Below, piece by piece: positions 1-64,000 of a stretch of 64,000 bases of DNA (positions within the stretch are counted from its first letter, which is position 1; the number at the start of each line of letters is the position of its first letter). The translations under genes and the position numbers were made by a program. The stretch covers positions 3,043,001 through 3,107,000 of the forward strand of contig NZ_CP126080.1 in the NCBI RefSeq assembly GCF_030122805.1. Direction: 5' to 3'. A model generated the notes under the pieces. That model had not been told where the DNA came from and did no database searches. It saw only the letters and a list, made by a program, of their open reading frames with translations. The DNA is from Mesobacillus sp. AQ2 (GTDB taxonomy: Bacteria; Bacillota; Bacilli; Bacillales; Cytobacillaceae).

Positions 1-36
1 CGGAACAGCTTCTGCGATGGAAATAATTCTGGGCAT
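1..36 (-). CDS. Start of an unidentified gene, cut by the window edge
   Basis: An ATG at 36-34 on the minus strand is preceded by a good ribosome site (GGAGAG, 8 bases upstream) and opens a frame running off the window: M-P-R-I-I-S-I-A-E-A-V-P. This N-terminus resembles bacterial type III polyketide synthases (chalcone-synthase-like, BcsA), which begin with a short beta strand followed by a conserved Pro. Only 12 codons are visible, so the family is a guess. Confidence 0.35.
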   Translation of the reverse strand, partial: MPRIISIAEAVP

Positions 37-120
37 GACAATACTCTCCTCACATATATGTACGGTTACTTTTTCCATTTACCCTGAGAGTATGCAAGCA
101 AACAAATATTGATTGAAAAC

Positions 121-156
121 AAAAAAAAGCTTCCCCCGGGATGGAGGAAGCCTAAC
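121..156 (-). terminator. Putative intrinsic terminator downstream of the SDR gene
   Basis: Read on the minus strand, GGCTTCCTCC pairs with GGGGGAAGC across a short loop and is followed by eight T. It lies about 180 bases past the SDR stop codon. The stretch 157-334 between them holds no gene I can support. Confidence 0.5.
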
Positions 157-334
157 GTTTTGAAGGAGTTGCTGTGCAAGTTCATTATACAATGCAGTTG
201 AGGCCCGTACATTATTAAATCATTACCAGTTGACAAAGGCACAATGGGAGACAACGTTGTGATGGCCAAGTGAAATCAACTCCTGGCAAAAAACCGTTCC
301 ATTTTTGCTGGAAGCGGATAATGAGGAATCCTAT

Positions 335-1108
335 TTAAAAACCGTGAATGGTCATTCCACCATCGACAAATAGGGTTTGTCCTGTTACATAATTCCCGGC
401 GTCTGAGCTTAGGAAGACCACTGGTCCCACAAGCTCTGGCAGCTCGCCGATCCTTTTCAGGGGTGTGACGGCAAGGATGTCTTTTACATATGACTCATCT
501 TCTAAAAGTTTTTCAGTCAATGGTGTTTTGAAATACCACGGGCCAATGGAATTTACATTGACGCCATATTGTCCCCATTCCATTGCAAGGACTTTAGTCA
601 TCTGCATGAGAGCTGCCTTTGTTGCGGCATAGACGACGCCAGTCCTGAGAGCAACCTGGCCGGCTACTGACGCAATATTGATGATTTTTCCGCCGGATTG
701 CTGGCTTTTCATGATGCGTCCAGCTTCCTGGGACATCATGAAGGCAGACTTCAAATTGGTGTCCATGATCTGTTGCCATTCCTCATCTGTCGCATCCAGA
801 GCCTTAGACCGGATATTCATCCCGGCATTATTTACAAGAATATCAATCTTTCCCCATTTCGCTTCAATCTCAGCAATCGCAGTATGTATCTGTTCCCTTT
901 CAGTGACATCCGTCGGAAGTATAAGAGCTTTTTTTCCTAATTCCTCAATCATTCCTGCAGTTTCTGTGAGGTCTTTTTCGGTTCTGGCAAGAAGTGCGAC
1001 ATCAGCGCCGGCTTCAGCTAACCCTACCGCCAGCGCTCTGCCAATTCCCCGGCCTGCACCCGTCACTATTGCCGTTTTTCCGCTCAAATCAAATGAAGGT
1101 AAGAACAT
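335..1108 (-). CDS. SDR family NAD(P)-dependent oxidoreductase
   Basis: A 257-residue classical short-chain dehydrogenase/reductase. Visible are the Rossmann cofactor motif T-G-x3-G-I-G (VTGAGRGIG, residues about 15-23), the N-N-A-G motif near residue 92, and the catalytic Y-x3-K (YAATK, about residues 160-164) preceded by the Ser of the I-N-I-A-S strand. The C-terminus carries the family's F-V-D-G-G. The length is normal. The nearest families are gluconate 5-dehydrogenase and 3-oxoacyl-ACP reductase-like enzymes; the substrate cannot be read from sequence. GGGAGG lies 11 bases before the ATG. The gene looks monocistronic, with no neighbour hinting at a pathway. Confidence 0.88.
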   Translation of the reverse strand: MFLPSFDLSGKTAIVTGAGRGIGRALAVGLAEAGADVALLARTEKDLTETAGMIEELGKKALILPTDVTEREQIHTAIAEIEAKWGKIDILVNNAGMNIRSKALDATDEEWQQIMDTNLKSAFMMSQEAGRIMKSQQSGGKIINIASVAGQVALRTGVVYAATKAALMQMTKVLAMEWGQYGVNVNSIGPWYFKTPLTEKLLEDESYVKDILAVTPLKRIGELPELVGPVVFLSSDAGNYVTGQTLFVDGGMTIHGF

Positions 1109-1188
1109 ACCTATCAGCCTCCCTATGTAAAATTGCTTTCATTTTACCATAGTACAGTGGCCTTTTGTTGTATGTACACCTCAATAAA

Positions 1189-1211
1189 CAAAAGCACCCC
1201 TCTCGGTGCTA
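1189..1211 (-). terminator. Intrinsic terminator of the small zinc-ribbon gene
   Basis: On the minus strand AGCACC and GGTGCT form a stem followed by TTTTGTTTATT. The stem overlaps the stop codon of the 42-residue gene at 1209, which supports that short frame being a real transcript end. Confidence 0.6.
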
Positions 1212-1337
1212 GTTGTTCTCATCTGACTGCTTCTGCACTTCAATCCAGATCTGTTTTTCGGCTGCTTCCCCGCAATTCATGCATATCCTTTTCTCATCAT
1301 AGATAAGTCGGCAATGATCACAATAATATTTCTGCAA
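1209..1337 (-). CDS. Small zinc-ribbon-like protein (42 aa)
   Basis: A short frame with two C-x2-C knuckles (YYCDHC near residues 4-9 and ICMNCG near 18-23) that could hold one zinc ion, followed by a charged tail. I chose the TTG at 1337 because GGGAAG lies 8 bases upstream; a GTG at 1346 is an alternative. A terminator sits exactly on the stop codon. I do not recognise a named family. A zinc-binding role is inferred from cysteine spacing only. Confidence 0.55.
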   Translation of the reverse strand: MQKYYCDHCRLIYDEKRICMNCGEAAEKQIWIEVQKQSDENN

Positions 1338-1529
1338 TGATTTCACTTCCCGAAAAATGTTCTTTCTGACAGTATATTAATTCCTGCTCAGAATGGTGAT
1401 TCTTTTTTAAGATTTGCTGTTAATAAAATGTCAAGCCTTCTTGTCACACACTGGTTTTGACATATGTCGTTTTGCTCATATAATCACAAAACTATTTTCA
1501 CAGATTATTCACAATTACCCCACGTTCCA

Positions 1530-1545
1530 TGTGACTTAAATCACT
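1530..1545 (+). promoter_or_regulatory. Crp/Fnr-type site upstream of the ba3 oxidase
   Basis: TGTGACTTAAATCACT matches TGTGA-N6-TCACA at 9 of 10 defined positions. A weak -10-like TAACAT (1567-1572) is centred 32 bp downstream of the palindrome centre, the same geometry as at the other sites in this window. This suggests class II activation of the oxidase operon by one of the two Crp/Fnr paralogues. Confidence 0.6.
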
Positions 1546-1619
1546 GTATTTACGCGTTTTCACCATTAACATAGTAAATATGTCAGGTATGAACAATTTG
1601 TGAACTGTCCGAAACCATA

Positions 1620-1647
1620 TTTACGTTTCCAAATTGTTTTGTATGAT
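1620..1647 (+). promoter_or_regulatory. Possible SigA promoter of the ba3 oxidase operon
   Basis: TTTACG (1620-1625), a 16-base spacer and TATGAT (1642-1647) lie about 60 bases before the first gene. This may be a second, constitutive promoter beside the Crp/Fnr-linked one. Both hexamers deviate from consensus, so the call is tentative. Confidence 0.35.
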
Positions 1648-1705
1648 GAGAATGTACTTATCAATTAATCAATGGACTTATTTTATGTGAAGGGAGTGGA
1701 CCGGG

Positions 1706-1855
1706 ATGGCGCAGCCTGGAATTGGGAAGAAAACACATACAAAGGTGGAAGATCGATCTTCCTTGAAAGGAACACTTGCATCCGTTTTCTTATTAGGATT
1801 CTTTTTGATTGTCACTTGGTTAGGCGTTTATTTCTTATTTGTAGATCGTTTTTAA
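1706..1855 (+). CDS. Cytochrome c oxidase subunit 2A-like small membrane protein (49 aa)
   Basis: A short hydrophilic, lysine-rich N-terminus (about 24 residues) is followed by one transmembrane helix (about residues 25-46) and a short V-D-R-F tail. Size, topology and position directly before subunit II match the small subunit IIa of ba3-type oxidases, which supplies the helix missing from subunit II. AGGGAGTGG ends 6 bases before the ATG. The stop is 27 bases before subunit II, so the three genes form one operon. It is under 60 codons and easily missed in annotation. Confidence 0.75.
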   Translation: MAQPGIGKKTHTKVEDRSSLKGTLASVFLLGFFLIVTWLGVYFLFVDRF

Positions 1856-1882
1856 GAGAGACCAAAAGGGGAGAAAGAAGTT

Positions 1883-2359
1883 ATGCATATTCATAAATTT
1901 GAGAAAATCTGGCTTATCTTCGGGATAACGACATTGATCGTCTTCCTGACTGTCATCGGGGTCAGCGCTTTTTACCTCGGAAACCAGCCTCCAAGCTGTC
2001 TGGCAACAATCAATCCGGAAAAAGTTGACACCACTGCACCATTCAATGAGCCTGGATTGAAAAAGGTTGAAGGAAAAGAGTGGGATTACGAACTTGTATA
2101 CGTTGCATCCGCATTCTCTTACAACCCTGGACAGGTGGAAGTTCCACTGGGAGCAAAAGTAAAAGTCATCGCTACAACTAAAGACGTCATCCATGGTTTC
2201 GAGGTTGCAGGAACCAATATCAATATGATGCTCGAGCCTGGCTTCATCAGTGAATATGTCACTACATTTGACAAGGCTGGCGAATATCTGATCGTTTGTA
2301 ATGAATATTGTGGCGTCGGCCACCACATGATGACGTCTAAAATCGAGGTGGTAGAATAA
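1883..2359 (+). CDS. cbaB: ba3-type cytochrome c oxidase subunit II
   Basis: A 158-residue membrane-anchored cupredoxin with one N-terminal transmembrane helix (about residues 9-32) and a CuA domain. The binuclear CuA ligands are visible: H104 in V-I-H-G-F, C139-x3-C143, H147 and the following Met (C-N-E-Y-C-G-V-G-H-H-M-M). It passes electrons from cytochrome c to subunit I on the outer face of the membrane. A single helix and short length are typical of the ba3 (type B) oxidases. The ribosome site is AAAGGGGAGAAAG. The stop TAA overlaps the ATG of subunit I by one base, implying translational coupling. Confidence 0.9.
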   Translation: MHIHKFEKIWLIFGITTLIVFLTVIGVSAFYLGNQPPSCLATINPEKVDTTAPFNEPGLKKVEGKEWDYELVYVASAFSYNPGQVEVPLGAKVKVIATTKDVIHGFEVAGTNINMMLEPGFISEYVTTFDKAGEYLIVCNEYCGVGHHMMTSKIEVVE

Positions 2360-4014
2360 TGAATACTAATTCAATGAATCCAAAAGTTGACCGCCGTGAC
2401 GGAAAACTGTCCATGGCCCACTTTTATGTCGCTTTCACCGCACTTGCCATCGGCGGGTTAGCAGGCCTTCTGCAGACACTTGTCCGTTCAGGGAAATTCG
2501 AATTGCCTTCATGGACTGGGTATTACCAGATCCTTACGATACATGGAGTCGTACTTGGGCTTGTCTTAACAACATTTTTCATTATGGGATTCCAGCTCGC
2601 TCTTGTAAGCAAAACATCAGGAACCTTCACTGACAAACAGCGCCTGACCGGATGGATCGGTTTCTGGACCATGACCATTGGTACAGTAATGGCTGCCATC
2701 ATGATCCTTACCAACCAGGCTTCTGTCCTGTATACATTTTATGCTCCATTACAGGCACATGCACTCTTTTACCTGGGCCTTACACTCGTGATTGTCGGAA
2801 GCTGGATTGACGGTGCCGCAATCATCATGGCTTACACTTCATGGAGAAAAGCAAACCCTGGAAAGCCTAGTCCGCTGCTGACTTTCATGTCCCTTGTCAA
2901 CACACTTATGTGGATTGTTGCAACAATCGGCGTAGCAGCAACTGTATTGTTCCAACTGCTTCCTTGGTCATTGGGCCTTGTTGATCGCGTTGACGTCCTT
3001 GTCAGCCGTACATTGTTCTGGTACTTCGGTCACCCGCTTGTGTATTTCTGGCTATTGCCTGCCTACATGGCATGGTATGCAATCGTTCCAAAGATCATTG
3101 GCGGAAAGATTTTCTCAGACTCATTGGCAAGGATGTCCTTCATCCTGTTCCTGCTGTTCTCAATCCCGGTAGGTTTCCACCATCAGCTGATGGAACCTGG
3201 AATTGATCCGGCATGGAAGTTCCTTCAGGTAATTTTGACATTCCTAGTTGTCATTCCATCACTAATGACGGCATTTTCATTGTTTGCTACGTTTGAAATG
3301 TTTGGGCGTTCCAAAGGGGCGACTGGCCTATTCGGCTGGGTGAAAAAGCTTCCTTGGGGAGATGCGCGTTTCGCAGTTCCATTCATCGGCATGCTTGCAT
3401 TCATTCCAGCTGGTGCCGGGGGACTTGTCAATGCTTCCCACCAATTGAACCAGGTAGTCCACAATACAATCTGGGTTACTGGACACTTCCATTTGACACT
3501 TGCAACTTCTGTTGTATTGACGTTCTTCGGGATTTCCTATTGGCTGGTCCCTCACCTGACCGGCAGAGTCCTGACAAAAGCAATGAATAAATTAGCGATT
3601 ATCCAGGGTGTTATTTGGGCGATCGGCATGACCTTCATGTCAGGTGCAATGCACGCAGCCGGCCTGCTTGGTGCTCCACGTCGTTCATCTTTCTCAACCT
3701 ACGGCGGTTCAGAGCAAGCTGCAGAATGGATTCCATACCAGATTGCACAGGCGGTTGGCGGAACCATTCTGTTCCTTGGAATCATCCTGATGCTATACAT
3801 TTTCATCAACCTTGCTTTCTTCGCACCAAAAGGTGAAGAAGAATTCCCAGTCGGAGAGGTTGCTGATCAGGCTGAAAAAACTCCAATGGTATTCGAAAAC
3901 TGGAAGTTATGGCTCGGTATCACTGTTCTTTTGATTCTGTTCGCGTACACAATTCCGTTCATCGATATGATTCAAAATGCACCAATTGGGTCGAAGGGAT
4001 ACAAATTCTTCTAA
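2359..4014 (+). CDS. cbaA: ba3-type cytochrome c oxidase subunit I
   Basis: A 551-residue polytopic heme-copper oxidase catalytic subunit. Ligands seen: H62 (low-spin heme b), H225 and Y229 of G-H-P-x2-Y (CuB ligand and cross-linked tyrosine), the H274-H275 CuB pair in G-F-H-H-Q, and H376/H378 in T-G-H-F-H (high-spin and low-spin heme). It reduces oxygen to water while pumping protons and usually has high oxygen affinity, fitting the Crp/Fnr-type site upstream. The cytochrome c donor may be reduced by the QcrABC complex encoded at 53-55 kb (inferred). A strong terminator follows at once. Confidence 0.93.
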   Translation: MNTNSMNPKVDRRDGKLSMAHFYVAFTALAIGGLAGLLQTLVRSGKFELPSWTGYYQILTIHGVVLGLVLTTFFIMGFQLALVSKTSGTFTDKQRLTGWIGFWTMTIGTVMAAIMILTNQASVLYTFYAPLQAHALFYLGLTLVIVGSWIDGAAIIMAYTSWRKANPGKPSPLLTFMSLVNTLMWIVATIGVAATVLFQLLPWSLGLVDRVDVLVSRTLFWYFGHPLVYFWLLPAYMAWYAIVPKIIGGKIFSDSLARMSFILFLLFSIPVGFHHQLMEPGIDPAWKFLQVILTFLVVIPSLMTAFSLFATFEMFGRSKGATGLFGWVKKLPWGDARFAVPFIGMLAFIPAGAGGLVNASHQLNQVVHNTIWVTGHFHLTLATSVVLTFFGISYWLVPHLTGRVLTKAMNKLAIIQGVIWAIGMTFMSGAMHAAGLLGAPRRSSFSTYGGSEQAAEWIPYQIAQAVGGTILFLGIILMLYIFINLAFFAPKGEEEFPVGEVADQAEKTPMVFENWKLWLGITVLLILFAYTIPFIDMIQNAPIGSKGYKFF

Positions 4015-4051
4015 TAATGAATGTGCTCTCTTTTTTAAAAAAAACCAAGCA

Positions 4052-4096
4052 AAACAGGGTATGAAATCTGTCTCGATTTCATACCCTGTTTTTTTA
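4052..4096 (+). terminator. Intrinsic terminator of the ba3 oxidase operon
   Basis: A 15-17 bp stem (AACAGGGTATGAAATC with its complement) and a 6-base loop, followed by seven T. It lies 40 bases after the subunit I stop and immediately before repeat A1. Confidence 0.9.
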
Positions 4097-4099
4097 GTT

Positions 4100-4397
4100 G
4101 GCTCTGTTAACCAAGACTGTTGATTTTCGTTCCAGGCGCTTCGCTTTCCGCTGGAAGAATATGAAAAAGACCAACTGCCGTCTTTTTCATAAGCAATTCT
4201 TCCTTGGGGCTGGCGCTGAGCCTCCTCGTCGCTTTGCTCCTGCGGGGTCTCACCTGACCAGCTGTGCCCGCAGGACATAGATTTGGCTTCCTTGAACCTG
4301 CCCACGCACGAAGGAAATGAGTTAGCATTTTCGAGGAGTCTACGCGCCTTCCACTACAATCAACAGGTGTTAAAACAACATTAGGCTTTAAAGAGCC
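4100..4397. repeat. Dispersed repeat family A, copy 1 (MITE-like)
   Basis: About 298 bp, nearly identical in its core to 27469-27770. The left end reads GGCTCTGTTAA; the right end has degenerated to GGCTTTAAAGAGCC. In copy 2 the right end is TTAACAGAGCC, the inverse complement of the left end here. Short frames inside it are conserved only because the DNA is repeated. There is no transposase. It sits directly behind a terminator. Confidence 0.8.
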
Positions 4398-4480
4398 TTT
4401 TAGTTACAAGGCATAAAAATTATAAACAAAGAGCTAAATTAACTAGTCTGCATCCGGATCATGTTCATTCCAGCTATATA

Positions 4481-4511
4481 AAAAAAACAAAAGGATGCCG
4501 CAGCATCCTAT
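4481..4511 (-). terminator. Intrinsic terminator of asnS
   Basis: On the minus strand AGGATGCTG pairs around CGGCATCCT and is followed by TTTTGTTTTTTT. It lies 25 bases past the asnS stop. Confidence 0.85.
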
Positions 4512-4535
4512 TGTTCATTATTTACATGGATTTAA

Positions 4536-5927
4536 TTAAAAATCTGCATTCCCTGGTGTACGAGGGAATGGAATGACATCACGGATGTTCTTCATCCCGG
4601 TTAAATACATGACAAGTCGTTCGAACCCAATTCCATAGCCGGAATGCTTGGTGCTGCCGTATTTTCTAAGCTCGAGATACCACCAGTAATCTTCTTCGGC
4701 CATACCAAGTTCTTTAATCCGTTCTGCAAGGACATCTTCTCTTTCTTCACGCTGGCTTCCGCCGATTAACTCGCCTATGCCGGGAACCAAAAGGTCGGTC
4801 GCAGCAACAGTCTTGCCATCCTCATTCGCTCTCATATAAAATGCCTTGATGTCTTTCGGATAGTCAGTTACGAAGACAGGGCGCTTATAAATTTCCTCGC
4901 TAAGATAACGTTCATGTTCTGTTTGCAAATCAGTACCCCATTCTACAGGGTATTCAAATTGCTTACCAGAGTTCTTTAATAATTCAACAGCTTCGCTATA
5001 AGTAACCCTTCCGAAATCAGAATTTAATGCATTCTGCAATCTTTCAACAAGTGTTTTATCGATAAAGCTGTTGAAGAAGGCCATTTCTTCTGGTGCATGT
5101 TCAAAAACGTAATCAATGACATACTTAATCATTTCTTCTCCAAGGTCCATGATATCCGGTAATTCCGCAAAGGCAACTTCCGGCTCGACCATCCAGAATT
5201 CTGCAGCATGTCGTGCAGTATTCGAATTTTCTGCCCTGAATGTCGGGCCAAAGGTATACACATTACGGAAAGCAAGAGCAAAGCTTTCGGCATTCAATTG
5301 ACCGCTCACGGTTAAGTTGGTTTCTTTGCCGAAGAAATCAGCACTTTCATCCACGTTACCGTCTTCTGTTTTTGGCAGCTTGTTCAAGTCCATTGATGTC
5401 ACGCGGAACATTTCCCCTGCCCCTTCAGTATCGCTTCCAGTAATGATTGGTGTATGTACATAAACAAACCCTTTGTCCTGGAAGAATTTATGAAGAGCAT
5501 AGGATGCAACAGATCTTACTCTGAAAACGGCTGAGAAGGCATTGGCTCTCGGACGCAAGTGAGCGATTGTCCTTAAGTATTCCAGCGTATGGCGCTTTTT
5601 TTGTATAGGAAAATCTGTATCCGATAAACCTTCGACGACAATTTTTGTCGCTTTAATTTCAAAAGGCTGTTTCATTTCTGGAGTTGGAACAAATTCACCT
5701 TCCACTAGAACAGAAGAGCTGATAGGCAACTTTGTTATTTCTTTGAAGTTATCAAGCGTATCCTCAAAAACAATTTGTACACTCTTAAAGAATGTACCAT
5801 CATTTAACTCCATGAAGCCGATCGTTTTGGAATCGCGAAGAGTGCGGATCCATCCTGTTAATTGAACAGTTTTGTCTTTATAACTATCTTGATTTCTGTA
5901 TAGATCTTTTACTACAGTCTTGATCAT
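4536..5927 (-). CDS. asnS: Asparaginyl-tRNA synthetase
   Basis: A 463-residue class IIb aminoacyl-tRNA synthetase that charges tRNA-Asn with asparagine. The N-terminal OB-fold anticodon-binding domain (V-Q-L-T-G-W-I-R, residues about 15-100) precedes the class II core. Motif 2 (F-R-A-E-N-S) and C-terminal motif 3 (G-I-G-F-E-R) are visible. I used the ATG at 5927 rather than an upstream in-frame codon inside the leader, because AAGGAGG lies 7 bases before it and homologues begin M-I-K-T. A T-box leader at 5959-6180 controls expression. In B. subtilis asnS lies next to aspB and dnaD; here it has moved away from them. Confidence 0.95.
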
Positions 5928-5958
5928 AATAAGCCTCCTTATGGTAACTTTTTGCATT

Positions 5959-6180
5959 AAAAAAAGCCTTCTATCCCCCAAAAAAGGGACGAAAGGCTGA
6001 ACTTCCGCGGTACCACCCAAATTGTCATAAAATGACCAACTTCATAATTACTTTTCCCAGTCTATAACGTGCTGGCCACGTCTAAGCCTACTCATGATAT
6101 CCCTTTCGGTTAGAACTCAAAGGTGTTCTTCATTTATGCATCATCACCAGGCTTCCACCATCCCCGGCTCGCTATTGAGT
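5959..6180 (-). promoter_or_regulatory. T-box riboswitch leader of asnS
   Basis: On the minus strand the canonical T-box TGGTACCGCGGAAGT occupies 6001-6015, followed by the terminator (5959-5999: GCCTTTCGTCCC, loop, complementary arm, T-run). The upstream stem I region includes G-A-A-G-A-A-C-A-C-C, where AAC is a plausible specifier for asparagine. Uncharged tRNA-Asn would bind and favour antitermination. The downstream gene, asnS, agrees with the specifier. Confidence 0.93.
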
Positions 6181-6306
6181 ATAGCAAAAACTACTTTCCT
6201 TTTCATCGATTTAAAATATGCAGTTTATAAAAGGATTTTTACTGTAATAATTTATCACATAATATCATCCTTTGTCTAGTTGGCCCCTGCTATATAACTA
6301 TTTTGA

Positions 6307-7212
6307 TCAAACAGTGAAGTGCTTTTTTTGCCTCCTGATTGGAATAGAGATATTGATAGCAATGACTGACATGATAATCAACGCGGATCCGAGCAGCTGA
6401 ATACCGCCCAGCCTGTCGCCATACACCAGCAATCCCAGCATGGTGGCAATGACAGGTTCCAATGTTGCTACAACAGCAGCAGTACTGCTTTCTGTTCGTT
6501 CAAGGCCCCAGGAGTATGCAAAATAAGCAACCACGGTCGGGAAAATCCCTAACCCTATCGCATAAAGCCACACATCCCCGGTGAACAGGACAGCAGCTTT
6601 ACTGGCTATACCGGTTGTCGGAACCAGTGCAGCCGAGGCCACAAGGAAGGTGTACAAAGTGACTGTAAATGGATGGTACCGCCTTAATGCCACCTTCCCA
6701 AAAATGCTGTAAAGAGCATAACCGAACCCTGCCCCAAGGCCGATCAGGATACTGGAGACAGAAAAAGACGTTCCTCCCTGCCCGGTGATGCCTGCAGCAA
6801 GTGTACAGCCAATGACTGTCATGACAATCGCCAACAGTTTCTTTCTGTTAATGCTTTCTTTCAGGAAAAGAAATGACAAAACCGCCACAAAAGCAGGAGA
6901 TGTGTACAATAAAGCCACTGCGATCGGAATATTCATCAGATTGATCGCCGTAAAATAAGACCAGTTAAAAAACACAATGCTTAAAATTCCTGTACCTACA
7001 AAAAGATACAAATCCTTTAACCTTATTTTTAAATGACTTCGGTAAAAAGCAATTCCGACTATTATTAAAACAATGGCTGCGGTCAAAACCCGGATGGCCA
7101 CAATCTCCATGGCACTAAAACCGGCAGTGTTCAGGCCTTTTACAAAGAAACCAATCAAGCCCCACATAGCCGCTGCAAATGCGATCATAAAATAAGGCAT
7201 TTTCCCTTTCAT
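6307..7212 (-). CDS. EamA/DMT family transporter
   Basis: A 301-residue membrane protein with about ten transmembrane helices in two EamA repeats (residues about 5-135 and 150-290), the usual drug/metabolite transporter layout. The start at 7212 is chosen for the GGTGA just upstream; an in-frame ATG 12 bases later is possible, and upstream codons lie inside an inverted repeat. Substrates of this family are metabolites or amino acids, and the sequence does not reveal which. It follows the M32 carboxypeptidase by about 95 bases. A perfect 12-bp inverted repeat lies 15 bases before the start. Confidence 0.85.
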   Translation of the reverse strand: MKGKMPYFMIAFAAAMWGLIGFFVKGLNTAGFSAMEIVAIRVLTAAIVLIIVGIAFYRSHLKIRLKDLYLFVGTGILSIVFFNWSYFTAINLMNIPIAVALLYTSPAFVAVLSFLFLKESINRKKLLAIVMTVIGCTLAAGITGQGGTSFSVSSILIGLGAGFGYALYSIFGKVALRRYHPFTVTLYTFLVASAALVPTTGIASKAAVLFTGDVWLYAIGLGIFPTVVAYFAYSWGLERTESSTAAVVATLEPVIATMLGLLVYGDRLGGIQLLGSALIIMSVIAINISIPIRRQKKHFTV

Positions 7213-7227
7213 ACGTTCACCACACAG

Positions 7228-7256
7228 ATAAGATGACAGAAAGACTGTCATCTTAT
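7228..7256. repeat. Perfect 12-bp inverted repeat before the EamA gene
   Basis: ATAAGATGACAG, a 5-base loop, then CTGTCATCTTAT. It lies between the M32 peptidase and EamA genes and ends 15 bases before the EamA start. No T-run follows on the minus strand, so an operator or an mRNA hairpin limiting translation is more likely than a terminator. Confidence 0.6.
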
Positions 7257-7307
7257 ATTCTAAATGCTGTTCAAACAAATTATTTGGTTTAGTTAAAATC
7301 CTGGATA

Positions 7308-8816
7308 CTAGACCAGTTGATAAACCTTGCTGTATTTATCGTATAAATAATCCACTAAGTACTGGGCATTGAGTCCCTCTCCAGTTACATCCGTCAATAT
7401 TTCAAGCGGCTTTTTCATTTTTCCATGCTTATGGACTTTCTCAGTCATCCACTCTTTAATCGGCTGAAGGTTTCCTTGTTCCAGGAGTTCCTCATAGTCA
7501 GGTAAGTCTTTGAGCATGGCATGCTTGAATTGCGCTGCATACATATATCCTAAGGCATAGGATGGGAAGTAGCCAAAGCTGCCTCCTGCCCAGTGGACAT
7601 CCTGAAGGACACCTACTGCATCATTTTCAGGTCTGATGCCAAGATATTGCTCATACTTGTCATTCCAGATCTGCGGCAAGTCCTTGACTTCAATCTCATC
7701 GTTGAACAAGCCTTTCTCAATTTCATAACGGACCATTACATGCAGCGGGTAAGTCAGCTCATCGGCTTCAATTCTGATCAAGCTTGGCTTGGACTCATTG
7801 ACTGCACGATAAAAGTCCTCGACATCCACTCCCGAAAACTGCCCTTCTGAATAATCCTGAAGCAAACTGTAATTATGCTTCCAGAAAGAATAATTGCGTC
7901 CGACAAAGTTTTCATAGAAAAGCGACTGTGATTCATGGATTCCCATTGAAGTGCCAGAGCTCATAGGCGTACCGACCAGATCTTCGGAAATATTTTGTTC
8001 ATATAGAGCATGGCCGCCTTCATGAATGGTCCCAAATACCGCTGTCCTGAAATCTGATTCGTCATATTTCGTCGTTACCCTTACATCTCCTGGGTTTAAG
8101 CCCATCGCAAATGGGTGTACCGTTTCATCAAGACGGCCAGCATCGAAATCGTATCCCATTTGTTCAAGGATTTCCAGGCTGAATGCACGCTGCTTCTCTT
8201 TAGGGAAATGACGGAACAGGAACCCAGTCTCCGGTTTTTCAGTTGAGCTTGATATCTGCTGTACAAGCGGAACAATCTTCTTGCGCAGGTCACCAAACAC
8301 CTGGTCCAAAACCTCGACGGTGACGCCTGGTTCATACATATCTAGCAAAGTATTGTACTTATTTCCTTCATAACCCCAATATTCAATGAAGCTATTTGTC
8401 GTTTTTACCAGTTTCTCAAGATATGGCTTGAACATTTCAAAATCAGATTTAGCCTTAGCCTCTTCCCAAACTGTTTCTGCTTTTGATTGCAGGATTACAT
8501 ATTCCCGATATTCTTCTGCAGGAATTTTCTTATTGCGGTCATAATCTTTTCTGCACTCTTCAAGCGTCTTGCGCGTAATTTCAGATAGATTTTGTTCATT
8601 TGAAAGTCTCGCTATGTATGAAGCCATTTCCTCCGATGTTGACATATTGAATACCTCAGATGAAAGAACTCCAATCACTTCGGATCGCTGAGCTGCTCCC
8701 TTTTTGGGTGCGCCGGTCCTTAAATCCCAATAAATCAAAGAAAGCGCCTCACCATAGGCTGCCATTTTCTTTACGTAATCCAAGAAGTTTTTTTCTGTTT
8801 GTTTTACTTCACTCAT
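7308..8816 (-). CDS. M32 family metallocarboxypeptidase (YpwA-like)
   Basis: A 502-residue, mostly helical cytoplasmic zinc carboxypeptidase that removes C-terminal residues with broad specificity. The zinc motif H-E-G-G-H is at about residues 265-269 (G-T-I-H-E-G-G-H-A), and the H-E-S-Q motif with the third zinc ligand follows about 30 residues later. Length and motifs match B. subtilis YpwA. The ATG at 8816 is preferred over a GTG three codons upstream because GGGGTG sits 6 bases before it. It may be co-transcribed with the EamA gene. Confidence 0.92.
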   Translation of the reverse strand: MSEVKQTEKNFLDYVKKMAAYGEALSLIYWDLRTGAPKKGAAQRSEVIGVLSSEVFNMSTSEEMASYIARLSNEQNLSEITRKTLEECRKDYDRNKKIPAEEYREYVILQSKAETVWEEAKAKSDFEMFKPYLEKLVKTTNSFIEYWGYEGNKYNTLLDMYEPGVTVEVLDQVFGDLRKKIVPLVQQISSSTEKPETGFLFRHFPKEKQRAFSLEILEQMGYDFDAGRLDETVHPFAMGLNPGDVRVTTKYDESDFRTAVFGTIHEGGHALYEQNISEDLVGTPMSSGTSMGIHESQSLFYENFVGRNYSFWKHNYSLLQDYSEGQFSGVDVEDFYRAVNESKPSLIRIEADELTYPLHVMVRYEIEKGLFNDEIEVKDLPQIWNDKYEQYLGIRPENDAVGVLQDVHWAGGSFGYFPSYALGYMYAAQFKHAMLKDLPDYEELLEQGNLQPIKEWMTEKVHKHGKMKKPLEILTDVTGEGLNAQYLVDYLYDKYSKVYQLV

Positions 8817-8926
8817 CCGTTTCACCCCATTTTATCTGTTTCCATCATCTTATCATACTTTTCTGATATTTTGGTTTACGAAATTCAGAAAGGCTTTTTT
8901 CGCCTTGTTTGTTGCTTTTAATGCAT

Positions 8927-8955
8927 AAAAAAACAACAGGCGAACCTGTTGTTTT
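8927..8955 (-). terminator. Intrinsic terminator of the DUF2249 gene
   Basis: On the minus strand AACAACAGG, loop TTCG, CCTGTTGTT, then seven T. It lies 25 bases past the DUF2249 stop and separates it from the M32 gene. Confidence 0.85.
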
Positions 8956-8980
8956 CATGGAATCAGAGGTTATATTTCTT

Positions 8981-9214
8981 TTATTTCCTTTTCCCGATTG
9001 CTACACGCCATGTTTCCGGGCCTTCTTCAAGATACTCCCATGAAAAAGCTTCTGGGCGTTCCATCATGAACTGATATTGAAGCGGCCTTGGGTCATGGTC
9101 ATTGACAATTTGCATGAATTCTCCTGGCTTAAGTGAATCAAAGTTTTGGAATATAGTAGGGTGTTTTTCCCGTGGTGCAAAATCAGGAACATTGATAATT
9201 ACGTTGAAAGTCAT
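8981..9214 (-). CDS. DUF2249 domain protein (77 aa), Crp/Fnr-linked
   Basis: A 77-residue single-domain protein with the DUF2249 signature: V-P-D-x2-P-R-E-K-H-P-x-I-F, then L-K-P-G-E and N-D-H-D-P-R-P-L. The fold is related to SirA/TusA, and members often occur beside denitrification, hemerythrin or nitrite genes. Function is unknown; the conserved H-D-P-x-P-L motif may bind a metal or ligand (inferred). A Crp/Fnr-type site at 9280-9295 with a perfect TATAAT strongly suggests anaerobic or NO-induced expression. Two further DUF2249 genes lie at 13 kb. The ribosome site is GGAGAGAGGG. Confidence 0.88.
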   Translation of the reverse strand: MTFNVIINVPDFAPREKHPTIFQNFDSLKPGEFMQIVNDHDPRPLQYQFMMERPEAFSWEYLEEGPETWRVAIGKRK

Positions 9215-9252
9215 TTCCCTCTCTCCTTCGAATCTATTTTCTTTTCATTTTC

Positions 9253-9295
9253 ATTATAGAACCGACCCGTACCCCAGGTAGTGAGCGCCGTCACA
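9253..9295 (-). promoter_or_regulatory. Crp/Fnr-type site and -10 element of the DUF2249 gene
   Basis: AGTGAGCGCCGTCACA at 9280-9295 matches TGTGA-N6-TCACA at 9 of 10 positions. A perfect TATAAT (minus strand, 9258-9253) is centred 32 bp downstream, so the activator would bind near -41.5. No -35 hexamer is needed in this arrangement. Confidence 0.75.
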
Positions 9296-9408
9296 GTTCT
9301 ACTATGACATCCCTCATTCATGACTTGCCTTAATTCAGTCGAAAAATCGACTTTTAAAAAAGGAACTCCGGGCAAGAACAAGAATTATTTTAATAGGGAG
9401 GGATCTAT

Positions 9409-9543
9409 TTGAAAGAATTGGTTGGAAACTGTGATAAATGCGGAAAAGAAATTTATTGCATGGACGGCTTTTTGAATGGAATACATGAACATGGTAAATT
9501 GCTTTGTTTTGAATGCGAAAAAAACACCAAAGAAGAGTCGTAG
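9409..9543 (+). CDS. Small zinc-ribbon-like protein (44 aa)
   Basis: TTG start with GGGAGGG 7 bases upstream; the frame reads M-K-E-L-V-G-N-C-D-K-C-G and later L-C-F-E-C-E-K-N. Two C-x2-C pairs separated by 24 residues (C8/C11 and C33/C36) suggest one zinc site; an extra Cys and two His lie between them. It is transcribed away from the DUF2249 gene and towards norB. I do not recognise a named family. Ribosome site, cysteine pattern and following terminator support it being real. Confidence 0.6.
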   Translation: MKELVGNCDKCGKEIYCMDGFLNGIHEHGKLLCFECEKNTKEES

Positions 9544-9562
9544 TCAGAAAGTCTCAATCGCG

Positions 9563-9611
9563 TTTTCGGCCAGCTCAAGTCGTTCTTTGACTCAATTGGC
9601 CGGACCGATCA
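9563..9611. repeat. Fragment related to dispersed repeat family C
   Basis: Contains the hairpin core seen in the family C copies (CAAGTCGTTCTTTGACT flanked by GGCC arms, ending GGACCGA). It sits between the small zinc-ribbon gene and the shared terminator. It is short and diverged, so membership is tentative. Confidence 0.4.
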
Positions 9612-9616
9612 AGTAA

Positions 9617-9654
9617 AGAAACCGCAAAGCGATATCACTTTGCGGTTTCTTTGT
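9617..9654. terminator. Bidirectional terminator between the zinc-ribbon gene and norB
   Basis: AAGAAACCGCAAAG, an 8-base loop, then the full complement, with T-rich flanks on both sides. It serves norB on the minus strand (stop at 9655) and the small plus-strand gene. Confidence 0.85.
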
Positions 9655-12018
9655 TTATTCTTCTTCGACTGCAAGGTCTTTAACAGGAAGCTTTTCTTCT
9701 TCCTTGTGGGTTACTTTTCTCAGATTGAAAAGCGCCTTAATGCTGAATACTGCCAGGGCTGCAACACCAATCAAGAAAATCGTGTCCGGAATGGCCCTTA
9801 ATGTCAGCAGCATTTGGACTGTATCCTGCTGCAGGAATGCAGCTGAACGGGAAGCAGCATATCCATTAAAGAAAGCCTCTTTAATCTGAAGGTAACCAAC
9901 CGGAAGCAAGGATAGGAATACCATGCCCGCCAGGCCGACGTTCAGCATGATGACGATGAATTTGACCCATTTATCGCTCCATTTTTCAGGCTTGACGATA
10001 TTACGCAATGAGTAGATCAGCACCGCTCCTGCAAACATGCCATAAACGCCCATCATTGAAGCGTGGCCATGTGTTGGAGTAAGGAACTGTCCGTGTTCAA
10101 AGAAGCTGACTGCCGGCAGGTTGATCAGGAAGCCCAATACACCAGCACCGACAAGGTTCCAAACTGCTACCGAAATCAAGAACCAGAACGTGCCTTTGTA
10201 TGGGAAATCCACACCGCCGTCACGCATCATTTTATATTGTTCATACGCCTCTAAAATCAACAGAGTCAATGGAATGACTTCAAGTGCTGAAAAGACTGCT
10301 CCCAATGCGATCCATACTTCAGCTGACCCGTTGTAATAGTAGTGGTGACCGATCCCGATGACGCCTGCTCCCATCAGCAGGATCAACTGGAAGTACAATG
10401 CCCTTACAGTCGATTTCTTTGTCACAAGCTTCATTTGCACCATCAAGAAACCAATGACAACGACTGCGAAAACCTCGAAAATTCCTTCTACCCATAAATG
10501 GATGATCCACCAGCGCCAGTAGTCGGCAAAAGTATAATGTGTACCCGGATTGATCATGAAAGCAAAGAAGTAAAATGCCGGGACTGCGATTGCCGAGTAG
10601 AATAACAGGTGAATCAAGCCACCTTTGTCAGACTCCCTCTTCAATCCGCTCTTGATGCCGCGGAATACGATGAATAACCAAATCAGCATGCCGACAGCGA
10701 GTATGAATTGCCAGATGCGTCCAAGTTCAAGATATTCCCATCCCTGATGTCCAAGCAGGAACCAATTGTTGCCCAGGTAACCGTTGGCACCAAGCCATTG
10801 GCCAATCATGCTGCCAGCGACAAGTACAACCAATGCCCAGAACAATATATCGACAAGCAATCCCTGGCGTTTCGGCTCATGTCCTCCTACAAGCGGTGCC
10901 ATGAAAATTCCCATGCCAAGCCATGCTGTCGCTATCCAGAAAATAGCAAGCTGCAAGTGGAAACCTTTCGTGATGTTAAATGGAAGGATGTCATGGACCC
11001 ATTTCATCCCGAAGAAACTGTCAGGTTCGATATAATAGTGTGCCAATAATGCACCAAACATGGACTGGACAAAGAACAAAACAGATACAATCGCAAAATA
11101 TTTGGCTGTTTTCCTTTGCGAAGAAGTCAGCGGCATCTTCTTCAAATCAATCTTAGGGAAGTTGCCCTCGGTATATGCCTCCTGCATACCAAGATGATAG
11201 CGATAGAAAACAAACAGGATCAAGCCTACAAAGAAAATCAATAAGGTTACGCTTGCACCGCTCCACCAGACGGCCGAGAATGACATTGTGTTTCCAGCGT
11301 CTTCATAATATGGCCAGTTATTTGTATAAGTGATTTTATCATCAGGTCTTTGGGTACTTGATAACCACGCTGTCCAGAAGAAGAAATCAGAGATCTGTCC
11401 AATCTGGTCACCCTTAGCTACCCAGGCACGCTCTCCATCCGGCATATGCTTTTCCTGGATCAAGCCTGCCTTAAGGCCCCAATTATCACCCTTCGTAAAA
11501 ATAGTATGGTAAAACTCTTTTACCTTTTGATGCCCGAACACTTGTGCATCAGTCAATACCAAATGGTCTTCATCCGGATCATAACGATTCTCCCGCATTT
11601 CCTTCATGACCCGTTCCCGGATGATTGTCTGGTCATCCTTGTTCAAATCTTTAAAGTCCTTCTGATATTCTTCCTGAGACCTGAAATCCTGCATACCTTC
11701 AGTGTATATCTCAAGCGCTTCTGCCGTATAGTCTGGGCCCATATATGACCCATGGCCCAACACTGTTCCATAATCCATCAGGCCGTACTTCTGGAATACC
11801 GCCTGGCCGCCTACGATACTATCTTTCGTAAAAATGACATCCCCTTTTTCGCTTGTAACTTCAAGCGGCCTCGGAGCCATTTCTTTAAAGATCCAGTAAC
11901 CCCCTGTCAGGAGTACTGTAAAGCTTAATAATAAAGTAATAATGAGTACAGATTTCAGCAGTGAGTTTCTATTTTTCTTGACTACTGCCTTTGTGGATGT
12001 CCCATGCTGGATTTCCAT
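9655..12018 (-). CDS. norB: Quinol-dependent nitric oxide reductase (qNOR)
   Basis: A 787-residue single-subunit NO reductase of the heme-copper oxidase superfamily, reducing 2 NO to N2O with electrons from menaquinol. The N-terminal part (one helix, then a soluble domain to about residue 245) replaces the NorC cytochrome c and has no C-x2-C-H heme c site. In the catalytic part are H354 (low-spin heme), H507 with E511 (H-L-W-V-E, FeB site), H558-H559 (FeB) and H650/H652 (hemes). The Glu and absence of the oxidase Tyr mark it as a NOR. It is divergent from a Crp/Fnr gene, with Crp/Fnr and Fur-like sites between. It may serve detoxification or denitrification; no nitrite reductase is visible here. 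Confidence 0.94.
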   Translation of the reverse strand: MEIQHGTSTKAVVKKNRNSLLKSVLIITLLLSFTVLLTGGYWIFKEMAPRPLEVTSEKGDVIFTKDSIVGGQAVFQKYGLMDYGTVLGHGSYMGPDYTAEALEIYTEGMQDFRSQEEYQKDFKDLNKDDQTIIRERVMKEMRENRYDPDEDHLVLTDAQVFGHQKVKEFYHTIFTKGDNWGLKAGLIQEKHMPDGERAWVAKGDQIGQISDFFFWTAWLSSTQRPDDKITYTNNWPYYEDAGNTMSFSAVWWSGASVTLLIFFVGLILFVFYRYHLGMQEAYTEGNFPKIDLKKMPLTSSQRKTAKYFAIVSVLFFVQSMFGALLAHYYIEPDSFFGMKWVHDILPFNITKGFHLQLAIFWIATAWLGMGIFMAPLVGGHEPKRQGLLVDILFWALVVLVAGSMIGQWLGANGYLGNNWFLLGHQGWEYLELGRIWQFILAVGMLIWLFIVFRGIKSGLKRESDKGGLIHLLFYSAIAVPAFYFFAFMINPGTHYTFADYWRWWIIHLWVEGIFEVFAVVVIGFLMVQMKLVTKKSTVRALYFQLILLMGAGVIGIGHHYYYNGSAEVWIALGAVFSALEVIPLTLLILEAYEQYKMMRDGGVDFPYKGTFWFLISVAVWNLVGAGVLGFLINLPAVSFFEHGQFLTPTHGHASMMGVYGMFAGAVLIYSLRNIVKPEKWSDKWVKFIVIMLNVGLAGMVFLSLLPVGYLQIKEAFFNGYAASRSAAFLQQDTVQMLLTLRAIPDTIFLIGVAALAVFSIKALFNLRKVTHKEEEKLPVKDLAVEEE

Positions 12019-12106
12019 CTTCCCTGCATCCCCTTCCTAATTTGTTTTACATACCAAGCTTAAAGCGAAATGAAAATGGAGTTTGTGAACTACCTCATGC
12101 AGCAGG

Positions 12107-12122
12107 TGTGATATTTCCCACA
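12107..12122. promoter_or_regulatory. Crp/Fnr-type site in the norB/regulator divergent region
   Basis: TGTGATATTTCCCACA matches TGTGA-N6-TCACA at 9 of 10 positions. It lies 89 bases before norB. At the 32-bp position seen elsewhere the minus strand reads only CAAACT, so the norB -10 is weak or differently placed. Confidence 0.6.
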
Positions 12123-12126
12123 GCAG

Positions 12127-12141
12127 TGAGAATTATTTTCA
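12127..12141. promoter_or_regulatory. Fur-like box in the norB/regulator divergent region
   Basis: TGAGAATTATTTTCA matches the 7-1-7 Fur consensus TGATAATNATTATCA at 12 of 14 defined positions. It sits between the two Crp/Fnr-type sites. AT-rich sequence makes chance matches possible. Confidence 0.4.
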
Positions 12142-12155
12142 AGAAAACTTCAAAA

Positions 12156-12198
12156 TATGATTCAGGTCACTTAGCACTCACTTTGCAGTTGATAAAAT
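12156..12198 (+). promoter_or_regulatory. Crp/Fnr-type half-conserved site and -10 before the regulator gene
   Basis: TATGATTCAGGTCACT (12156-12171) matches TGTGA-N6-TCACA at 8 of 10 positions, and TAAAAT (12193-12198) is centred 32 bp downstream. Together they suggest autoregulation of the Crp/Fnr gene starting at 12239. Confidence 0.45.
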
Positions 12199-12238
12199 CT
12201 ATAGTAGAAACTTAAACCGAAATAAGGAGCAGATTCAT

Positions 12239-12928
12239 ATGCATATATCCCAAATCAGGCAGCAATTAAAGGCAGTTCCTATTTTTAAAGAACTATCTCC
12301 AGAGGAACTTGATCCGATCGTTGAAATTGCCCAGCCACGATTCTTTAAAAATAAAATGTATGCGTTCATGCAGGGGGACCCGCTTGACCGTGTGTTCTTC
12401 ATCCATTCAGGGAAGGTGAAAATCTATAAGACCGATTCATCCGGAAGAGAACAAATAGTTTCCGTTCTGGAGACTGGAGAAATGTTCCCTCATGCCGGCT
12501 TCTTTAGAAAAGGTCAGTATCCAGCACATGCAGAAATGATGGAAGACACTCAAATGATTGTCGTGCCAATATCTAGATTCGAAGAAATCCTGGTATCCTA
12601 TCCCGAGCTTTCCATTAAGTTATTCAGGGTTCTGGGAGAAAAAATCATTGATTTACAAGCTCGTCTTGAAGAACAAATCCTCCATAATACGTACGAGCAA
12701 ATCATTATGCTCTTGCTGAGGCTTTGCAAAACAAATGGCGAAAAGCTGGAACGTGGCTTTAAATTGACCACCCATTTCACTAATAAAGAATTCGCCAACA
12801 TGATTGGAACCTCACGCGAAACCGTCAGCAGGACAATCAATTATTTAAAAAAGAAGGAATTTATAAGTGTTGAGATGGATGGCACCTACTTGATCGACCA
12901 TGAAAAATTGCATCAGGAATTATTTTGA
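12239..12928 (+). CDS. Crp/Fnr family transcriptional regulator 1
   Basis: A 229-residue regulator with an N-terminal cyclic-nucleotide-type beta-roll (about 12-118), a dimerisation helix (about 123-155) and a C-terminal winged helix (about 160-225). The recognition helix T-S-R-E-T-V-S-R carries R193, E194 and R198, the CRP-type pattern that reads TGTGA half-sites, which occur around this island. It has a single Cys (C163), so an Fnr-type Fe-S cluster is unlikely. The sensor may be heme- or NO-based, as in DNR/NnrR (inferred). It is very similar to the paralogue at 23184, including an E-M-F-P-H-x-G-F-F-R-K-G segment. The ribosome site is AAGGAG. Confidence 0.9.
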   Translation: MHISQIRQQLKAVPIFKELSPEELDPIVEIAQPRFFKNKMYAFMQGDPLDRVFFIHSGKVKIYKTDSSGREQIVSVLETGEMFPHAGFFRKGQYPAHAEMMEDTQMIVVPISRFEEILVSYPELSIKLFRVLGEKIIDLQARLEEQILHNTYEQIIMLLLRLCKTNGEKLERGFKLTTHFTNKEFANMIGTSRETVSRTINYLKKKEFISVEMDGTYLIDHEKLHQELF

Positions 12929-12952
12929 CCACTTGCAAAAAATCTCTTGTTA

Positions 12953-12995
12953 AGTGATTCACATCACGGAAGTTTATATTGAAAATGATTATCAT
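12953..12995 (+). promoter_or_regulatory. Crp/Fnr-type site and -10 of the DUF2249/membrane cassette
   Basis: AGTGATTCACATCACG (12953-12968) has perfect inner arms GTGA-N6-TCAC. TATCAT (12990-12995) is centred 32 bp downstream, again placing the activator near -41.5. It starts 25 bases after the stop of regulator 1, so the cassette probably has its own promoter. Confidence 0.7.
12980..12994 (+). promoter_or_regulatory. Fur-like box overlapping the cassette -10
   Basis: TGAAAATGATTATCA matches the B. subtilis Fur 7-1-7 consensus TGATAATNATTATCA at 13 of 14 defined positions. It covers the TATCAT -10 element, so a bound Fur would block RNA polymerase. A PerR or Zur box fits less well. Confidence 0.6.
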
Positions 12996-13033
12996 TTAAC
13001 TATACCAACTATCGTATCGAGGAGTGGAATCCA

Positions 13034-13273
13034 ATGGAACAAAAAACGATTGAACTGGATGTCAGAGAAGATATCAATAACAAGCTGGAGCCTTTCCAGA
13101 AAATCATGGAGGCGATTGGGGAGTTGAACTTGAACGATGTGCTTGTGCTTCATGCCCCCTTCAAGCCTGTTCCCCTCTATGGAGTTTTAAGGGCAAAAGG
13201 GTTTGACCATGAGGTTGAAAAAATTGAAGCTAAACATTATAAAATCATTTTCACCAAAACGGGAGGAAAATAA
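13034..13273 (+). CDS. DUF2249 domain protein (79 aa)
   Basis: A 79-residue DUF2249 protein: opening V-R-E-D, then N-L-N-D-V-L-V-L-H-A-P-F-K-P-V-P-L, with the usual closing beta strand. The N-D-H-D-P motif of the 8981 paralogue is replaced by L-H-A-P-F-K-P, so any metal-binding residues differ. It is first in a tight cassette (1 base to the next gene) under Crp/Fnr-type and Fur-like control. GAGGAGTGG precedes the ATG. Function is unknown; the context points to NO or low-oxygen metabolism. Confidence 0.85.
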   Translation: MEQKTIELDVREDINNKLEPFQKIMEAIGELNLNDVLVLHAPFKPVPLYGVLRAKGFDHEVEKIEAKHYKIIFTKTGGK

Positions 13274-13274
13274 G

Positions 13275-13490
13275 ATGGTACTTGATAATAGAGGGCTAGA
13301 GCCGCCTCAGCCAATGATGCGGACCCTCGCTGCACTGGAGGAGCTTGATGAGGGACAGACACTGACCATCATAAATGACCGTCGACCTATGTTTCTGTTC
13401 GAGCAGCTGGATGAACTGGGGTACCTTTATTTGACAGAACAACAGGAAGACGGAAGTTACCGTGTGACGATTTCCCGAAAAGCGGGGTGA
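13275..13490 (+). CDS. DUF2249 domain protein (71 aa)
   Basis: A second, shorter DUF2249 protein in tandem: L-E-P-P-Q-P-M-M-R-T-L, then L-D-E-G-Q and I-N-D-R-R-P-M-F-L. The ATG at 13275 is chosen because GGGAGG lies 8 bases upstream, overlapping the end of the previous gene; an in-frame ATG at 13203 inside that gene has no ribosome site. It is followed after 5 bases by the membrane protein. The two neighbouring DUF2249 proteins are dissimilar enough to suggest a hetero-pair rather than a recent duplication (inferred). Confidence 0.85.
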   Translation: MVLDNRGLEPPQPMMRTLAALEELDEGQTLTIINDRRPMFLFEQLDELGYLYLTEQQEDGSYRVTISRKAG

Positions 13491-13495
13491 TTTAA

Positions 13496-14740
13496 ATGTT
13501 TCAGCAAAGCAGAGGCAACGAGACAAATATTAAGCTTCCTTTTTCGTTCATTTTTTTCAGCATGCTTGCATTGATATCTTCACAGCTGCTGATCCTGCTG
13601 AACGGCGACATGCTGATAACAGGCACATTCCGTTTGCCAGCCATTTGGTCTGCTGCCCATTTATTTGTCCTTGGATGGGCATTGATGGTTGCAATGGGCG
13701 CTATGTACCAGCTTGTGCCTGTCGCTTTCCTGACGCCTATCTGGAGCGAAAAATTCGGATTCTGGCAATTTACCGTTACCGCCCTGGGAATCCTGACATT
13801 TGCGACAGTACTTTATCTTCGTCCACAGGATGCCCTTATTCCCGGAATCATGACCTTGACAGGAATCCTGATGTTCCTTGTTCAAATGTTCATGACCCTG
13901 AGAAGCCAGGCAAAACCCAATATACTCACATTGTTTGTCGGCAGCGCTTTATTTTCACTCCTGCTGACCATCACATTGGGAATCACACTGGTAATCAGCA
14001 TGAAAACCGGCTATGCATCAGAATATTACCAGGCCATTTTCAAGACACACATTCTATTGGGCACTGTCGGATGGTTCTCACTGCTGATTTTTGGATTCTC
14101 TTATAAAATGGTACCAATGTTCTCACTTGCCCATGGATTTACCATGAAGCCGGCAGCCTATGTATTCACCTTTTACCTGGCCGGAATCATCATGATGGTT
14201 GCTTCATTCTTTACAGGCAGTCATTTACTGGAAATCCTTGGAACGCTGTTGTTGCTTTCTGGATTTTTAGCTTTCACCTGGCATGTTAAAAAAATCATCG
14301 ATAAACGCGTGAAAAGGAAGCTCGATCGCCCATTCATGTTCGCTTTATTTGCGATTGGCTGCGGGGCAGCAATCCACCTGGCCGCTTTTATGGCCAGTTC
14401 AGTAAATTTGCTGTTAAAAACCGCCGGTCCCATTCTATTATTGTATTTAATCGCCTGGATTGCATTCAGCATCATCGGATACTTGTACAAAATCGTGCCA
14501 TTTCTCTGGTGGACTCATAAATACAGCAAAGAAATCGGCAAAAAGCAAGTACCTGCCTTAAAAGATATGATGGATGAAAAGCTGGCACTTCCACTTTTCA
14601 CTTTGTTCACGGGTGGAACAGTGCTGTTAATCATCTCATTCTTTGTCCAGCTGATGCCAATTTTCTATATTGCCCAAAGCTTGATTCTAATGGCAGGTAT
14701 TTTGTTCAGCTATATCATAGCCAAAGTGTTAACGATTTAA
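13496..14740 (+). CDS. Polytopic membrane protein, NnrS/heme-copper-oxidase-I-like, with three internal repeats
   Basis: A 414-residue protein with about 11-12 transmembrane helices. Three segments share a pattern of a His followed some 16-36 residues later by G-x2-Y-[QK]-[LMI]-V-P: H55 to Y71-Q-L-V-P, H185 to Y203-K-M-V-P, and H294 to Y331-K-I-V-P; a W-W-T-H341 follows the last. Regularly placed membrane histidines recall heme or metal ligands in NnrS and subunit I proteins. It lacks the H-H pair and H-x3-[YE] of true oxidases or NORs. Two DUF2249 genes and a MIP18 gene flank it in one operon. I cannot name the family with certainty; a heme-binding role in NO or copper handling is inferred. 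Confidence 0.75.
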   Translation: MFQQSRGNETNIKLPFSFIFFSMLALISSQLLILLNGDMLITGTFRLPAIWSAAHLFVLGWALMVAMGAMYQLVPVAFLTPIWSEKFGFWQFTVTALGILTFATVLYLRPQDALIPGIMTLTGILMFLVQMFMTLRSQAKPNILTLFVGSALFSLLLTITLGITLVISMKTGYASEYYQAIFKTHILLGTVGWFSLLIFGFSYKMVPMFSLAHGFTMKPAAYVFTFYLAGIIMMVASFFTGSHLLEILGTLLLLSGFLAFTWHVKKIIDKRVKRKLDRPFMFALFAIGCGAAIHLAAFMASSVNLLLKTAGPILLLYLIAWIAFSIIGYLYKIVPFLWWTHKYSKEIGKKQVPALKDMMDEKLALPLFTLFTGGTVLLIISFFVQLMPIFYIAQSLILMAGILFSYIIAKVLTI

Positions 14741-14753
14741 GGAGGAGTTCAAG

Positions 14754-15059
14754 ATGACAGATTTACAAAATAAAATCAGGGAAAACTTAAAGACCGTCTA
14801 TGATCCTGAATTAAACATCAATGTTGTGGATTTGGGGCTGATTTATGATATTGACGTTCCGGAACCACGCACTGCAAGAATTCTGATGACCTTGACGACT
14901 CCAGGCTGTCCTTTGCATGACAGCATTGCCAGCGGAATTAAGTATTGTGTTCAGGGAATGGAGGAAATTGACCACGCTGATGTCCAATTGACATGGGAGC
15001 CTGCCTGGACACCTGACCGGATGACAGAGGATGGAAAAAGACTGTTGCAGGGATTTTAA
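14754..15059 (+). CDS. MIP18 family (DUF59) metal-sulfur cluster assembly protein
   Basis: A 101-residue protein with the MIP18/PaaD/SufT signature: V-Y-D-P-E-L-x-I-N-V-V-D-L-G-L-I-Y near residues 15-31 and the T-T-P-G-C-P-L motif with its conserved Cys near residue 52. Members help assemble or repair Fe-S clusters. As last gene of the DUF2249/membrane cassette it may mature or repair a cluster damaged by NO (inferred). AGGAGG lies 8 bases before the ATG; the gap from the membrane protein gene is 13 bases. A terminator follows. Confidence 0.9.
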   Translation: MTDLQNKIRENLKTVYDPELNINVVDLGLIYDIDVPEPRTARILMTLTTPGCPLHDSIASGIKYCVQGMEEIDHADVQLTWEPAWTPDRMTEDGKRLLQGF

Positions 15060-15071
15060 ATGGGACCAATA

Positions 15072-15110
15072 AAAGAAACGCTTGTTATTCCAAGCGTTTC
15101 TTTGCTTTTT
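15072..15110 (+). terminator. Intrinsic terminator of the DUF2249/membrane cassette
   Basis: AAAGAAACGCTTG, a 6-base loop, its full complement, then TTTGCTTTTT. It ends the operon 12 bases after the MIP18 stop. Confidence 0.9.
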
Positions 15111-15114
15111 ATTT

Positions 15115-15298
15115 GGCTCTTTTCTCAAACTTTGTTGCTATTGACTACAAAATGGAATTGAATGACCTAGTTTTCTTTATAAAATTCAAGCTTAGTATGA
15201 GAAAAGAGCTTGCACACTTAAAAGCGAACTCCAAAATGGCTTTATAGCACGTTAAAATCGGCTTTAAGATTTTAACAACAATCTTTACGAAAACAGCC
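15115..15298 (+). repeat. Dispersed repeat family B, copy 1
   Basis: 184 bp sharing ends and core with 18477-18659 and, inverted, 58998-59181. Ends are GGCTCTTTTC and GAAAACAGCC, imperfect terminal inverted repeats. Inside are two hairpins: CTCTTTTCTCA with its complement about 70 bases later, and GTTAAAATC with GATTTTAAC. There is no coding content. It lies 2 bases past the stop of the 55-residue minus-strand gene. Confidence 0.8.
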
Positions 15299-15300
15299 TT

Positions 15301-15468
15301 TTATTTAGAAGTTGAAAGGCCAAATGACAATGCTTGACGAAGGTTATTTTCTGCTTCTTGCAATTCCGCCGATTGGACATCGTCAGAAGGGAATTCATTA
15401 CGCAAAGCCTCATTACTAGAAGAAAGTGCCTTTGAAATACGCTGGAAATCGATAAAAGAATAATTCAT
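15301..15468 (-). CDS. Small hypothetical protein (55 aa)
   Basis: Frame M-N-Y-S-F-I-D-F-Q-R-I-S-K-A-L, acidic and predicted helical, with L-Q-E-A-E-N-N-L-R-Q-A near the end. The ATG at 15468 is preferred because GGAGG lies 7 bases upstream; an ATG two codons earlier touches that ribosome site. I do not recognise the family; the composition suggests a soluble helical protein. It lies between repeat B1 and the terminator of the methyltransferase gene. Confidence 0.6.
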   Translation of the reverse strand: MNYSFIDFQRISKALSSSNEALRNEFPSDDVQSAELQEAENNLRQALSFGLSTSK

Positions 15469-15543
15469 TGCCATCCCTCCATTCTATGCAAATATGGATT
15501 TATTGTATTCAAAAAAGCGTTGAATTATTCTTGGAACTCAAAG

Positions 15544-15580
15544 AAAAAAATCCCCCTGTCCAAAACAGGAGGAACGCATT
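15544..15580 (-). terminator. Intrinsic terminator of the methyltransferase gene
   Basis: On the minus strand CCTCCTGT pairs with ACAGGGGG across TTTGG, followed by ATTTTTTTC. It lies just past the methyltransferase stop at 15596. Confidence 0.75.
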
Positions 15581-15595
15581 TTTTATTGTGGTAAA

Positions 15596-16747
15596 TTATA
15601 ATTCATCCTTACTAGCCCGTGGCGGGCGTTTACCCCAGTACTGGTAATAGTCTGTACGGATGAAGCCGTTGAATAGCTTGCGTTTCTTTGTTGCTGGCTT
15701 TCCATACACTTGTTCAAAGTTCTCGTTTGAGGTCAGCATATAAATGGACCAGGTATCAAGCGGAGCAAAGGCTTGTCCCATTTGACTGTACATCTCTTCA
15801 ACAGCTTTCTTTTCACCTAGGCGCTCGCCGTATGGAGGGTTTCCGACAATAACACCATACTCCTTTTTTGTCGTGAAATCCTGGACTCGCATTTGCTTAA
15901 AGGAAATCAAATCACCAAGACCTGCTTCAAAAGCATTTTCCTCAGCAATCTTAACCATCCTGTGGTCGATATCCATTCCACTGATATCCAGCGGCTGGTC
16001 ATAATTCGCAAGATCTTCTGCTTCCAACCTGACTTCCTCCCAGACTGTATCGGGAATAAGGCCCCAGCCTTCCGATATGAATTCCCGATTGAAGCCCGGC
16101 GCGATATTCTGTCCGATTAAAGCAGCTTCAATCGGGATCGTTCCAGAACCGCAAAAAGGATCGACGAATGGCTTGTCCGGATTCCAGTTTGTGAGCATGA
16201 CCAAGGCTGCAGCCAATGTTTCCTTTAACGGAGCTTCCCCCTGGCCTGTTCTGTATCCCCGCTTATGGAGACCGCTGCCGCTTGTATCGATTGTTATTGT
16301 AGCAACATCTTTAAGCAGAGCCACTTCAATTTTGAATAAAGGGCCGTTTTCTTCAAACCAGCCAGTCTTTTTATACGATGTTCTCAAGCGTTCAACTACA
16401 GCTTTTTTTACAATTGCCTGGCAGTCGGATACGCTGAATAGCTTGGATTTAACAGATTTGCCCGAAACAGGGAATTCAGCATTCTCCGGTAAAAATTCTT
16501 CCCATGGAAGTGCCTTTGTTTTTTCAAAGAGCTCGTCAAAAGTATATGCCTTAAATTCTCCAATTTTTATTTTGACCCTGTCGGCAGTACGGAGCCACAT
16601 ATTGCTTCTTGCAATCGCGCGTGCATCACCTTTATAGGCAATTTTCCCATTTTCAACCTGGCATTCGTATCCAAGATCGCGCACTTCCTTTGCAACAATG
16701 GCTTCGAGTCCCATAGCAGAGGTTGCTATAATATCAAAATTCTTCAT
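15596..16747 (-). CDS. THUMP-domain class I SAM-dependent RNA methyltransferase (YpsC/RlmL-like)
   Basis: A 383-residue enzyme with an N-terminal THUMP RNA-binding domain (about 45-155) and a Rossmann methyltransferase domain. D-P-F-C-G-S-G-T is the SAM motif, and V-G-N-P-P-Y-G is the catalytic N-P-P-Y of N-methyltransferases. It corresponds to B. subtilis YpsC, related to E. coli RlmL, which makes m2G2445 in 23S rRNA. The start at 16747 has AAGGGTGA upstream; the longer frame lacks one. As in B. subtilis, it lies near rnpB and gpsB. Confidence 0.92.
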   Translation of the reverse strand: MKNFDIIATSAMGLEAIVAKEVRDLGYECQVENGKIAYKGDARAIARSNMWLRTADRVKIKIGEFKAYTFDELFEKTKALPWEEFLPENAEFPVSGKSVKSKLFSVSDCQAIVKKAVVERLRTSYKKTGWFEENGPLFKIEVALLKDVATITIDTSGSGLHKRGYRTGQGEAPLKETLAAALVMLTNWNPDKPFVDPFCGSGTIPIEAALIGQNIAPGFNREFISEGWGLIPDTVWEEVRLEAEDLANYDQPLDISGMDIDHRMVKIAEENAFEAGLGDLISFKQMRVQDFTTKKEYGVIVGNPPYGERLGEKKAVEEMYSQMGQAFAPLDTWSIYMLTSNENFEQVYGKPATKKRKLFNGFIRTDYYQYWGKRPPRASKDEL

Positions 16748-16817
16748 CGTTTCACCCTTTATATCCAATATACTTATGAATCCAATTATTAAATTGCCCA
16801 ATAACCTTTAATATACA

Positions 16818-16851
16818 TAAAAAAAGCTCTCCTGGCAAAAGGAGAGCTTTA
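16818..16851 (-). terminator. Intrinsic terminator of rnpB
   Basis: On the minus strand AAAGCTCTCCT, 6-base loop, AGGAGAGCTTT, then further T. It lies about 20 bases past the RNase P RNA 3' end. Confidence 0.88.
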
Positions 16852-16869
16852 ATAAACACTCATACAAAC

Positions 16870-17280
16870 CCATTAATAACGTTCTGTAAGCCATGTTTTG
16901 TACCATCGTACTGCAAACGACCAAAAGTCTCGTACTCCGGCGGTAATCATCTATCTACAGATGAATAATCATCTGTCCTTCCCTTTGTTCAGTTCCTCTG
17001 GGAAAGTGCCCCTACCATCGTTTGGGTTTCTCGCTCGTGGGGTTTACCTCGTTCCACCCTTCCAATTTCTTGGAAGGCTCCGTCACTGTGGCACTTTTAT
17101 AGGTATTCATGCCATATCGTCGCCGACTTAGGCATTTTCCCGGCCGTCAGCCAGGCGTGAGCCCGACTGCCCTGGCTTATGAATTGGCCAGGCACGAACA
17201 CTACAGGCATCTCAGCCTGTGCGAGCATGGACTTTCCTCTGCAGCAGAACTGCAGCGATTACCCGAACGTTATTAACAGC
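16870..17280 (-). ncRNA. rnpB: RNase P RNA component, Bacillus (class B) type
   Basis: On the minus strand the transcript begins with a P1 arm near A-A-C-G-T-T-C-G-G-G-T-A-A-T-C-G-C, followed by the invariant G-A-G-G-A-A-A-G-T-C-C-A-T-G-C-T-C-G-C block (CR I) and A-A-A-C-C-C-C-A-C-G-A-G-C-G-A-G-A-A. The 3' part contains A-C-A-A-A-A-C-A-T-G-G-C-T-T-A-C-A-G-A, and the end pairs with the 5' end. This is the catalytic RNA that matures tRNA 5' ends. Ends are accurate to a few bases. Confidence 0.95.
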
Positions 17281-17353
17281 TACAAAAAATATTATATGTA
17301 AGTTCAGGATGAAAAGCAATGGTAATACATTTCAAAAACCGGCAGAATCTGGA

Positions 17354-17653
17354 TTAATCGTAAAGTTTATCTCCAAACACATGCTTCTCTAGGTTCGATA
17401 ACCTTTTAAGGATATCAAAATTAGTTGTTCCAGCTGCCTGTGTACTTGGGCGGCGTGATGCCTCATCAAGCTGTTTCTTCAGGCGGAGATTGTCCTGCTG
17501 CAGTTCTTCAATCTCCTGTTGCATCATTTCATAATCCTTGATGATCGTATCCAGAAACTTATCTACGTCTTCTGGCTTGTAGCCGCGCATTGCTGTTTTG
17601 AATTCTTTTTCTAAAATATCTTTAGCAGTTAATTGTATTTTATCGGATAGCAT
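17354..17653 (-). CDS. gpsB: Cell division regulator GpsB
   Basis: A 99-residue DivIVA-related coiled-coil protein. The N-terminal membrane- and PBP1-binding domain includes [18 protein letters not shown]; a coiled coil follows at about 30-65, a Ser/Thr/Ala linker, and a C-terminal trimerisation helix ending H-V-F-G-x-K-L-Y-D, almost identical to B. subtilis. It shuttles PBP1 (PonA, encoded at 30 kb) between septum and side wall. The ATG at 17653 has GAGGTGA upstream; an in-frame GTG lies inside that ribosome site. Confidence 0.96.
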
Positions 17654-17745
17654 TCCATTCACCTCAATATACCCCTATCTTCACATTCATTTTTTCAAAA
17701 ACATCGGGATTTGTCAATTTTCTTGTGTTTTTTGTTAATTAAGGA

Positions 17746-17782
17746 TGTTGATTTTCGTTCCAGGTGCTTCGCTTTCCGCGGA
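17746..17782. repeat. Truncated fragment of repeat family A (left part)
   Basis: About 37 bases matching positions roughly 20-57 of the full-length family A copies (core GTTCCAGGTGCTTCGCTTTC). The rest of the element is absent. It lies between gpsB and ypsA. Confidence 0.6.
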
Positions 17783-17836
17783 AGCCATCACATTCAACTG
17801 ATCATTAATTTGCTTCAAGCATTTCAGATTCTTTAA

Positions 17837-18397
17837 TTAAAATCCCTGCTGTCTTAATTGTTCTTCTTCTACGGCCATTTGCAGATCATATAAAGTGATC
17901 AGCTGAGTATCATATGGATGTGTTTCCTGATACTTTTTCGCAGTTTCGTAAATGAATTTTGGACTGCCTTCTTTTTCCGGATCATATAGCAATATCAGCA
18001 TGTCGCTTTTCTCAATAAAAAATTGATTTTTCAGCCTGAATTGCCACGGCTTCTCATATGGCTTTTTGGTAATCGAATCCACATGATCAGCTCCAGCCAA
18101 TACAGATTCATACCATTCCTTATTGGCGTCTTTCCAGGTTTCCTCCTGGTTGAGAAAGGGCGTGAATACTGACAGCTTAAGTTCGGGATAGTCTTCCTGA
18201 AGATCGAATACGGCCTCGCCAGCCCATAATTCGACACCAAGCTGGCCGCTGATCATCACCCATTCAAGGCCGTCCTCGATCAGTGGCACTAAAGTTTTCT
18301 TTATTGCTGTTTTTATGTATTCAGCTGCCGGATGGTCTTGCTGGAATATCCCGAGTTCAAAAGGTTTATACCCGGATATCGCGGCTACTTTAACCAT
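17837..18397 (-). CDS. ypsA: YpsA family protein (DUF1273, SLOG fold)
   Basis: A 186-residue protein of the SLOG superfamily, with Rossmann-like nucleotide-binding features: [11 protein letters not shown] at the N-terminus and [14 protein letters not shown] near 46-59. In B. subtilis YpsA influences cell division; in Staphylococcus it affects FtsZ. It probably binds ADP-ribose or a nucleotide. The position beside gpsB and cotD is conserved. The ATG at 18397 is followed by a normal-length frame. Confidence 0.92.
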
Positions 18398-18476
18398 GGT
18401 TGACTCCTTTGAATTATCTTTGTCATATTGAAGTTATTCCCTTTAGGCGATTTATATAACACCTTTTAATCTTAAA

Positions 18477-18659
18477 GGCTCTTTTCTAAAACTTTGTAGC
18501 TATTTGCTGTAAAAATGCATTGAATGACCTAGGTAACTTCGCTAAATGGACGATTTAGACGAGAAAAGAGCTTGCAAACTAGATACCGACCAGCAAAATG
18601 CCTAATCATACGTTAAAATCGGCTTTAGGATTTTAACAACAATCATTACGAAAACAGCC
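18477..18659 (+). repeat. Dispersed repeat family B, copy 2
   Basis: 183 bp, same orientation as copy 1, sharing the GGCTCTTTTCT left end, the middle GAATGACCTAG block, the GTTAAAATCGGCTTTA hairpin and the GAAAACAGCC right end. It has diverged by scattered substitutions, so it is not a recent duplication. It lies between ypsA and the cotD terminator. Confidence 0.8.
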
Positions 18660-18664
18660 ATCTT

Positions 18665-18692
18665 AAAAAAACAAGGGCTGTTCAGCCCTTGT
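18665..18692 (-). terminator. Intrinsic terminator of cotD
   Basis: On the minus strand ACAAGGGCTG, loop, CAGCCCTTGT, then seven T. Confidence 0.88.
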
Positions 18693-18700
18693 TGCATTTA

Positions 18701-19009
18701 TTATCTGCGGAATCCCATTCCCGGGCCATATCCCATTGGACCGCCGAATCCTGGGCGTGGAACAGGACCAACTGGAGCTACTCCGCCTGGAACCGGACCA
18801 GGTCCGCCATAAAAGTTCTGGTTTGTAACCTGGTTCACTGTTGATTCTGTATGCGGGAAGTAATGGACATGATCATAATTGATGTGATTTACATTTGTAG
18901 TATGTGATGGATGAACATGCGGAACCACATTGTTGACAAAATTATGGTTCACACAGCATTTAGTAGGATGAACTACTGTTGGCAAAACATTGGTTGGCTT
19001 GCAGTACAT
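18701..19009 (-). CDS. cotD: CotD-like spore coat protein
   Basis: A 102-residue, His- and Asn-rich protein with few charged residues: V-V-H-P-T-K-C-C-V-N-H, then H-V-H-P-S-H-T-T-N-V-N-H-I-N-Y-D, and a Gly/Pro tail ending G-M-G-F-R-R. It matches CotD inner-coat proteins in N-terminal pattern (H-P-T-K-x2-V) and position after ypsA. It should be made in the mother cell late in sporulation. The ribosome site is GGAG. Confidence 0.9.
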   Translation of the reverse strand: MYCKPTNVLPTVVHPTKCCVNHNFVNNVVPHVHPSHTTNVNHINYDHVHYFPHTESTVNQVTNQNFYGGPGPVPGGVAPVGPVPRPGFGGPMGYGPGMGFRR

Positions 19010-19136
19010 AGTGCATAACTCCTTTCGTTTAGACTTATTCTTTACATTAACAGCCTATGAAGGAGTCATGCGTCTTGTACTAATGAAAACACCTATTTTT
19101 TCAAGTTTCTCTTCAATACAAGCGCCTATTAATCTA

Positions 19137-19232
19137 TTAAAGGAATGTGTAAAAGTTGTCCTTCAGTCCGCTGAATAGTACAGCAATAAGAGTGATGACA
19201 ACAAAATAGAGAACTAAAACCGCTTTATACAT
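19137..19232 (-). CDS. Putative 31-residue single-span membrane peptide
   Basis: Frame M-Y-K-A-V-L-V-L-Y-F-V-V-I-T-L-I-A-V-L-F-S-G-L-K-D-N: a positively charged start, one transmembrane helix of about 18 residues and a short polar tail. GGGGCTGG upstream is a modest ribosome site. There is no named homologue I recognise. It occupies an otherwise empty 380-base gap between cotD and mrfB. Confidence 0.4.
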   Translation of the reverse strand: MYKAVLVLYFVVITLIAVLFSGLKDNFYTFL

Positions 19233-19393
19233 CTTACCAGCCCCGTAAAATTATATTGATTTTAACACCATACAATTTTACATTTTACAATGTCGGAACC
19301 ATACATACAACAGGATAATACAGGTTTTGCGCATTTAAATGTTAAAATTTTGTTACAATTGAAAAAAACCTGGCGAAACCTGTTGAAACAGGG

Positions 19394-20701
19394 TCAATTT
19401 GACGAATTTTGCGCTTGCCCGGGAAATGCTTTCCGGGAAATTCTCTGGATCCTTTTTTCGAGCTCTTCCTTAAAAATCATGTCTTTTTTTGTTGCCAGCT
19501 TTCCCTGGATAATATGCTCTTCAGCAAGCCGGCAATACCTCAAAGCCATTTCGAAATTTCGCTCCCGATGTTCAAAATGCTTGGCCAGTTCGATGCATGC
19601 TTCTCTCCTCTGCTTATTGCTGCCCTTCTCCGCACTTTCTTTCCATAACGGAACGGCATTCTGCCATTCCTTATGCTTTTTATGTTCGAAAGCCAGTGCG
19701 TGCTTTGCAGAAACTGCCTGATCATTGCCCTCATCCAATAGTCCAGTGAAAGCCTGCTTTGCTTTGTCAGTATCGCCAAGGTAGGAAAACCAGCGTCCAA
19801 CTTCGTAGGTTTCCTGTGCTGTCTGTGATTGGTCACGGCCGAGTATCTGGAAGGTTAGATGTGTATAAAGGGTCAGCAGTGACAGAATATCTGTTTCATT
19901 GTGCCTGATGACACCGAGCAATCCCTCGGGGTCCTTCCTCTCGAGGAAGTCAAAATAAATCATCGGTGCCAGGAAGCCTGGGATATCGTCTTTCCGCTCA
20001 AGACCCAATACCTCCTGTTCGACGATGCTAAGTTTCATTCGTTCGATTTTATGCTTCCACATTCTTCTGGCGGCATGATACAAGTCAAAATGTCCATACG
20101 ATGGCAGTTTTGGGACATGGTCACGGACAAGGGTGTGCCTGGTTTTGACTTGCGGCCAGTCGAAAGCCTTCCCATTGTAGGTAACCAGGGTCGTATAGTC
20201 GGCATTTTCCAAAAAACTCTGATATAGCGCTACTTCTGCGCCAGGGCTTGGCAGGATATGCTGTTTAAGTTTTACACAATCACCGGAAACACTCGCATGG
20301 CCTAAAAGGAATATCGTATTCCCTGCTCCCCCGCCAAGTCCCGTTGTTTCAGTATCAAAAAACACTAAATCGCCTGCCCTATGGCCCGAGGCGGAAAGAG
20401 GGTGATTGGTCTGTTCCTGATTCCACAGGGAGACAGCCTCAAGCAGATCACTGAATTGATAGTGGCCATGTTTGTGGTCAAGCGGATAAACAACCTCCCT
20501 GACCAGACAGTATTCGCCATCAAAATAGAAGGGGGTAACATGTTCCTTCTCCCAGATATCGAGAAACGGTATGTCAGGTGTCGATTCTGCATTTACCGGT
20601 TCTGGCTCAGGGATGTTGTTACTGGCTGCTGACGGTCCTGGCTTATCGGCCCCGCTCTTGATATGCGGCTTCAGCCTGTTCAATTTGTTCTTTAAACTCA
20701 T
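19394..20701 (-). CDS. mrfB: Exonuclease MrfB (YprB), mitomycin C repair
   Basis: A 435-residue protein with a disordered Pro-rich N-terminus (about 1-45), a DEDDh-type RNase H-fold exonuclease domain (V-F-F-D-T-E-T-T-G-L near residue 113 holds the first Asp and Glu; later H-N-E-T-D) and C-terminal TPR-like helices. In B. subtilis MrfA helicase and MrfB exonuclease repair mitomycin C lesions independently of UvrABC. The gene ends 14 bases after mrfA, as expected for one operon. It also carries the conserved H-x3-D near the exonuclease end. Confidence 0.92.
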   Translation of the reverse strand: MSLKNKLNRLKPHIKSGADKPGPSAASNNIPEPEPVNAESTPDIPFLDIWEKEHVTPFYFDGEYCLVREVVYPLDHKHGHYQFSDLLEAVSLWNQEQTNHPLSASGHRAGDLVFFDTETTGLGGGAGNTIFLLGHASVSGDCVKLKQHILPSPGAEVALYQSFLENADYTTLVTYNGKAFDWPQVKTRHTLVRDHVPKLPSYGHFDLYHAARRMWKHKIERMKLSIVEQEVLGLERKDDIPGFLAPMIYFDFLERKDPEGLLGVIRHNETDILSLLTLYTHLTFQILGRDQSQTAQETYEVGRWFSYLGDTDKAKQAFTGLLDEGNDQAVSAKHALAFEHKKHKEWQNAVPLWKESAEKGSNKQRREACIELAKHFEHRERNFEMALRYCRLAEEHIIQGKLATKKDMIFKEELEKRIQRISRKAFPGQAQNSSN

Positions 20702-20715
20702 TTTCCCCCTCCTTC

Positions 20716-22992
20716 CTATACTGCGGCTTCAAGAAATAGATTCAACAATTTCACAACATCTTTTTTTGAGTGGATCGATGTTGTATCCGTTCCGATACAT
20801 GATGGACACCCATCGGAACACTGGCAGTTAAGGACCATTTGCTTCGTCTGCTTTAAAATCTCCTCAATACCGGAATAGATTTTTTCACTCAGGCCAATTC
20901 CACCAGGATAACGATCATAAAAGAAAATCGTCGGCTTTTCATTATGGGCGGCCTTCACCTGCGGGACGACATGGACATCAGATGGGTCGCACATAACGAA
21001 TAATGGTGCGATATGTTTCAAAGCCTGAGATGTACCGATCAACCCTTCCTCGAGCCGGTCATCAGCAAACTCGGAAAGTTCTTTATTAAGGGAGATCCAT
21101 GCTGAGCTCGTGTGCAGTTCTTCCTCCGGCAGATAAATTGGACCTGATCCTATATTTTCATGAGTTTCAAACCTGATTTTCTTGAAAATTGTGGCCATCG
21201 CCCTGACACTCACATCTCCATAACCGATTTCTGTATCTTTATTGCCCCTATGTTTGTCTTCCTCCAAAACACTGAGCTGGACGGCGAGATTGGCATCGGT
21301 AAAGTAATCGACATCAACTTCACGTACAAACGCCTTTTTTTCTTCCCAATCAAGCTTTTCCACCTGAAATTGAATGCCCTGGTGGAGATAGATCGCTTCT
21401 TCATGTAACAATGTCATTGCGGAGAAGGTATCCATCTCGCCAATCACCCTGACATTTGCAACATCTGATTGGTCGATGATCACGACATTCTCCTGCGAAG
21501 CAGAGCGGAGGCTGATATTATGGGCCGGGAAGGCATCATTCATCCAGAACCATTTGTCGCCATTCTGATGAAGGATACGCTCCTCCGTTAAGTATTCCAG
21601 AATTTCTTCAATTTCCGCTGCCCCGAAAGTGTCTCCCTTTTTAAAAGGCAATTCATAGGATGCACACTTGATGTGATCAATCAGGATAATCAAGTTGTCG
21701 GGATTGATTCTGGCTGTTTCCGGACTGCGGTTGAAAAAGTAATCGGGATTTTGGATGACATACTGATCCAGCGGGCTTGAGCTTGCCACCATGATGACTA
21801 CAGACTCTCCATGCCGTCTGCCAGCCCGACCTGCCTGCTGCCATGCACTTGCGATCGTACCCGGGTAACCATTCATGATACATACCTGAAGCTGTCCGAT
21901 ATCGACACCCAATTCAAGAGCATTGGTGCTGACAACACCGTAAATTTCACCGGAACGCAAACCTTTTTCAATATCACGCCTTTCGGTCGGGAGGTAGCCG
22001 CCCCTGTATCCCCTGATGGCTTTTGGACCGAGCTTATGCTTGACCAGCTCCTGAAGATAGGTAAGCAGGATTTCCACCCTCACCCTGCTTCTCGCAAAGA
22101 CGATGGTCTGGATCCTGTTCCTCAGGAATTCTCCTGCAAGCTTTCTTGTTTCAAGTGTCGCACTCCTCCTGACATTCAGCGGAATATTGACAACAGGAGG
22201 GTTATAGAATAAAAAGTGCTTCTTTCCTGAAGGCGCACCATTATTGTCGATCAAGACCATCTCTTTTTCGGTCAAGCCTTCAGCCAGTTCCAACGGATTG
22301 GCAATGGTCGCGGAAGTACAGATAAAAACAGGATCACTACCGTAATATTTGCAGATCCTTTTCAGCCTCCTGATGACATTTGCCACATGGCTGCCAAAAA
22401 CTCCTCTGTAAATATGCAGTTCATCGATGACCACATACTTAAGATTCTCAAAAAGCGAGACCCATTTCGTATGATGCGGCAGGATTGCTGAATGGAGCAT
22501 ATCCGGGTTCGTAATGACGATGTGTCCTGCCCTTCTCACCTTCTGACGGATATTGGCTGGTGTGTCGCCATCATATGTATAGCTGTTAATCGAAAGTTCC
22601 GCCTCCTGGATCAATTCATTGATTTCACTCTTTTGGTCCTGGGCAAGAGCTTTTGTCGGGAACATGTATAGAGCCCTTGCATTCGGATCATCGATGATTG
22701 ACTGCAGGACGGGCAGATTATAGCACAGCGTTTTCCCCGAGGCTGTCGGTGTGACAGCAACGATGCTTTGTCCTCTCATGATTTGTTCGTAAGATGATTT
22801 TTGGTGTGTATATAATCGGGATATCCCGCGCCTTTGGAGTGCATTTTCCAGGATCCCGCTTAAATTTTCCGGCATGTCTTCCGTCCTGGCTTCTTTCTCC
22901 TCAATCGTGTGCCAGTGGACAATATTTTTCTTTACCGATTCACTAACCTTTAAATCTTGCAAAATCTCTTGCATGTTTTTCCTGAATTTCAT
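20716..22992 (-). CDS. mrfA: DEAD/DEAH helicase MrfA (YprA), mitomycin C repair
   Basis: A 758-residue superfamily 2 helicase. Walker A is T-P-T-A-S-G-K-T near residue 80; the DEAH-like box is V-I-D-E-L-H; motif VI is Q-A-G-R-A-G-R. The C-terminal MZB/DUF1998 domain carries the zinc tetrad C-x-C-x3-C-x2-C (C-Q-C-S-D-G-C-P-S-C). It is a 3'-5' helicase that works with MrfB in excision of mitomycin adducts. The ATG at 22992 has GAGGTGA 5 bases upstream; the longer frame starts inside that site. Confidence 0.94.
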   Translation of the reverse strand: MKFRKNMQEILQDLKVSESVKKNIVHWHTIEEKEARTEDMPENLSGILENALQRRGISRLYTHQKSSYEQIMRGQSIVAVTPTASGKTLCYNLPVLQSIIDDPNARALYMFPTKALAQDQKSEINELIQEAELSINSYTYDGDTPANIRQKVRRAGHIVITNPDMLHSAILPHHTKWVSLFENLKYVVIDELHIYRGVFGSHVANVIRRLKRICKYYGSDPVFICTSATIANPLELAEGLTEKEMVLIDNNGAPSGKKHFLFYNPPVVNIPLNVRRSATLETRKLAGEFLRNRIQTIVFARSRVRVEILLTYLQELVKHKLGPKAIRGYRGGYLPTERRDIEKGLRSGEIYGVVSTNALELGVDIGQLQVCIMNGYPGTIASAWQQAGRAGRRHGESVVIMVASSSPLDQYVIQNPDYFFNRSPETARINPDNLIILIDHIKCASYELPFKKGDTFGAAEIEEILEYLTEERILHQNGDKWFWMNDAFPAHNISLRSASQENVVIIDQSDVANVRVIGEMDTFSAMTLLHEEAIYLHQGIQFQVEKLDWEEKKAFVREVDVDYFTDANLAVQLSVLEEDKHRGNKDTEIGYGDVSVRAMATIFKKIRFETHENIGSGPIYLPEEELHTSSAWISLNKELSEFADDRLEEGLIGTSQALKHIAPLFVMCDPSDVHVVPQVKAAHNEKPTIFFYDRYPGGIGLSEKIYSGIEEILKQTKQMVLNCQCSDGCPSCIGTDTTSIHSKKDVVKLLNLFLEAAV

Positions 22993-23183
22993 CACGTTCA
23001 CCTCATTAACTCTATTTTAGCGAATAAACGTTCGTTACAAAAGAAAAATTATTGTGACCAGACTGCTAGTTTTTGGCATTCACATTTCTATTCACTGTCT
23101 GGCTGCGAAATCCCTTATGTTATTTATGGTCCCGTTTTGCTAAAATAATAGAATGGACTACAGCTTATATAGAGGTGTTTCTT

Positions 23184-23876
23184 TTGGAAAAGAATGAAAT
23201 AAAAAATGTGCTGGCAAGATTCTCATTGTTCAGGGACCTTGAGGACCATGAATTAGACAAGATCGTCGATATATCCATTTCGCGGCAGTGGAAGAAACAC
23301 AGCCATATCTTCATGCAGGATGACCCGCTGGAAAATGTTTATTTCATCAATGAAGGCAAGGTAAAAGTCTATAAAAGTGATGCCAATGGCCGCGAGCAAA
23401 TCGTCGCTATCCTAAAAAAAGGTGAAATGTTCCCTCATGTAGGCTTTTTCAGGAAAGGCGGTTATCCAGGGTATTCGGAGGTATTGGAGGAAGCAAGCCT
23501 TGTCGTTGTCCCAATTTCACAATTCGAAAAGGTGCTGGTCGATAACCCTCATTTAAGCATCAAGGTATTCAAGGTGCTTGGCGAGAAAATCGTTGACCTC
23601 CAGGAAAGACTTGAAGCCCAAATCCTTAATAACACCTACGAACAAATCATTAAGCTTTTGATCAGGATGGGTGAGCTTCACGGAGACAAGCAGGAAAATG
23701 GCACTGTTTTGTTAAAGACGGATTTCACGAACAAGGACCTGGCCAATATGATTGGCACCACCAGGGAAACGGTCAGCAGGACGCTGACCAAAATGAAAAA
23801 AGACAATCTAATTTCCACTGATTCAGCCGGGAATATGATCTTGGATCCTGATGTATTGCTGGACGAGCTAGTCTAA
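23184..23876 (+). CDS. Crp/Fnr family transcriptional regulator 2
   Basis: A 230-residue paralogue of the regulator at 12239: effector beta-roll (about 12-118), dimer helix and winged helix with T-T-R-E-T-V-S-R (R194, E195, R199). The TTG at 23184 is chosen because GAGGTG lies 9 bases upstream and the N-terminus then aligns with the paralogue; the longer frame would add 37 unrelated residues. It has no cysteine at all, so it cannot hold an Fe-S cluster. It shares the segment E-M-F-P-H-x-G-F-F-R-K-G with the paralogue. It converges on hcp, whose promoter carries a perfect site. No site is seen before this gene. Confidence 0.9.
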   Translation: MEKNEIKNVLARFSLFRDLEDHELDKIVDISISRQWKKHSHIFMQDDPLENVYFINEGKVKVYKSDANGREQIVAILKKGEMFPHVGFFRKGGYPGYSEVLEEASLVVVPISQFEKVLVDNPHLSIKVFKVLGEKIVDLQERLEAQILNNTYEQIIKLLIRMGELHGDKQENGTVLLKTDFTNKDLANMIGTTRETVSRTLTKMKKDNLISTDSAGNMILDPDVLLDELV

Positions 23877-23893
23877 TAAGTTCACCTGCATGA

Positions 23894-23923
23894 AAACGCC
23901 CGAGGCAGTTAGCCCCGGGCGTT
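23894..23923. terminator. Terminator between regulator 2 and hcp
   Basis: AACGCCCG and CGGGCGTT arms around a 13-base spacer. On the minus strand TTTTCATG follows, so it best serves hcp, but it may end both genes. Confidence 0.65.
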
Positions 23924-23930
23924 AAATCTG

Positions 23931-25232
23931 TTATTCTGTCTTGCTTAGACCCATCATTGTTTCCAAGTCTTCCTGGGCAGATGTGATCAGCTTCAGGTTG
24001 AATGTTTCCTGCAGGACCTCCATCACGCCATTGGAAATGAATTCAGGCGGCTTTGGCCCGATGCGGATGTCCTGGATTCCAAGGCTGAAAAGTCCAAGCA
24101 GGATTGCGACCGCTTTTTGCTCGAACCAGGAAAGGACAATACTCACCGGTAATTCGTTTACATCACATTCAAAAGCATCCGCAAGTGCCTTGGCAATTTT
24201 AACTGTAGATACGGAGTTATTGCACTGTCCAAGATCCAGATATCGAGGGATGTTCGTTCCAGGCACTACCCCATAATCGACATCATTGAAACGGAACTTG
24301 CCGCAAGAAGTTGTCAGGATGACCGCTTCTGGAGGAAGGGATGTTGCAAGCTCGCGGTAGTATTCTCCGCCTTTTCCCGGTGCATCACAACCGGCAATCA
24401 CGAAGAAACGCTTGATTTTTCCTGATTTGACTGCTTCTATGACTTCAGGAGCCAGACCAATCACTGTTTCGTGATGGAAGCCAGTCACCAATGTTTCTTC
24501 CGATTCCATGTTAGCCTCTGGAAGCTCCAATGCTCTTTCGATCAGCATGGAGAAATCTTCATTTTCAATTTTCCTTACATTTTCAAGACCGGCAACTTCG
24601 TATGTAAACATACGATCTGCATAGGAACCCTTGATTGGCATCACGCAATTAGTCGTTGCCAGGATTGCCCCAGGGAATTTTTCAAACAGACGGCGCTGGT
24701 CGAACCAAGCCTTCCCGATATTACCCTTAAGATGAGGATATTTTTTCAAGGCTGGATAACCGTGAGCAGGGAGCATCTCAGAGTGCGTGTAAATATTGAT
24801 ACCTTTGCCTTCTGTTTGCTTCAGCAATTCTTCAAGCGCGAATAGATTGTGCCCCGTAACAACGATCGCTTTGCCTTCTATCTTGTTCTGGCTTACCTTT
24901 ACAGGCTGAGGGATGCCAAGGCGGCTAGTGTGCGCCTCATCAAGCATTTCCATCACGCGTACAGCTGATTGGCCCACCTTCATCGCCATATCAATATGTT
25001 CCTGGACATTAAAGTTTGAATTAGTCAACGTCATATATAATGCTTCGTGGGTCGTTGCATCTACGAACGGATCCGTGAATCCAAGCTGATTCGCATGGGT
25101 TCTATAGGCTGCAATGCCTTTCAGTGCAAAAATGATCGTATCCTGAAGACTTGCGATTGTTTCATCTTTTCCGCATACACCAACAACTTTACATCCTCCT
25201 GTTGGCGTTTGTTCACATTGGTAACAAAACAT
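23931..25232 (-). CDS. hcp: Hybrid cluster protein (hydroxylamine/NO reductase)
   Basis: A 433-residue Hcp of the short Gram-positive type. The N-terminal cluster cysteines C3-x2-C6-x7-C14-x5-C20 are visible, as are later hybrid-cluster ligands including G-C-D-A-P-G and T-T-S-C-G-K-F. Hcp reduces NO to N2O at low concentrations and was first described as a hydroxylamine reductase. A perfect Crp/Fnr-type palindrome and a suitably placed -10 lie upstream, tying it to norB. No hcr reductase gene is adjacent. Confidence 0.95.
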   Translation of the reverse strand: MFCYQCEQTPTGGCKVVGVCGKDETIASLQDTIIFALKGIAAYRTHANQLGFTDPFVDATTHEALYMTLTNSNFNVQEHIDMAMKVGQSAVRVMEMLDEAHTSRLGIPQPVKVSQNKIEGKAIVVTGHNLFALEELLKQTEGKGINIYTHSEMLPAHGYPALKKYPHLKGNIGKAWFDQRRLFEKFPGAILATTNCVMPIKGSYADRMFTYEVAGLENVRKIENEDFSMLIERALELPEANMESEETLVTGFHHETVIGLAPEVIEAVKSGKIKRFFVIAGCDAPGKGGEYYRELATSLPPEAVILTTSCGKFRFNDVDYGVVPGTNIPRYLDLGQCNNSVSTVKIAKALADAFECDVNELPVSIVLSWFEQKAVAILLGLFSLGIQDIRIGPKPPEFISNGVMEVLQETFNLKLITSAQEDLETMMGLSKTE

Positions 25233-25268
25233 ATGTGTATTCCCCTTTTCTGCTTTATTTACTGTTTC

Positions 25269-25311
25269 AGCATACAGAGGTTGAAAAATCGGTTATGTGA
25301 CCTAAATCACA
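25269..25311 (-). promoter_or_regulatory. Perfect Crp/Fnr-type site and -10 of hcp
   Basis: TGTGACCTAAATCACA at 25296-25311 matches TGTGA-N6-TCACA at all 10 positions. On the minus strand TATGCT (25274-25269) is centred 32 bp downstream, giving an activator position near -41.5. Confidence 0.85.
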
Positions 25312-25456
25312 CTAAATGCATTTTTCACAAAGTGTTCAAAAAAGTACGGCGAACTGTTGAAAGTGCATTTATTTGAAAGATACCCTCTTCTTGAACAGGG
25401 ACATTCCATGCTACATAGACTATTATAAGTATTTTTGCAGAGGAGGATGTGAGAAG

Positions 25457-25927
25457 ATGGCAACCAACCATCCTGATCGCCCAAAAAAACATGAAACTCT
25501 CGAACAGTGGTTCAAATCAATGAACCAGTTGATGCAGGAGAAGCCTGTCAAAGGTTTCCTGCAAAGCATTGATGATTTTTTCAGGCAACCCTTAGCCCAG
25601 ACATCCCTCGGTGTACGAGTAAATGAAACAGTGAGCGAATATGTTGTGACCGCAGAATTGCCAGGGATCAAAAAAGAGGATATCTCGATTGATGTCATCA
25701 ACAACTCGCTGACGATCCTTGTAAATAAAACCGAAATGACTTCAGAAATCAACGATATCGCAAAAACAGAAATGCATATGGCCTCCTCCAGGCAGTTTAG
25801 CCGGACAATTCCATTTGCTCATCCTATAAATGATAAAAAGACACGTGCTTCCTATCGCAATGGATTGCTTGAAATTAAAATCGCTAAAAAACAGGGAAAG
25901 AAAATTGATATTTTTATTGATGAATAG
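25457..25927 (+). CDS. Hsp20/alpha-crystallin family protein
   Basis: A 156-residue small heat-shock-type protein with an N-terminal helical stretch (about 1-50) and an alpha-crystallin domain (about 52-152). The domain shows Y-V-V-T-A-E-L-P-G-I-K-K-E-D-I-S-I-D-V and a terminal A-S-Y-R-N-G-L-L-E-I-K-I. The C-terminal I-x-I tail is replaced by I-D-I-F-I-D-E. Spore-coat relatives such as CotM/CotP share this plan, so a spore role is possible. The ATG at 25457 follows GAGGAGG by 11 bases. A terminator follows. Confidence 0.88.
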   Translation: MATNHPDRPKKHETLEQWFKSMNQLMQEKPVKGFLQSIDDFFRQPLAQTSLGVRVNETVSEYVVTAELPGIKKEDISIDVINNSLTILVNKTEMTSEINDIAKTEMHMASSRQFSRTIPFAHPINDKKTRASYRNGLLEIKIAKKQGKKIDIFIDE

Positions 25928-25937
25928 TTGTTTAACG

Positions 25938-25972
25938 AAAACAAGCAGGCATAAGTGCCTGCTTGTTTTTTA
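25938..25972 (+). terminator. Terminator between the Hsp20 gene and yppG
   Basis: AACAAGCAGGC, 6-base loop, GCCTGCTTG followed by seven T. It overlaps the last codon of the convergent yppG-like gene. Confidence 0.85.
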
Positions 25973-26515
25973 GACTTTGAACATTCCGCCGAGTCCCTTG
26001 ACAAGTGATGAAACCTGGGTCACTGCATTCATCATCTGGCCAGCTGTATCGACCATCTTATTGATATCCAGGTTTCCATCCTGGCTTTTAAACGAATTCA
26101 TGATCGACTGCATGCCTGATGGCTGCTTTGGCATAAAAGCATTTTGGGGATATGGGTTATAATTCTGATAATCAGCCTGCGGGTTATAGTAACCATAAAT
26201 AGGGTCATCTTCAGGTTCTAGCGGATTTTGAAAAAGCATTTTCGGGTAGTTATTTTTGCTCTCGGCAATTGGGTATGGCTGATTCCACTGAGGGTTCCCC
26301 TGGATATAAGGATTCACAGGGTAACCTTGCGGAGAATATTGGTTTTGCCAGTTCCCCGGCATGGCATTCCAATATGGTGTGTTATATGGTTGAGGGAGCG
26401 GTTGCTGCCGGTTCAAATTGTGATTGTTCCCATTATATAGGTAAGGGTCTTGACTGTATTGATTCACCCACCACTGGGGCTGGTAGGCATTCGTCTTATT
26501 TCTGCGGCCAAACAT
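25970..26515 (-). CDS. yppG: YppG-like Asn/Gln/Pro/Tyr-rich protein
   Basis: A 181-residue protein whose first 130 residues are rich in Asn, Gln, Pro and Tyr (repeated N-P-Y, Q-N-Y, N-Q-P), ending in a conserved amphipathic region with M-N-S-F-K-S-Q-D-G and Q-V-S-S-L-V-K-G-L-G-G-M-F. This matches the YppG family in layout and position. The composition resembles spore coat proteins. The start at 26515 is chosen for GGAGGAGG upstream; earlier ATGs overlap that site. Function is unknown. Confidence 0.8.
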   Translation of the reverse strand: MFGRRNKTNAYQPQWWVNQYSQDPYLYNGNNHNLNRQQPLPQPYNTPYWNAMPGNWQNQYSPQGYPVNPYIQGNPQWNQPYPIAESKNNYPKMLFQNPLEPEDDPIYGYYNPQADYQNYNPYPQNAFMPKQPSGMQSIMNSFKSQDGNLDINKMVDTAGQMMNAVTQVSSLVKGLGGMFKV

Positions 26516-26706
26516 GGCGAACATCCTCCTCCAATAATTCATTACGATAGTATATGATCAAACCGCCCAATGGGTGAAAGTGTTGGAAAAGGCTTCCGGT
26601 TTTGTCTAAGAATGAAATATGTTGTCGGAAGTTTCAATTTTTGAAAAATAAATGACTCTTCCTTTTTCATGATAGTATGGACTCAAATGATGGAGGAGGA
26701 TGAAAA

Positions 26707-26904
26707 ATGAACGTTCACGAACTGAAGAATCTATTTGCCCAGACAAAAGAATACACTCCGGAACATGTAAATGAATTGCTTGATTTTACAAAAAAGTCGT
26801 ATATTCAGAATGAGATCACCATTCTGGAATACCGGAACCTTGTTCGTGAGCTGGAATTGCTAGGAGCTTTCATTCCCGAAGATCAGAAAGAAATGACCAT
26901 CTAA
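26707..26904 (+). CDS. yppF: YppF family protein
   Basis: A 65-residue helical protein: M-N-V-H-E-L-K-N-L-F, then L-L-D-F-T-K-K-S-Y-I and I-L-E-Y-R-N-L-V-R-E-L-E. It matches YppF in length and in its place between yppG and yppE. No catalytic motif is present; function is unknown. GGAGGAGG lies 8 bases before the ATG. Confidence 0.85.
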   Translation: MNVHELKNLFAQTKEYTPEHVNELLDFTKKSYIQNEITILEYRNLVRELELLGAFIPEDQKEMTI

Positions 26905-26910
26905 AAAGTT

Positions 26911-26992
26911 GAAGCACCAGAATACTTGGACCGCCCCCATTATTGCCGGCTTGGCTGACAATTGAGGTGCAGTTCAAATGCTCTGGTGCTTC
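26911..26992. terminator. Long-armed hairpin between yppF and yppE
   Basis: GAAGCACCAGA (26911-26921) pairs with TCTGGTGCTTC (26982-26992), followed by TTTATTTTT. The 60-base interior is GC-rich and itself partly structured. It probably terminates yppF, but the large loop is unusual. Confidence 0.5.
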
Positions 26993-26993
26993 T

Positions 26994-27380
26994 TTATTTT
27001 TGGCTGCCTGTTTGGTTAACCGCAATGATCAGACTCTTGAGGATGAATTCCACTGATTGTAGTTGATCAAGGAATCGCTTTTTGCTTGTTTCCGGAAAAA
27101 ATGCCTGTACAGAAATGACTTCCAGATAGTCTGCGGCCGTTTCAATCTGGTTGACATGAAGGTTTTTCGGCCTGTTCTGACCTACCCAATAGAACGCTGC
27201 TTTCCTCCATGTATCTGTTGTCCCCTTTACCTCATCAGCAAACGGCTTTACTTCTTCATGAAAATCGCCTCTTACTTGCTTTTCTTTTGAATTTTGAAAT
27301 CGTTGATGAGCAAATTCCAGGTTCACAAGCAACCTTTCAGATAATGCAATAAGATTTTGGTCAGTTTCCAAGTTAATCAC
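26994..27380 (-). CDS. yppE: YppE family protein (DUF1798)
   Basis: A 128-residue all-helical protein. V-K-G-T-T-D-T-W-R and Y-W-V-G-Q-N-R-P-K-N-L-H are the recognisable DUF1798 segments. A four-helix bundle is expected from family structures. Function is unknown. It is convergent with yppF, the gene order of B. subtilis. Confidence 0.88.
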   Translation of the reverse strand: MINLETDQNLIALSERLLVNLEFAHQRFQNSKEKQVRGDFHEEVKPFADEVKGTTDTWRKAAFYWVGQNRPKNLHVNQIETAADYLEVISVQAFFPETSKKRFLDQLQSVEFILKSLIIAVNQTGSQK

Positions 27381-27468
27381 GCTTTCTCTGGTTCTATTTT
27401 ATGATGCAGCTAGTTCCGCTGCTCTTTTCATGTCTTCTGTATGCTTTTCAGGGCGATCCATACAAAAA

Positions 27469-27770
27469 GGACTCTGTTAACATTGGCTGTTGATTTCCGT
27501 TCCAGGCGCTTCGCTTTCCGCTGGAAGAATATGAAAAAGACCAACTGCCGTCTTTTTCATAAGCAATTCTTCCTTGGGGCTGGCGCTGAGCCTCCTCGTC
27601 GCTTTGCTCCTGCGGGGTCTCACCTGACCAGCTGCGCCCGCAGGACATTGAATGGCTTCCTCGAATCTGCCCACGCACGATGGAAATGCGTTAGCATTTT
27701 CGGAGGAGTCTACGCGCCTTCCACTACAATCAACAGGGTTTAAAAATCAATAATCAGCTTTAACAGAGCC
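27469..27770. repeat. Dispersed repeat family A, copy 2 (full length, MITE-like)
   Basis: 302 bp, about 90 percent identical by eye to 4100-4397 in the same orientation. Ends are GGACTCTGTTAA and TTAACAGAGCC, nearly perfect terminal inverted repeats. There is no transposase gene. Apparent frames on both strands arise from the repeat, not from a conserved protein. Confidence 0.85.
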
Positions 27771-27772
27771 AC

Positions 27773-27805
27773 AAAAAAAAACAGCTTTCATGGCAAAAGC
27801 TGCTT
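27773..27805 (-). terminator. Intrinsic terminator of the 84-residue gene
   Basis: On the minus strand CAGCTTTT, loop, AAAGCTG followed by about ten T. It abuts the right end of repeat A2. Confidence 0.8.
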
Positions 27806-27830
27806 CATGTTGAATCTATTCTATTATATT

Positions 27831-28085
27831 TTAAAAACTCATTTCAAGTTTTAAAGAGGCTTGCTCGTTTATCGGCTGTATTGAGGAATTAAGGGCTTGC
27901 GGAATTTCTCCTTCCACTTTATCCAGAAGCATGCTTGTTTTTTCTAAATGTACTGAATGGGCCTTGTACATTTTTTCCCGGACTCCCTGCAAAGATTCAT
28001 GCAAATTCATGTCAGTTTCTTCAAGGCAGAGGGCCATTTCAGTCAACATCCCTAAAAACTCTTCCCTTTCAATTCCTGGCTTCAT
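27831..28085 (-). CDS. Hypothetical helical protein (84 aa), yppD-like position
   Basis: A frame of two to three helices: M-K-P-G-I-E-R-E-E-F-L-G-M-L-T-E, then N-L-H-E-S-L-Q-G-V and L-L-D-K-V-E-G-E. The ATG at 28085 is chosen because GGAGAG lies 7 bases upstream. It occupies the place of B. subtilis yppD, but I cannot confirm homology. No motif suggests a function. Confidence 0.65.
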   Translation of the reverse strand: MKPGIEREEFLGMLTEMALCLEETDMNLHESLQGVREKMYKAHSVHLEKTSMLLDKVEGEIPQALNSSIQPINEQASLKLEMSF

Positions 28086-28339
28086 GATCATCTCTCCTAA
28101 CTTGGTATTTTAAGGTCTGGCAGAATGAACCCGGTGCACGACGATGAATCTTTCCTTATAGAATCCCAGTCTCTTGATTGTAAAATTCTCCTTTCTTACT
28201 TAACCTCCTTCATGGTTGACAAAACTAGAAGGGATTCGGCAAACAAAGTGTTTTTCAGCAGTGAACTTTACAGCCTTCGACATGGACAAATCGTATGAAA
28301 ACCGAACAAATGAACAAACTAAGGTCGGGAGGTGTTCAC

Positions 28340-28447
28340 ATGAATAAAAAACAACGTAAAACCGCGCAGCAGCCGAATAAAACGGCAGAGAAAAAAGCTG
28401 GCTATGGTGACAAAAAGCTTGAAGGACCTAACCGCCCGGCTGAATGA
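28340..28447 (+). CDS. sspM: Small acid-soluble spore protein M-like (35 aa)
   Basis: Frame M-N-K-K-Q-R-K-T-A-Q-Q, ending D-K-K-L-E-G-P-N-R-P-A-E. The C-terminal K-K-L-x-G-P-N-R-P is the SspM signature, and B. subtilis SspM is 34 residues. It should be expressed in the forespore. GGGAGGTG lies 6 bases before the ATG, and a terminator follows the stop. It is too short for most gene callers. Confidence 0.85.
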   Translation: MNKKQRKTAQQPNKTAEKKAGYGDKKLEGPNRPAE

Positions 28448-28451
28448 TGAG

Positions 28452-28482
28452 AAAAAGCAAGGGATTCCTTGCTTTTTTATTT
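28452..28482 (+). terminator. Intrinsic terminator of sspM
   Basis: AAAAAGCAAGG, loop GATT, CCTTGC then six T. It is convergent with yppC and probably serves both. Confidence 0.85.
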
Positions 28483-28489
28483 GTCCGCA

Positions 28490-29482
28490 TTAATCTGGGG
28501 TGAACAATTCTTTAACCGTTATTAAAGCATGCAGCTGTTTTTGCTTTTTCTTATACCAATCTGTCAGATGGATAGGATGCCTATGTTTGGTTTCTGGATT
28601 GATCCATTCCCGGTGAAACTTTCGCTGTCTATACCAGTCACCCTGATCACGAAAATGATGGAGGATGATTGGATAGGTACTTCTAAGGAAGGGCGTGTCC
28701 CGCTTTTTGTGATTTTGGAAGTATTTCTCGTAATCATGTCTGGATGCCGTATGTTCCGTATTTAATGCGAATTCAAGAAATGAGGGGTAATACCCGGGGT
28801 GAAATAGTATGGATGCCAGCCTCTTTCCCAGATTGATCCTTTTGCTGATGAATTTGAAACCATTAACGCTTGCTCCGTACAGCTCACCTTCACAAGTAGG
28901 AAAGAGGACTGTACTGAAATGCAGGTGATCTTCAAAAGAAAACATTGACGTATTGAAAACTCTTCTCTTATATACCGGTTCTTTGATTACCGGCTCCTGT
29001 ATCACATTTTGTTCGTTGATAATCAATGCGACCATGAGCCTTCTTTTATCTCCATACTTCCAAAATTCCTTCCACTCTTTCTCCATAAAGGCCGATACAT
29101 CAAGAAATTGAAGCAAGTGAAACATTGGGGTGCTTTTTTTCGTCGAATAAGAGTACAAGAGCAGCTGTGCATATGCATCACGAAAAATCAGCCAATTCGC
29201 CCGTTCATATGTGAGGAATAATCGTTTGCGGATAGCAGGAGCAAGCATTCTCGGAAACCAGTCACCTTCCAGGTCGCACATATTATAGCCACCATTTCTG
29301 GATACCATGCTTGCAAGGAAGGACCAAATCATCTCGGGATATTCCAGATAGAAATCCAGATAGGCTTGTGTTCTTGAGATATTGTCCAGGTTTTTTTTAG
29401 CCGTTTCAATTCTGATCTTTTGGATCATCTCTGCTTCGTCATCCGGCAGTTGTGAAAATTGGGGATAATGGGTCATTGACAC
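28490..29482 (-). CDS. yppC: YppC family protein (DUF2515)
   Basis: A 330-residue, Trp- and Tyr-rich protein matching the DUF2515 family, always next to recU in bacilli. Landmarks are Y-L-D-F-Y-x3-P-E-M-I-W-S-F, M-V-S-R-N-G-G-Y-N-M-C-D-L and a C-terminal H-L-T-D-W-Y. No signal peptide or catalytic motif is recognised. The GTG at 29482 or ATG at 29476 may be the start. It is divergent from recU by about 110 bases. Confidence 0.88.
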   Translation of the reverse strand: MSMTHYPQFSQLPDDEAEMIQKIRIETAKKNLDNISRTQAYLDFYLEYPEMIWSFLASMVSRNGGYNMCDLEGDWFPRMLAPAIRKRLFLTYERANWLIFRDAYAQLLLYSYSTKKSTPMFHLLQFLDVSAFMEKEWKEFWKYGDKRRLMVALIINEQNVIQEPVIKEPVYKRRVFNTSMFSFEDHLHFSTVLFPTCEGELYGASVNGFKFISKRINLGKRLASILFHPGYYPSFLEFALNTEHTASRHDYEKYFQNHKKRDTPFLRSTYPIILHHFRDQGDWYRQRKFHREWINPETKHRHPIHLTDWYKKKQKQLHALITVKELFTPD

Positions 29483-29599
29483 ACCGTTTCTCTTCCTTTT
29501 CTATAGGTTGTTCTTAGAGTGAAGTGAAATGAGGCTTTTTATTCAACCAAAAAACGTTTAAATTTGGTATGATATAGAGTAGTCTGCGAGGTGGTCATC

Positions 29600-30217
29600 T
29601 TGATTTTCAATTATCCAAACGGAAAAAAATATATTCCTGCTGCAAATAAAGAGACAGCACAAAAAACAAAAAAACAAAAGAATGCAGCATATAGCAACAG
29701 AGGGATGACATTGGAGGAGGACCTCAATGAAACCAACTCCTTTTACCTTGACCGCAACATTGCGGTAATCCATAAAAAGCCTACACCAGTCCAAATCGTC
29801 AATGTGGATTATCCGCGAAGGAGTGCAGCGGTCATTAAAGAGGCATACTTTAAACAAGCTTCTACAACAGACTATAATGGCGTTTATAAAGGAAAATACA
29901 TTGATTTTGAGGCAAAGGAGACGAAGTTTTCAACATCTTTCCCATTAAAAAACTTTCATGAACACCAAATTGTCCATATGAAAGCCGTCATTGAGCAAGG
30001 AGGAATCTGTTTTGTCATCCTCCGGTTCTCTACTGATGAGGAAATCTATTTCCTTGAAGCGAGCCATTTGCTTATTTTTTGGGAGAGAATGGTCAAAGGC
30101 GGCAGGAAGTCGATTACCAAGGAAGAAGTCATCAATTGCGGCCATAAAATCCCCCTTGGTCTTCATCCGAGGATTGACTATATCAAAGTTATCGATTATC
30201 TTTATACACTTAGTTAG
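29600..30217 (+). CDS. recU: Holliday junction resolvase RecU
   Basis: A 205-residue resolvase. N-R-G-M-T-L-E-x-D-L-N near residue 35, A-A-V-I-K-E-A-Y-F, and the active-site block [15 protein letters not shown] with its Asp, Glu and Lys (about 88-102) are all present. It cuts four-way junctions in recombination and helps chromosome segregation. The TTG at 29600 is chosen: GAGGTGG lies 6 bases upstream, and homologues begin M-I-x-Y-P-N-G-K. The recU-ponA order is conserved; the gap to ponA is 32 bases. Confidence 0.95.
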
Positions 30218-30249
30218 TTTTTCTATTGCGAGAAAGGAATGAACTATAT

Positions 30250-32886
30250 ATGGCACAGAAACCTCAAACAAGAGAGGAGCGACGCAGACAGCAGGCAGCC
30301 AAGAACAACAAGCCAAAAGGCAAGAAAGCGAAAAAAGGAATATTCAAGAAAATTTTCCTGACGCTGATCGCCCTGGGCATCATTGGCATGCTGACTGGTA
30401 TCGCTACATTTGCATTCATGATACAGGATACACCAAAACTTGATGAATCCTTGCTCAAAGACCCGATCTCATCAAAAATCTATGATAAAGACAAGAAACT
30501 TGTAACAGAAGTAGGATCACAAAACAGGGACTATGTTGCTTATGAGGATATACCAAAACTAGTAGAAAACGCCTTTTTAGCAACTGAAGATGTCAGATTC
30601 TACAAACATAATGGAATCGATGTCATCCGTCTTGGCGGAGCAGTTATTGCCAATGTCACGAATGGATTTGGATCTGAGGGTGCTTCCACCATCACACAGC
30701 AGGTCGTGAAAAACTACTTCCTTGGTTTTGAAAAGACCATCTCCAGGAAAGCACAGGAAGCATGGCTCGCCTATCAGCTTGAACAGAAATATACGAAACA
30801 TCAAATCTTCGAGATGTACGTAAACAAAATTTATATGTCTGAAAACATGCATGGTGTCCTGACCGCCTCAAGGACGTATTTTGGCAAGGATTTGGATCAG
30901 CTTGAGCTTCATGAAGCAGCTCTGCTTGCAGGAATGCCTCAAAGTCCAAATAATTACAATCCTTTTACAAATCCTGAAAAAGCAGAGAAGCGCAGGAATA
31001 TTGTTTTATCCCTGATGCACCAGCATGGATTCATATCAAAGGAAGAGATGGAAAAAGCTCAAAAGATTCCTGTGGAATCCAGTCTTGTCAAGGAAGAAAA
31101 CAGGAAGAACAAGGATGAAAAGCCTTTCGATGCGTTTGTCGATATGGTCATTGATGAAGTAACCGAAAAAACCGATTTCGATATTTTTTCCGATGGACTT
31201 GAGATTTATACAACGCTAGACCCTAACGCCCAGACTCATGTTGAGAATATCCTGAACACCGATGCTGCGGTACAATTCCCAAATGATGAATTCCAGGCAG
31301 GCATCACCCTTCTAGACACGCAAACCGGGGAAATACGTGCGATTGGCGGCGGCCGCAAACAGCAGGTCAAGCGTGGGTTGAATTATGCTATTGATGTAAA
31401 AAGACAGCCGGGTTCAACGATTAAGCCTATCCTTGACTATGGACCGGCAATTGAATATTTGCACTGGGGTACCTACCACATGCTTGAAGATAAACCGATG
31501 ACTTATTCAACTGGTGACCCAATCCGGAACTGGAACAATAAGTATAACGGCATCATGACAATGAGAATGGCCCTTGCAAAATCAATCAACATCCCTGCCC
31601 TTCAGGCATTCCAGGCTGTAGGTCTTGATAAAGCAAGGGAATTCGGCAGTAATCTTGGACTGACACTTGATGATCCTTTCTATGAATCAGCATCAATTGG
31701 TTCTAAAGAAATTGCCCCTATTGAAATGGCTGGTGCATATGCGGCATTCGGAAACAATGGATTCTTTACGGAGCCATACTCAGTCAAGAAAATAGTACTC
31801 CGAGACAAGACAGAAATTGATCTGACACCTGAGACTGAAGTGGTCATGAAGGATTATACTGCCTTTATGATTTCTGATATGTTGAAAACGGCAATCACGC
31901 AAGGAACTGGTGCAACGTACGCAAATATCTCCAACCTTCATGTTGCCGGTAAAACTGGAACAACGAATTACACCGAAGAGGATATCAATAAATTCGGAAT
32001 CAAAGATGGCGGAGTGCCAGATTCCTGGTTTGTAGGGTATACAACTAGGTATACAGCATCTGTCTGGACCGGCTACAGTGATCGCAAAACCGCACTTTAC
32101 GGTACAGAACAAAAAATATCCCAGATGCTATTCAAGGATCTGATGTCTTATGTATCTAAAGACGTAGACACTCCAGATTTCACCGTACCGAAGAGTGTCG
32201 AAAGAGTTAAAATTGAAAAAGGCACTATGCCTGCCAAGCTTGCCAGTGAGTATACTCCAAAGGATCAGATCCTTTACGAGTGGGCAGTGAAAGGAAATCT
32301 GCCGAAGGAAAAGTCAAAGAAATTCGAAAAGCTTGAAGCTCCTTCAAAGCTTGAAGCCAAGTACGATGAAGCGAAAAATGAAATCATCCTGACTTGGGAT
32401 TTCAAACAGAAAAACAAGGAAGATGTCCAATTCGAGGTGACCGCTTCCCTTGATGAAGGTCCTGAACAAGAATTAACGAAGACAACGGATACCGGTTTAA
32501 AAATTGCCAACGCAGTTCCAGGCGGGATTTATTCCTTTAAAGTTACCGCTATCCGTGGTGATCAGCGTTCCGAACCTGCCACTCTAAAAATTGAAGTCCC
32601 AGATGTCACATTGCCTGATGATGGTGAAGGTGATGAAGGCGAAGACGGCAATGGAAACGGGAATGGCAATGGTAATGGTAATGGAAATGGCAACGGGAAT
32701 GGCAACGGTAACGGCAACGGTAATGGTAACGGTAACGACACCGGAAATGGTGAAGGTACCGGAGATGGTACTGGCGATGTCAGCGGTGCAGGAAGCAATA
32801 ACGATAGTGGCGGCACCGGCACTGGCACCGGCACTGGAGACGGCACTGGCACCGGCACTGGCACCGGCACTGGAGACGGCGATTAA
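30250..32886 (+). CDS. ponA: Penicillin-binding protein 1A/1B with a long Gly-Asn/Gly-Thr tail
   Basis: An 878-residue bifunctional class A PBP. It has a basic cytoplasmic N-terminus, one transmembrane helix (about 35-60), a GT51 glycosyltransferase domain (A-T-E-D-V-R-F-Y-K-H-x-G and E-G-A-S-T-I-T-Q-Q) and a transpeptidase domain with S-x2-K in G-S-T-I-K, S-I-N and K-T-G-T-T. A fibronectin type III-like domain follows (about 695-785). It then ends in an acidic linker and roughly 90 residues dominated by G-N and G-T dipeptides. Such tails occur in PonA of bacilli but vary in length. GpsB, its localiser, is encoded at 17 kb. AAAGGA precedes the ATG. Confidence 0.95.
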   Translation: MAQKPQTREERRRQQAAKNNKPKGKKAKKGIFKKIFLTLIALGIIGMLTGIATFAFMIQDTPKLDESLLKDPISSKIYDKDKKLVTEVGSQNRDYVAYEDIPKLVENAFLATEDVRFYKHNGIDVIRLGGAVIANVTNGFGSEGASTITQQVVKNYFLGFEKTISRKAQEAWLAYQLEQKYTKHQIFEMYVNKIYMSENMHGVLTASRTYFGKDLDQLELHEAALLAGMPQSPNNYNPFTNPEKAEKRRNIVLSLMHQHGFISKEEMEKAQKIPVESSLVKEENRKNKDEKPFDAFVDMVIDEVTEKTDFDIFSDGLEIYTTLDPNAQTHVENILNTDAAVQFPNDEFQAGITLLDTQTGEIRAIGGGRKQQVKRGLNYAIDVKRQPGSTIKPILDYGPAIEYLHWGTYHMLEDKPMTYSTGDPIRNWNNKYNGIMTMRMALAKSINIPALQAFQAVGLDKAREFGSNLGLTLDDPFYESASIGSKEIAPIEMAGAYAAFGNNGFFTEPYSVKKIVLRDKTEIDLTPETEVVMKDYTAFMISDMLKTAITQGTGATYANISNLHVAGKTGTTNYTEEDINKFGIKDGGVPDSWFVGYTTRYTASVWTGYSDRKTALYGTEQKISQMLFKDLMSYVSKDVDTPDFTVPKSVERVKIEKGTMPAKLASEYTPKDQILYEWAVKGNLPKEKSKKFEKLEAPSKLEAKYDEAKNEIILTWDFKQKNKEDVQFEVTASLDEGPEQELTKTTDTGLKIANAVPGGIYSFKVTAIRGDQRSEPATLKIEVPDVTLPDDGEGDEGEDGNGNGNGNGNGNGNGNGNGNGNGNGNGNGNDTGNGEGTGDGTGDVSGAGSNNDSGGTGTGTGTGDGTGTGTGTGTGDGD
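32644..32882 (+). repeat. Tandem short repeats encoding the PonA tail
   Basis: About 90 bases of GGNAAY hexamers, then an irregular stretch, then about 70 bases of GGCACY-type hexamers with a duplicated unit near the end. It encodes alternating Gly-Asn and Gly-Thr. Such arrays are prone to slippage, so tail length should vary between strains. Confidence 0.85.
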
Positions 32887-32919
32887 CCTTCACCCCCTTG
32901 CCGTATAAGAAAAAGCCAT

Positions 32920-32959
32920 AAAAAATAAACGCCCTGATTAGTCAGGGCGTTTATTTTTT
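32920..32959. terminator. Bidirectional terminator between ponA and ypoC
   Basis: AAATAAACGCCCTGA, loop TTAG, full complement, with A and T runs on the two sides. It overlaps the ypoC stop region. Confidence 0.9.
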
Positions 32960-33273
32960 GCATGATTTAAAGCTGTCTTTCTGGCATACTGCTTTTCCTG
33001 TTCGGCAAATAGTTCCGCCAGTTGCTTATAGGATTGGAAAAGGCCAGGCCTTGATGTAACAAACTCCAATCTTTCAAGGACGTTTACGGGCTTGAGTTTA
33101 CACTCTTCAATCGAATGCAGCTCTTGATTCAGTCCATTCGTAGCGAAAAGAAATTGCTTGAATAATTCAATTGCCTTATTCATTATTGGTAGTGCCTGGT
33201 CACGATCCCTGTTTGTAAAGTGATGGCGGAGTTCTGAATTGTAATGATTCCAATCACTGAGGATTTTCTCCAT
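32938..33273 (-). CDS. ypoC: YpoC-like protein
   Basis: A 111-residue helical protein. It has a conserved N-terminal S-D-W-N-H-Y and the stretch Y-K-Q-L-A-E-L-F-A-E-Q-E-K-Q-Y-A-R-K, matching YpoC, the usual partner downstream of nth. There is no known function or catalytic motif. It begins about 40 bases after the nth stop, so it is co-transcribed with nth. Confidence 0.85.
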   Translation of the reverse strand: MEKILSDWNHYNSELRHHFTNRDRDQALPIMNKAIELFKQFLFATNGLNQELHSIEECKLKPVNVLERLEFVTSRPGLFQSYKQLAELFAEQEKQYARKTALNHAKNKRPD

Positions 33274-33311
33274 AACAGCGTTCCTCTCCCCGGAGTTAAT
33301 AGTCCTTTTCC

Positions 33312-33962
33312 TTACAATTTATCCTTCATCCGCTTCTTGCCCTCTCTGCAAACATCAAGCAAAGGACAAGTCTCACATCTTGGATTCTGTGCTTTACAAT
33401 GGTACCGGCCAAAGAAAATCATCCTGTGGTGAGTAATTGACCATTCTTCTTCAGGAATTTTCTTCATTAAAGTCTTTTCGACCTCCAGCACTGAGTCCTT
33501 CCAACGGCAAAAAGCAAGCCGTTTGCTGACGCGCTCCACATGTGTATCCACTGCAATCGCAGGAACTCCAAATGCAACGGAAACGACGACGTTAGCAGTT
33601 TTCCGGCCTACTCCGGGAAGCTTTGTCAATTCATCTCTGTCTGCAGGCACAACCCCTCCATATTCAGCGATAAGCATCCTGCAAAGCTTTTGAATATTCT
33701 TCGCTTTATTACGATACAGTCCAATCGAGCGGATATCCTGCTGCAATTCTTCCAATGTCACGGCCAAAAAATCCTCAGGAGCTTTATATTTTTGAAACAA
33801 GTTCTTCGTCACTTTATTGACAAGTGCATCAGTGCACTGAGCCGACAATGCAACTGCTATCACAAGTTCAAAAGGATTTGAGTGGACCAGCTCACAGTGT
33901 GCATTTGGGAACATCCTGCCCATTTCATCAAGGCAGAACCTGATTTGCTGCTTATTTAACAT
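33312..33962 (-). CDS. nth: Endonuclease III
   Basis: A 216-residue DNA glycosylase/AP lyase that excises oxidised pyrimidines. The helix-hairpin-helix L-P-G-V-G-R-K-T-A-N-V-V (about 112-123, catalytic Lys in it) and catalytic Asp in V-D-T-H-V are visible. The C-terminal 4Fe-4S loop has C-x6-C-x2-C-x5-C (C-K-A-Q-N-P-R-C-E-T-C-P-L-L-D-V-C). It follows dnaD, as in B. subtilis. Confidence 0.96.
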   Translation of the reverse strand: MLNKQQIRFCLDEMGRMFPNAHCELVHSNPFELVIAVALSAQCTDALVNKVTKNLFQKYKAPEDFLAVTLEELQQDIRSIGLYRNKAKNIQKLCRMLIAEYGGVVPADRDELTKLPGVGRKTANVVVSVAFGVPAIAVDTHVERVSKRLAFCRWKDSVLEVEKTLMKKIPEEEWSITHHRMIFFGRYHCKAQNPRCETCPLLDVCREGKKRMKDKL

Positions 33963-34034
33963 GATTTCTTCACCACATTTCCGATTTTGTTAATTTTGGG
34001 GCTCGGTTTCATACTTTCACAAAACAAAATGAAA

Positions 34035-34065
34035 TGAAAAAAGAGAGAATGAATGAATTCTCTCA
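34035..34065 (-). terminator. Terminator or attenuator between dnaD and nth
   Basis: On the minus strand GAGAGAA, an 8-base loop, TTCTCTC, then TTTTTTC. The stem is short and AT-rich at the loop, so partial read-through into nth is likely. Confidence 0.6.
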
Positions 34066-34071
34066 TAACAA

Positions 34072-34779
34072 TTACTGTTCTAGCCAGTTATAAAAAGGTA
34101 CAGGATTGGCGGAAACTTTAGGCTCTTCCTTCGCTGCCCGCTGCGTGCTCTGATGCTGCCTGAATTTCCTTCCGTAACTTTTAGCCTGTTCGATTGTTTT
34201 GATTCCATTCTTTTTCCATTCAAAAAGAATCCGGTCTATGTACCGAAAATTCAATTTCCCTGATATCACAGCTTCTCTCAAAGCAGCTTTAATGATGATC
34301 GGGTCATGGTGATCATCATCCATCCACATTGCGAGAGATTCACATTCAAACGGCGATAATGGCCTGCCGAACTCTCTTTCGAACGCGGTATATAAATCTG
34401 TTTCTTCCTTCTGCTCCATAAGCTCTTTTTCCTGCTTACGTTTCAGCATGAACTGGTCAAACAGCTTATCCCAAAGGGGTTCGAGTGAGTACTTTTCATA
34501 TCTGATTCCTTCAGTGGAATTTCCGTCAATGATTGATATAAACCCTCTCTGGATCAGTGCACGGAGCAAATCAGTACATTCGAAAGCGGATATCGTCATG
34601 CGGGCTGCAAGTTCAGTGGGAGTAGGAAATTCATTTCCTTTTTCAGAAAAATAGAAAACATGGAGTAATAATGCCAATTCTTGTTCGTTCAATCTCATTT
34701 CTTTGTACTGCGTCAGCAATACTGAAGGAATAGTAACATTCCCTTCTTTCAGCCAATCTAACATATCTGCTTTTTTCAT
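34072..34779 (-). CDS. dnaD: Replication initiation protein DnaD
   Basis: A 235-residue primosomal protein. The N-terminal winged helix (about 10-110) includes L-L-L-H-V-F-Y and the F-P-T-P-x-E-L segment. The C-terminal DnaB2 domain has F-G-R-P-L-S-P-F-E-C-E-S-L-A-x-W and F-R-Y-I-D-R-I-L-F-E-W-K-K-N-G. The C-terminus P-F-Y-N-W-L-E-Q is identical to B. subtilis. It recruits DnaB and the helicase at oriC and restart sites. The ATG at 34779 follows AGAGGTG by 6 bases. Confidence 0.95.
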   Translation of the reverse strand: MKKADMLDWLKEGNVTIPSVLLTQYKEMRLNEQELALLLHVFYFSEKGNEFPTPTELAARMTISAFECTDLLRALIQRGFISIIDGNSTEGIRYEKYSLEPLWDKLFDQFMLKRKQEKELMEQKEETDLYTAFEREFGRPLSPFECESLAMWMDDDHHDPIIIKAALREAVISGKLNFRYIDRILFEWKKNGIKTIEQAKSYGRKFRQHQSTQRAAKEEPKVSANPVPFYNWLEQ

Positions 34780-34900
34780 TCCGGACACCTCTTTTCATAG
34801 TATAGCATGAACAAGCCCGGCTGGTAATAAAATAGAAAAAGATTAAAAAGGGAAATTAGTCGAAAAATATCGAAAAGGCGATTCAAATTCAAACCATAAA

Positions 34901-34953
34901 ATCTGTGTAACAAAGCTGCTGATTATCGTTTCAGGCACTGAAATTACAGAGCC
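34901..34953. repeat. Internally deleted family A element (both ends kept)
   Basis: About 40 bases matching the family A left end (TCTGTGTAAC, then CTGATTATCGTTTCAGGC) are joined to a right end reading TTACAGAGCC. The 240-base interior of full copies is missing. It is diverged, so the reading is tentative. Confidence 0.45.
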
Positions 34954-34959
34954 TTTTCA

Positions 34960-34995
34960 AAAAGAGACGGAGAACCGGTTCACAGTTCTCCGTCT
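34960..34995 (-). terminator. Intrinsic terminator of aspB
   Basis: On the minus strand AGACGGAGAAC, loop, GTTCTCCGTCT, then CTTTTTG. It lies about 10 bases past the aspB stop. Confidence 0.88.
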
Positions 34996-35002
34996 GCTGT
35001 TT

Positions 35003-36190
35003 TTATGCACGGCTGTTAACAAAGTCATGAATTCGGCTGATTGCTTCCTCTAACTGGCTGAGTGATGTCGCGTAAGAAAGGCGCATAAAGTCCGGAGCCC
35101 CAAAACCAGAGCCAGGAACAACTGCAACGTTTGCTTCAGTCAGCAGTATTTCCGCAAACTCATCTACATCCTTGCAGCCTGTCATCAAGGCAGCTTCTTT
35201 TGCATTCGGGAACAGATAAAATGCTCCCTGAGGCTTAATGCAGCTGATTCCCGGAATCTCATTCAACTTAAGATGAATGATTTCAAGCCTTTCTTCAAAA
35301 GCGGAACGCATCATCTCGACCTCTTCCTGCGATCCAGCGTATGCTGCGATTGTCGCATATTGTGCCGGAGTAGTCGGATTCGAGGTACTGTGGCTTGCCA
35401 GGTCAGTCATAGCCTTGATGATGATGCTGTCACCGGCAGCATACCCGATTCTCCACCCCGTCATGGAGTGGGACTTTGAAACACCATTGATGATGATGGT
35501 CTGCTTTTTCAATTCGTCTGATAGTTGTGCGATCGAAATATGTTCAGCTTCACAATAAATCAATTTTTCATAGATTTCATCAGATATGATCAGGATGCCC
35601 TTTTCAAGACAAACATCTCCAATTGCCTGCAATTCTTCTTTTGAATAAACCATCCCCGTAGGATTGCTTGGCGAATTGATGATGACTGCTTTGGTCTTAT
35701 CCGTCACCTTTTCCTTCAGCTGTGCTGGAGTGATCTTGAAATTATTTTGTTCCAGCCCTTCAACATAGACTGGGGTTCCTCCTGCCAGCTTCACTTGCTC
35801 TGGATAGCTGACCCAATAAGGAATCGGAATGATGACTTCATCGCCCTCATTAAGCAGAACCTGGAATAATGTGTACAATGCATGTTTTGCACCACTGGTG
35901 ACAATGAGTTCACTCAGCTGATAATCAAGACCCTGATCTGCTTTTAATTTCGCTGCGATTTCCTTTTTCAATTCAGGAAGCCCGCCTGAAGGAGTATATT
36001 TTGTGAATCCCTCATTCATCGATTTAACAGCAGCATCGATTATATGCTGCGGTGTATTGAAATCAGGCTCACCCGCTCCAAGTCCAATCACGTCTTTTCC
36101 CTGTGCTTTTAATTCTTTTGCCTTGGCGGTGATGGCCAAAGTTGATGAAGGTGTGAGTGCTCCCACTCTGCCGGCTAACTGGATCTCCAT
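35003..36190 (-). CDS. aspB: Aspartate aminotransferase (class I, PLP-dependent)
   Basis: A 395-residue class I aminotransferase of the Bacillus AspB type. Seen are S-P-S-N-P-T-G (about 167-173), S-D-E-I-Y-E with the PLP Asp, and the Schiff-base Lys in G-V-S-K-S-H-S-M-T-G-W-R (near 238). It interconverts aspartate and 2-oxoglutarate with oxaloacetate and glutamate. It is part of the ypmA-ypmB-aspB-dnaD cluster, but asnS, normally between aspB and dnaD, is at 4.5 kb here. Confidence 0.94.
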   Translation of the reverse strand: MEIQLAGRVGALTPSSTLAITAKAKELKAQGKDVIGLGAGEPDFNTPQHIIDAAVKSMNEGFTKYTPSGGLPELKKEIAAKLKADQGLDYQLSELIVTSGAKHALYTLFQVLLNEGDEVIIPIPYWVSYPEQVKLAGGTPVYVEGLEQNNFKITPAQLKEKVTDKTKAVIINSPSNPTGMVYSKEELQAIGDVCLEKGILIISDEIYEKLIYCEAEHISIAQLSDELKKQTIIINGVSKSHSMTGWRIGYAAGDSIIIKAMTDLASHSTSNPTTPAQYATIAAYAGSQEEVEMMRSAFEERLEIIHLKLNEIPGISCIKPQGAFYLFPNAKEAALMTGCKDVDEFAEILLTEANVAVVPGSGFGAPDFMRLSYATSLSQLEEAISRIHDFVNSRA

Positions 36191-36232
36191 CCTTTTTCCC
36201 CCTATATTTTAATTGCGTTCAATAGAACACGT

Positions 36233-36718
36233 TTATAAATTATTAATAGCCCTCAATTTTTCGCCCGTCTCGAAATCGACATAATAATAATTGATGGTGT
36301 CGCTGTTTTTACGGTAATAAATTTCCCAGGCCGGCCTGTCCGTCTTTTGGATTCTGGCCATGCCCAGCCTTACAGCGATTATTTCATCAGGATTCTTTTC
36401 CTGATATAGTTTATTTAACGCTTCTTTTTTCGTGATTCCATTTTTGGCAATTCTCGTAATCAATTCACCATTTTTTTCATTGATCCAGACATATACGTCT
36501 TCCTGCCTGGCATTTTTCCCTGTCATGACATAATAAGTTTCTTCACCACTGTAAAGATTGAAGTCAGTGAAATCAGACAGGCTCGTTTCTTTCGCTGCAA
36601 TCTTCACAGCCTTATTTTCTGCGGCACTAACTGGTTCCATCGCATTCAAGTAAACATTCACCAGGATTCCCGTGATGATTGCCACAAAAAGCACACTCAA
36701 TAAAATCCACTTCTTCAC
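36233..36718 (-). CDS. ypmB: YpmB family protein (DUF5590), membrane-anchored
   Basis: A 161-residue protein with an N-terminal transmembrane anchor (K-K-W-I-L-L-S-V-L-F-V-A-I-I) and an extracytoplasmic PepSY-like domain ending Y-Y-Y-V-D-F-E-T-G-E. The GTG at 36718 is chosen because GAAGGG lies 6 bases upstream and the protein then begins at the anchor. Function is unknown. It sits between ypmA and aspB. Confidence 0.88.
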   Translation of the reverse strand: MKKWILLSVLFVAIITGILVNVYLNAMEPVSAAENKAVKIAAKETSLSDFTDFNLYSGEETYYVMTGKNARQEDVYVWINEKNGELITRIAKNGITKKEALNKLYQEKNPDEIIAVRLGMARIQKTDRPAWEIYYRKNSDTINYYYVDFETGEKLRAINNL

Positions 36719-36799
36719 ATGTATCCCTTCTTTATGTAAGCTCACTTCACCGCTCCCCTCAACCTGGTTGAACAAGCGGTAAAATAAAAGATGTTTTCA

Positions 36800-36970
36800 T
36801 TAGGTACGGTAAATCGTAAAGACGGCCTTATCTTTATCCTCCTGGTCCAAAGCCAGGCCAAACATGAGGTCATCATGTTTCAAGGACCTGTTAAGGGCAT
36901 CAACTATTTTATATAGATCCGGACTATTCTGGACCTTAACCGCAGAAATTATTTCGATTTTGCTTTCCAT
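36800..36970 (-). CDS. ypmA: YpmA family protein (DUF4264)
   Basis: A 56-residue protein: M-E-S-K-I-E-I-I-S, L-Y-K-I-V-D-x-L-N-R and the C-terminal F-G-L-A-L-D and K-A-V-F-T-I-Y-R-T, nearly identical to YpmA of B. subtilis. The ATG at 36970 follows AAGGAGAG. It is small, soluble and of unknown function. Confidence 0.9.
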   Translation of the reverse strand: MESKIEIISAVKVQNSPDLYKIVDALNRSLKHDDLMFGLALDQEDKDKAVFTIYRT

Positions 36971-37126
36971 CCTGCAACTCTCTCCTTGCACATTTTTTGA
37001 CATTTATAGAACAGCATCCCGCTGCAAACAATACAATTAACACCACTCATTATATCAGGAGATGGTCTTTACTGTAAGGATAAGAACAAAATCAAACAAA
37101 AAAATTCTAGCCCACACATCAAAAAT

Positions 37127-37153
37127 GACTGCGCAGTTTATGCGCAGTTTTTT
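37127..37153 (-). terminator. Intrinsic terminator of the MBL-like gene
   Basis: On the minus strand CTGCGCA, loop TAAA, TGCGCAG, then TCATTTTTG. It overlaps the stop codon. On the plus strand the T-run is longer. Confidence 0.65.
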
Positions 37154-37982
37154 ATTCTTCACCCATAATGGTAATCACATCATAAGTAGACTGTGTAAAC
37201 TTTATTGTAACAGTACCATGCTGTTTTGTGAAATAAACATCAATCCAGGCTTCATGAAGCATTTCCACTAAATCGGGATCAGGCTTTACTGAATTTGATT
37301 TAAATATGATGGCCAACTGCGGATCCATATGCTCGATCAAGAGATCGGAAAACGAGCCCTTAGCACCATAAGCGGGAAGTTTAATGATATTGACATTTCT
37401 TAATGGCTCAGCAAGAAAAGCCTGCTCCGAGTGGTGGCTTGCTGAACTGATATAAAAAATTTGATGATGGAAAAATTGAAAAGAGATATCCGTCCCCTCG
37501 GTTTCTTTATCTCCATCGAAGACAACTTCTGCGGTCAACCCAGGCAACAGTTTTCGAAGATCCCCCTGCTTCCATTGTTCCACCTTAACTCCAGCTGGGA
37601 TTTCTTTCGCCATTAGTGCAGTCTCTCCGGCTTTTCCGCTCACTACTTTGCCAACATCGTATTTCCGTATGAGTTCCTCAAGGTTTTCCATTTCCGAACT
37701 TGATGTCAAAATGACTGTAGATATATTTTTTACATGAAAGAGAGCGAGCAGCCTTTCAAGTTCCTTCAATGTTCCTTTGCCACCCGTATTCACCAGGATA
37801 TTTTCGCCGGTGGCGTATTGGATCAGCGCAGCTTCCCCATCGCTCAAAGCAAGAAAAGTGAAGGCCAGTTCATCTCTTTTAAGGTTGACATCGACTCCTT
37901 CCACCTCGACAGGAGCTGAAGGAGATTCATACGGGAAATAGTACCAATTAACGATGGCGAAGATTGCCATTATCAGCTTCAT
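37152..37982 (-). CDS. Secreted ComEC-type metallo-beta-lactamase-like protein without metal ligands
   Basis: A 276-residue protein with an N-terminal signal or anchor (residues 1-20). Its fold signature resembles the C-terminal MBL domain of ComEC: A-L-I-Q-Y-A-T-G-E-N-I-L-V-N-T-G-G near 52-68. Where active relatives read T-H-x-H-x-D-H, this one reads T-S-S-S-E-M-E-N, so the metal site is gone. It is probably a catalytically dead paralogue with a binding or structural role (inferred). The ATG at 37982 follows GGAGG by 7 bases. It lies between dinG and ypmA. Confidence 0.7.
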   Translation of the reverse strand: MKLIMAIFAIVNWYYFPYESPSAPVEVEGVDVNLKRDELAFTFLALSDGEAALIQYATGENILVNTGGKGTLKELERLLALFHVKNISTVILTSSSEMENLEELIRKYDVGKVVSGKAGETALMAKEIPAGVKVEQWKQGDLRKLLPGLTAEVVFDGDKETEGTDISFQFFHHQIFYISSASHHSEQAFLAEPLRNVNIIKLPAYGAKGSFSDLLIEHMDPQLAIIFKSNSVKPDPDLVEMLHEAWIDVYFTKQHGTVTIKFTQSTYDVITIMGEE

Positions 37983-38075
37983 ATACACTCCTCCAATTAC
38001 TTCTAGCTATAGAGTGCGTCATTTGGCTGAAAATATAAAAAGACTTTTGGAAAAGTTGACTCTTTTCAATTTAGT

Positions 38076-38098
38076 TGTTGATGTTCGTTCCTGGGACT
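38076..38098. repeat. Possible relic of repeat family A
   Basis: GTTGTTGATGTTCGTTCCTG resembles the family A left-end core. It is too short and diverged for certainty. The surrounding 37983-38150 shows no gene. Confidence 0.3.
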
Positions 38099-38150
38099 GA
38101 GCAATCAGCATGGCTCAAGAACCTGGAATCTAAACCATTCTGATGCACGC

Positions 38151-40943
38151 CTACAGCCAATGATGAATCAAATCAACAATATCAGTAATTGATTTTTCTT
38201 CGACCGGCACGTCAGCCACTGACCTTAAAAAGGCATTTCCGTATTTTGTCGTTACAAGCCTCCGGTCAAAAACAAAAATCAGGCCACGATCATCGGAAGT
38301 CCGAATCAGCCTTCCAAAACCTTGCTTAAAGCGGAGAATTGCTTCCGGCAATGATAACTCAGAAAAAGGGTTTCCGCCATTCTCTTTTATCAATGCACAT
38401 TTTGCTGCTGTAAGTGGTTCGTCAGGGGGCGAAAAAGGAAGCCGGACGATGATTAAACATGAAAGGTCTTCACCTGGTATATCCACACCCTCCCAAAAAC
38501 TGCTCGTCCCAAACAGGATCGCTTTATCGAACCTTTTAAAATTCCTCGTCAATCTCGTTCTGCTGCCTGCCGTAATCCCCTGGGCAATCAATACAAAATC
38601 CTCCAGAAGGCCGCTTTCCTTGATCAGATTGTATGTCTTTTTCAGCATTTCATTCGAAGTGAACAAAATCAGCATCCTGCCCATTGTGGCTTCTGCAATC
38701 GAAATGATATGTTCCGAAATGGCTGCGACATAGTCATCATCAGAAACAGATTTAATATCTGGCAAGTCATCTGGGACGACGAGTTTCACTTGTGACTTAT
38801 AGGAGAATGGAGACCGGATGTGCTTCTCAAACAGCACTTGCTGCAACCCTAATTCCCTTTTGATGAAGCTGAAAGAATGATTAACTGATAAAGTCGCTGA
38901 TGTTACGACCACACTCTTCTTCCTGGAGAAAAATTGCTCCTCCAGATATTCGGAAACATTAACTGGACGTGAAAAGATAGCCGTTGAATTTTGCATTGAC
39001 CTTGTATCAGCTTCAATCCACCTCACATACCTGTTCTCATCTGTAAATAGTCTTTTGGCCGTGATGCAAATTTGTTCCAAATCTTCCTTGGCCTGAACAA
39101 CCTCTTCCAGTATCGCCATTTGCCTTGCTGAAAAGCTGTCCGGGGTTCTCCATGCATCTTCCAGTCTTTTTTCAAGGGCTTCAATCAAATCTCTAAGATA
39201 AAAATAAACCCTTTCAGCAGTTGTCCTCAATGCTGTCCATATCCGATTTTCCCTTTCAGGAACCATGCTTGCATGGATTTTGCTCCCAGCAACTTTATTC
39301 TTCATCGCCTTCCTTGCATAGGTACCTGCAAGCTTGAATAGGTCCTCTGTTTCATAGACTAAATCAGATATCAAATGATTGATTTCAAAGGTATGACGAT
39401 GTTCACCATTAAGAACTCCAATCTCGTTCAGCAAGGATTCAAGCTTATAAAATAGCTGATTTTGTTCGTAAAGACCGATTTGATTCAGCACCAGCCTGAC
39501 TGACATATAATCGAGGGACTCTCCAAAATATTTGCCCGCTGCCTTTTCGAATTGATGACCTTCATCAAGGACAACATGCTCATACTCCGGTAAAGGGCCA
39601 TTTTCTGACACTAGGTCGGCAAAAAGCATCGAATGGTTGGTGATGAGGAGATCCGCATTTTGCGCTTTTTCAATGGCCTTTTTATAAAAGTCATATGCCT
39701 CCCAGTGCTTTGTCTTGATGAAGATGGAACGCTCATTCTTCACTTTATTCCAGTAAAGCATTCCTCCGCTGGACAAATTGAGTTCATCATAGTCACCAGT
39801 TTCGGTTTGGGTCAGCCAGACAAGGATTTGCATCTTTGTTAGGGCAGTATCATAATTCTCTTCTATTTCCCTGAGAGACTGCTCAAAGCGAGCCATATTA
39901 ATATAGTGGCTCCTCCCTTTGATCAGCGAAACCTTCACTTTTCTACCCAATGCCTGGTTTAATTTCGGGACATCATTCGTCAGAAGCTGCTCCTGCAGCT
40001 GGGTGGTATATGTACTGATCACTACACGTTTATTGCTTTCCAGCGAAAACACAGCTGAGGGAATCAAGTAACCCAGGGACTTCCCTACGCCAGTTCCGGC
40101 TTCAATCAATGCATGGCCGTTTTTATGGAACGCATCATAAACAAGGTCCATCATCTCGAATTGTCCTTGCCTTATTTCATATCCGGTAAAAGCTTTTTGC
40201 AGTAAGGTTTTTTTGTCTTCCATTGACTTTGGATAATCAATTGCCTGTTGTTCATCATTTTCAATCACGGGTTTCCTTCTTAAAGCTATCCCGCGGAAAA
40301 CTTCTATATGCTCCGGTAAAATCTCGATTCGGCTTTCCTTTACATTCACTATCTCATCAAAAATCAAATGAAGATCGCTTTTCAGTCCTTCTGAAAGCTT
40401 AGCCAGCTCTTTGATTGTGACAAAAGGGAGCGAACCAACTGCATTGAGCATGATCAATAAAAGCTCTGCTGTCACCCGGGCATCACTATCTGCTTGATGA
40501 GGACGGTCGTGTTGGAGATCCTCCCTTGCAGCAAGGTCAGTCAATTTAAAACTATCGGCAGTCGGATACAAGATCCTCGCCATTTCCACAGTATCTATAA
40601 CCGGACCATAAAAACCTTCCTGGCCTGCATTTAATAATTCTTCCTGTAAAAAGGAAAGGTCGAATAATACATTATGAGCCACAAAATAAGCATCTTCAAG
40701 CATATCAGAAACCTGCGGAGCGATTTCCTCAAATAATGGGGCTTCCTTAACCATGGAATCCGAAATGCCTGTCAGTTCTTCAATAAAAACGGGTATTTTC
40801 TGTAATGGATTGACGAGAGAGGAGAACTGGCCGGTAATTCGGCCATCCTCAACTACAACTGCACCAAACTGTATAATTCGGTCACCTTTTTTTGGAGAAT
40901 TACCCGTAGTCTCTAAATCGACCACAACAAATTTTTGGCTCAT
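38151..40943 (-). CDS. dinG: DinG-type exonuclease-helicase fusion
   Basis: A 930-residue protein. The N-terminal DEDDh exonuclease domain (V-V-V-D-L-E-T-T-G near 6-14, to about 170) is fused to an XPD/DinG-like helicase domain with Walker A E-A-G-T-G-V-G-K-S (about 282-290), D-E-G-H box and Q-G-F-G-R-L-I-R. The region after K-G-R-S-H-Y lacks the four cysteines that hold the 4Fe-4S cluster in E. coli DinG. The Staphylococcus homologue with this layout acts as a 3'-5' exonuclease rather than a helicase. It may act in DNA repair. Confidence 0.93.
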   Translation of the reverse strand: MSQKFVVVDLETTGNSPKKGDRIIQFGAVVVEDGRITGQFSSLVNPLQKIPVFIEELTGISDSMVKEAPLFEEIAPQVSDMLEDAYFVAHNVLFDLSFLQEELLNAGQEGFYGPVIDTVEMARILYPTADSFKLTDLAAREDLQHDRPHQADSDARVTAELLLIMLNAVGSLPFVTIKELAKLSEGLKSDLHLIFDEIVNVKESRIEILPEHIEVFRGIALRRKPVIENDEQQAIDYPKSMEDKKTLLQKAFTGYEIRQGQFEMMDLVYDAFHKNGHALIEAGTGVGKSLGYLIPSAVFSLESNKRVVISTYTTQLQEQLLTNDVPKLNQALGRKVKVSLIKGRSHYINMARFEQSLREIEENYDTALTKMQILVWLTQTETGDYDELNLSSGGMLYWNKVKNERSIFIKTKHWEAYDFYKKAIEKAQNADLLITNHSMLFADLVSENGPLPEYEHVVLDEGHQFEKAAGKYFGESLDYMSVRLVLNQIGLYEQNQLFYKLESLLNEIGVLNGEHRHTFEINHLISDLVYETEDLFKLAGTYARKAMKNKVAGSKIHASMVPERENRIWTALRTTAERVYFYLRDLIEALEKRLEDAWRTPDSFSARQMAILEEVVQAKEDLEQICITAKRLFTDENRYVRWIEADTRSMQNSTAIFSRPVNVSEYLEEQFFSRKKSVVVTSATLSVNHSFSFIKRELGLQQVLFEKHIRSPFSYKSQVKLVVPDDLPDIKSVSDDDYVAAISEHIISIAEATMGRMLILFTSNEMLKKTYNLIKESGLLEDFVLIAQGITAGSRTRLTRNFKRFDKAILFGTSSFWEGVDIPGEDLSCLIIVRLPFSPPDEPLTAAKCALIKENGGNPFSELSLPEAILRFKQGFGRLIRTSDDRGLIFVFDRRLVTTKYGNAFLRSVADVPVEEKSITDIVDLIHHWL

Positions 40944-41182
40944 TTTTCAATACACCTCTAACATTCAGTCAAACAAAAACGTATCACAAAAAATATGAAA
41001 GTGAAAGCAGGAGCTTTACAGTATTTTTCTGGCTCATTTTTATACCACGTTGCTTTCACTAATTTACGTAAAAACAAGCTTTTGTGTTTTATCGAATTTA
41101 TTCCATCTATTAATCCTAGTATCACCAATATAATTTCTTTATGTCATAATTTCGTGTATAGCGGCCATGTGAGATATGTATG
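40944..41182. other. Gene-free spacer between dinG and panD
   Basis: About 240 AT-rich bases. I see no ribosome site followed by a plausible frame, and no clear structured RNA. It presumably holds the dinG promoter. Confidence 0.4.
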
Positions 41183-41210
41183 AAAAAACTCCCGATGGTC
41201 GGGAGTTCTC
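41183..41210 (-). terminator. Intrinsic terminator of the panBCD operon
   Basis: On the minus strand AACTCCCGA, loop CCA, TCGGGAGTT then TTTTC. It lies 6 bases past the panD stop. Confidence 0.9.
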
Positions 41211-41215
41211 TGGCT

Positions 41216-41602
41216 CTATAGAAATACCGTTTTCTCAGGTTCAGCATGGATCATTTCAACGATATGGTTGTTTTCATCCATCAATGCAACTTTCGGCTGA
41301 TGGGTCGCTACCTTCTCTTCAGGAATGAGGGCATATGAAATGATGATGACAACATCACCCTCATGGACTAGACGGGCTGCTGCTCCATTCAGACACACTA
41401 CCCCGCTGCCTCTTTCCCCAGGGATAATATATGTTTCAAAACGGGCGCCATTATTATTATTGACGATTTGTACCTTTTCGTTCGGAACCATACCAACAGC
41501 ATCAAGTATATCACTGTCGATTGTGATGCTGCCTACATAATTCAAATTTGCCTCGGTTACTCTTGCACGATGTATTTTACCGTTCATCATGGTGCGGAAC
41601 AT
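41216..41602 (-). CDS. panD: Aspartate 1-decarboxylase
   Basis: A 128-residue pyruvoyl enzyme making beta-alanine from aspartate for pantothenate. The self-cleavage site G24-S25 in Y-V-G-S-I-T-I-D is present; cleavage turns Ser25 into the pyruvoyl cofactor. K9 and Y58-region residues are consistent with the family. It is the last gene of panB-panC-panD; the gap from panC is about 22 bases. Confidence 0.96.
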
Positions 41603-41624
41603 GGAATGTACTCCCCCTAAAAAG

Positions 41625-42473
41625 TTATTCTACATTTAAAATGATATTGTCGATCAATCTGGCTTTCGAAAACTTGACTGCCATTGCGATGATGATCCTG
41701 CCTGTCAATTCCTTTAGGGATTGCAGCTCTGGATAAGAGTAGATTTCAATATAATCGACTATTCCGGTCGTATTTTCGTTAATATGGTTCTTCATCATTT
41801 CGGAAAGCTTTGCTGGATTCCGCTCACCGCTCTCCACGGCGGCTTTTGCCAACAGAAGGCTTCTGTTAAGCTCTGGTGCCTGTTCTCTCTCCTGTTCATT
41901 CAGATAGACATTTCGAGAACTTTTGGCAAGACCATCCTCTTCCCTGACAGTATCAACCGGAATCAATTCAATCGGGAAATTAAAATCCTGGACCAAACCT
42001 TCAACAACAGCAACCTGCTGGGCATCCTTCAGCCCAAAATAAGCCCTTGTAGGCTGAACGATATTGAAAAGCTTGATCAACACCGTGGCAACGCCATCAA
42101 AATGCCCCGGTCTTGATTTGCCGCAAAGTACATTCGTCCTATCAACAACGGTCACTTTAACAGAAGGATTATTTGGATACATTTCTTCTGCTGAAGGATA
42201 GAAGATATAATCTACTCCCTCAGATTCGGCAATCCTATGATCACGTTCAAAATCACGCGGATAGGCATCCAGATCCTCATTAGGGCCGAATTGGAGAGGA
42301 TTCACGAATATGCTCAGGACGACAACTTCATTTTCCTTCCGCGCCCTTTTCATCAAGGACATATGCCCTTCATGCAGGAATCCCATCGTTGGCACGTAGC
42401 CAATGCTGTTGCCTTCAGATTTTAATTTTTGCATTTGTTGCTGCATTTCTGTGATCGTACTGATGATTTTCAT
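41625..42473 (-). CDS. panC: Pantothenate synthetase
   Basis: A 282-residue enzyme joining pantoate and beta-alanine with [13 protein letters not shown] (about 28-37) is the nucleotidyltransferase HIGH motif; [13 protein letters not shown] and the K-S-S-R-N KMSKS-like motif are also visible. Its ATG overlaps the panB stop by four bases. Confidence 0.96.
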
Positions 42474-43306
42474 TCTCTTCCTCCGTACAATGCCTGCAAT
42501 TCTTCTTCTTTCATCGTAAATGTATGTTTATCTTCCGGGAATGCTTTATGCCTCACTTCGGAAACATAGGCACCAAGCCCGGCGGTAATTTGTTCATTCA
42601 CATTCGTATATTGTTTCACGAATTTTGGGACACGGTCCACTCCATACGTGATAATGTCATGATAGACAAGTACCTGGCCGTCGACTTCCGCGCCAGCGCC
42701 AATACCAATTGTCGGGATTGATAGACCTTTGCTGATTTGTTCAGCAAGCTGCTTAGGCACACACTCGAGCACTACGGCAAACGCACCTGCTTCTTCACAT
42801 TTTTTTGCATCTTCGATCAGCTTTTTGGCAGCATCTGCACTTTTTCCCTGGACTTTGTATCCTCCAAGAACACCAACAGATTGTGGTGTCAGGCCAAGAT
42901 GTGCAACAACCGGTACACCTGATTTCGTAAGTGCGCTGATATGATCTATAACCTCGTCAGCACCCTCAAGTTTTACGGCATTCGCCCCAGTCTCCTGCAT
43001 GATTCTGGCACCATTTAATAATGTGTCTTTGATTGACAGATGATAGCTCATAAATGGCAAATCGACAACAATGAAGGTATTGCCTGCTCCGCGCCGGACG
43101 GCTTTTGAATGGTGGACCATATCCTCCATTGTCACTGGAATCGTGGAATCATACCCCAGCACGACCATGCCCAATGAATCTCCAACGAGAATCATGTCAG
43201 CTTCTGCCTGTTCAGCATGTTTTGCCGATGGATAGTCATAGGCTGTCACCATGACAATCTTGCTGCCACTTTGCTTCATTTTCAAGAAATCCGTTGTTTG
43301 TTTCAT
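42470..43306 (-). CDS. panB: Ketopantoate hydroxymethyltransferase
   Basis: A 278-residue TIM-barrel enzyme converting 2-oxoisovalerate and methylene-THF to ketopantoate. V-T-A-Y-D-Y-P-S-A, the metal-binding V-G-D-S-L-G-M-V and the catalytic region P-T-I-G-I-G-A-G are present. The ATG at 43306 follows GGAGGA by 6 bases; the longer frame begins in the leader. A structured leader with an attenuator-like terminator lies at 43362-43505. Confidence 0.95.
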
Positions 43307-43361
43307 TTCCATTCCTCCTTTTCTGAAGAGGAGATAAAACAATCAATCAATGCAAGACACT

Positions 43362-43514
43362 AAAAAAGGACCCATCTATGCCAGAAGGACCCTTTGAAGC
43401 CGCATTTGTTTCATCCCTCTGTCCCAGTCCGCAATCGGATCCAGGCAGAACTATTTTTATTTAATCATCACTTCAGGTGCAGTTCTCTCGATACCGCCCA
43501 GATTGATTATAGCA
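43362..43514 (-). promoter_or_regulatory. panB promoter and leader RNA with attenuator (candidate pan motif)
   Basis: On the minus strand an extended -10 (TGC-TATAAT, 43514-43506) starts a leader of about 190 bases. It contains a hairpin with AGAACT/AGTTCT arms (43486-43481 and 43452-43447). It ends in a terminator-like stem, AAAGGGTCC pairing through two G-U pairs with GGGTCCTTT, followed by further T (43362-43395). The place before panB fits the pan-motif RNA known from Firmicutes; I could not verify its consensus. Confidence 0.5.
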
Positions 43515-43544
43515 AAAGACTGCTTTTTTGGCTATATAATGAAA

Positions 43545-44540
43545 TTATCCGTCTATTTTGATATCTGCAGAATAAATATTGTGGACAGCACCTGCAGAAT
43601 CTTCAATCAAGAGAACACCATCTTCTGTTATTCCAGTAGCTTTTCCCCTGATTTCCCCCGTAATCGTACGGGCAATGATCTGTTTGCCAATACTGACTGC
43701 GTAACTTTCCCACATCAATTTTATCGGTAAAAAACCTTTTTCCAGATAAAGAAAATATAGCTTTTCCAATTTTTCAAGTATTGTCCTGATCAATTCTTCC
43801 CTGTCAATTGTCCTGCCTGACTCGATCGCCAGAGATGAAGCGATTGGCCGTATTTCTTCAGGAAAGTCCTCTGCCAAAGAATTGACATTGATGCCAATAC
43901 CAATAATGACAGAATTGATGCGGTCTGACTCCGCCTGAAGTTCTGTAAGGATTCCTGTTATTTTTTTTCCGTTTATCATGATATCATTGGGCCATTTTAT
44001 TTCGGGTAATAAACCGGTTACTTCTTCTATGGCCTGTACCACACCTACCGCGGTGATCAGTGTCAGCTGCGGGGCTTTTGGGATGGGGATTTTTGGGCGG
44101 AGCAGAACGCTCATCCAGATACCCGTGTATTTGGGTGAATGCCATTTACGGTCCATTCTTCCTCTTCCTGCTGTTTGCTCTTCTGCTATGACGACTGTTC
44201 CTTCTTCGGCATTTTCATAAGCCAGTTTATAGGCAATTTTCTGAGTCGATTCCACGCTGTCATGGTAGTGCAGATTCCTTCCCAGGATTTCTGTCTTCAA
44301 TCCCAGAGTAATCTTATCTGCTGTCATATCTGCAGGTATTGAAACAATCTTATAGCCTTTTCTCCTTACCGCCTCGAACTGGAATCCTTCCTTGCGAAGT
44401 TCTTCGATTTGTTTCCATACTGCTGTCCTTGAACAGCCAGCGATGTCTGCCAACTTTTGTCCAGATAAATATTCCGATTCATTATTGGTAAAAGCATCGA
44501 TCAATTTTTTCCTGATTTCTGATTGGGCGCGTTCAGCCAT
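43545..44540 (-). CDS. birA: Biotin-protein ligase and biotin operon repressor
   Basis: A 331-residue bifunctional BirA. The N-terminal winged helix (L-S-G-Q-K-L-A-D-I-A-G-C-S-R-T-A-V-W-K, about 25-43) binds DNA. The central ligase domain has G-R-G-R-M-D-R-K-W (biotinyl-AMP loop) and K-W-P-N-D-I; a C-terminal SH3-like domain includes G-E-I-R-G-K-A-T-G-I. The 5' end overlaps cca by 40 bases, so both are translated from one message. Confidence 0.94.
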   Translation of the reverse strand: MAERAQSEIRKKLIDAFTNNESEYLSGQKLADIAGCSRTAVWKQIEELRKEGFQFEAVRRKGYKIVSIPADMTADKITLGLKTEILGRNLHYHDSVESTQKIAYKLAYENAEEGTVVIAEEQTAGRGRMDRKWHSPKYTGIWMSVLLRPKIPIPKAPQLTLITAVGVVQAIEEVTGLLPEIKWPNDIMINGKKITGILTELQAESDRINSVIIGIGINVNSLAEDFPEEIRPIASSLAIESGRTIDREELIRTILEKLEKLYFLYLEKGFLPIKLMWESYAVSIGKQIIARTITGEIRGKATGITEDGVLLIEDSAGAVHNIYSADIKIDG

Positions 44541-45709
44541 TGCTTTATTTTCTCCTTCTCATTTGGCACTTTGCCATAGATTACAGATCGTTCAATTTCA
44601 TCAAGGGCCTGCCGCAGCCACGGGCCTGGCTGTTTTTCCATCCATGTCATTACGTCGTTCCCAGAAACTGCTAATTGCTCGCGATTCTGGATAGGCAGCA
44701 TGTCATACAATTGAGTTACACCTTCAGGATTACTTCCATATTCACGAAGGGTCCCAAATACTTTTTCCGCGCTGATGGCATCGGCCTGTCCGGCCTTATA
44801 GACGGATTCCAGACTCCATTGGTTTTCAAGACGATATAATAGCAATGAATGGATCTTCTTATACTTCTTGATCTTCTGGACAGGCAGCTTCCATTCCCTC
44901 AGGAAACCGTCAACTTCTTGTTCTGACAGCTCTAATTCAAAAAGGAGCAGTACCCATAATTCCTCAAGTTCAAGGTCCGAGGTCAAATGTGATGAGAAAT
45001 TCATCAGCTGTCCATTCTTCCCTTTCATACCAGGCAAATACTGAGAGATACCGCTTTTAGCCAGCAGCATGATTGCCTCTTGCCTTCCCGGTCCCAGCAG
45101 CAATTTCTCGAATTCCACTAATTTTCGTTCGACAGCTATGTTCTGTAGCAGATGGCAATGAGACGCCAGCGATTCAAAAGTCTCCTTCTCGATTGAAAAG
45201 GATAATTGGGACTGGAACCTGACTGCCCTAAGCATCCTCAATGCATCTTCGCCAAACCGCTCATCCGGATTACCCACAGTGACTATGATCTTTCGGTCGA
45301 TTGCATCTCTTCCTGCGAAAGGGTCAATGATATGGCCATCTTTATCCATGGCTATGGCATTCATTGTAAAATCGCGGCGCTGAAGGTCCTCCTTCAGAGA
45401 GCGGATAAAAGAAACGCTATCAGGTCTTCGAAAGTCAGTATAGCCTGCTTCAGATCGAAAAGTGGTAACTTCATAATGGCTCCGGCCGTGATGGACCAGA
45501 ATGGTTCCATGCTCAATCCCCACGTCAACGGTCTTGCTGAAAATCCGCTTCAATTCCTCCGGCAAAGCGGACGTAGCAATGTCAACATCAGCTATTGAAC
45601 GGCCAAGAAGGTGGTCCCTGACAGATCCACCTACAAAATAAGCCTCAAAACCAGCATTTTCAATCCTTTCAATTACGGGTGCTGCCTCTTTAAATAGATT
45701 TGGGATCAT
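44501..45709 (-). CDS. cca: CCA tRNA nucleotidyltransferase
   Basis: A 402-residue class II enzyme adding CCA to tRNA 3' ends. G-G-S-V-R-D (about 27-32) and D-V-D (about 40-42) form the nucleotidyl transfer site; [10 protein letters not shown] and E-D-x2-R-M-L-R-A are family motifs. The ATG at 45709 has GGAGAA 8 bases upstream. It overlaps bshA upstream by 20 bases and birA downstream by 40. Confidence 0.94.
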
Positions 45710-46844
45710 CTTCATCATTCTCCAGCAGGCTGTAATAAATGTTTTCGTATTCTGACACGATTTGTTCGGCGCTGAAATCTCTTTCAGCCCGTTTCAGGGA
45801 GTTTGCGGCAAATCGTTTATGAGCTTCGGGATTTGCAAGGATTTCTACCGCCTTTTCAGTAATCTCAGCAATATTTCCCAGCTCACAAATATAGCCTGTC
45901 TCACCATCGACAATTACCTCCGGAATGCCACCGACGTTTGTTCCGATGCAGGGTACGCCGTAAGCCATTGCTTCAAGGGCTACAAGTCCAAAACTCTCTT
46001 TTTCGGACAAAAGAAGCATTAAATCACTCAATGAATAAAGTTCCTCCACCCTTTCCTGTTTTCCAAGCAGCAATACTTGATCCCGAACCCCCAACTCGCT
46101 GGCCAGGCTGCATACCTTCTTCATTTCAGGACCGTCCCCGACAAGCAACAGCTTTGCCGGAAGCTTTTCGGCAATCCCTGCAAATGCTCTGATCACATCA
46201 GGAACTCTTTTGACAGGACGGAAGTTGGAAACATGGATGATTACTTTTTCGTCAGGGAGAATCCCGAATTGATCCCTGAGGTCGGACGTGTCCACCCTTT
46301 TGTTGACGCGAGTATCAATAAAATTGTATACACAGTCAATTTCTTTCTTTGGTTTGATTAAATCGTAAGTTTGTTTAATCAATGATTCAGAAACAGCCGT
46401 TACATAGTCAGACTTTTCGATTCCGAATCGGATGGCATCTGTCAGTGATGGGTCATATCCAAGCACGGTAATATCGGTTCCATGGAGGGTTGTAACGATT
46501 TTCAAATCCCTTCCGCTCATCTGTCGTGCCAGGATCGCACAGACAGCATGGGGTATAGCGTAATGAACATGCAGGACATCCAAATTCTCCAGGACGGCTA
46601 CCTCTGCTATTTTACTTGCCAGTGCGATATCATATGGAGGATATTGAAACACTGAGTATTGATTGACTTCGACCTCATGCGAGTAAATATTTCGATACAT
46701 CTTTTTCAGCCGGAAAGGGAGACTCGAGGAGATGAAGTGAATTTCATGACCTTTTTCAGCCAGCAGCTTCCCAAGCTCTGTCGCGACAACACCTGAACCT
46801 CCTACTGTCGGATAACAGGTGATGCCAATTTTAAGTTTCTTCAT
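45690..46844 (-). CDS. bshA: N-acetyl-alpha-D-glucosaminyl L-malate synthase
   Basis: A 384-residue GT4 glycosyltransferase that begins bacillithiol synthesis by joining UDP-GlcNAc and L-malate. The N-terminal [12 protein letters not shown]-x-H-Y-A-I-P-H and C-terminal [12 protein letters not shown] (E-x7-E) are present. Overlaps with bshB1 (ATGA) and cca place it in one operon. Confidence 0.95.
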
Positions 46845-47557
46845 TTTTCTTCCCCTAACAAATCGTTATGGATCAGCAGCGGTTTTTTGGACATGAAGCC
46901 TTCAGCGAAACTCACGCCTGCTTCCTTGCCGAATAACCTTTCCCGGGCCTCAACTGTTTCGATATAGCCGTTCACAAGCGGTGTCTCAAAAGTAGAGTCG
47001 CTTTTCTTGAACTGGCTTTCATAAGCATTAAGGGCATCAATTTTTTTATCCATAAAATTAGATACATCCACAACAAAATCAGGCTTATGAAAACCATTGA
47101 TCATATAGAAATATAAGGCTTTCGGCCTGTGGGCATCCAGCCCCGATTGTTCATCATATTTTCTGACGGCTGCCGAAAAGACCGCCTCCTCGACAAGGCG
47201 CGCACAGCTGCCATGGTCAGGATGACGGTCATCAAAATAGGGTGCAAAGACCAATTCCGGGCGATCCCGCCTAATCACTCTAACGATTTCCTTTATGTAT
47301 TCATCCTTAAGGAACAGGCCTCTATCCGGCAGGTCAAGTGTTTCCCTCTTCCGAACTCCAAGGATATCCGCCGCCTCTTTCGCTTCCTGTTTCCTTATCT
47401 CTACACTCCCATTTGAAGACATTTCTGCGTTTGTTAAATCACAAATCCCCATTATTTTTCCTTTTTCAGCATATTTGGCGATCGTTCCGCCCATGCCGAT
47501 TTCAACATCATCTGCGTGGGCGCCAAAAGCCAATATATCAAGCTTGATTGCTTCCAT
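46841..47557 (-). CDS. bshB1: Bacillithiol biosynthesis deacetylase BshB1
   Basis: A 238-residue LmbE-type zinc deacetylase acting on GlcNAc-malate. Zinc ligands are in G-A-H-A-D-D-V-E (about 12-19) and D-R-H-P-D-H. The ATG at 47557 or a GTG three codons earlier may be the start; homologues favour the ATG. The start lies within the end of mgsA. Confidence 0.94.
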
Positions 47558-47969
47558 TTTTATCACCAGATTTCTCTTTCACTATGTTTCTCCAATCAAG
47601 GTCGCCTCGCTCGATTCCTTTTACGAGTATTTCGGCCGTTCCCATATTGGTTGCCAAGGGTACTGCGTATACATCACAAAGACGGACAAGGGCAGTGACA
47701 TCAGGTTCATGCGGCTGGGCCGTCAGCGGATCCCTGAAAAAAAATACAGCGTCCATTTGATCGTTTGCGATCCGTGCGCCGATTTCCTGGTCTCCGCCCA
47801 GCGGACCTGACTGGAATCTTTGGACCTCTAACCCGGTTGCTTCAATGATCCTCAAACCAGTAGTGCCCGTCGCAAATAATGTATGTTTTTCAAAGATTTC
47901 TTTATATGCGACTGTAAACCCCACTAAATCATCCTTTTTCTTATCATGGGCGATTAAGGCAATATTCAT
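47538..47969 (-). CDS. mgsA: Methylglyoxal synthase
   Basis: A 143-residue enzyme converting dihydroxyacetone phosphate to methylglyoxal and phosphate. A-L-I-A-H-D-x-K-K (His and Asp), A-T-G-T-T-G phosphate loop and S-G-P-L-G-G-D-Q are all visible. Its neighbour bshA/bshB1 makes bacillithiol, which detoxifies methylglyoxal, a sensible pairing that is conserved in bacilli. Confidence 0.96.
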
Positions 47970-47979
47970 AAGCTCTCCC

Positions 47980-48780
47980 CTATTCGATGATATTCTCTAA
48001 TCCATAAACAAAAGCATCCATTTTCATCACAGAATCAACAGCCAGCTTTACTCCTGACATAAAAGAGCTGCGATTATAGGAATCATGGCGGATTGTGAGC
48101 GTTTGTCCATCAGCGCCAAACAGAACCTGCTGGTGGGCAATCAGACCAGGCAGCCTTACTGAATGGATATGCATCCCTTCATAATCAGCACCGCGGGCTC
48201 CCTTTAGTGTTTCTTTTTCGTCCTGATGTCCCTGTTTTTTTGCTTCCCTGACATCAGAAATCATCTGTGCTGTTTTCACTGCGGTCCCTGAAGGGGCATC
48301 AAGCTTCTGGTCATGATGAAGCTCAATGATTTCCACATCATTGAAATACTTTGCGGCCATTTGTGAAAATTTCATCATCAATACAGCCCCGACAGCAAAG
48401 TTTGGCGCAATGATACAGCCTGTTTCCTGTACAGCACAAAGCTTCTCAAGTTCAGCAAGGTCTTCATCCGAAAAACCAGTTGTACCGACTACAGGACGGA
48501 CTTTGTATTTCAAAGCCGTTCTTGTATGGAACATACCCACTTCTGGAGTGGTCAGATCAATCAGGACATCTGGTTCCGTCTCCTGGAGACATTTCTCGAA
48601 ATCAGTGTAAATCAATGCTTCACTTTCCGGAAAACCATCAAGTTCACCAATTCTGAGTCTTTCATGTTTTCGGTCGACCGCTCCCACCAATTCATACCCT
48701 TCCGTTCCAAGGACGAGATTGACGGCTTCTTTACCCATCCTTCCCCGTGGACCTGCAATGACAATTTTAACTTTTTCCAA
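47980..48780 (-). CDS. dapB: 4-Hydroxy-tetrahydrodipicolinate reductase
   Basis: A 266-residue NAD(P)H enzyme of the lysine, peptidoglycan and dipicolinate pathway. G-P-R-G-R-M-G is the dinucleotide motif; [15 protein letters not shown] is the catalytic signature. The TTG at 48780 is chosen because AAGGAGCGG lies 7 bases upstream and homologues start there. The gap to mgsA is 10 bases. Confidence 0.95.
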
Positions 48781-48796
48781 TATAATCCCGCTCCTT

Positions 48797-49126
48797 TTAG
48801 CTGTCTTTCCTTGTCCAGCGATCTTTATCCCTTGTATTGAATTTTTCCATGACCCTGTTGTGTGCTTCTTCAAGGTCTATATTCAGCGAGTTGGCGAAGC
48901 AAATCATCACGAACAACATGTCTCCCAACTCTTCTTCAATTGTTTTTTCCTCTTCCTCTTTTTTCTTAGGTTTTTCTCCATAGTAATGGTTGACTTCTCG
49001 GGCCAGTTCACCTAGTTCCTCGGTCATCCGTGCCGTCAAAGCAAGTGGACTGAAATATCCTTCTTTAAACTGGCTTATATAAGCGTCGACTTCCTGCTGG
49101 AGTTCTTTCATCGTCTTGTTACTCAA
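48797..49126 (-). CDS. ypjD: MazG-like nucleotide pyrophosphohydrolase (YpjD)
   Basis: A 109-residue all-alpha NTP-PPase. The Mg sites are [11 protein letters not shown] (E-E-x2-E) and E-E-E-L-G-D (E-x2-D). It hydrolyses non-canonical or excess nucleoside triphosphates. The TTG at 49126 follows GGGTGA and aligns with B. subtilis YpjD, which begins M-S-D-K-T-M-K. It heads the ypjD-dapB-mgsA-bshB1-bshA-cca-birA run. Confidence 0.93.
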
Positions 49127-49363
49127 AAGATTCACCCAACCTTTTTATGTATGCTTTTCTATATCGATGTTAGCTTAACGGAGTAGCTTTGACAAATATT
49201 TTTATTTCGAGTTAATTTTTCTGCTGCATGTATATTGCTGGACAATTTGCTTTTCATTTCGCAGCTATTACTTTCTCTATCAATCAAAGATCTCGGGTTA
49301 CTCTCTGAAAATAAGGGAGGAAACAAAGAAAATTCCGACTCTTATTGCCCCTCCTGTAAAAGA

Positions 49364-49392
49364 TTGCCCTTGCTTGCTATATTTTATATAAT
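49364..49392 (+). promoter_or_regulatory. SigA promoter of the YitT-family gene
   Basis: TTGCCC (49364-49369), a 17-base spacer and a perfect TATAAT (49387-49392), about 50 bases before the TTG start. Confidence 0.75.
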
Positions 49393-49443
49393 ATAAGCGC
49401 TTCAATCAGGAGATTTTATTCCTGGCACTAGGAGGGAATTCAT

Positions 49444-50316
49444 TTGCTTAATGGCCTGAAAATTAAAAACATCTTGTTCATTTTACTTGGTTCCGCTATT
49501 TTCTCGTTCGGACTTGTTCATTTTAATATGCAGAACAATTTGGCAGAAGGCGGTTTTACAGGGATTACACTCTTGCTTTATTTCGTGTTTGGCTGGTCCC
49601 CTTCCATCACCAACCTGCTGCTGAACCTGCCCTTGTTCTTCCTCGGCTGGAAGCTTCTTGGACGGAGTGTTTTTATATACACAATCATCGGAACTGTTGG
49701 TGTTTCGATATTTTTAGGGATATTCCAAAAGTATCAAATCGACATGCCTTTATATGAAGATTTATTTTTAGCAGCACTGTTTGCTGGGGTTTTTATTGGA
49801 ATCGGGCTCGGAATCATTTTCCGCTACGGTGGAACGACTGGCGGAGTTGACATCATCGCAAGGCTTGCGCAGAAATATTTCGGCTGGACAATGGGCCGGA
49901 CGATGTTCATGTTCGACTTCGGGGTTATCACCCTATCACTCATTACATATTTAGACTATCGGGAGGCGATGTATACTCTTGTCGTCGTATTTGTCGGAGC
50001 CAGGGTAATTGATTTCATGCAGGAAGGCGCTTATGCCGCAAGGGGCGCCATGATCATTTCCGATAAAAACGAAGAGATTGCTGCGAAAATCATGAAGGAA
50101 ATGGACCGGGGAGTCACCAGTTTAAAAGCAGTAGGTTCCTATACGAAGGCTGAAAGAGATGTCCTTTACTGTGTTGTCGCAAAAAACGAAATCGTCCGCC
50201 TAAAGACAGTGATTAACTCAGTGGATCCACACGCTTTCGTATCTGTTACGGTCGTCCATGATGTCCTTGGCGAAGGATTCACACTTGATGAGAACAAACT
50301 CCCTATAGAAAGATAA
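49444..50316 (+). CDS. YitT family membrane protein (YpjC-like)
   Basis: A 290-residue protein with about five or six transmembrane helices (to residue 190) and a C-terminal cytoplasmic DUF2179 domain (A-M-I-I-S-D-K through V-V-H-D-V). G-G-x3-G-I-T and G-G-T-T-G-G-V-D-I-I-A-R are family hallmarks. The TTG start has GGAGGGAA 6 bases upstream. The transported or sensed substrate is unknown. It is divergent from ypjD. Confidence 0.9.
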   Translation: MLNGLKIKNILFILLGSAIFSFGLVHFNMQNNLAEGGFTGITLLLYFVFGWSPSITNLLLNLPLFFLGWKLLGRSVFIYTIIGTVGVSIFLGIFQKYQIDMPLYEDLFLAALFAGVFIGIGLGIIFRYGGTTGGVDIIARLAQKYFGWTMGRTMFMFDFGVITLSLITYLDYREAMYTLVVVFVGARVIDFMQEGAYAARGAMIISDKNEEIAAKIMKEMDRGVTSLKAVGSYTKAERDVLYCVVAKNEIVRLKTVINSVDPHAFVSVTVVHDVLGEGFTLDENKLPIER

Positions 50317-50324
50317 AAAGCGCA

Positions 50325-50435
50325 AGCGCCTTGGTCAGCCCCGACAAGCGTTGGAGGGCCGACCAGTGAAGTCGTTCTTTTGACTTCATTGGGCGGACCG
50401 AAACGTCTCGAGGGGCTAGGCGCTGGAGCTGGACT
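50325..50435 (+). repeat. Dispersed repeat family C, copy 1
   Basis: About 110 bp, GC-rich, beginning AAAGCGCAAGCGCC and ending CTAGGCGCTGGAGCTGG. It contains the hairpin GAAGTC, loop, GACTTC. The same module occurs twice in 52795-53123 and as a fragment near 9563. The ends are themselves complementary (GGCGCTTGCGC versus TAGGCGCTGG, partial). Confidence 0.8.
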
Positions 50436-50470
50436 ATTCTCAAAGTCTATATTATACTTTCTTATCTCAC

Positions 50471-50502
50471 TAAAAAAAATCCGGACAAGTCCGGATTTTT
50501 TT
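50471..50502. terminator. Bidirectional terminator between the YitT gene and yugP-like gene
   Basis: AAAAATCCGGA, loop CAAG, TCCGGATTTTTTT. It is symmetrical, serving both convergent genes. Confidence 0.9.
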
Positions 50503-51175
50503 AGTCTTCACTAGTCATCCCAGTGTAGATCATTACTAGTCGCAACAATTCCAGCACCGCTACAGCTGCGGCTGCTACATAAGTCAAAGCTGCTGCATTC
50601 AATACTTTCTTCGTTTCTCTTTCTTCATCATTGCGGATGATTCCAGCTGACACCACTTGATCCATCGCGCGGTTGGAAGCATTGAATTCAACCGGTAATG
50701 TAATGACCTGGAATACAACGGCAGCTGCCATGAAAAGAATTCCCAGCAGAAGCATTCCGCTTAAGTTTGCAAAAATTCCGATCAGGATCAATATCCATGA
50801 GAAGTTTGAACCAAGACTTGCCACTGGCACAAGCGCATGGCGGAATCGGAGGAATGCATAATCCTCGGCATCCTGGATGGCATGGCCAACTTCATGGGCA
50901 GCGATTGCGGCCGCTGCAACGGAATGACCAAAAAAGTTACCTGATGATAAGCGGACCACTTTGGCACGAGGGTCATAGTGATCACTTAAATAACCCCTGG
51001 TTTCCTCAACACCCACATTATACAAACCGTTATCGTCCAAAATTTTACGTGCGACTTCCGCTCCTGTCATCTGGGATGAAGAAGCCACTTGTGAGTACTT
51101 TTTGTATGCCCCTTTTACCTTGAATTGAGCCCAAATCGGGATCAAGATAATAATCGCGAAATAAATGAGATACAT
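50501..51175 (-). CDS. YugP-like zinc membrane metallopeptidase
   Basis: A 224-residue integral membrane peptidase. The zinc motif A-A-H-E-V-G-H-A (about 92-99) lies between an N-terminal transmembrane anchor and two or three further helices; E-F-x-A-S-x-R-A holds the third ligand Glu. Substrate is unknown. The ribosome site is AGGAGG. This family is usually called YugP/DUF2268-like neutral zinc metallopeptidase. Confidence 0.9.
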   Translation of the reverse strand: MYLIYFAIIILIPIWAQFKVKGAYKKYSQVASSSQMTGAEVARKILDDNGLYNVGVEETRGYLSDHYDPRAKVVRLSSGNFFGHSVAAAAIAAHEVGHAIQDAEDYAFLRFRHALVPVASLGSNFSWILILIGIFANLSGMLLLGILFMAAAVVFQVITLPVEFNASNRAMDQVVSAGIIRNDEERETKKVLNAAALTYVAAAAVAVLELLRLVMIYTGMTSED

Positions 51176-51236
51176 CTGTTACCTCCTCTTACAACTCTAG
51201 CTGTTATTACTATTTTATTAATACTTAAATAGGCTG

Positions 51237-52031
51237 TCAATTTTTTCGTTCTTTTTGGACATTCTTTGTTTTCTCACTGTTGCCTTTATATTTTCTCCAG
51301 CCGACATAAGACAATGTAAGGATGATGATGCTGCCAGTCGAAATCATGACCCACCATAGAGAAGGGTCTGCTTCATCTTCCGTCATATCATCAAAGATAT
51401 TTTGCAAATCCGATTCTAGAGCCTCCAGTTCTTCCCTGCTCGAAGCTTCCTGGAGGACCTGCGGCCGGTACTGGTCAATAAAGCTGACTTTTGCATCGAC
51501 CTTTTGGATTCTTTCCGGATTGATATCTATTTTCATGCTTGGATGGATGACATTATACAAAGCAAGGAAGGAATTAAGATTACTGTCGAATTGATCGTTG
51601 TCACCTTCATAGGCAGCCGTTTTCATATTGTTAAAAACAGTCATGATCGGGTCTTCCATCTCAGCCCATAACGGTTGGTGGGTAGAAGCGATCGCATCAA
51701 TCACCAGCCGGAATTTTGTCACCCTGTTCATTCTTTCAGCATGTCCAAGATCACCATTGGCTACTGCCTCCAATGCCTCATCATGTGCGACTGTAATGAT
51801 GCGCAGTTCATCCATGCTAAACGGACGGCCAGTTCCTGTCACCAGCAAAAACTCTTCTGAAAAATGGGCCAGCAGCCTGTTTGCATCTTCATAACGGTGA
51901 AGCTTGACCATCTGCAAGGCCTGGTCTGATATATTGTCCAGTTCTTCTACAGGCGACTGTGGTTCTGCATATGCTGCGAACGGCACGATCAACATCAGCA
52001 CCGAAAATAATATAATAAATTTTGCTTTCAT
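51237..52031 (-). CDS. ypjB: Sporulation protein YpjB
   Basis: A 264-residue protein with an N-terminal signal or anchor (about 1-21), a helical extracytoplasmic domain and a C-terminal transmembrane helix (W-W-V-M-I-S-T-G-S-I-I-I-L-T-L-S-Y-V) followed by a basic tail. It matches YpjB, of which B. subtilis mutants sporulate poorly. The ATG at 52031 follows GGGGGG by 6 bases. It lies downstream of ypjA. Confidence 0.9.
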   Translation of the reverse strand: MKAKFIILFSVLMLIVPFAAYAEPQSPVEELDNISDQALQMVKLHRYEDANRLLAHFSEEFLLVTGTGRPFSMDELRIITVAHDEALEAVANGDLGHAERMNRVTKFRLVIDAIASTHQPLWAEMEDPIMTVFNNMKTAAYEGDNDQFDSNLNSFLALYNVIHPSMKIDINPERIQKVDAKVSFIDQYRPQVLQEASSREELEALESDLQNIFDDMTEDEADPSLWWVMISTGSIIILTLSYVGWRKYKGNSEKTKNVQKERKN

Positions 52032-52101
52032 TCCTGTCCCCCCTCTAAATACTATTAAAATGTATGAAGGGGTGGACAAGGTTAGACCAAAATTCAAGGT
52101 G

Positions 52102-52707
52102 TTATCTTGATCTTTTTAGCGAAAGAAAGAAGCGGCCCGGCCTTAGTCCGAAGTAATATCCCACCGCAATCGAGAAAATACTCAGCCAGAATGTAAAGTA
52201 TCCTATCTGGTCCATGTATAAATCTAGCGTATGGTACCTTGGCATCATTCCAAAAACATAATCGATGATTTCATTATGCAGGACGACCACAGCAGCAACA
52301 ATCAGATGCCACGGTTTCATCCGATAGAAAGGAGCATAAAGGACTCCTTCCACTGCCATGGCAAAATGTGAAGCCATCAGCATTAGTCCGATCCAATCCA
52401 GCTGCCCAGAGACGAAGTACACCATCAGATTCATGACAACCGCCCATAGGCCATATTTGACGAGGCTGACGATTGCCAACGCTTCCATTAGCGGCCAGTT
52501 CCTCCCCAACAAAAAAGCACCAAGCACGAATACAAAAAACAAGCTGGCTGTTGGACTATCAGGCACAAAAAGCAAGAAGCGCGGCGGCGTATCTACCAGC
52601 TGCCATTTATACCAATAGTATCCGTAAGCGGTACCCAGAACATTTACCCAGAATAAAAGCAAGAGTATAGACCTGTTTCCTAGCAAAGGATATATTTTCT
52701 TTATCAT
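52102..52707 (-). CDS. ypjA: YpjA family membrane protein (DUF1405)
   Basis: A 201-residue integral membrane protein with about six helices. Recognisable DUF1405 segments are N-x2-G-T-A-Y-G-Y-Y-W-Y, F-V-P-D-S-P-T-A-S and H-x-A-M-A-V-E-G-V-L-Y. Function is unknown. The position between ypjB and qcrC is conserved in bacilli. Confidence 0.9.
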   Translation of the reverse strand: MIKKIYPLLGNRSILLLLFWVNVLGTAYGYYWYKWQLVDTPPRFLLFVPDSPTASLFFVFVLGAFLLGRNWPLMEALAIVSLVKYGLWAVVMNLMVYFVSGQLDWIGLMLMASHFAMAVEGVLYAPFYRMKPWHLIVAAVVVLHNEIIDYVFGMMPRYHTLDLYMDQIGYFTFWLSIFSIAVGYYFGLRPGRFFLSLKRSR

Positions 52708-52794
52708 ACAACTACTCCATTCCCTTTTTTTCTATCACTATTATTACAGTTTATTGAAAATAAACCAAGTTCTTCATGGCTCTTGTGCAAGAAC

Positions 52795-53123
52795 AAAAAG
52801 CGCAAGCGCCTTGTTCAGCCCCGACAACCCGGAGGTCCTGACAGTGAAGTCGTTCTTTGACTTCATTGGCAGGACCGAAATCGAAAAGTATAGCCGACTG
52901 CCCAGAAACGGAGAAACTGGAGACTCCGACAAAGAAGCGCTCTTTGCTTCTGCCGGCGGAGTTGAAGTTTCGGAGTTTCTAGGAGGCGACACTAGACAAT
53001 TAGAAAAGCGGAGGCGACTGCCCAACTCCGACAAGCACTGGAGGGCCTGGCAGTGAAGTCGTTTTTTGACTTCATTGACAGGACCGAAGCGTCTCGAGGG
53101 GCTAGGCGCTGGAGCTGGATTAA
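52795..53123 (+). repeat. Dispersed repeat family C, composite double copy
   Basis: A 5' module (AAAGCGCAAGCGCC start, GTGAAGTCGTTCTTTGACTTC hairpin region) and a 3' module (second GAAGTCGTTTTTTGACTTC-type hairpin, ending CTAGGCGCTGGAGCTGG) flank a middle with GACTCCGACAAAGAAGCGC and GCTTCTGCCGGCGGAGTT arms. It resembles two elements merged. Frames here are not genes. Confidence 0.75.
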
Positions 53124-53177
53124 GACACCCATATGCAGTTATCCACACAAAAACGCTTTTAAAATTTCCTATACAAT

Positions 53178-53214
53178 AAAAAAGAACCTGCAAGTTTGAT
53201 TACAGGTTCCTTTC
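53178..53214 (-). terminator. Intrinsic terminator of qcrABC
   Basis: On the minus strand GAACCTG and CAGGTTC arms around a 13-base loop, followed by TTTTTTATTG. It lies just past the qcrC stop. Confidence 0.85.
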
Positions 53215-53218
53215 GTTA

Positions 53219-53977
53219 TTATTCGCTTAGACCGTCGATGAACTCAGACAATGTCTTTAGTTCCTCGTCCGTTCCTTTGAAAACTGCAGGCATGTTACCT
53301 TTACCATTCTTTGCAACATCTGCGATTTCTTCAGCGTTCAATTTTGTTTCAAGCAGGCTCGGTGCTGCAGCACCGCCGGCAAGTTCCCCGCCATGGCAGG
53401 AAGTACATGTCTGTGCCTGGGCAATTTTGTATCCATCAGAATTCTTATCGATTTCCACATCCACAATCTGCCCCTGTTTCTCTGCAGCTTCCCAGTCATG
53501 GGTCGCAACTGATTCCCAAGTAAGGTAGAAAACAGAAGCGATTGCCAGCAGCATGAATCCTGTAGCAAGTGGACGCTTTGATGGACGGCGCTCAGGGCCG
53601 CGGTCAATAAATGGCGCCAGCAGTAATGCACCGAATGCAAGACCCGGGATTACCATAGCTCCAATTACAGTATATGGACCTGAAGCATAAGAATATTTCA
53701 GCAATTGATATAAGAATAAGAAATACCAGTCTGGCAATGGAATATAAGCCGTATCTGTAGGATCGGCAATCCTTTCAAGCGGAGACGGGTGAGCAATGGT
53801 CAAGCTCAAGTATCCGATTAAGAAAACAGCACCAACCATCCATTCTTTCAATAGGAAGTTAGGCCAAAACGCTTCCGTTTTGCCAGGGTATTCCGAGTAA
53901 TCTTTCGGAATATTAGGCTTGCGTTCTGCAGGGACACGTGAGTCTCCTACGAACTTCATACCTTTACCACGATGCAT
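53219..53977 (-). CDS. qcrC: Menaquinol:cytochrome c reductase, cytochrome b/c subunit QcrC
   Basis: A 252-residue fusion of the cytochrome b C-terminal part (three helices, subunit IV-like, about 40-155) and a cytochrome c domain. The heme c site is C191-T-S-C-H195 with an axial Met in N-M-P-A. The fusion is characteristic of bacilli. It is the last gene of qcrA-qcrB-qcrC. Confidence 0.96.
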   Translation of the reverse strand: MHRGKGMKFVGDSRVPAERKPNIPKDYSEYPGKTEAFWPNFLLKEWMVGAVFLIGYLSLTIAHPSPLERIADPTDTAYIPLPDWYFLFLYQLLKYSYASGPYTVIGAMVIPGLAFGALLLAPFIDRGPERRPSKRPLATGFMLLAIASVFYLTWESVATHDWEAAEKQGQIVDVEIDKNSDGYKIAQAQTCTSCHGGELAGGAAAPSLLETKLNAEEIADVAKNGKGNMPAVFKGTDEELKTLSEFIDGLSE

Positions 53978-54045
53978 CGAGCGATCCCCTCCTTTTTCCG
54001 TATAGTTGAACGAATCTCAATTCGCGCAACGTTTTCATTCAAATT

Positions 54046-54720
54046 TTACAATGGACCAGAAATACCTTGCTTACGAATCATCAGGAAGTGTGCTCCCATT
54101 AAGCCTAATAGTGCTGCAGGCAGGAAGAATACGTGAATCGCAAAGAATCGTGTCAAGGTTTGGGCACCAACGATTGTTGAATGTCCGGATAGCAGAATTT
54201 TAATGTATGGCCCAATCAATGGGACAGCTTCTGCAATCTGCAATGTAACCTTGGTTGCGAATAATGCTTTCATATCCCACGGAAGCAAGTATCCTGTCAA
54301 GCCAAGAGCCAACATTACGAAGAAAATCAGTACTCCGACAACCCAGTTCAATTCACGAGGTTTCTTATAAGCGCCCTGGAAGAACACACGAAGTGTATGT
54401 AAGAACATCATGACGATGACAAGGCTCGCACCCCAGTGATGCATTCCGCGAACAATTTGTCCAAACGCTACTTGATTTTGAAGGTAGTACACAGATTCCC
54501 AGGCATTCTTGATGTCCGGAACATAATACATTGTCAGGAACATACCGGAAAGAATCTGGATGACTGTGATGAAAAACGTCAGACCGCCAAAGCAGTACAC
54601 GAACGCAGAAAAGTGATGCGCCGGGTTAACGTGCTCAGGTACCTCATGGTCTGCGATATCGCGCCACAAAGGCGTAATATCCAAACGCTCATCTACCCAA
54701 TCGTAAATTTTGTTTAACAA
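54046..54720 (-). CDS. qcrB: Menaquinol:cytochrome c reductase, cytochrome b6 subunit QcrB
   Basis: A 224-residue, four-helix cytochrome b with two b hemes on paired histidines (H-H-W-G-A and the later H-V-F-F). C43 in V-Y-C-F-G-G matches the Bacillus Cys that binds an extra covalent heme. It oxidises menaquinol and passes electrons to the Rieske and c subunits. It begins 3 bases past the qcrA stop. Confidence 0.96.
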   Translation of the reverse strand: MLNKIYDWVDERLDITPLWRDIADHEVPEHVNPAHHFSAFVYCFGGLTFFITVIQILSGMFLTMYYVPDIKNAWESVYYLQNQVAFGQIVRGMHHWGASLVIVMMFLHTLRVFFQGAYKKPRELNWVVGVLIFFVMLALGLTGYLLPWDMKALFATKVTLQIAEAVPLIGPYIKILLSGHSTIVGAQTLTRFFAIHVFFLPAALLGLMGAHFLMIRKQGISGPL

Positions 54721-54723
54721 TGA

Positions 54724-55230
54724 TTACGCCCCCTTTCGTGGTTGAGCTTTTCCTACATAAAGGAATCCATCTTTTTCTTTTGTCGGATACACATCCAAAG
54801 GTGCTAATGGCGGTGTACCAGGAACATTGGTTCCATCTTTTTCATAACGGCCATAGTGGCAAGGACAGAAGAACTGTTCAGGATGCTCCTTGTCAGTACC
54901 CCAGTCTACAACACATCCAAGGTGTTTACACACTGGCGACAAGGCAACGATTTCCCCGGCTTCATTTTTGAAAACCCAGGCTGTTCCTGTTTCTTCAGAT
55001 TCATACCATGCATCTTTTTGTTTGAATTTAAAATTGACTTTTTGCGGTTCAGTCTTGATTTCTGCGATCTTCAATGGAGTCGCGATGAAATCTCCCGTGT
55101 CTTCACCCTTCAGCACAGGATCGACGGCAAAGCGAACCATTGGCATCAGCATCCCCGCAGCCATGAAACCGCCTACACCTGTTAGAGTATAGTTTAAGAA
55201 TTGACGTCTTGAAACACGATGCTTACTCAC
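54724..55230 (-). CDS. qcrA: Menaquinol:cytochrome c reductase, Rieske Fe-S subunit QcrA
   Basis: A 168-residue Rieske protein. The N-terminus has a twin-arginine motif (S-R-R-Q-F-L) and one membrane helix (about 12-30). The 2Fe-2S ligands are C-K-H-L-G-C and C-P-C-H-Y-G. It is exported folded by Tat. First gene of the operon, under the promoter at 55307-55335. Confidence 0.96.
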   Translation of the reverse strand: MSKHRVSRRQFLNYTLTGVGGFMAAGMLMPMVRFAVDPVLKGEDTGDFIATPLKIAEIKTEPQKVNFKFKQKDAWYESEETGTAWVFKNEAGEIVALSPVCKHLGCVVDWGTDKEHPEQFFCPCHYGRYEKDGTNVPGTPPLAPLDVYPTKEKDGFLYVGKAQPRKGA

Positions 55231-55306
55231 GTTATTCCCCCCTCTATTCCCAAGTTAAGTCCCCAACGGACATAATTTAAACACATTTTAAAACTAGGAC
55301 ATAACC

Positions 55307-55335
55307 ATGATATATCAATCTCATTACAAAATCAA
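55307..55335 (-). promoter_or_regulatory. SigA promoter of qcrABC
   Basis: On the minus strand TTGATT (55335-55330), a 17-base spacer and TATCAT (55312-55307), about 75 bases before qcrA. Confidence 0.6.
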
Positions 55336-55385
55336 TATAATACTATGTTGAAAACATTTTTCGCAGTGATAAAAATAACAGAGGG

Positions 55386-55841
55386 CTATTTTTCATCCCA
55401 TTTCTCAGTGAACAAAGATAATAATTGCTTAACTTGATCATCCACGATTGCTACCTTTTGCTGGTCATGCATCTGATCCATGGACAAGGACGGCATCCAA
55501 AGCACATTACCATTAAGGTCTTTTTCTCGATGCCTCCAGCGGCTGTCAGACGTAACATAAAAGATATGATTGAACTGCTTGTCCAATAGACTATTTTCCC
55601 AATTCTTTAAAGCGTCCAGGCTGCCCTCATCTTCCTTTATGTACACAAAATCAGGCAAAAGGAAAATTCGCCCCCGAAACTGCTTTTCCAGCTGAGATGT
55701 AAGGATGCCTGTGAACTCAGCCATTGAAGCATTTTGTTTCATGTCCTCACCAAAAGAAACTGGCAAAAGCGGGACGATTGCCGTGTCAACGTACTCAGCA
55801 GCTTTTTGATACATTTCAACATCTGCTGCCACCCATTTCAT
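55386..55841 (-). CDS. ypiF: YpiF family protein (DUF2487)
   Basis: A 151-residue protein: M-K-W-V-A-A-D-V-E-M-Y, I-V-P-L-L-P-V-S-F and I-F-Y-V-T-S-D-S-R-W match YpiF. Function is unknown; it is always just upstream of qcrA. The ATG at 55841 follows GGAG by 8 bases. Confidence 0.9.
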   Translation of the reverse strand: MKWVAADVEMYQKAAEYVDTAIVPLLPVSFGEDMKQNASMAEFTGILTSQLEKQFRGRIFLLPDFVYIKEDEGSLDALKNWENSLLDKQFNHIFYVTSDSRWRHREKDLNGNVLWMPSLSMDQMHDQQKVAIVDDQVKQLLSLFTEKWDEK

Positions 55842-56055
55842 AATACCAACTCCATCTTTCAATTAGGCTAGAATCGTAAACATAGATTTCCATCTTCTGC
55901 AATCATAACCCATTGTTTACATCCATTCTATAATATCATGATTAAATACTGTTTTCGAATCGTATGGGGCGTAAATTATTTTTACGGTCTAACCTTATAA
56001 TCCAGGGAAAACCCATTCGTACTCAGACTGCCAACCACTTTGAAAACGGGCAAAA

Positions 56056-56090
56056 TAAAAAGCCTGCTATTTTTTAGCAAGCTATAAAGA
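56056..56090 (-). terminator. Intrinsic terminator of ypiB
   Basis: On the minus strand AGCTTGCTA, loop, TAGCAGGCT (one mismatch), then TTTTATTTT. It overlaps the ypiB stop. Confidence 0.75.
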
Positions 56091-56636
56091 GTTGACTGCA
56101 CCTAATTTTTTTAATTGCTCTGTAAGATGTTCGAAGGCTTCCTGGTCCTGGCTGTCCAGTGCCTGGTCAATCAGGGATAACAATTTGTCTTTCTGGAAAT
56201 TGTGGATGCTTTCCTCCAGAAATCTTTCTGCCACCATTTTGTCGCTTTCGCTGATTTGGAGCTGTCCTGGCATATAAGGGTTTTCTTCCAGCACGGCCGC
56301 AAATTGATGGGCTTTGTTTGAAGCATGGAAATTCAGTTGGATGTAGATTTCTTCTTCCCTGTTCAAACGAATATCATGAAAAGACTTCTCAGCATCGGTC
56401 GTCATCACATTTTCCTTGAAGAACCGGAATGGAACTTCATCCACGCAATGTGTCGACATCACTAATCCCCTTGGGCAATGCTGGGCATTATCCACAAAGT
56501 GTACCTTTTCCATCAGCTGATCATGGCTCATCAAGTAGTTAAGGATCCAAACACATTCCCGCCTTTTCAGCTGATAATGGTTCAAAAACCAGCGGATAAA
56601 ATCCTTTTTCTCGTTGACAGATACAGGGGTTGTCAT
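56082..56636 (-). CDS. ypiB: YpiB family protein (UPF0302) with IDEAL domain
   Basis: A 184-residue protein. The N-terminal UPF0302 domain ([22 protein letters not shown]) precedes a C-terminal IDEAL domain ([16 protein letters not shown], about 150-165). The ATG at 56636 follows GGAGGG by 8 bases. Function is unknown, though it is conserved next to ypiA and ypiF. Confidence 0.92.
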
Positions 56637-56675
56637 TTTTGAATCCCTCCTCTGCATAACTTAAATTTTTTTCGG

Positions 56676-57938
56676 TTACTGATTTTCCGTCAAACGCTCC
56701 AGCATTTCACGGAATTCTTCATTGCCAGGTTCCTTTTCAACTAACATACTTAGAATTTCGGCGGCCTCGCCCATTTTTCCTTCTTCAATTAAAAAATATC
56801 CGTAGTCTGACAAAAATTCTTTGTTGTCTTTAAAGAAAGTATATGCTAGTTGGTATTTGTTTAATGCCTGTGAATAATCTTCAATATGCTGATATGCAAT
56901 AGCTGCATCCCATAGGATTTGCGGTTCTTCTTCTTCATTATAGTCCGCCGCACCGATCAGCTCCAGAACATCCTCATATCGCTCCTGCTTCATCAGAAGT
57001 TTGTTCAGGACAAGAACTCCTTCCATGAATCCCGGGTCCAGCGCAATGGCCTCCCGTATCAATTTCTCGGCAGTATCCTCATCCGGAAGCTTAAGGGCAA
57101 GCTTCCCGCCGTAAAAGTATAGATCCTTGTTGTATTCATCCTGCTCAATGCCCTGTTTGACAGCTTCAAACGCTTCCTCCGCCATTTCTTCCCGTTCATA
57201 GGCTTTGGCAAGATAGAGATATAATGAGTGATATTCAGGGTCGAGAGTCTTCAATTCCTCGAATTTTTCGATTGCTGTTTTATTATAGCCAGCCTGCAGT
57301 GCTGTAAAAGCATAACCGAATAAAGTATTGATTTCCAGCTTTTGTTCGAGGGCTATATCGTAAAAATGAAGCGCTTCTTCAAATGATCCACCAGCACTTA
57401 ATGTTTCAGCCAGCCTCTGGTTGATGTTTACCCCGCCGATTTCTTCATGCACCTTAAGGACTGTTTCGTAATATTGAATCGCTTCCGCAAGTTTTCCCTG
57501 ATGAGCGTAAAGTTCCCCAAGAGCAAAATCTATCACCGATTCATCCGGTAAAATTCTTTTAGCCTCGAGGAGTTTGTTTTCACTCACTTCATAGAGACCT
57601 TCCATTTGATATAAATCAGCCAACAGAAGAAGTGCCTGGGGGAAAGCAGGGTCGTCTTTGTCTACCTTTTCGAGAGTGAGCATAGCCTCTTCTTCTTTAC
57701 CGAGTTCAATTCTTGTTTCTGCTAGCAGGACATGGAGTTCACCCTCTTCTGGGTAGTTTTTCAATAAACTTTCAATCAGAGTTTCCGTTTCTTCCATAAA
57801 CCCAAAACGGAAAAGCTCCTCTGAAAGCAGGAATTTCTCTTCGTCATTGCCTTGTTCAAGAATTTCCCTATATGCAGACATAGCTTTCTCAAGCTGTCCA
57901 TTTTCTATAAGACTGGTTATTTCATTTACTGCGACCAT
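56676..57938 (-). CDS. ypiA: TPR repeat protein YpiA
   Basis: A 420-residue protein built of about twelve tetratricopeptide repeats, acidic overall. Repeats such as A-I-Q-Y-Y-E-T-V-L and A-I-E-K-F-E-E-L-K-T-L-D-P-E-Y are clear. It is a protein-interaction scaffold with no enzyme motif. The ATG at 57938 is preferred for spacing to AGGATAGG; earlier ATGs touch that site. The gap to ypiB is about 40 bases. Confidence 0.9.
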   Translation of the reverse strand: MVAVNEITSLIENGQLEKAMSAYREILEQGNDEEKFLLSEELFRFGFMEETETLIESLLKNYPEEGELHVLLAETRIELGKEEEAMLTLEKVDKDDPAFPQALLLLADLYQMEGLYEVSENKLLEAKRILPDESVIDFALGELYAHQGKLAEAIQYYETVLKVHEEIGGVNINQRLAETLSAGGSFEEALHFYDIALEQKLEINTLFGYAFTALQAGYNKTAIEKFEELKTLDPEYHSLYLYLAKAYEREEMAEEAFEAVKQGIEQDEYNKDLYFYGGKLALKLPDEDTAEKLIREAIALDPGFMEGVLVLNKLLMKQERYEDVLELIGAADYNEEEEPQILWDAAIAYQHIEDYSQALNKYQLAYTFFKDNKEFLSDYGYFLIEEGKMGEAAEILSMLVEKEPGNEEFREMLERLTENQ

Positions 57939-58006
57939 TGCTATCATCCTATCCTTAAAATTAGGCACTGTCCGTTTTTTTAGTCAGGCAGTACCTTAAC
58001 GTCTAA

Positions 58007-58912
58007 TTAGTAGTTATCAGTAAAAAATCCTGGTGTCTTGATTATAACATTCTCTCCCTTTCCTGGACGATAATAAACCTCATCTCCTGCACGAATGACT
58101 TTTCCTTTGTCCACAGTCACCACTAAATGCTTGGACTGAAAAAATAATCCCTGCTCATCACGATGTTTTGTTTCTGCACTAATATTATAAAGGTTATAGC
58201 TGACTTCCCCGCCACTGTGCAGATTCGATTTCCCCGGAAAAATACCGGTTTTTTTTAAAACCGATCTTGAAACAGGGCAGCCATCCTTCAATTCTTCGTA
58301 TAAGGCTGGAACCTTCTCCTTTTTCATCAAATTGCTCCAGGCATGCAGCTGTTGCTGCTTCTCTTTTTTGTGGTGGCTTTCTGAAAATAACGGGATGATC
58401 GGACAGTTGTAGGGAAACAAGGCTTCCTTGATCCATCCCCATGGCATGGTCTCCAAGCTGCACATCTCATCGATTTCAAGAAAGATAGCCGGTATCTTCA
58501 ACTTTTTGCACTTGCGGATGAATTGGGGTTTCAGCAACCTTACTGGAATGGAGATTCCAAGAACAAAGTCAATCGGACTGTCCAGCAAATCACTTTTTGC
58601 CTGCTTCAGCTTTTCTTCAAGCTGCCGTTCATATTCGACTCGGACAGGTGTGAAGATGACAGTGCTTCCCTTCATGATAAAGTTCTTCAAGTAATATTCT
58701 TTCCTGTCTTTAAAGGAACCTGCCAGAGGCAAATTGGAATCATAGAGGACATGTGTAGGGGTCATGATATATTTGTCCGCATCCATCTTCATATGCTGAT
58801 GCCGATTGAGTCTCGAAGTCGTCGTTATAATCCGGTCACCTTCTACAAGCATGCTAGTATTAATCAGGGCCTGTCCCTTCATGAGGTGGATATTTTCTAT
58901 AATGTATGCCAT
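58007..58912 (-). CDS. Hypothetical protein with amidohydrolase-like ends (301 aa)
   Basis: The N-terminus (Y-I-I-E-N-I-H-L-M-K-G-Q-A-L, then S-M-L-V-E-G-D-R-I-I) and C-terminus (L-V-V-T-V-D-K-G-K-V-I-R-A-G-D) look like the split beta-sandwich of amidohydrolases, around a possible barrel. The H-x-H metal motif expected after the first sandwich is missing: the region reads M-T-P-T-H-V-L-Y-D-S-N. It may be a degenerate, non-catalytic member. Conserved in position between ypiA and aroA in related bacilli, as far as I recall. No ribosome-site problem; function unknown. Confidence 0.65.
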   Translation of the reverse strand: MAYIIENIHLMKGQALINTSMLVEGDRIITTTSRLNRHQHMKMDADKYIMTPTHVLYDSNLPLAGSFKDRKEYYLKNFIMKGSTVIFTPVRVEYERQLEEKLKQAKSDLLDSPIDFVLGISIPVRLLKPQFIRKCKKLKIPAIFLEIDEMCSLETMPWGWIKEALFPYNCPIIPLFSESHHKKEKQQQLHAWSNLMKKEKVPALYEELKDGCPVSRSVLKKTGIFPGKSNLHSGGEVSYNLYNISAETKHRDEQGLFFQSKHLVVTVDKGKVIRAGDEVYYRPGKGENVIIKTPGFFTDNY

Positions 58913-58997
58913 AAAACCACTCCTTTATCGGTCTTATGACAAACTATGCAAAAAATCCGGGAATATAACGGCTTGTATTCCTTTTACCTCTAATAAA

Positions 58998-59181
58998 AGT
59001 TGTTTTCGGAAAGATTGTTGTTAAAATCCTAAAGCCGATTTTAACGTGCTATAAAGCCATTTTGCTGTTCGTTTTTAAGTGTTCAAGCTCTTTTCTCATA
59101 ACAAGCCTTAATTTTATGAATAAAACTAGATCATTCAATCCCATTTAGTAGTCAATAGCAACAAAGTTTGAGAAAAGAGCC
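58998..59181 (-). repeat. Dispersed repeat family B, copy 3 (inverted)
   Basis: 184 bp, inverse orientation to copies 1 and 2. Shares GTTAAAATC/GATTTTAAC hairpin, GAGAAAAGAGCC end and the middle GATCATTCAATCCC block; the other end (GTTGTTTTCGG) is slightly diverged. It is closest to copy 1 by eye. It lies upstream of the 301-residue gene and downstream of aroA. Confidence 0.8.
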
Positions 59182-59192
59182 TTAATAAATGA

Positions 59193-59226
59193 ATGAGGGC
59201 CATCTTATTACTTGATGGCCCTCATT
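59193..59226 (-). terminator. Intrinsic terminator of the aromatic operon
   Basis: On the minus strand GAGGGCCATC, a 9-base loop, GATGGCCCTC, then ATTCATTTATT. It lies 10 bases past the aroA stop. Confidence 0.8.
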
Positions 59227-59235
59227 CCTGCTATT

Positions 59236-60528
59236 TTATTCTTGTACTAAGCTATACAAGTCATCGAAAAAACCAGGATAAGAAACGGCGACTGCCTCAC
59301 TTTGTTCGAGGACGACGTCTTTTTGGCAAAGCAGGGCAGCGATTGACAGCATCATTCCGATTCGATGGTCCCCATAAGCAGAAACGGTTCCGCCGGCAAG
59401 GTTTTGCTGCCCGTAAATAATCATCCCATCCTCTGTTGCCTCGATATTCGCACCAAGCTTCTTTAATTCATTTACCACAGTATCAATTCGGTTTGTTTCC
59501 TTGACTTTCAATTCCCCTGCATCCTTGATTATCGTCTTGCCCTCGGCCTGTGTGGCAAGTAAAGCAATGACGGGTATTTCATCGATCAGACGGGGAATCA
59601 AGTCTCCTTCAACCGTTGCAGCATTTAGTTTTGAATATTTGATCCTAATATCTCCTGCAGGCTCAGCTGCCTCTTGATCATATGGTTCAATCTTGACATC
59701 TGCTCCCATTGCTTCAAGGACATCAATGATGCCCGTCCTTGTCGGATTAAGCCCAACATTCTTAAGTAGGATGTCACTCCCTGGCACTATAGCACCTGCC
59801 ACCAGGAAAAAGGCAGCGGATGAGATGTCACCAGGAATATTTATATTAGCTGCTTTTAGTGTTTGGCCTCCGACTACCTTTACCGAATCTCCTGCACGTT
59901 CGACTTTGCCGCCAAACTGCGTAATCATTCGTTCTGTGTGATCCCTTGTCTTTACTGGTTCGACGATGACTGTGTCACCTTCGGCCTGCAGACCGGCAAG
60001 GAGAACAGCCGATTTCACCTGTGCGCTCGCAACAGGCAATTGATATGTAATGCCCGATAACTTCCCGCCTTTTACAATCAGCGGAGTGAACTCACCATTA
60101 TTCTTTCCATCGATTCTTGCGCCCATTTTTGACAATGGAACAGTTACTCTGGTCATTGGCCTCCGTGCGATTGATTCGTCCCCTTCCAAACGGGACTCGA
60201 AAGGCAGTCCAGAAAGGATTCCCATCATCAGCCGGATGGTCGTTCCGGAATTGCCGACATCCAGCGTTTCTTCCGGTGGCTTTAAGCCCTTGATTCCGTT
60301 GCCTGAAACAGTAACCTCATTTCCATTCCTGTTAATCTCGACTCCGAGTTTTTGAAAGCAGGAAATCGTACTCAAACAATCTTCTCCGGGAAGGAAATTC
60401 TCGATTTGGGTGGTCCCTTCAGCAATGGAGCCAAACATGACTGCCCTATGTGAAATGGATTTATCTCCCGGTACTTTAATTTCACCCTCCAGGGAGGTTT
60501 TGTTTGTTTTAAGTGTTTTTGTAGACAT
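59236..60528 (-). CDS. aroA: 3-Phosphoshikimate 1-carboxyvinyltransferase (EPSP synthase)
   Basis: A 430-residue enzyme joining shikimate 3-phosphate and PEP (called aroE in B. subtilis). P-G-D-K-S-I-S-H-R (about 20-28), G-N-S-G-T-T-I-R (about 91-98) and the catalytic D-E-I-P region (about 312-315) are visible. It is the last gene of the aroB-aroH-hisC-tyrA-aroA run. The ribosome site is AAGGAG. Confidence 0.96.
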
Positions 60529-60545
60529 AATTTTGCTCCTTCAAT

Positions 60546-61652
60546 TTACTCTGCAACAGACATCTCGAATTCCGTGTGTTTCCCAATGCATTTCATTGCT
60601 TTTTCCCGATCTTCAGGTGTCTGAAAACTGATCACCAGCACTCCATATATATCCTCACGGGTTTCAATGATTCTGATATTCGTTATGCTGATTCTCTCAA
60701 TTGCCAGGTACCCGGTTACTTCCGAAATCACACCTGGATAATCGGGAACATCCACAAACAAGTCATAAAAGCTTGGAATCGCTCCCTTATCCTTTACAGG
60801 AAGACCGTCACGATATTTTTTCGCAGATTCAAAGAAATCATAAATTTTGTCTTCATCCTTTGCGGACAATAACTCCTTTACCCGTTCCATCTCAGCCTGC
60901 CAGTCATTCAACAAAGAAACCAGGACATCGCGGTTTTGAAGCAAAATATCTCTCCACATCCTGGGGTTGCTGGAAGCTATTCGCGTGATATCCCTGAAGC
61001 CACCTGCTGCAAGGCGGTTTACAAGTGGTTTCTCTTTGTCCGCCCGCGCTGCCTGATGCACTAGCGAAGCAGCAATTATATGAGGAAAATGGCTGACAAC
61101 ACCAGTAAGATAATCGTGCTCTTCAGGAGAAACATCCAGAAACCTGGCTTTCGTACCTGAAAGCCAGGCTTTTAAACGATCGACTGTCTCATTCATGACG
61201 TTGCTGGCAGGAGTCAAAAGATAAAAAGCATTTTCAAATAATATTTTCTTGGCAGCTGCTACCCCGCTTTTATGGGAACCTGCCATTGGATGGCCACCAA
61301 CGAACGAAACCCCTTTGTCGGAAAGGATGGATGCCTTTTGGGAGATATACCCCTTGGTGCTTCCTGTGTCTGTAATAATGACTTCCTTTTTCAGCGGCAA
61401 GGATGCCAAAGTCTCGATGATCCTCCCTGCAATCGTGACTGGAGTCGCTATGATGATCAAATCTGCCCCAGAAGCTTCTTCTTCAATGCCTCCTGCCGGT
61501 CTGTCAATTACACCAAGCATCTTGGCAAGGTTCATCTGGTTTTGGTCCAAATCGTAACCTACCAGTTCTGAATCCGGATGTTTTTCTTTAATACACATTC
61601 CCAGAGAGCCGCCAATCAACCCTAGCCCAATGATCAATACGCGGCCTTCCAT
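60546..61652 (-). CDS. tyrA: Prephenate dehydrogenase with ACT domain
   Basis: A 368-residue NAD-dependent enzyme of tyrosine synthesis. The Rossmann motif G-L-G-L-I-G-G-S-L-G is at about 8-17, the G-G-H-P-M-A-G-S-H substrate motif near 130, and a C-terminal ACT regulatory domain at about 295-365. The ATG at 61652 follows AAGGATG by 9 bases. Tyrosine feedback through the ACT domain is likely. Confidence 0.95.
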   Translation of the reverse strand: MEGRVLIIGLGLIGGSLGMCIKEKHPDSELVGYDLDQNQMNLAKMLGVIDRPAGGIEEEASGADLIIIATPVTIAGRIIETLASLPLKKEVIITDTGSTKGYISQKASILSDKGVSFVGGHPMAGSHKSGVAAAKKILFENAFYLLTPASNVMNETVDRLKAWLSGTKARFLDVSPEEHDYLTGVVSHFPHIIAASLVHQAARADKEKPLVNRLAAGGFRDITRIASSNPRMWRDILLQNRDVLVSLLNDWQAEMERVKELLSAKDEDKIYDFFESAKKYRDGLPVKDKGAIPSFYDLFVDVPDYPGVISEVTGYLAIERISITNIRIIETREDIYGVLVISFQTPEDREKAMKCIGKHTEFEMSVAE

Positions 61653-61665
61653 AAAATCCACATCC

Positions 61666-62769
61666 TTATTTAGATATTGCGGTGTCCACATTCAGAAATT
61701 CTTTAATAATCCCAATTACACCTTCATTTTGTTCCTTTGAACCAACCGTGACCCTTATACTTGTAGGAAATCCAAGCGCTGTGCCTGAACGGACGATATA
61801 TCCTCTTTCAAGCAGGAACTGAAACACTTCCTGGCCATCCCTGTTAAAATCAATCAAAATGAAATTTCCTTGTGATGGATAATATTTTAATCCGGCATGA
61901 TCACAAAAATCGTAAAACTGCTGTAATCCTTCTCTGTTTTCTCGCCTGCATTCTTCTATGAATTTCTGGTCTCCCAATGCAGCGATCGCGGCTGCCTGGG
62001 CCAATGTGTTGACATTAAATGGTTCCCTGGCCGGCTCTAGTGCCCTGATGGTATCCTCATGGGCAATGCCATATCCTACGCGGAAACTTGCCAAGCCATA
62101 GATTTTGGAGAATGTCCTTAGAATGATCAAGTTTTTATATTGCTGCAATAGGCGCATTGAATCATGGAAATCCTCAGCATCCACATATTCAAAATAAGCT
62201 TCATCAAGCACTACCAGCACATCTTCAGGAACCCGTGCCATAAATGCAGTAAGTTCTTCTTCTGTTATATGGATCCCTGTCGGATTGTTCGGCGAACATA
62301 ACCAAACAACTGAAGTTTTCTCATCGATTGCAGCCGCCATACCATCCAGGTCATGTGCACCGTCCACTAAAGGGATCTCTGTAATTTCGCAGCCTTCTAT
62401 TATTCCATTGTGTTTATACTGAGGAAAAGTCGGAGCAGCCATCACTGTTCTGGTTTGTGGTGAAAGCAGTGCTCTTGCAATCATCTGGATTATTTCATCA
62501 GAACCGTTGCCTAATATAATCTGCTCCTCTTTTACTTCTAAATACTCTGCAAGAGCTGTACGGAGTTCTGTAGCATAACCATCAGGATACACCGAAAATT
62601 TACCTGCATAGCCTGCAATTTCATTCCTCACTTTTTCTGAAGAACCAAATGGATTCTCGTTTGATGCCAGTTTCACGATTTCTGATAAACCATACTGTCT
62701 CTTAACTTCCCCGATTGATTTTCCTGGCTGGTACGGTTTAAGCTTTAAAAGCTGCTCTTTCCATCTCAT
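61666..62769 (-). CDS. hisC: Histidinol-phosphate/aromatic aminotransferase
   Basis: A 367-residue class I/II aminotransferase. N-E-N-P-F-G, S-P-N-N-P-T-G, D-E-A-Y-F-E-Y and the PLP Lys in T-F-S-K-I-Y-G are visible. In bacilli HisC serves both histidine synthesis and the last step to Phe and Tyr, which explains its place with tyrA. The ATG at 62769 follows GAGGTGG. Gap to tyrA is 13 bases. Confidence 0.95.
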
Positions 62770-62881
62770 CTTATCCACCTCAACTATCTGATTCTTTAAT
62801 CCTCTATCTAATTAAAGCAATAAAGAGTATGTTTTTATCATACACTGTTTGACGGTGCAGAAAAAGTAAAAAAGGACAATT

Positions 62882-63238
62882 TTACAAATCCGGTCTCAGC
62901 CCAGCTGCTCCCTCAAGATATATGTGCCTGATTTCTTCCTGCTTCTTTTCAGTATTGAAATGGATCATCACCCTGATGCACATTGGAAGCGAGCCCGTGA
63001 CGGATAACTCTTTCATGCACATGACCGGTACATAGGTCCAGCCTTCAAGGTTCCTTAATGCCTTTGCCGGGAAGACCGCATCGACATCATCAGTAGCAGA
63101 GATGAATATTGAGGCCACTTCACCCGGAGCAATCTTGTTGGAAGCGATCATTTCTTTTAAAAGCCTTTCAGCACCAAGAATAACTTCCCTTTCTTCATTG
63201 CTGCTTACCGTGATGGCTCCCCTTACTCCCCTAATCAT
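62882..63238 (-). CDS. aroH: Chorismate mutase AroH
   Basis: A monofunctional AroH-type chorismate mutase of about 118 residues, converting chorismate to prephenate. M-I-R-G-V-R-G-A at the N-terminus (active-site Arg), S-A-T-D-D-V-D-A-V-F-P-A-K-A-L-R and C-I-R-V-M are conserved. The TTG at 63241 is an equally good start and aligns with B. subtilis M-M-I-R-G. It overlaps the aroB stop, so the two are coupled. The 112 bases before hisC lack the trp genes found there in B. subtilis. Confidence 0.94.
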   Translation of the reverse strand: MIRGVRGAITVSSNEEREVILGAERLLKEMIASNKIAPGEVASIFISATDDVDAVFPAKALRNLEGWTYVPVMCMKELSVTGSLPMCIRVMIHFNTEKKQEEIRHIYLEGAAGLRPDL

Positions 63239-64000
63239 CAAGCCCAACCTCCTCTTCGAATTTCTTCAGATATGTCATCAATGTTCTTTCATCTACTTCA
63301 ATAAGCGCAGGTTTGCCGACCTCTTCCAAAAGAACATAACGAATGGTACCGCTCACTGATTTTTTATCCTGTTTCATTCTTTGGATCAACTGCCCTCTTT
63401 CCAGTCCTTTCGGAATGGACGTTTGATATCCAAGCTTTTTAAGCCAAAGCTTTAATTCATCCAAATTAAAATCAAGCCCAAGCAAATCCTTGCTTAATTC
63501 GAGGGCAAATAGCATACCAATCGCAACAGCCTCACCATGCGTGACATTTCCATAACCGGCCTCAGCTTCGATTGCATGGCCTAGCGTATGCCCGAAATTT
63601 AAAAATGCGCGAATCCCTTTCTCCCTTTCATCCTCTGCAACAAAGGAACCTTTGATAGAAATACCCTTTGTCAGGAATTCAAGCATTTGGGAATTGCTTA
63701 TTGCATCCAGTGAATGGATTTGTTCCTTTAGCCATCTATAAAAAGTCTCATCACTAATCAGAGAATGCTTGATCACTTCAGCAAATCCTGAACGCACTTC
63801 ATGTGCAGGGAGCGTCTTCAAGTAATCAAGGTCATAAATCACAGCGTCTGGCTGATGAAATGCACCGATCATATTCTTCCCTAACGGGTGGTTAACAGCC
63901 ACTTTCCCTCCTACTGCACTGTCATGGGCTAGAATCGTGGTCGGTACTTGAATGAAACGAATCCCGCGCATATATGATGCAGCGACAAATCCCGCAAGGT
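63231..64000 (-). CDS. aroB: 3-Dehydroquinate synthase (C-terminal part, continues past the window)
   Basis: About 256 codons of a protein usually near 360 residues; the reading frame stays open to the window end, where L-A-G-F-V-A-A-S-Y-M-R-G precedes the visible internal Met. P-T-T-I-L-A-H-D-S-A-V-G-G-K and the zinc-binding N-F-G-H-T-L-G-H-A and H-G-E-A-V-A-I-G are present. It makes 3-dehydroquinate from DAHP. An aroF (chorismate synthase) gene is expected further upstream. Confidence 0.96.
   Translation of the reverse strand, partial: LAGFVAASYMRGIRFIQVPTTILAHDSAVGGKVAVNHPLGKNMIGAFHQPDAVIYDLDYLKTLPAHEVRSGFAEVIKHSLISDETFYRWLKEQIHSLDAISNSQMLEFLTKGISIKGSFVAEDEREKGIRAFLNFGHTLGHAIEAEAGYGNVTHGEAVAIGMLFALELSKDLLGLDFNLDELKLWLKKLGYQTSIPKGLERGQLIQRMKQDKKSVSGTIRYVLLEEVGKPALIEVDERTLMTYLKKFEEEVGLDD

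Follow-up and report, generated by a model that had tools for sequence, protein, structure and literature searches.

In Mesobacillus sp. AQ2, genes for NO and low-oxygen respiration probably form a Crp/Fnr regulon, with two locally encoded regulators, Crp1 and Crp2, as the main local activators and heme as a possible NO sensor. The sites, their fixed spacing from -10-like hexamers, their conservation, and the set of adjoining genes are directly visible in the window (the whole stretch of 64,000 nucleotides that was analyzed) and in its relatives; binding and activation at these sites are predicted. The spacing, which corresponds to sites centered at -41.5, the conservation across genera, and the gene set argue together for a class II regulon, in agreement with the first-pass annotation, which had joined the ba3, norB, hcp, and DUF2249 genes in this way. 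The local set comprises the following genes:

1883..2359, + strand: ba3-type oxidase subunit II (COX2), PF00116
2359..4014, + strand: ba3-type oxidase subunit I (COX1), PF00115 ("ba3" is the label of the first-pass annotation)
8981..9214, - strand: DUF2249 protein a, PF10006
9655..12018, - strand: norB/qNor nitric oxide reductase, PF22085 and PF00115
12239..12928, + strand: Crp1, Crp/Fnr regulator without Fe-S cysteines, with an FPHAGFF motif (His85) and an R-E-x3-R helix
13034..13273, + strand: DUF2249 protein b, PF10006
13272..13490, + strand: DUF2249 protein c, PF10006, also TusA-like PF01206; open frame from 13203
13496..14740, + strand: polytopic membrane protein, a conserved neighbor that weakly resembles heme-copper oxidase subunit I, with a score under the Pfam cutoff
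14754..15059, + strand: SufT/MIP18-like Fe-S assembly protein, PF01883
23190..23876, + strand: Crp2, Crp1 paralogue (about 55% identity); open frame from 23073
23931..25232, - strand: short hybrid-cluster protein (hcp), NF003658, TIGR01703

The fused domain of the norB product suggests that it is of the quinol type.

Promoter geometry in the window

All six of the TGTGA-N6-TCACA-like palindromes reported earlier can be read off the sequence, and five of them indeed have a -10-like hexamer centered exactly 32 bp from the palindrome center. The sixth, at 12107-12122, has no such hexamer at this distance (CAAACT on the norB side, AAAACT on the crp1 side). A seventh, weaker site at 12084-12099, absent from the earlier list, gives the norB promoter the same geometry and, when it is counted, all 6 of the 6 window promoters show the class II spacing (site centered at -41.5, 32 bp to the -10 center). 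In the five window intergenic regions, TANNNT is found at 2.2% of positions. The predicted elements are as follows:

1530..1545, + strand: predicted ba3 Crp/Fnr site, TGTGACTTAAATCACT
1567..1572, + strand: -10-like TAACAT of the ba3 promoter, center 32 bp from the site center
9280..9295, - strand: predicted DUF2249a Crp/Fnr site, TGTGACGGCGCTCACT
9253..9258, - strand: -10-like TATAAT of the DUF2249a promoter, 32 bp from the site center
9303..9318, - strand: degenerate second DUF2249a site, AATGAGGGATGTCATA, located 23 bp upstream of that at 9280-9295
12084..12099, - strand: predicted degenerate norB-proximal Crp/Fnr site, CATGAGGTAGTTCACA
12057..12062, - strand: -10-like TAAGCT of the norB promoter, center 32 bp from the center of 12084-12099
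12107..12122, - strand: predicted norB-distal Crp/Fnr site, TGTGGGAAATATCACA, located 23 bp upstream of that at 12084-12099
12156..12171, + strand: predicted crp1 Crp/Fnr site, TATGATTCAGGTCACT
12193..12198, + strand: -10-like TAAAAT of the crp1 promoter, 32 bp from the site center
12953..12968, + strand: predicted DUF2249b Crp/Fnr site, AGTGATTCACATCACG
12990..12995, + strand: -10-like TATCAT of the DUF2249b promoter, 32 bp from the site center
25296..25311, - strand: predicted hcp Crp/Fnr site, a perfect palindrome, TGTGATTTAGGTCACA
25269..25274, - strand: -10-like TATGCT of the hcp promoter, 32 bp from the site center

The site at 12156-12171 suggests autoregulation of crp1; a site of this kind was also looked for in the promoter of Crp2 itself, and none was found.

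The number of palindromes in the window was dropped as evidence because it does not exceed that in shuffled sequences: 5 with at most one mismatch were observed versus 2.64 expected (14 of 100 shuffles reach 5) and 24 with at most two mismatches versus 32.65 expected. The earlier statement that the palindromes lie only before respiratory or NO-related genes holds for the five sites with at most one mismatch, the fifth of which is 12948-12963, overlapping 12953; 12156 and 12953 belong to a two-mismatch class with 19 members in the window.

Spacing across the genome

These palindrome numbers are what chance palindromes in AT-rich intergenic DNA would produce, an explanation that has a negligible probability for the whole set, as it is contradicted by the spacing test, the cross-genus conservation, and the count of 23-bp tandems described below. 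Among 50 of the 74 GTGA-N6-TCAC places in the genome, chosen by the palindrome alone, 15 of 100 orientations have TANNNT at distance 32, whereas the remaining distances between 18 and 69 give a mean of 1.8 and a maximum of 4 (31 and 33, with 2 each, were set aside); 4 of the 15 cases lie inside the window. The earlier view that the constant spacing exceeds chance is thereby borne out. Pattern searches of the genome returned 28 rows with at most one mismatch, versus 12 with the spacing made five bases shorter, and 140 with at most two mismatches, versus 88 for the reversed pattern.

A scan for the site and spacing at random genes, run in part, does not refute the regulon. Of the 25 matches outside the window (site and -10 with at most one mismatch together), 13 precede genes that the author judges to be respiratory, NO-related, or anaerobic; the other 12, which count against the regulon, have a downstream gene that does not fit, is far away, or belongs to no family. 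This is a descriptive count, not a measure of significance. Among the genes with such a site outside the window are hmp, RIC/ytfE, a hemerythrin gene, one narK, and a second coxB; for the Hmp, RIC, hemerythrin, NarK, CoxB-like, and YwiC-like genes, TANNNT matches exactly at the 32-bp distance.

Some of the sites could be repressor operators rather than activator sites: they cover the -35 region, so that binding without activation would block the promoter. The spacing is, however, fixed mostly to 1 bp across unrelated promoters, which is required by class II activation and not by repression, and makes this a quite improbable alternative.

Tandem sites at the norB promoter

Of 49 distinct norB-crp1 intergenic regions, 44 have the norB-proximal site with TANNNT at 32, using a loose cut of at least 6/10 with a set half-site. 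Its distance from the distal site is 23 bp in 42 of the 44 scorable regions of relatives, and the crp1 site stands at varying distances from other sites (49, 51, 53, 50, 57); the palindrome at 12107 was therefore rejected as a crp1 site and assigned to norB. For DUF2249a, 18 of 59 distinct promoters have a second site scoring at least 7/10 at exactly 23 bp, against a background of 0.4% per position. The tandem is not a general rule, being characteristic of norB and, in part, of DUF2249a: it was seen at only 3 of 46 ba3 promoters, and 23 bp is not among the common offsets at the crp1 or DUF2249b promoters.

Conservation of the sites

Footprint comparisons revealed sites with the same spacing across genera, same-genus footprints being non-independent. 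The ba3 site and spacing are found in this genome and in all 9 of the 9 same-genus loci that include the promoter. A DUF2249a site scoring at least 8/10 with TANNNT at 32 is present in 60 of 65 rows, the crp1 site in 61 of 81, and the DUF2249b site in 24 of 69 (not found in 45), including most same-genus loci but not G008; in these rows the best site was picked by palindrome and -10 jointly, so the counts favor the spacing, and the rows are BLAST matches, not genomes (the 81 crp1 rows represent 80 loci, and a few are weak). The hcp site with TANNNT at 32 was found in 26 of the 27 parsed hcp loci (of 30), and a site with the 32-bp spacing was detected at 16 of 28 narK-type loci.

Position 6, immediately after TGTGA, is a pyrimidine in all 124 of the 124 distinct DUF2249a, DUF2249b, crp1, ba3, hcp, and hmp sites. 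In this count, the hcp list takes in one site whose -10 lies one base off (G026) and omits two variants, both also with a pyrimidine; two of the genomes in the hmp list lack Crp1/Crp2, and norB is not represented. The norB-proximal site departs from this rule. Only 6 of the 15 distinct narK sites have a pyrimidine here, hinting at a different specificity.

Crp1 and Crp2 proteins

Both proteins belong to the Crp/Fnr superfamily, with the cNMP-binding-type (PF00027) and HTH_Crp (PF13545) domains above the cutoff. In a fold comparison, K+ channel and kinase domains also ranked high, sharing the cNMP domain only. The R-E-x3-R motif, whose R-E corresponds to R180/E181 of CRP (PMC1274295), is present in the recognition helices of Crp1, Crp2, and 80 of 80 Crp1 relatives (the best 80 of 322). 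Cysteine ligands of the Bacillus Fnr type (CX2CX4C) were found in none of these 80 relatives; Crp1 has a single cysteine and Crp2, from 23190 on, has none. In CRP, cAMP is contacted by Glu72, Arg82, and Ser83 (E. coli numbering); in an alignment with M. tuberculosis CRP, these columns contain His85, Tyr94, and Pro95, and the residues of the cAMP pocket are missing from both Crp1 and Crp2.

The FPHxGFF motif is kept in 18 of 18 members of alignment A1, which were hand-picked from whole-protein matches and their neighborhoods. The PH pair is found in 78 of 80 Crp1 loci, a biased figure because FPH is part of one of the two peptide patterns used to collect these loci (the best 80 of 322). Crp1 His85 aligns with His77, the heme-ligand histidine of CooA, both in a MAFFT alignment and in hhalign comparisons with two CooA fragments; as evidence this is alignment only, and hhalign gives a weak 13.8% probability with the R. 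rubrum CooA and 93.7% with the C. hydrogenoformans one. CooA governs CO genes, not NO genes. Unlike CooA, which lacks an eight-residue loop, Crp1 and Crp2 keep it in the alignment; heme binding in CooA requires the absence of this CRP region, residues 72-82 (PMC12937710). The N-terminal Pro2 of CooA is also missing: the three sequences in A1 whose Crp1 N terminus is complete start with MHI, MNR, and MNI, although other start codons are possible. We hypothesize that Crp1 and Crp2 sense NO through heme. In the small tree of relatives, Crp1 does not come out as a clean group, and none of the conclusions depend on this tree.

Assignment of the regulators

The first-pass annotation had proposed that one or both local paralogues drive the response, citing R-E-x3-R, a proposal that finds partial support. 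Crp1 and Crp2 do carry this helix; the argument, however, also fits the four Fe-S Fnr-type paralogues with CX2CX4C in this genome (contig C1, positions 1431887, 1441976, 2876463, and 3320317), which bring the R-E-x3-R proteins to six. Gene neighborhoods and co-occurrence favor Crp1 and Crp2. Crp1 adjoins norB/DUF2249 and Crp2 adjoins hcp, lying convergently beside it in 11 of the 15 genera with short hcp. Short hcp is present in 15 of 24 genera with Crp1/Crp2 versus 0 of 18 without, a count that includes interrupted frames in G032, G040, and G053 (3 of the 15) and leaves out the long form (G028, G036, G050, G055, and a second copy in G053). For DUF2249, the numbers are 17 of 24 versus 2 of 18, and NO reductase, counted in the genomes without Crp1/Crp2, is found in 1 of these 18, partial and with a stop; these tests take no account of relatedness.

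Against an exclusive role of the two proteins, some genomes without them keep the site and spacing before hmp (G031 and G051, the latter having only a 38% relative) or ba3 (G041, G044, G056), which means that these sites can be served by other Crp/Fnr proteins. An attempt to assign the regulator from site presence gave no significant result for hmp sites with the spacing (11 of 19 with Crp1/Crp2 versus 2 of 11 without, p=0.06), any hmp site of at least 8/10 (12 of 19 versus 5 of 11, p=0.45), or ba3 sites (15 of 24 versus 3 of 6 loci, p=0.66).

One could propose on these grounds an O2-sensing [4Fe-4S] Fnr regulon, activated by at least one of the four Fnr-type paralogues, with Crp1 and Crp2 doing something else: besides the shared helix, narK sites have the same spacing, and in G031, G041, G044, and G056 the hmp or ba3 sites coexist with an Fnr-type protein. 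We consider this unlikely, as an Fnr-like protein (E <= 1e-20, many only 34-39% identical) is encoded in 9 of the 18 genomes without Crp1/Crp2, and these 9 have no short hcp, DUF2249 in just 2 (G051, G057), and a partial NO reductase in 1 (G057); the position-6 counts also hint at a different specificity for the narK sites. A cascade, in which low-oxygen expression would be governed by the Fnr-type proteins while Crp1/Crp2 would contribute an NO signal through common -41.5 sites, overlaps the preferred reading and has somewhat less than an even chance. It would accommodate six R-E-x3-R paralogues in one genome and the overlapping site sequences, and has a precedent in Dinoroseobacter shibae, where FnrL and DnrD share one site (PMC5398030); against it, two proteins at one site are here a prediction from sequence.

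In the preferred reading, that of a regulon activated mainly by Crp1 and Crp2, a dimer would bind TGTGA-N6-TCACA-like sites that are centered at about -41.5 and in most cases have a pyrimidine following TGTGA, replace the -35 element, and activate transcription through class II contacts; at norB, a second dimer would bind exactly 23 bp further upstream. Autoregulated Crp1, beside norB/DUF2249, and Crp2, beside hcp, would be the main activators at local promoters and would have some of their sites in common with the Fe-S Fnr-type paralogues. The signal, proposed with less weight, may be NO or a related species, sensed neither by an Fe-S cluster nor by cAMP but possibly by heme held by the invariant His85 of FPHxGFF.

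Comparison with known systems

The B. subtilis Fnr regulon, reportedly described by Reents in 2006 with a TGTGA-N6-TCACA consensus and sites at -41.5, is similar in site type, class II activation, and low-oxygen genes; the present set additionally contains norB, hcp, DUF2249, ba3, hmp, and RIC. B. subtilis Fnr carries a C-terminal [4Fe-4S] cluster (PMC8139620), for which Crp1 and Crp2 lack the cysteines. HcpR, compared here through its published descriptions, is likewise a Crp/Fnr protein without Fe-S cysteines that controls hcp, with the similar motif wTGTGAnnnnnnTCACAw in Desulfovibrio (Rodionov 2005; PMC1274295, which also assigns B. subtilis hmp to NsrR); it comes from other lineages, and the heme through which it senses NO in P. 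gingivalis has Met68 as a ligand (PMC12750200). A second Crp/Fnr gene, fnr2, next to qnorB and dnrN has already been reported in Bacillus licheniformis, resembling crp1 in its neighborhood, with no sites or regulon described in the accessible part of that report (PMC4719734). DUF2249 genes beside nor/nar are induced in denitrification in Haloferax mediterranei (PMC11218638) and Thermus (DrpA/DrpB; PMC6282519) and share a promoter motif, but the regulators and the motif (CGAAYATDKTYG in the haloarchaeon) are different. The fold match to DNR/NnrR of denitrifying proteobacteria is family-wide and tied with many others.

DNR and NnrR have another site type. No Crp1/Crp2 regulon is described in the titles, abstracts, and passages searched. 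A bolder and rather doubtful proposal is that Crp1 and Crp2 represent an undescribed Bacillaceae class of Crp/Fnr NO sensors, a paralogue pair (Crp1 for norB/DUF2249, Crp2 for hcp) driving an NO regulon in relatives of B. subtilis, with the invariant FPHxGFF histidine holding heme in the old cAMP pocket at a CooA-like position, the effector loop being kept, and two dimers acting on norB, one at -41.5 and one at -64.5.

Implications

DUF2249, the SufT-like protein, and the oxidase-like membrane protein, three families previously of unknown or vague role, can now be predicted to take part in the NO response of a widespread group of soil bacilli, with two regulators and exact promoters now named as candidates. 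The NO response of B. subtilis is credited to NsrR and ResDE; if Crp1 and Crp2 sense NO by heme, they would provide a Bacillaceae route parallel to these systems.

Palindrome Placement and Spacing

The window derives from a genome of 4.80 Mb and carries the following genes and sites (window positions):

1883-4014, heme-copper oxidase genes ("ba3" in the first-pass annotation)
8981-9214, DUF2249a
9655-12018, norB, NO reductase
12084, 12107 and 12156, the norB-proximal, second norB and crp1 sites of the norB-crp1 intergenic region
12239-12928, Crp1, a Crp/Fnr paralogue
downstream of Crp1, DUF2249b and DUF2249c, then an oxidase-like membrane protein and a SufT-like protein
23190-23876, Crp2, the second Crp/Fnr paralogue
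23931-25232, short hcp

A short plus-strand open reading frame (9410-9541) that is zinc-ribbon-like, with two CxxC pairs, is divergent from DUF2249a, and the upstream region is common to both.

Centers 32 bp apart are expected for a site at -41.5 combined with a -10 element centered at -9.5. The six palindromes close to TGTGA-N6-TCACA reported in the first-pass annotation are all found in the window sequence, and the claimed 32-bp center-to-center spacing to a -10-like hexamer is exact at five of them. By number alone, the palindromes in these 64 kb do not stand out: with at most 1 mismatch, 5 were observed versus 2.64 expected (14 of 100 shuffles reach 5), and with at most 2 mismatches, 24 versus 32.65. 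The weight rests on the placement, spacing, and conservation of the sites rather than on their number.

The pattern GTGA-N6-TCAC occurs at 74 places in the genome, and its reversed control at 41. In the flanks of the first 50 of the 74 places, picked blind to any -10 element, TANNNT was counted at center distances of 18 to 69 in both orientations and was found 15 times at distance 32 (4 of these inside the window), versus a mean of 1.8 and a maximum of 4 at distances outside 31 to 33. Hexamers matching TATAAT in at least 5 of 6 positions gave 8 at distance 32 versus a mean of 1.2 and a maximum of 3 elsewhere in the same 50. A genome search with the spacing fixed returned 28 rows at ≤1 mismatch, compared with 12 when the spacing was five bases shorter, and 140 rows at ≤2 mismatches, compared with 88 for the reversed control. 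Nine of the first 50 listed GTGA-N6-TCAC places consist of a single 14-mer, GTGAAATGATTCAC, or its reverse complement (e.g., C1:2876-2889, 1760549, 1951033, and 2805640 of the contig), and none of these nine has TANNNT at distance 32. This 14-mer, which resembles a Rex operator or a repeat, is a signal separate from the Crp/Fnr sites.

Genes Downstream of the Sites

Outside the window lie 25 of the 28 fixed-spacing rows with ≤1 mismatch. Exact TANNNT at 32 bp precedes genes for Hmp, RIC (ScdA/YtfE), hemerythrin, a YwiC-like protein, NarK with a C-terminal PAS domain, a heme-related radical SAM protein, and CoxB-like, weakly QmoC-like, and cytochrome-c-like proteins; a -10 element with a mismatch is followed by genes for a second NarK-like protein, cytochrome bd subunit I, FeoB, and a DoxX protein, and a pyruvate-ferredoxin-oxidoreductase-type protein is encoded downstream of one outside site. 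Several of these family matches are below curated cutoffs. By judgement, and as a raw count, 13 of the 25 outside genes are respiratory, NO-related, or anaerobic. Those that do not fit include a short open reading frame and genes for a hexapeptide-repeat protein, a DsrE protein, a protein without a family, and a SpoIVB-like protein; another encodes a methyl-accepting protein, and its called open frame covers the site. At some sites, the downstream gene begins only after 444 to 1323 bp. A transporter of the NarK type that ends in a PAS domain is encoded at L110:4915-6414, fairly near an Fnr-type gene.

Conservation of the Sites

Among 80 named loci, a site of at least 8/10 with TANNNT at 32 bp was found in 60 of 65 rows for DUF2249a, 61 of 81 for crp1, 46 of 60 for ba3, 24 of 69 for DUF2249b, and 15 of 48 for norB, with 27 at 7/10. 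For hcp, the figure is 26 of 27 parsed loci, out of 30 (in the other 3, the start was missed by the motif used); the half-sites of its palindrome are constant and the inner six bases variable. The spacing is shifted by one base in hcp of genomes G026 and G032 and in DUF2249a of G015. At the 8/10 cut, the ba3 site is absent in G029 and G024, and the DUF2249b site in G008, G024, G029, G032, and G052.

Immediately 5' of the ba3 site (window 1480-1530) are TTCACA direct repeats (TTTTCACAGATTATTCACAATT) that resemble ResD boxes and are kept in most same-genus loci; 31 of 46 ba3 promoters have matches of at least 7/10 at offsets 32 and 43.

Of 49 distinct norB-crp1 intergenic sequences, 44 carry, under a loose cut, a norB-proximal site whose TANNNT is centered exactly 32 bp away, and 48 carry such a site oriented toward crp1. 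In 42 of the 44, the norB-proximal site has a further site of at least 8/10 at a distance of exactly 23 bp, and the distances from the crp1 site to the other sites scatter. Since the 23-bp spacing is fixed relative to the norB-proximal site and not to the crp1 site, the two norB sites would be at -41.5 and -64.5. The palindrome at 12107, which the first-pass annotation left unplaced, thus belongs to norB. Of 59 DUF2249a promoters, 18 likewise show a weak additional site 23 bp away.

Which Regulator Acts at the Sites

The genome encodes seven proteins that align to the Crp helix-turn-helix family across almost all of the family's length. Four have a C-terminal CX2CX4C, like Bacillus subtilis Fnr, together with the R-E-x3-R recognition motif; the others are Crp1, Crp2, and 2190083, which lacks R-E-x3-R. 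Because the four Fnr-type proteins keep this motif, it is insufficient by itself to name the regulator, and that part of the earlier argument for the local paralogues proved nonspecific. Co-occurrence and gene neighborhoods do speak for them. Short hcp is found in 15 of 24 genera with Crp1/2 versus 0 of 18 without (P = 1.4e-5), and DUF2249 in 17 of 24 versus 2 of 18 (P = 1.4e-4), both values ignoring kinship; in G051, a DUF2249 exception, a 38% Crp1 relative lies ~400 bp away. NO reductase occurs in 1 of the 18 genomes without Crp1/2, a genome-wide count made for those 18 only. The neighborhoods of both paralogues are conserved, and Crp2 and hcp are convergent, by coordinates, in 11 of 15 genera.

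It is unlikely that Fnr-type proteins serve these sites in place of Crp1/Crp2: nine genomes that lack Crp1/2 but have an Fnr-like protein include none with short hcp, two with DUF2249, and one with part of NO reductase. Counting against Crp1/Crp2, hmp and ba3 sites are retained in some genomes that have neither paralogue, and for these two genes the association between site and Crp1/2 presence is nonsignificant. Position 6 is T or C in 124 of 124 distinct DUF2249a, DUF2249b, crp1, ba3, hcp, and hmp sites versus 6 of 15 distinct narK sites (drawn from 16 narK-type loci; the remaining 12 of the 28 have no site of this kind); the norB-proximal site, outside the 124 counted, has G, against this rule. 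No site with 32-bp spacing was found in the Crp2 promoter. Regulation by Crp1 and Crp2 is, judging from these sequence comparisons, the likely reading.

In G032, hcp (L084:4128-5012) is split into two parts, and in G022 the Crp2 frame (G022:C4:637026-637700) is interrupted by a TGA; the pair may be decaying in these lineages. One contig, labeled Cytobacillus oceanisediminis 2691 strain DE0166, encodes a Crp1 with 100% identity to the window protein, and contigs labeled Chryseobacterium and Pseudomonas encode close relatives; some record labels in this set (L122, L123, and L137) are probably wrong.

Possible Signal and Overall Reading

Neither Crp1 nor Crp2 has Fe-S ligands. In place of cAMP-pocket residues, they carry a G-E/D-M-F-P-H-x-G-F-F stretch, invariant from M to F in an alignment of 18 chosen members; its His85 aligns with the CooA heme histidine in both the Rhodospirillum rubrum and Carboxydothermus hydrogenoformans fragments. 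The loop after this position is kept in Crp1/2 but missing in CooA, and its absence is required for CooA heme, according to PMC12937710; the NO sensor HcpR of Porphyromonas gingivalis uses Met68 (PMC12750200). Given the retained loop and the use of Met68 in HcpR, heme in Crp1/Crp2 is a lead rather than a result. The Crp1 structure model (mean pLDDT 83.8, pTM 0.55) matches Crp/Fnr structures, DNR among them, a match that does not discriminate the ligand.

DUF2249 genes are linked to denitrification in Haloferax mediterranei (PMC11218638) and Thermus (PMC6282519), a second fnr gene adjoins qnorB in Bacillus licheniformis (PMC4719734), and one site is common to the FnrL and heme-type Dnr regulators of Dinoroseobacter shibae (PMC5398030). 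No description of a Crp1/Crp2 regulon was found in the literature searched. The initial observation is borne out and extended by the spacing peak, the conservation, and the additional norB-proximal site at 12084, and the predicted regulon appears to be real and conserved and to follow a familiar class II Crp/Fnr pattern.
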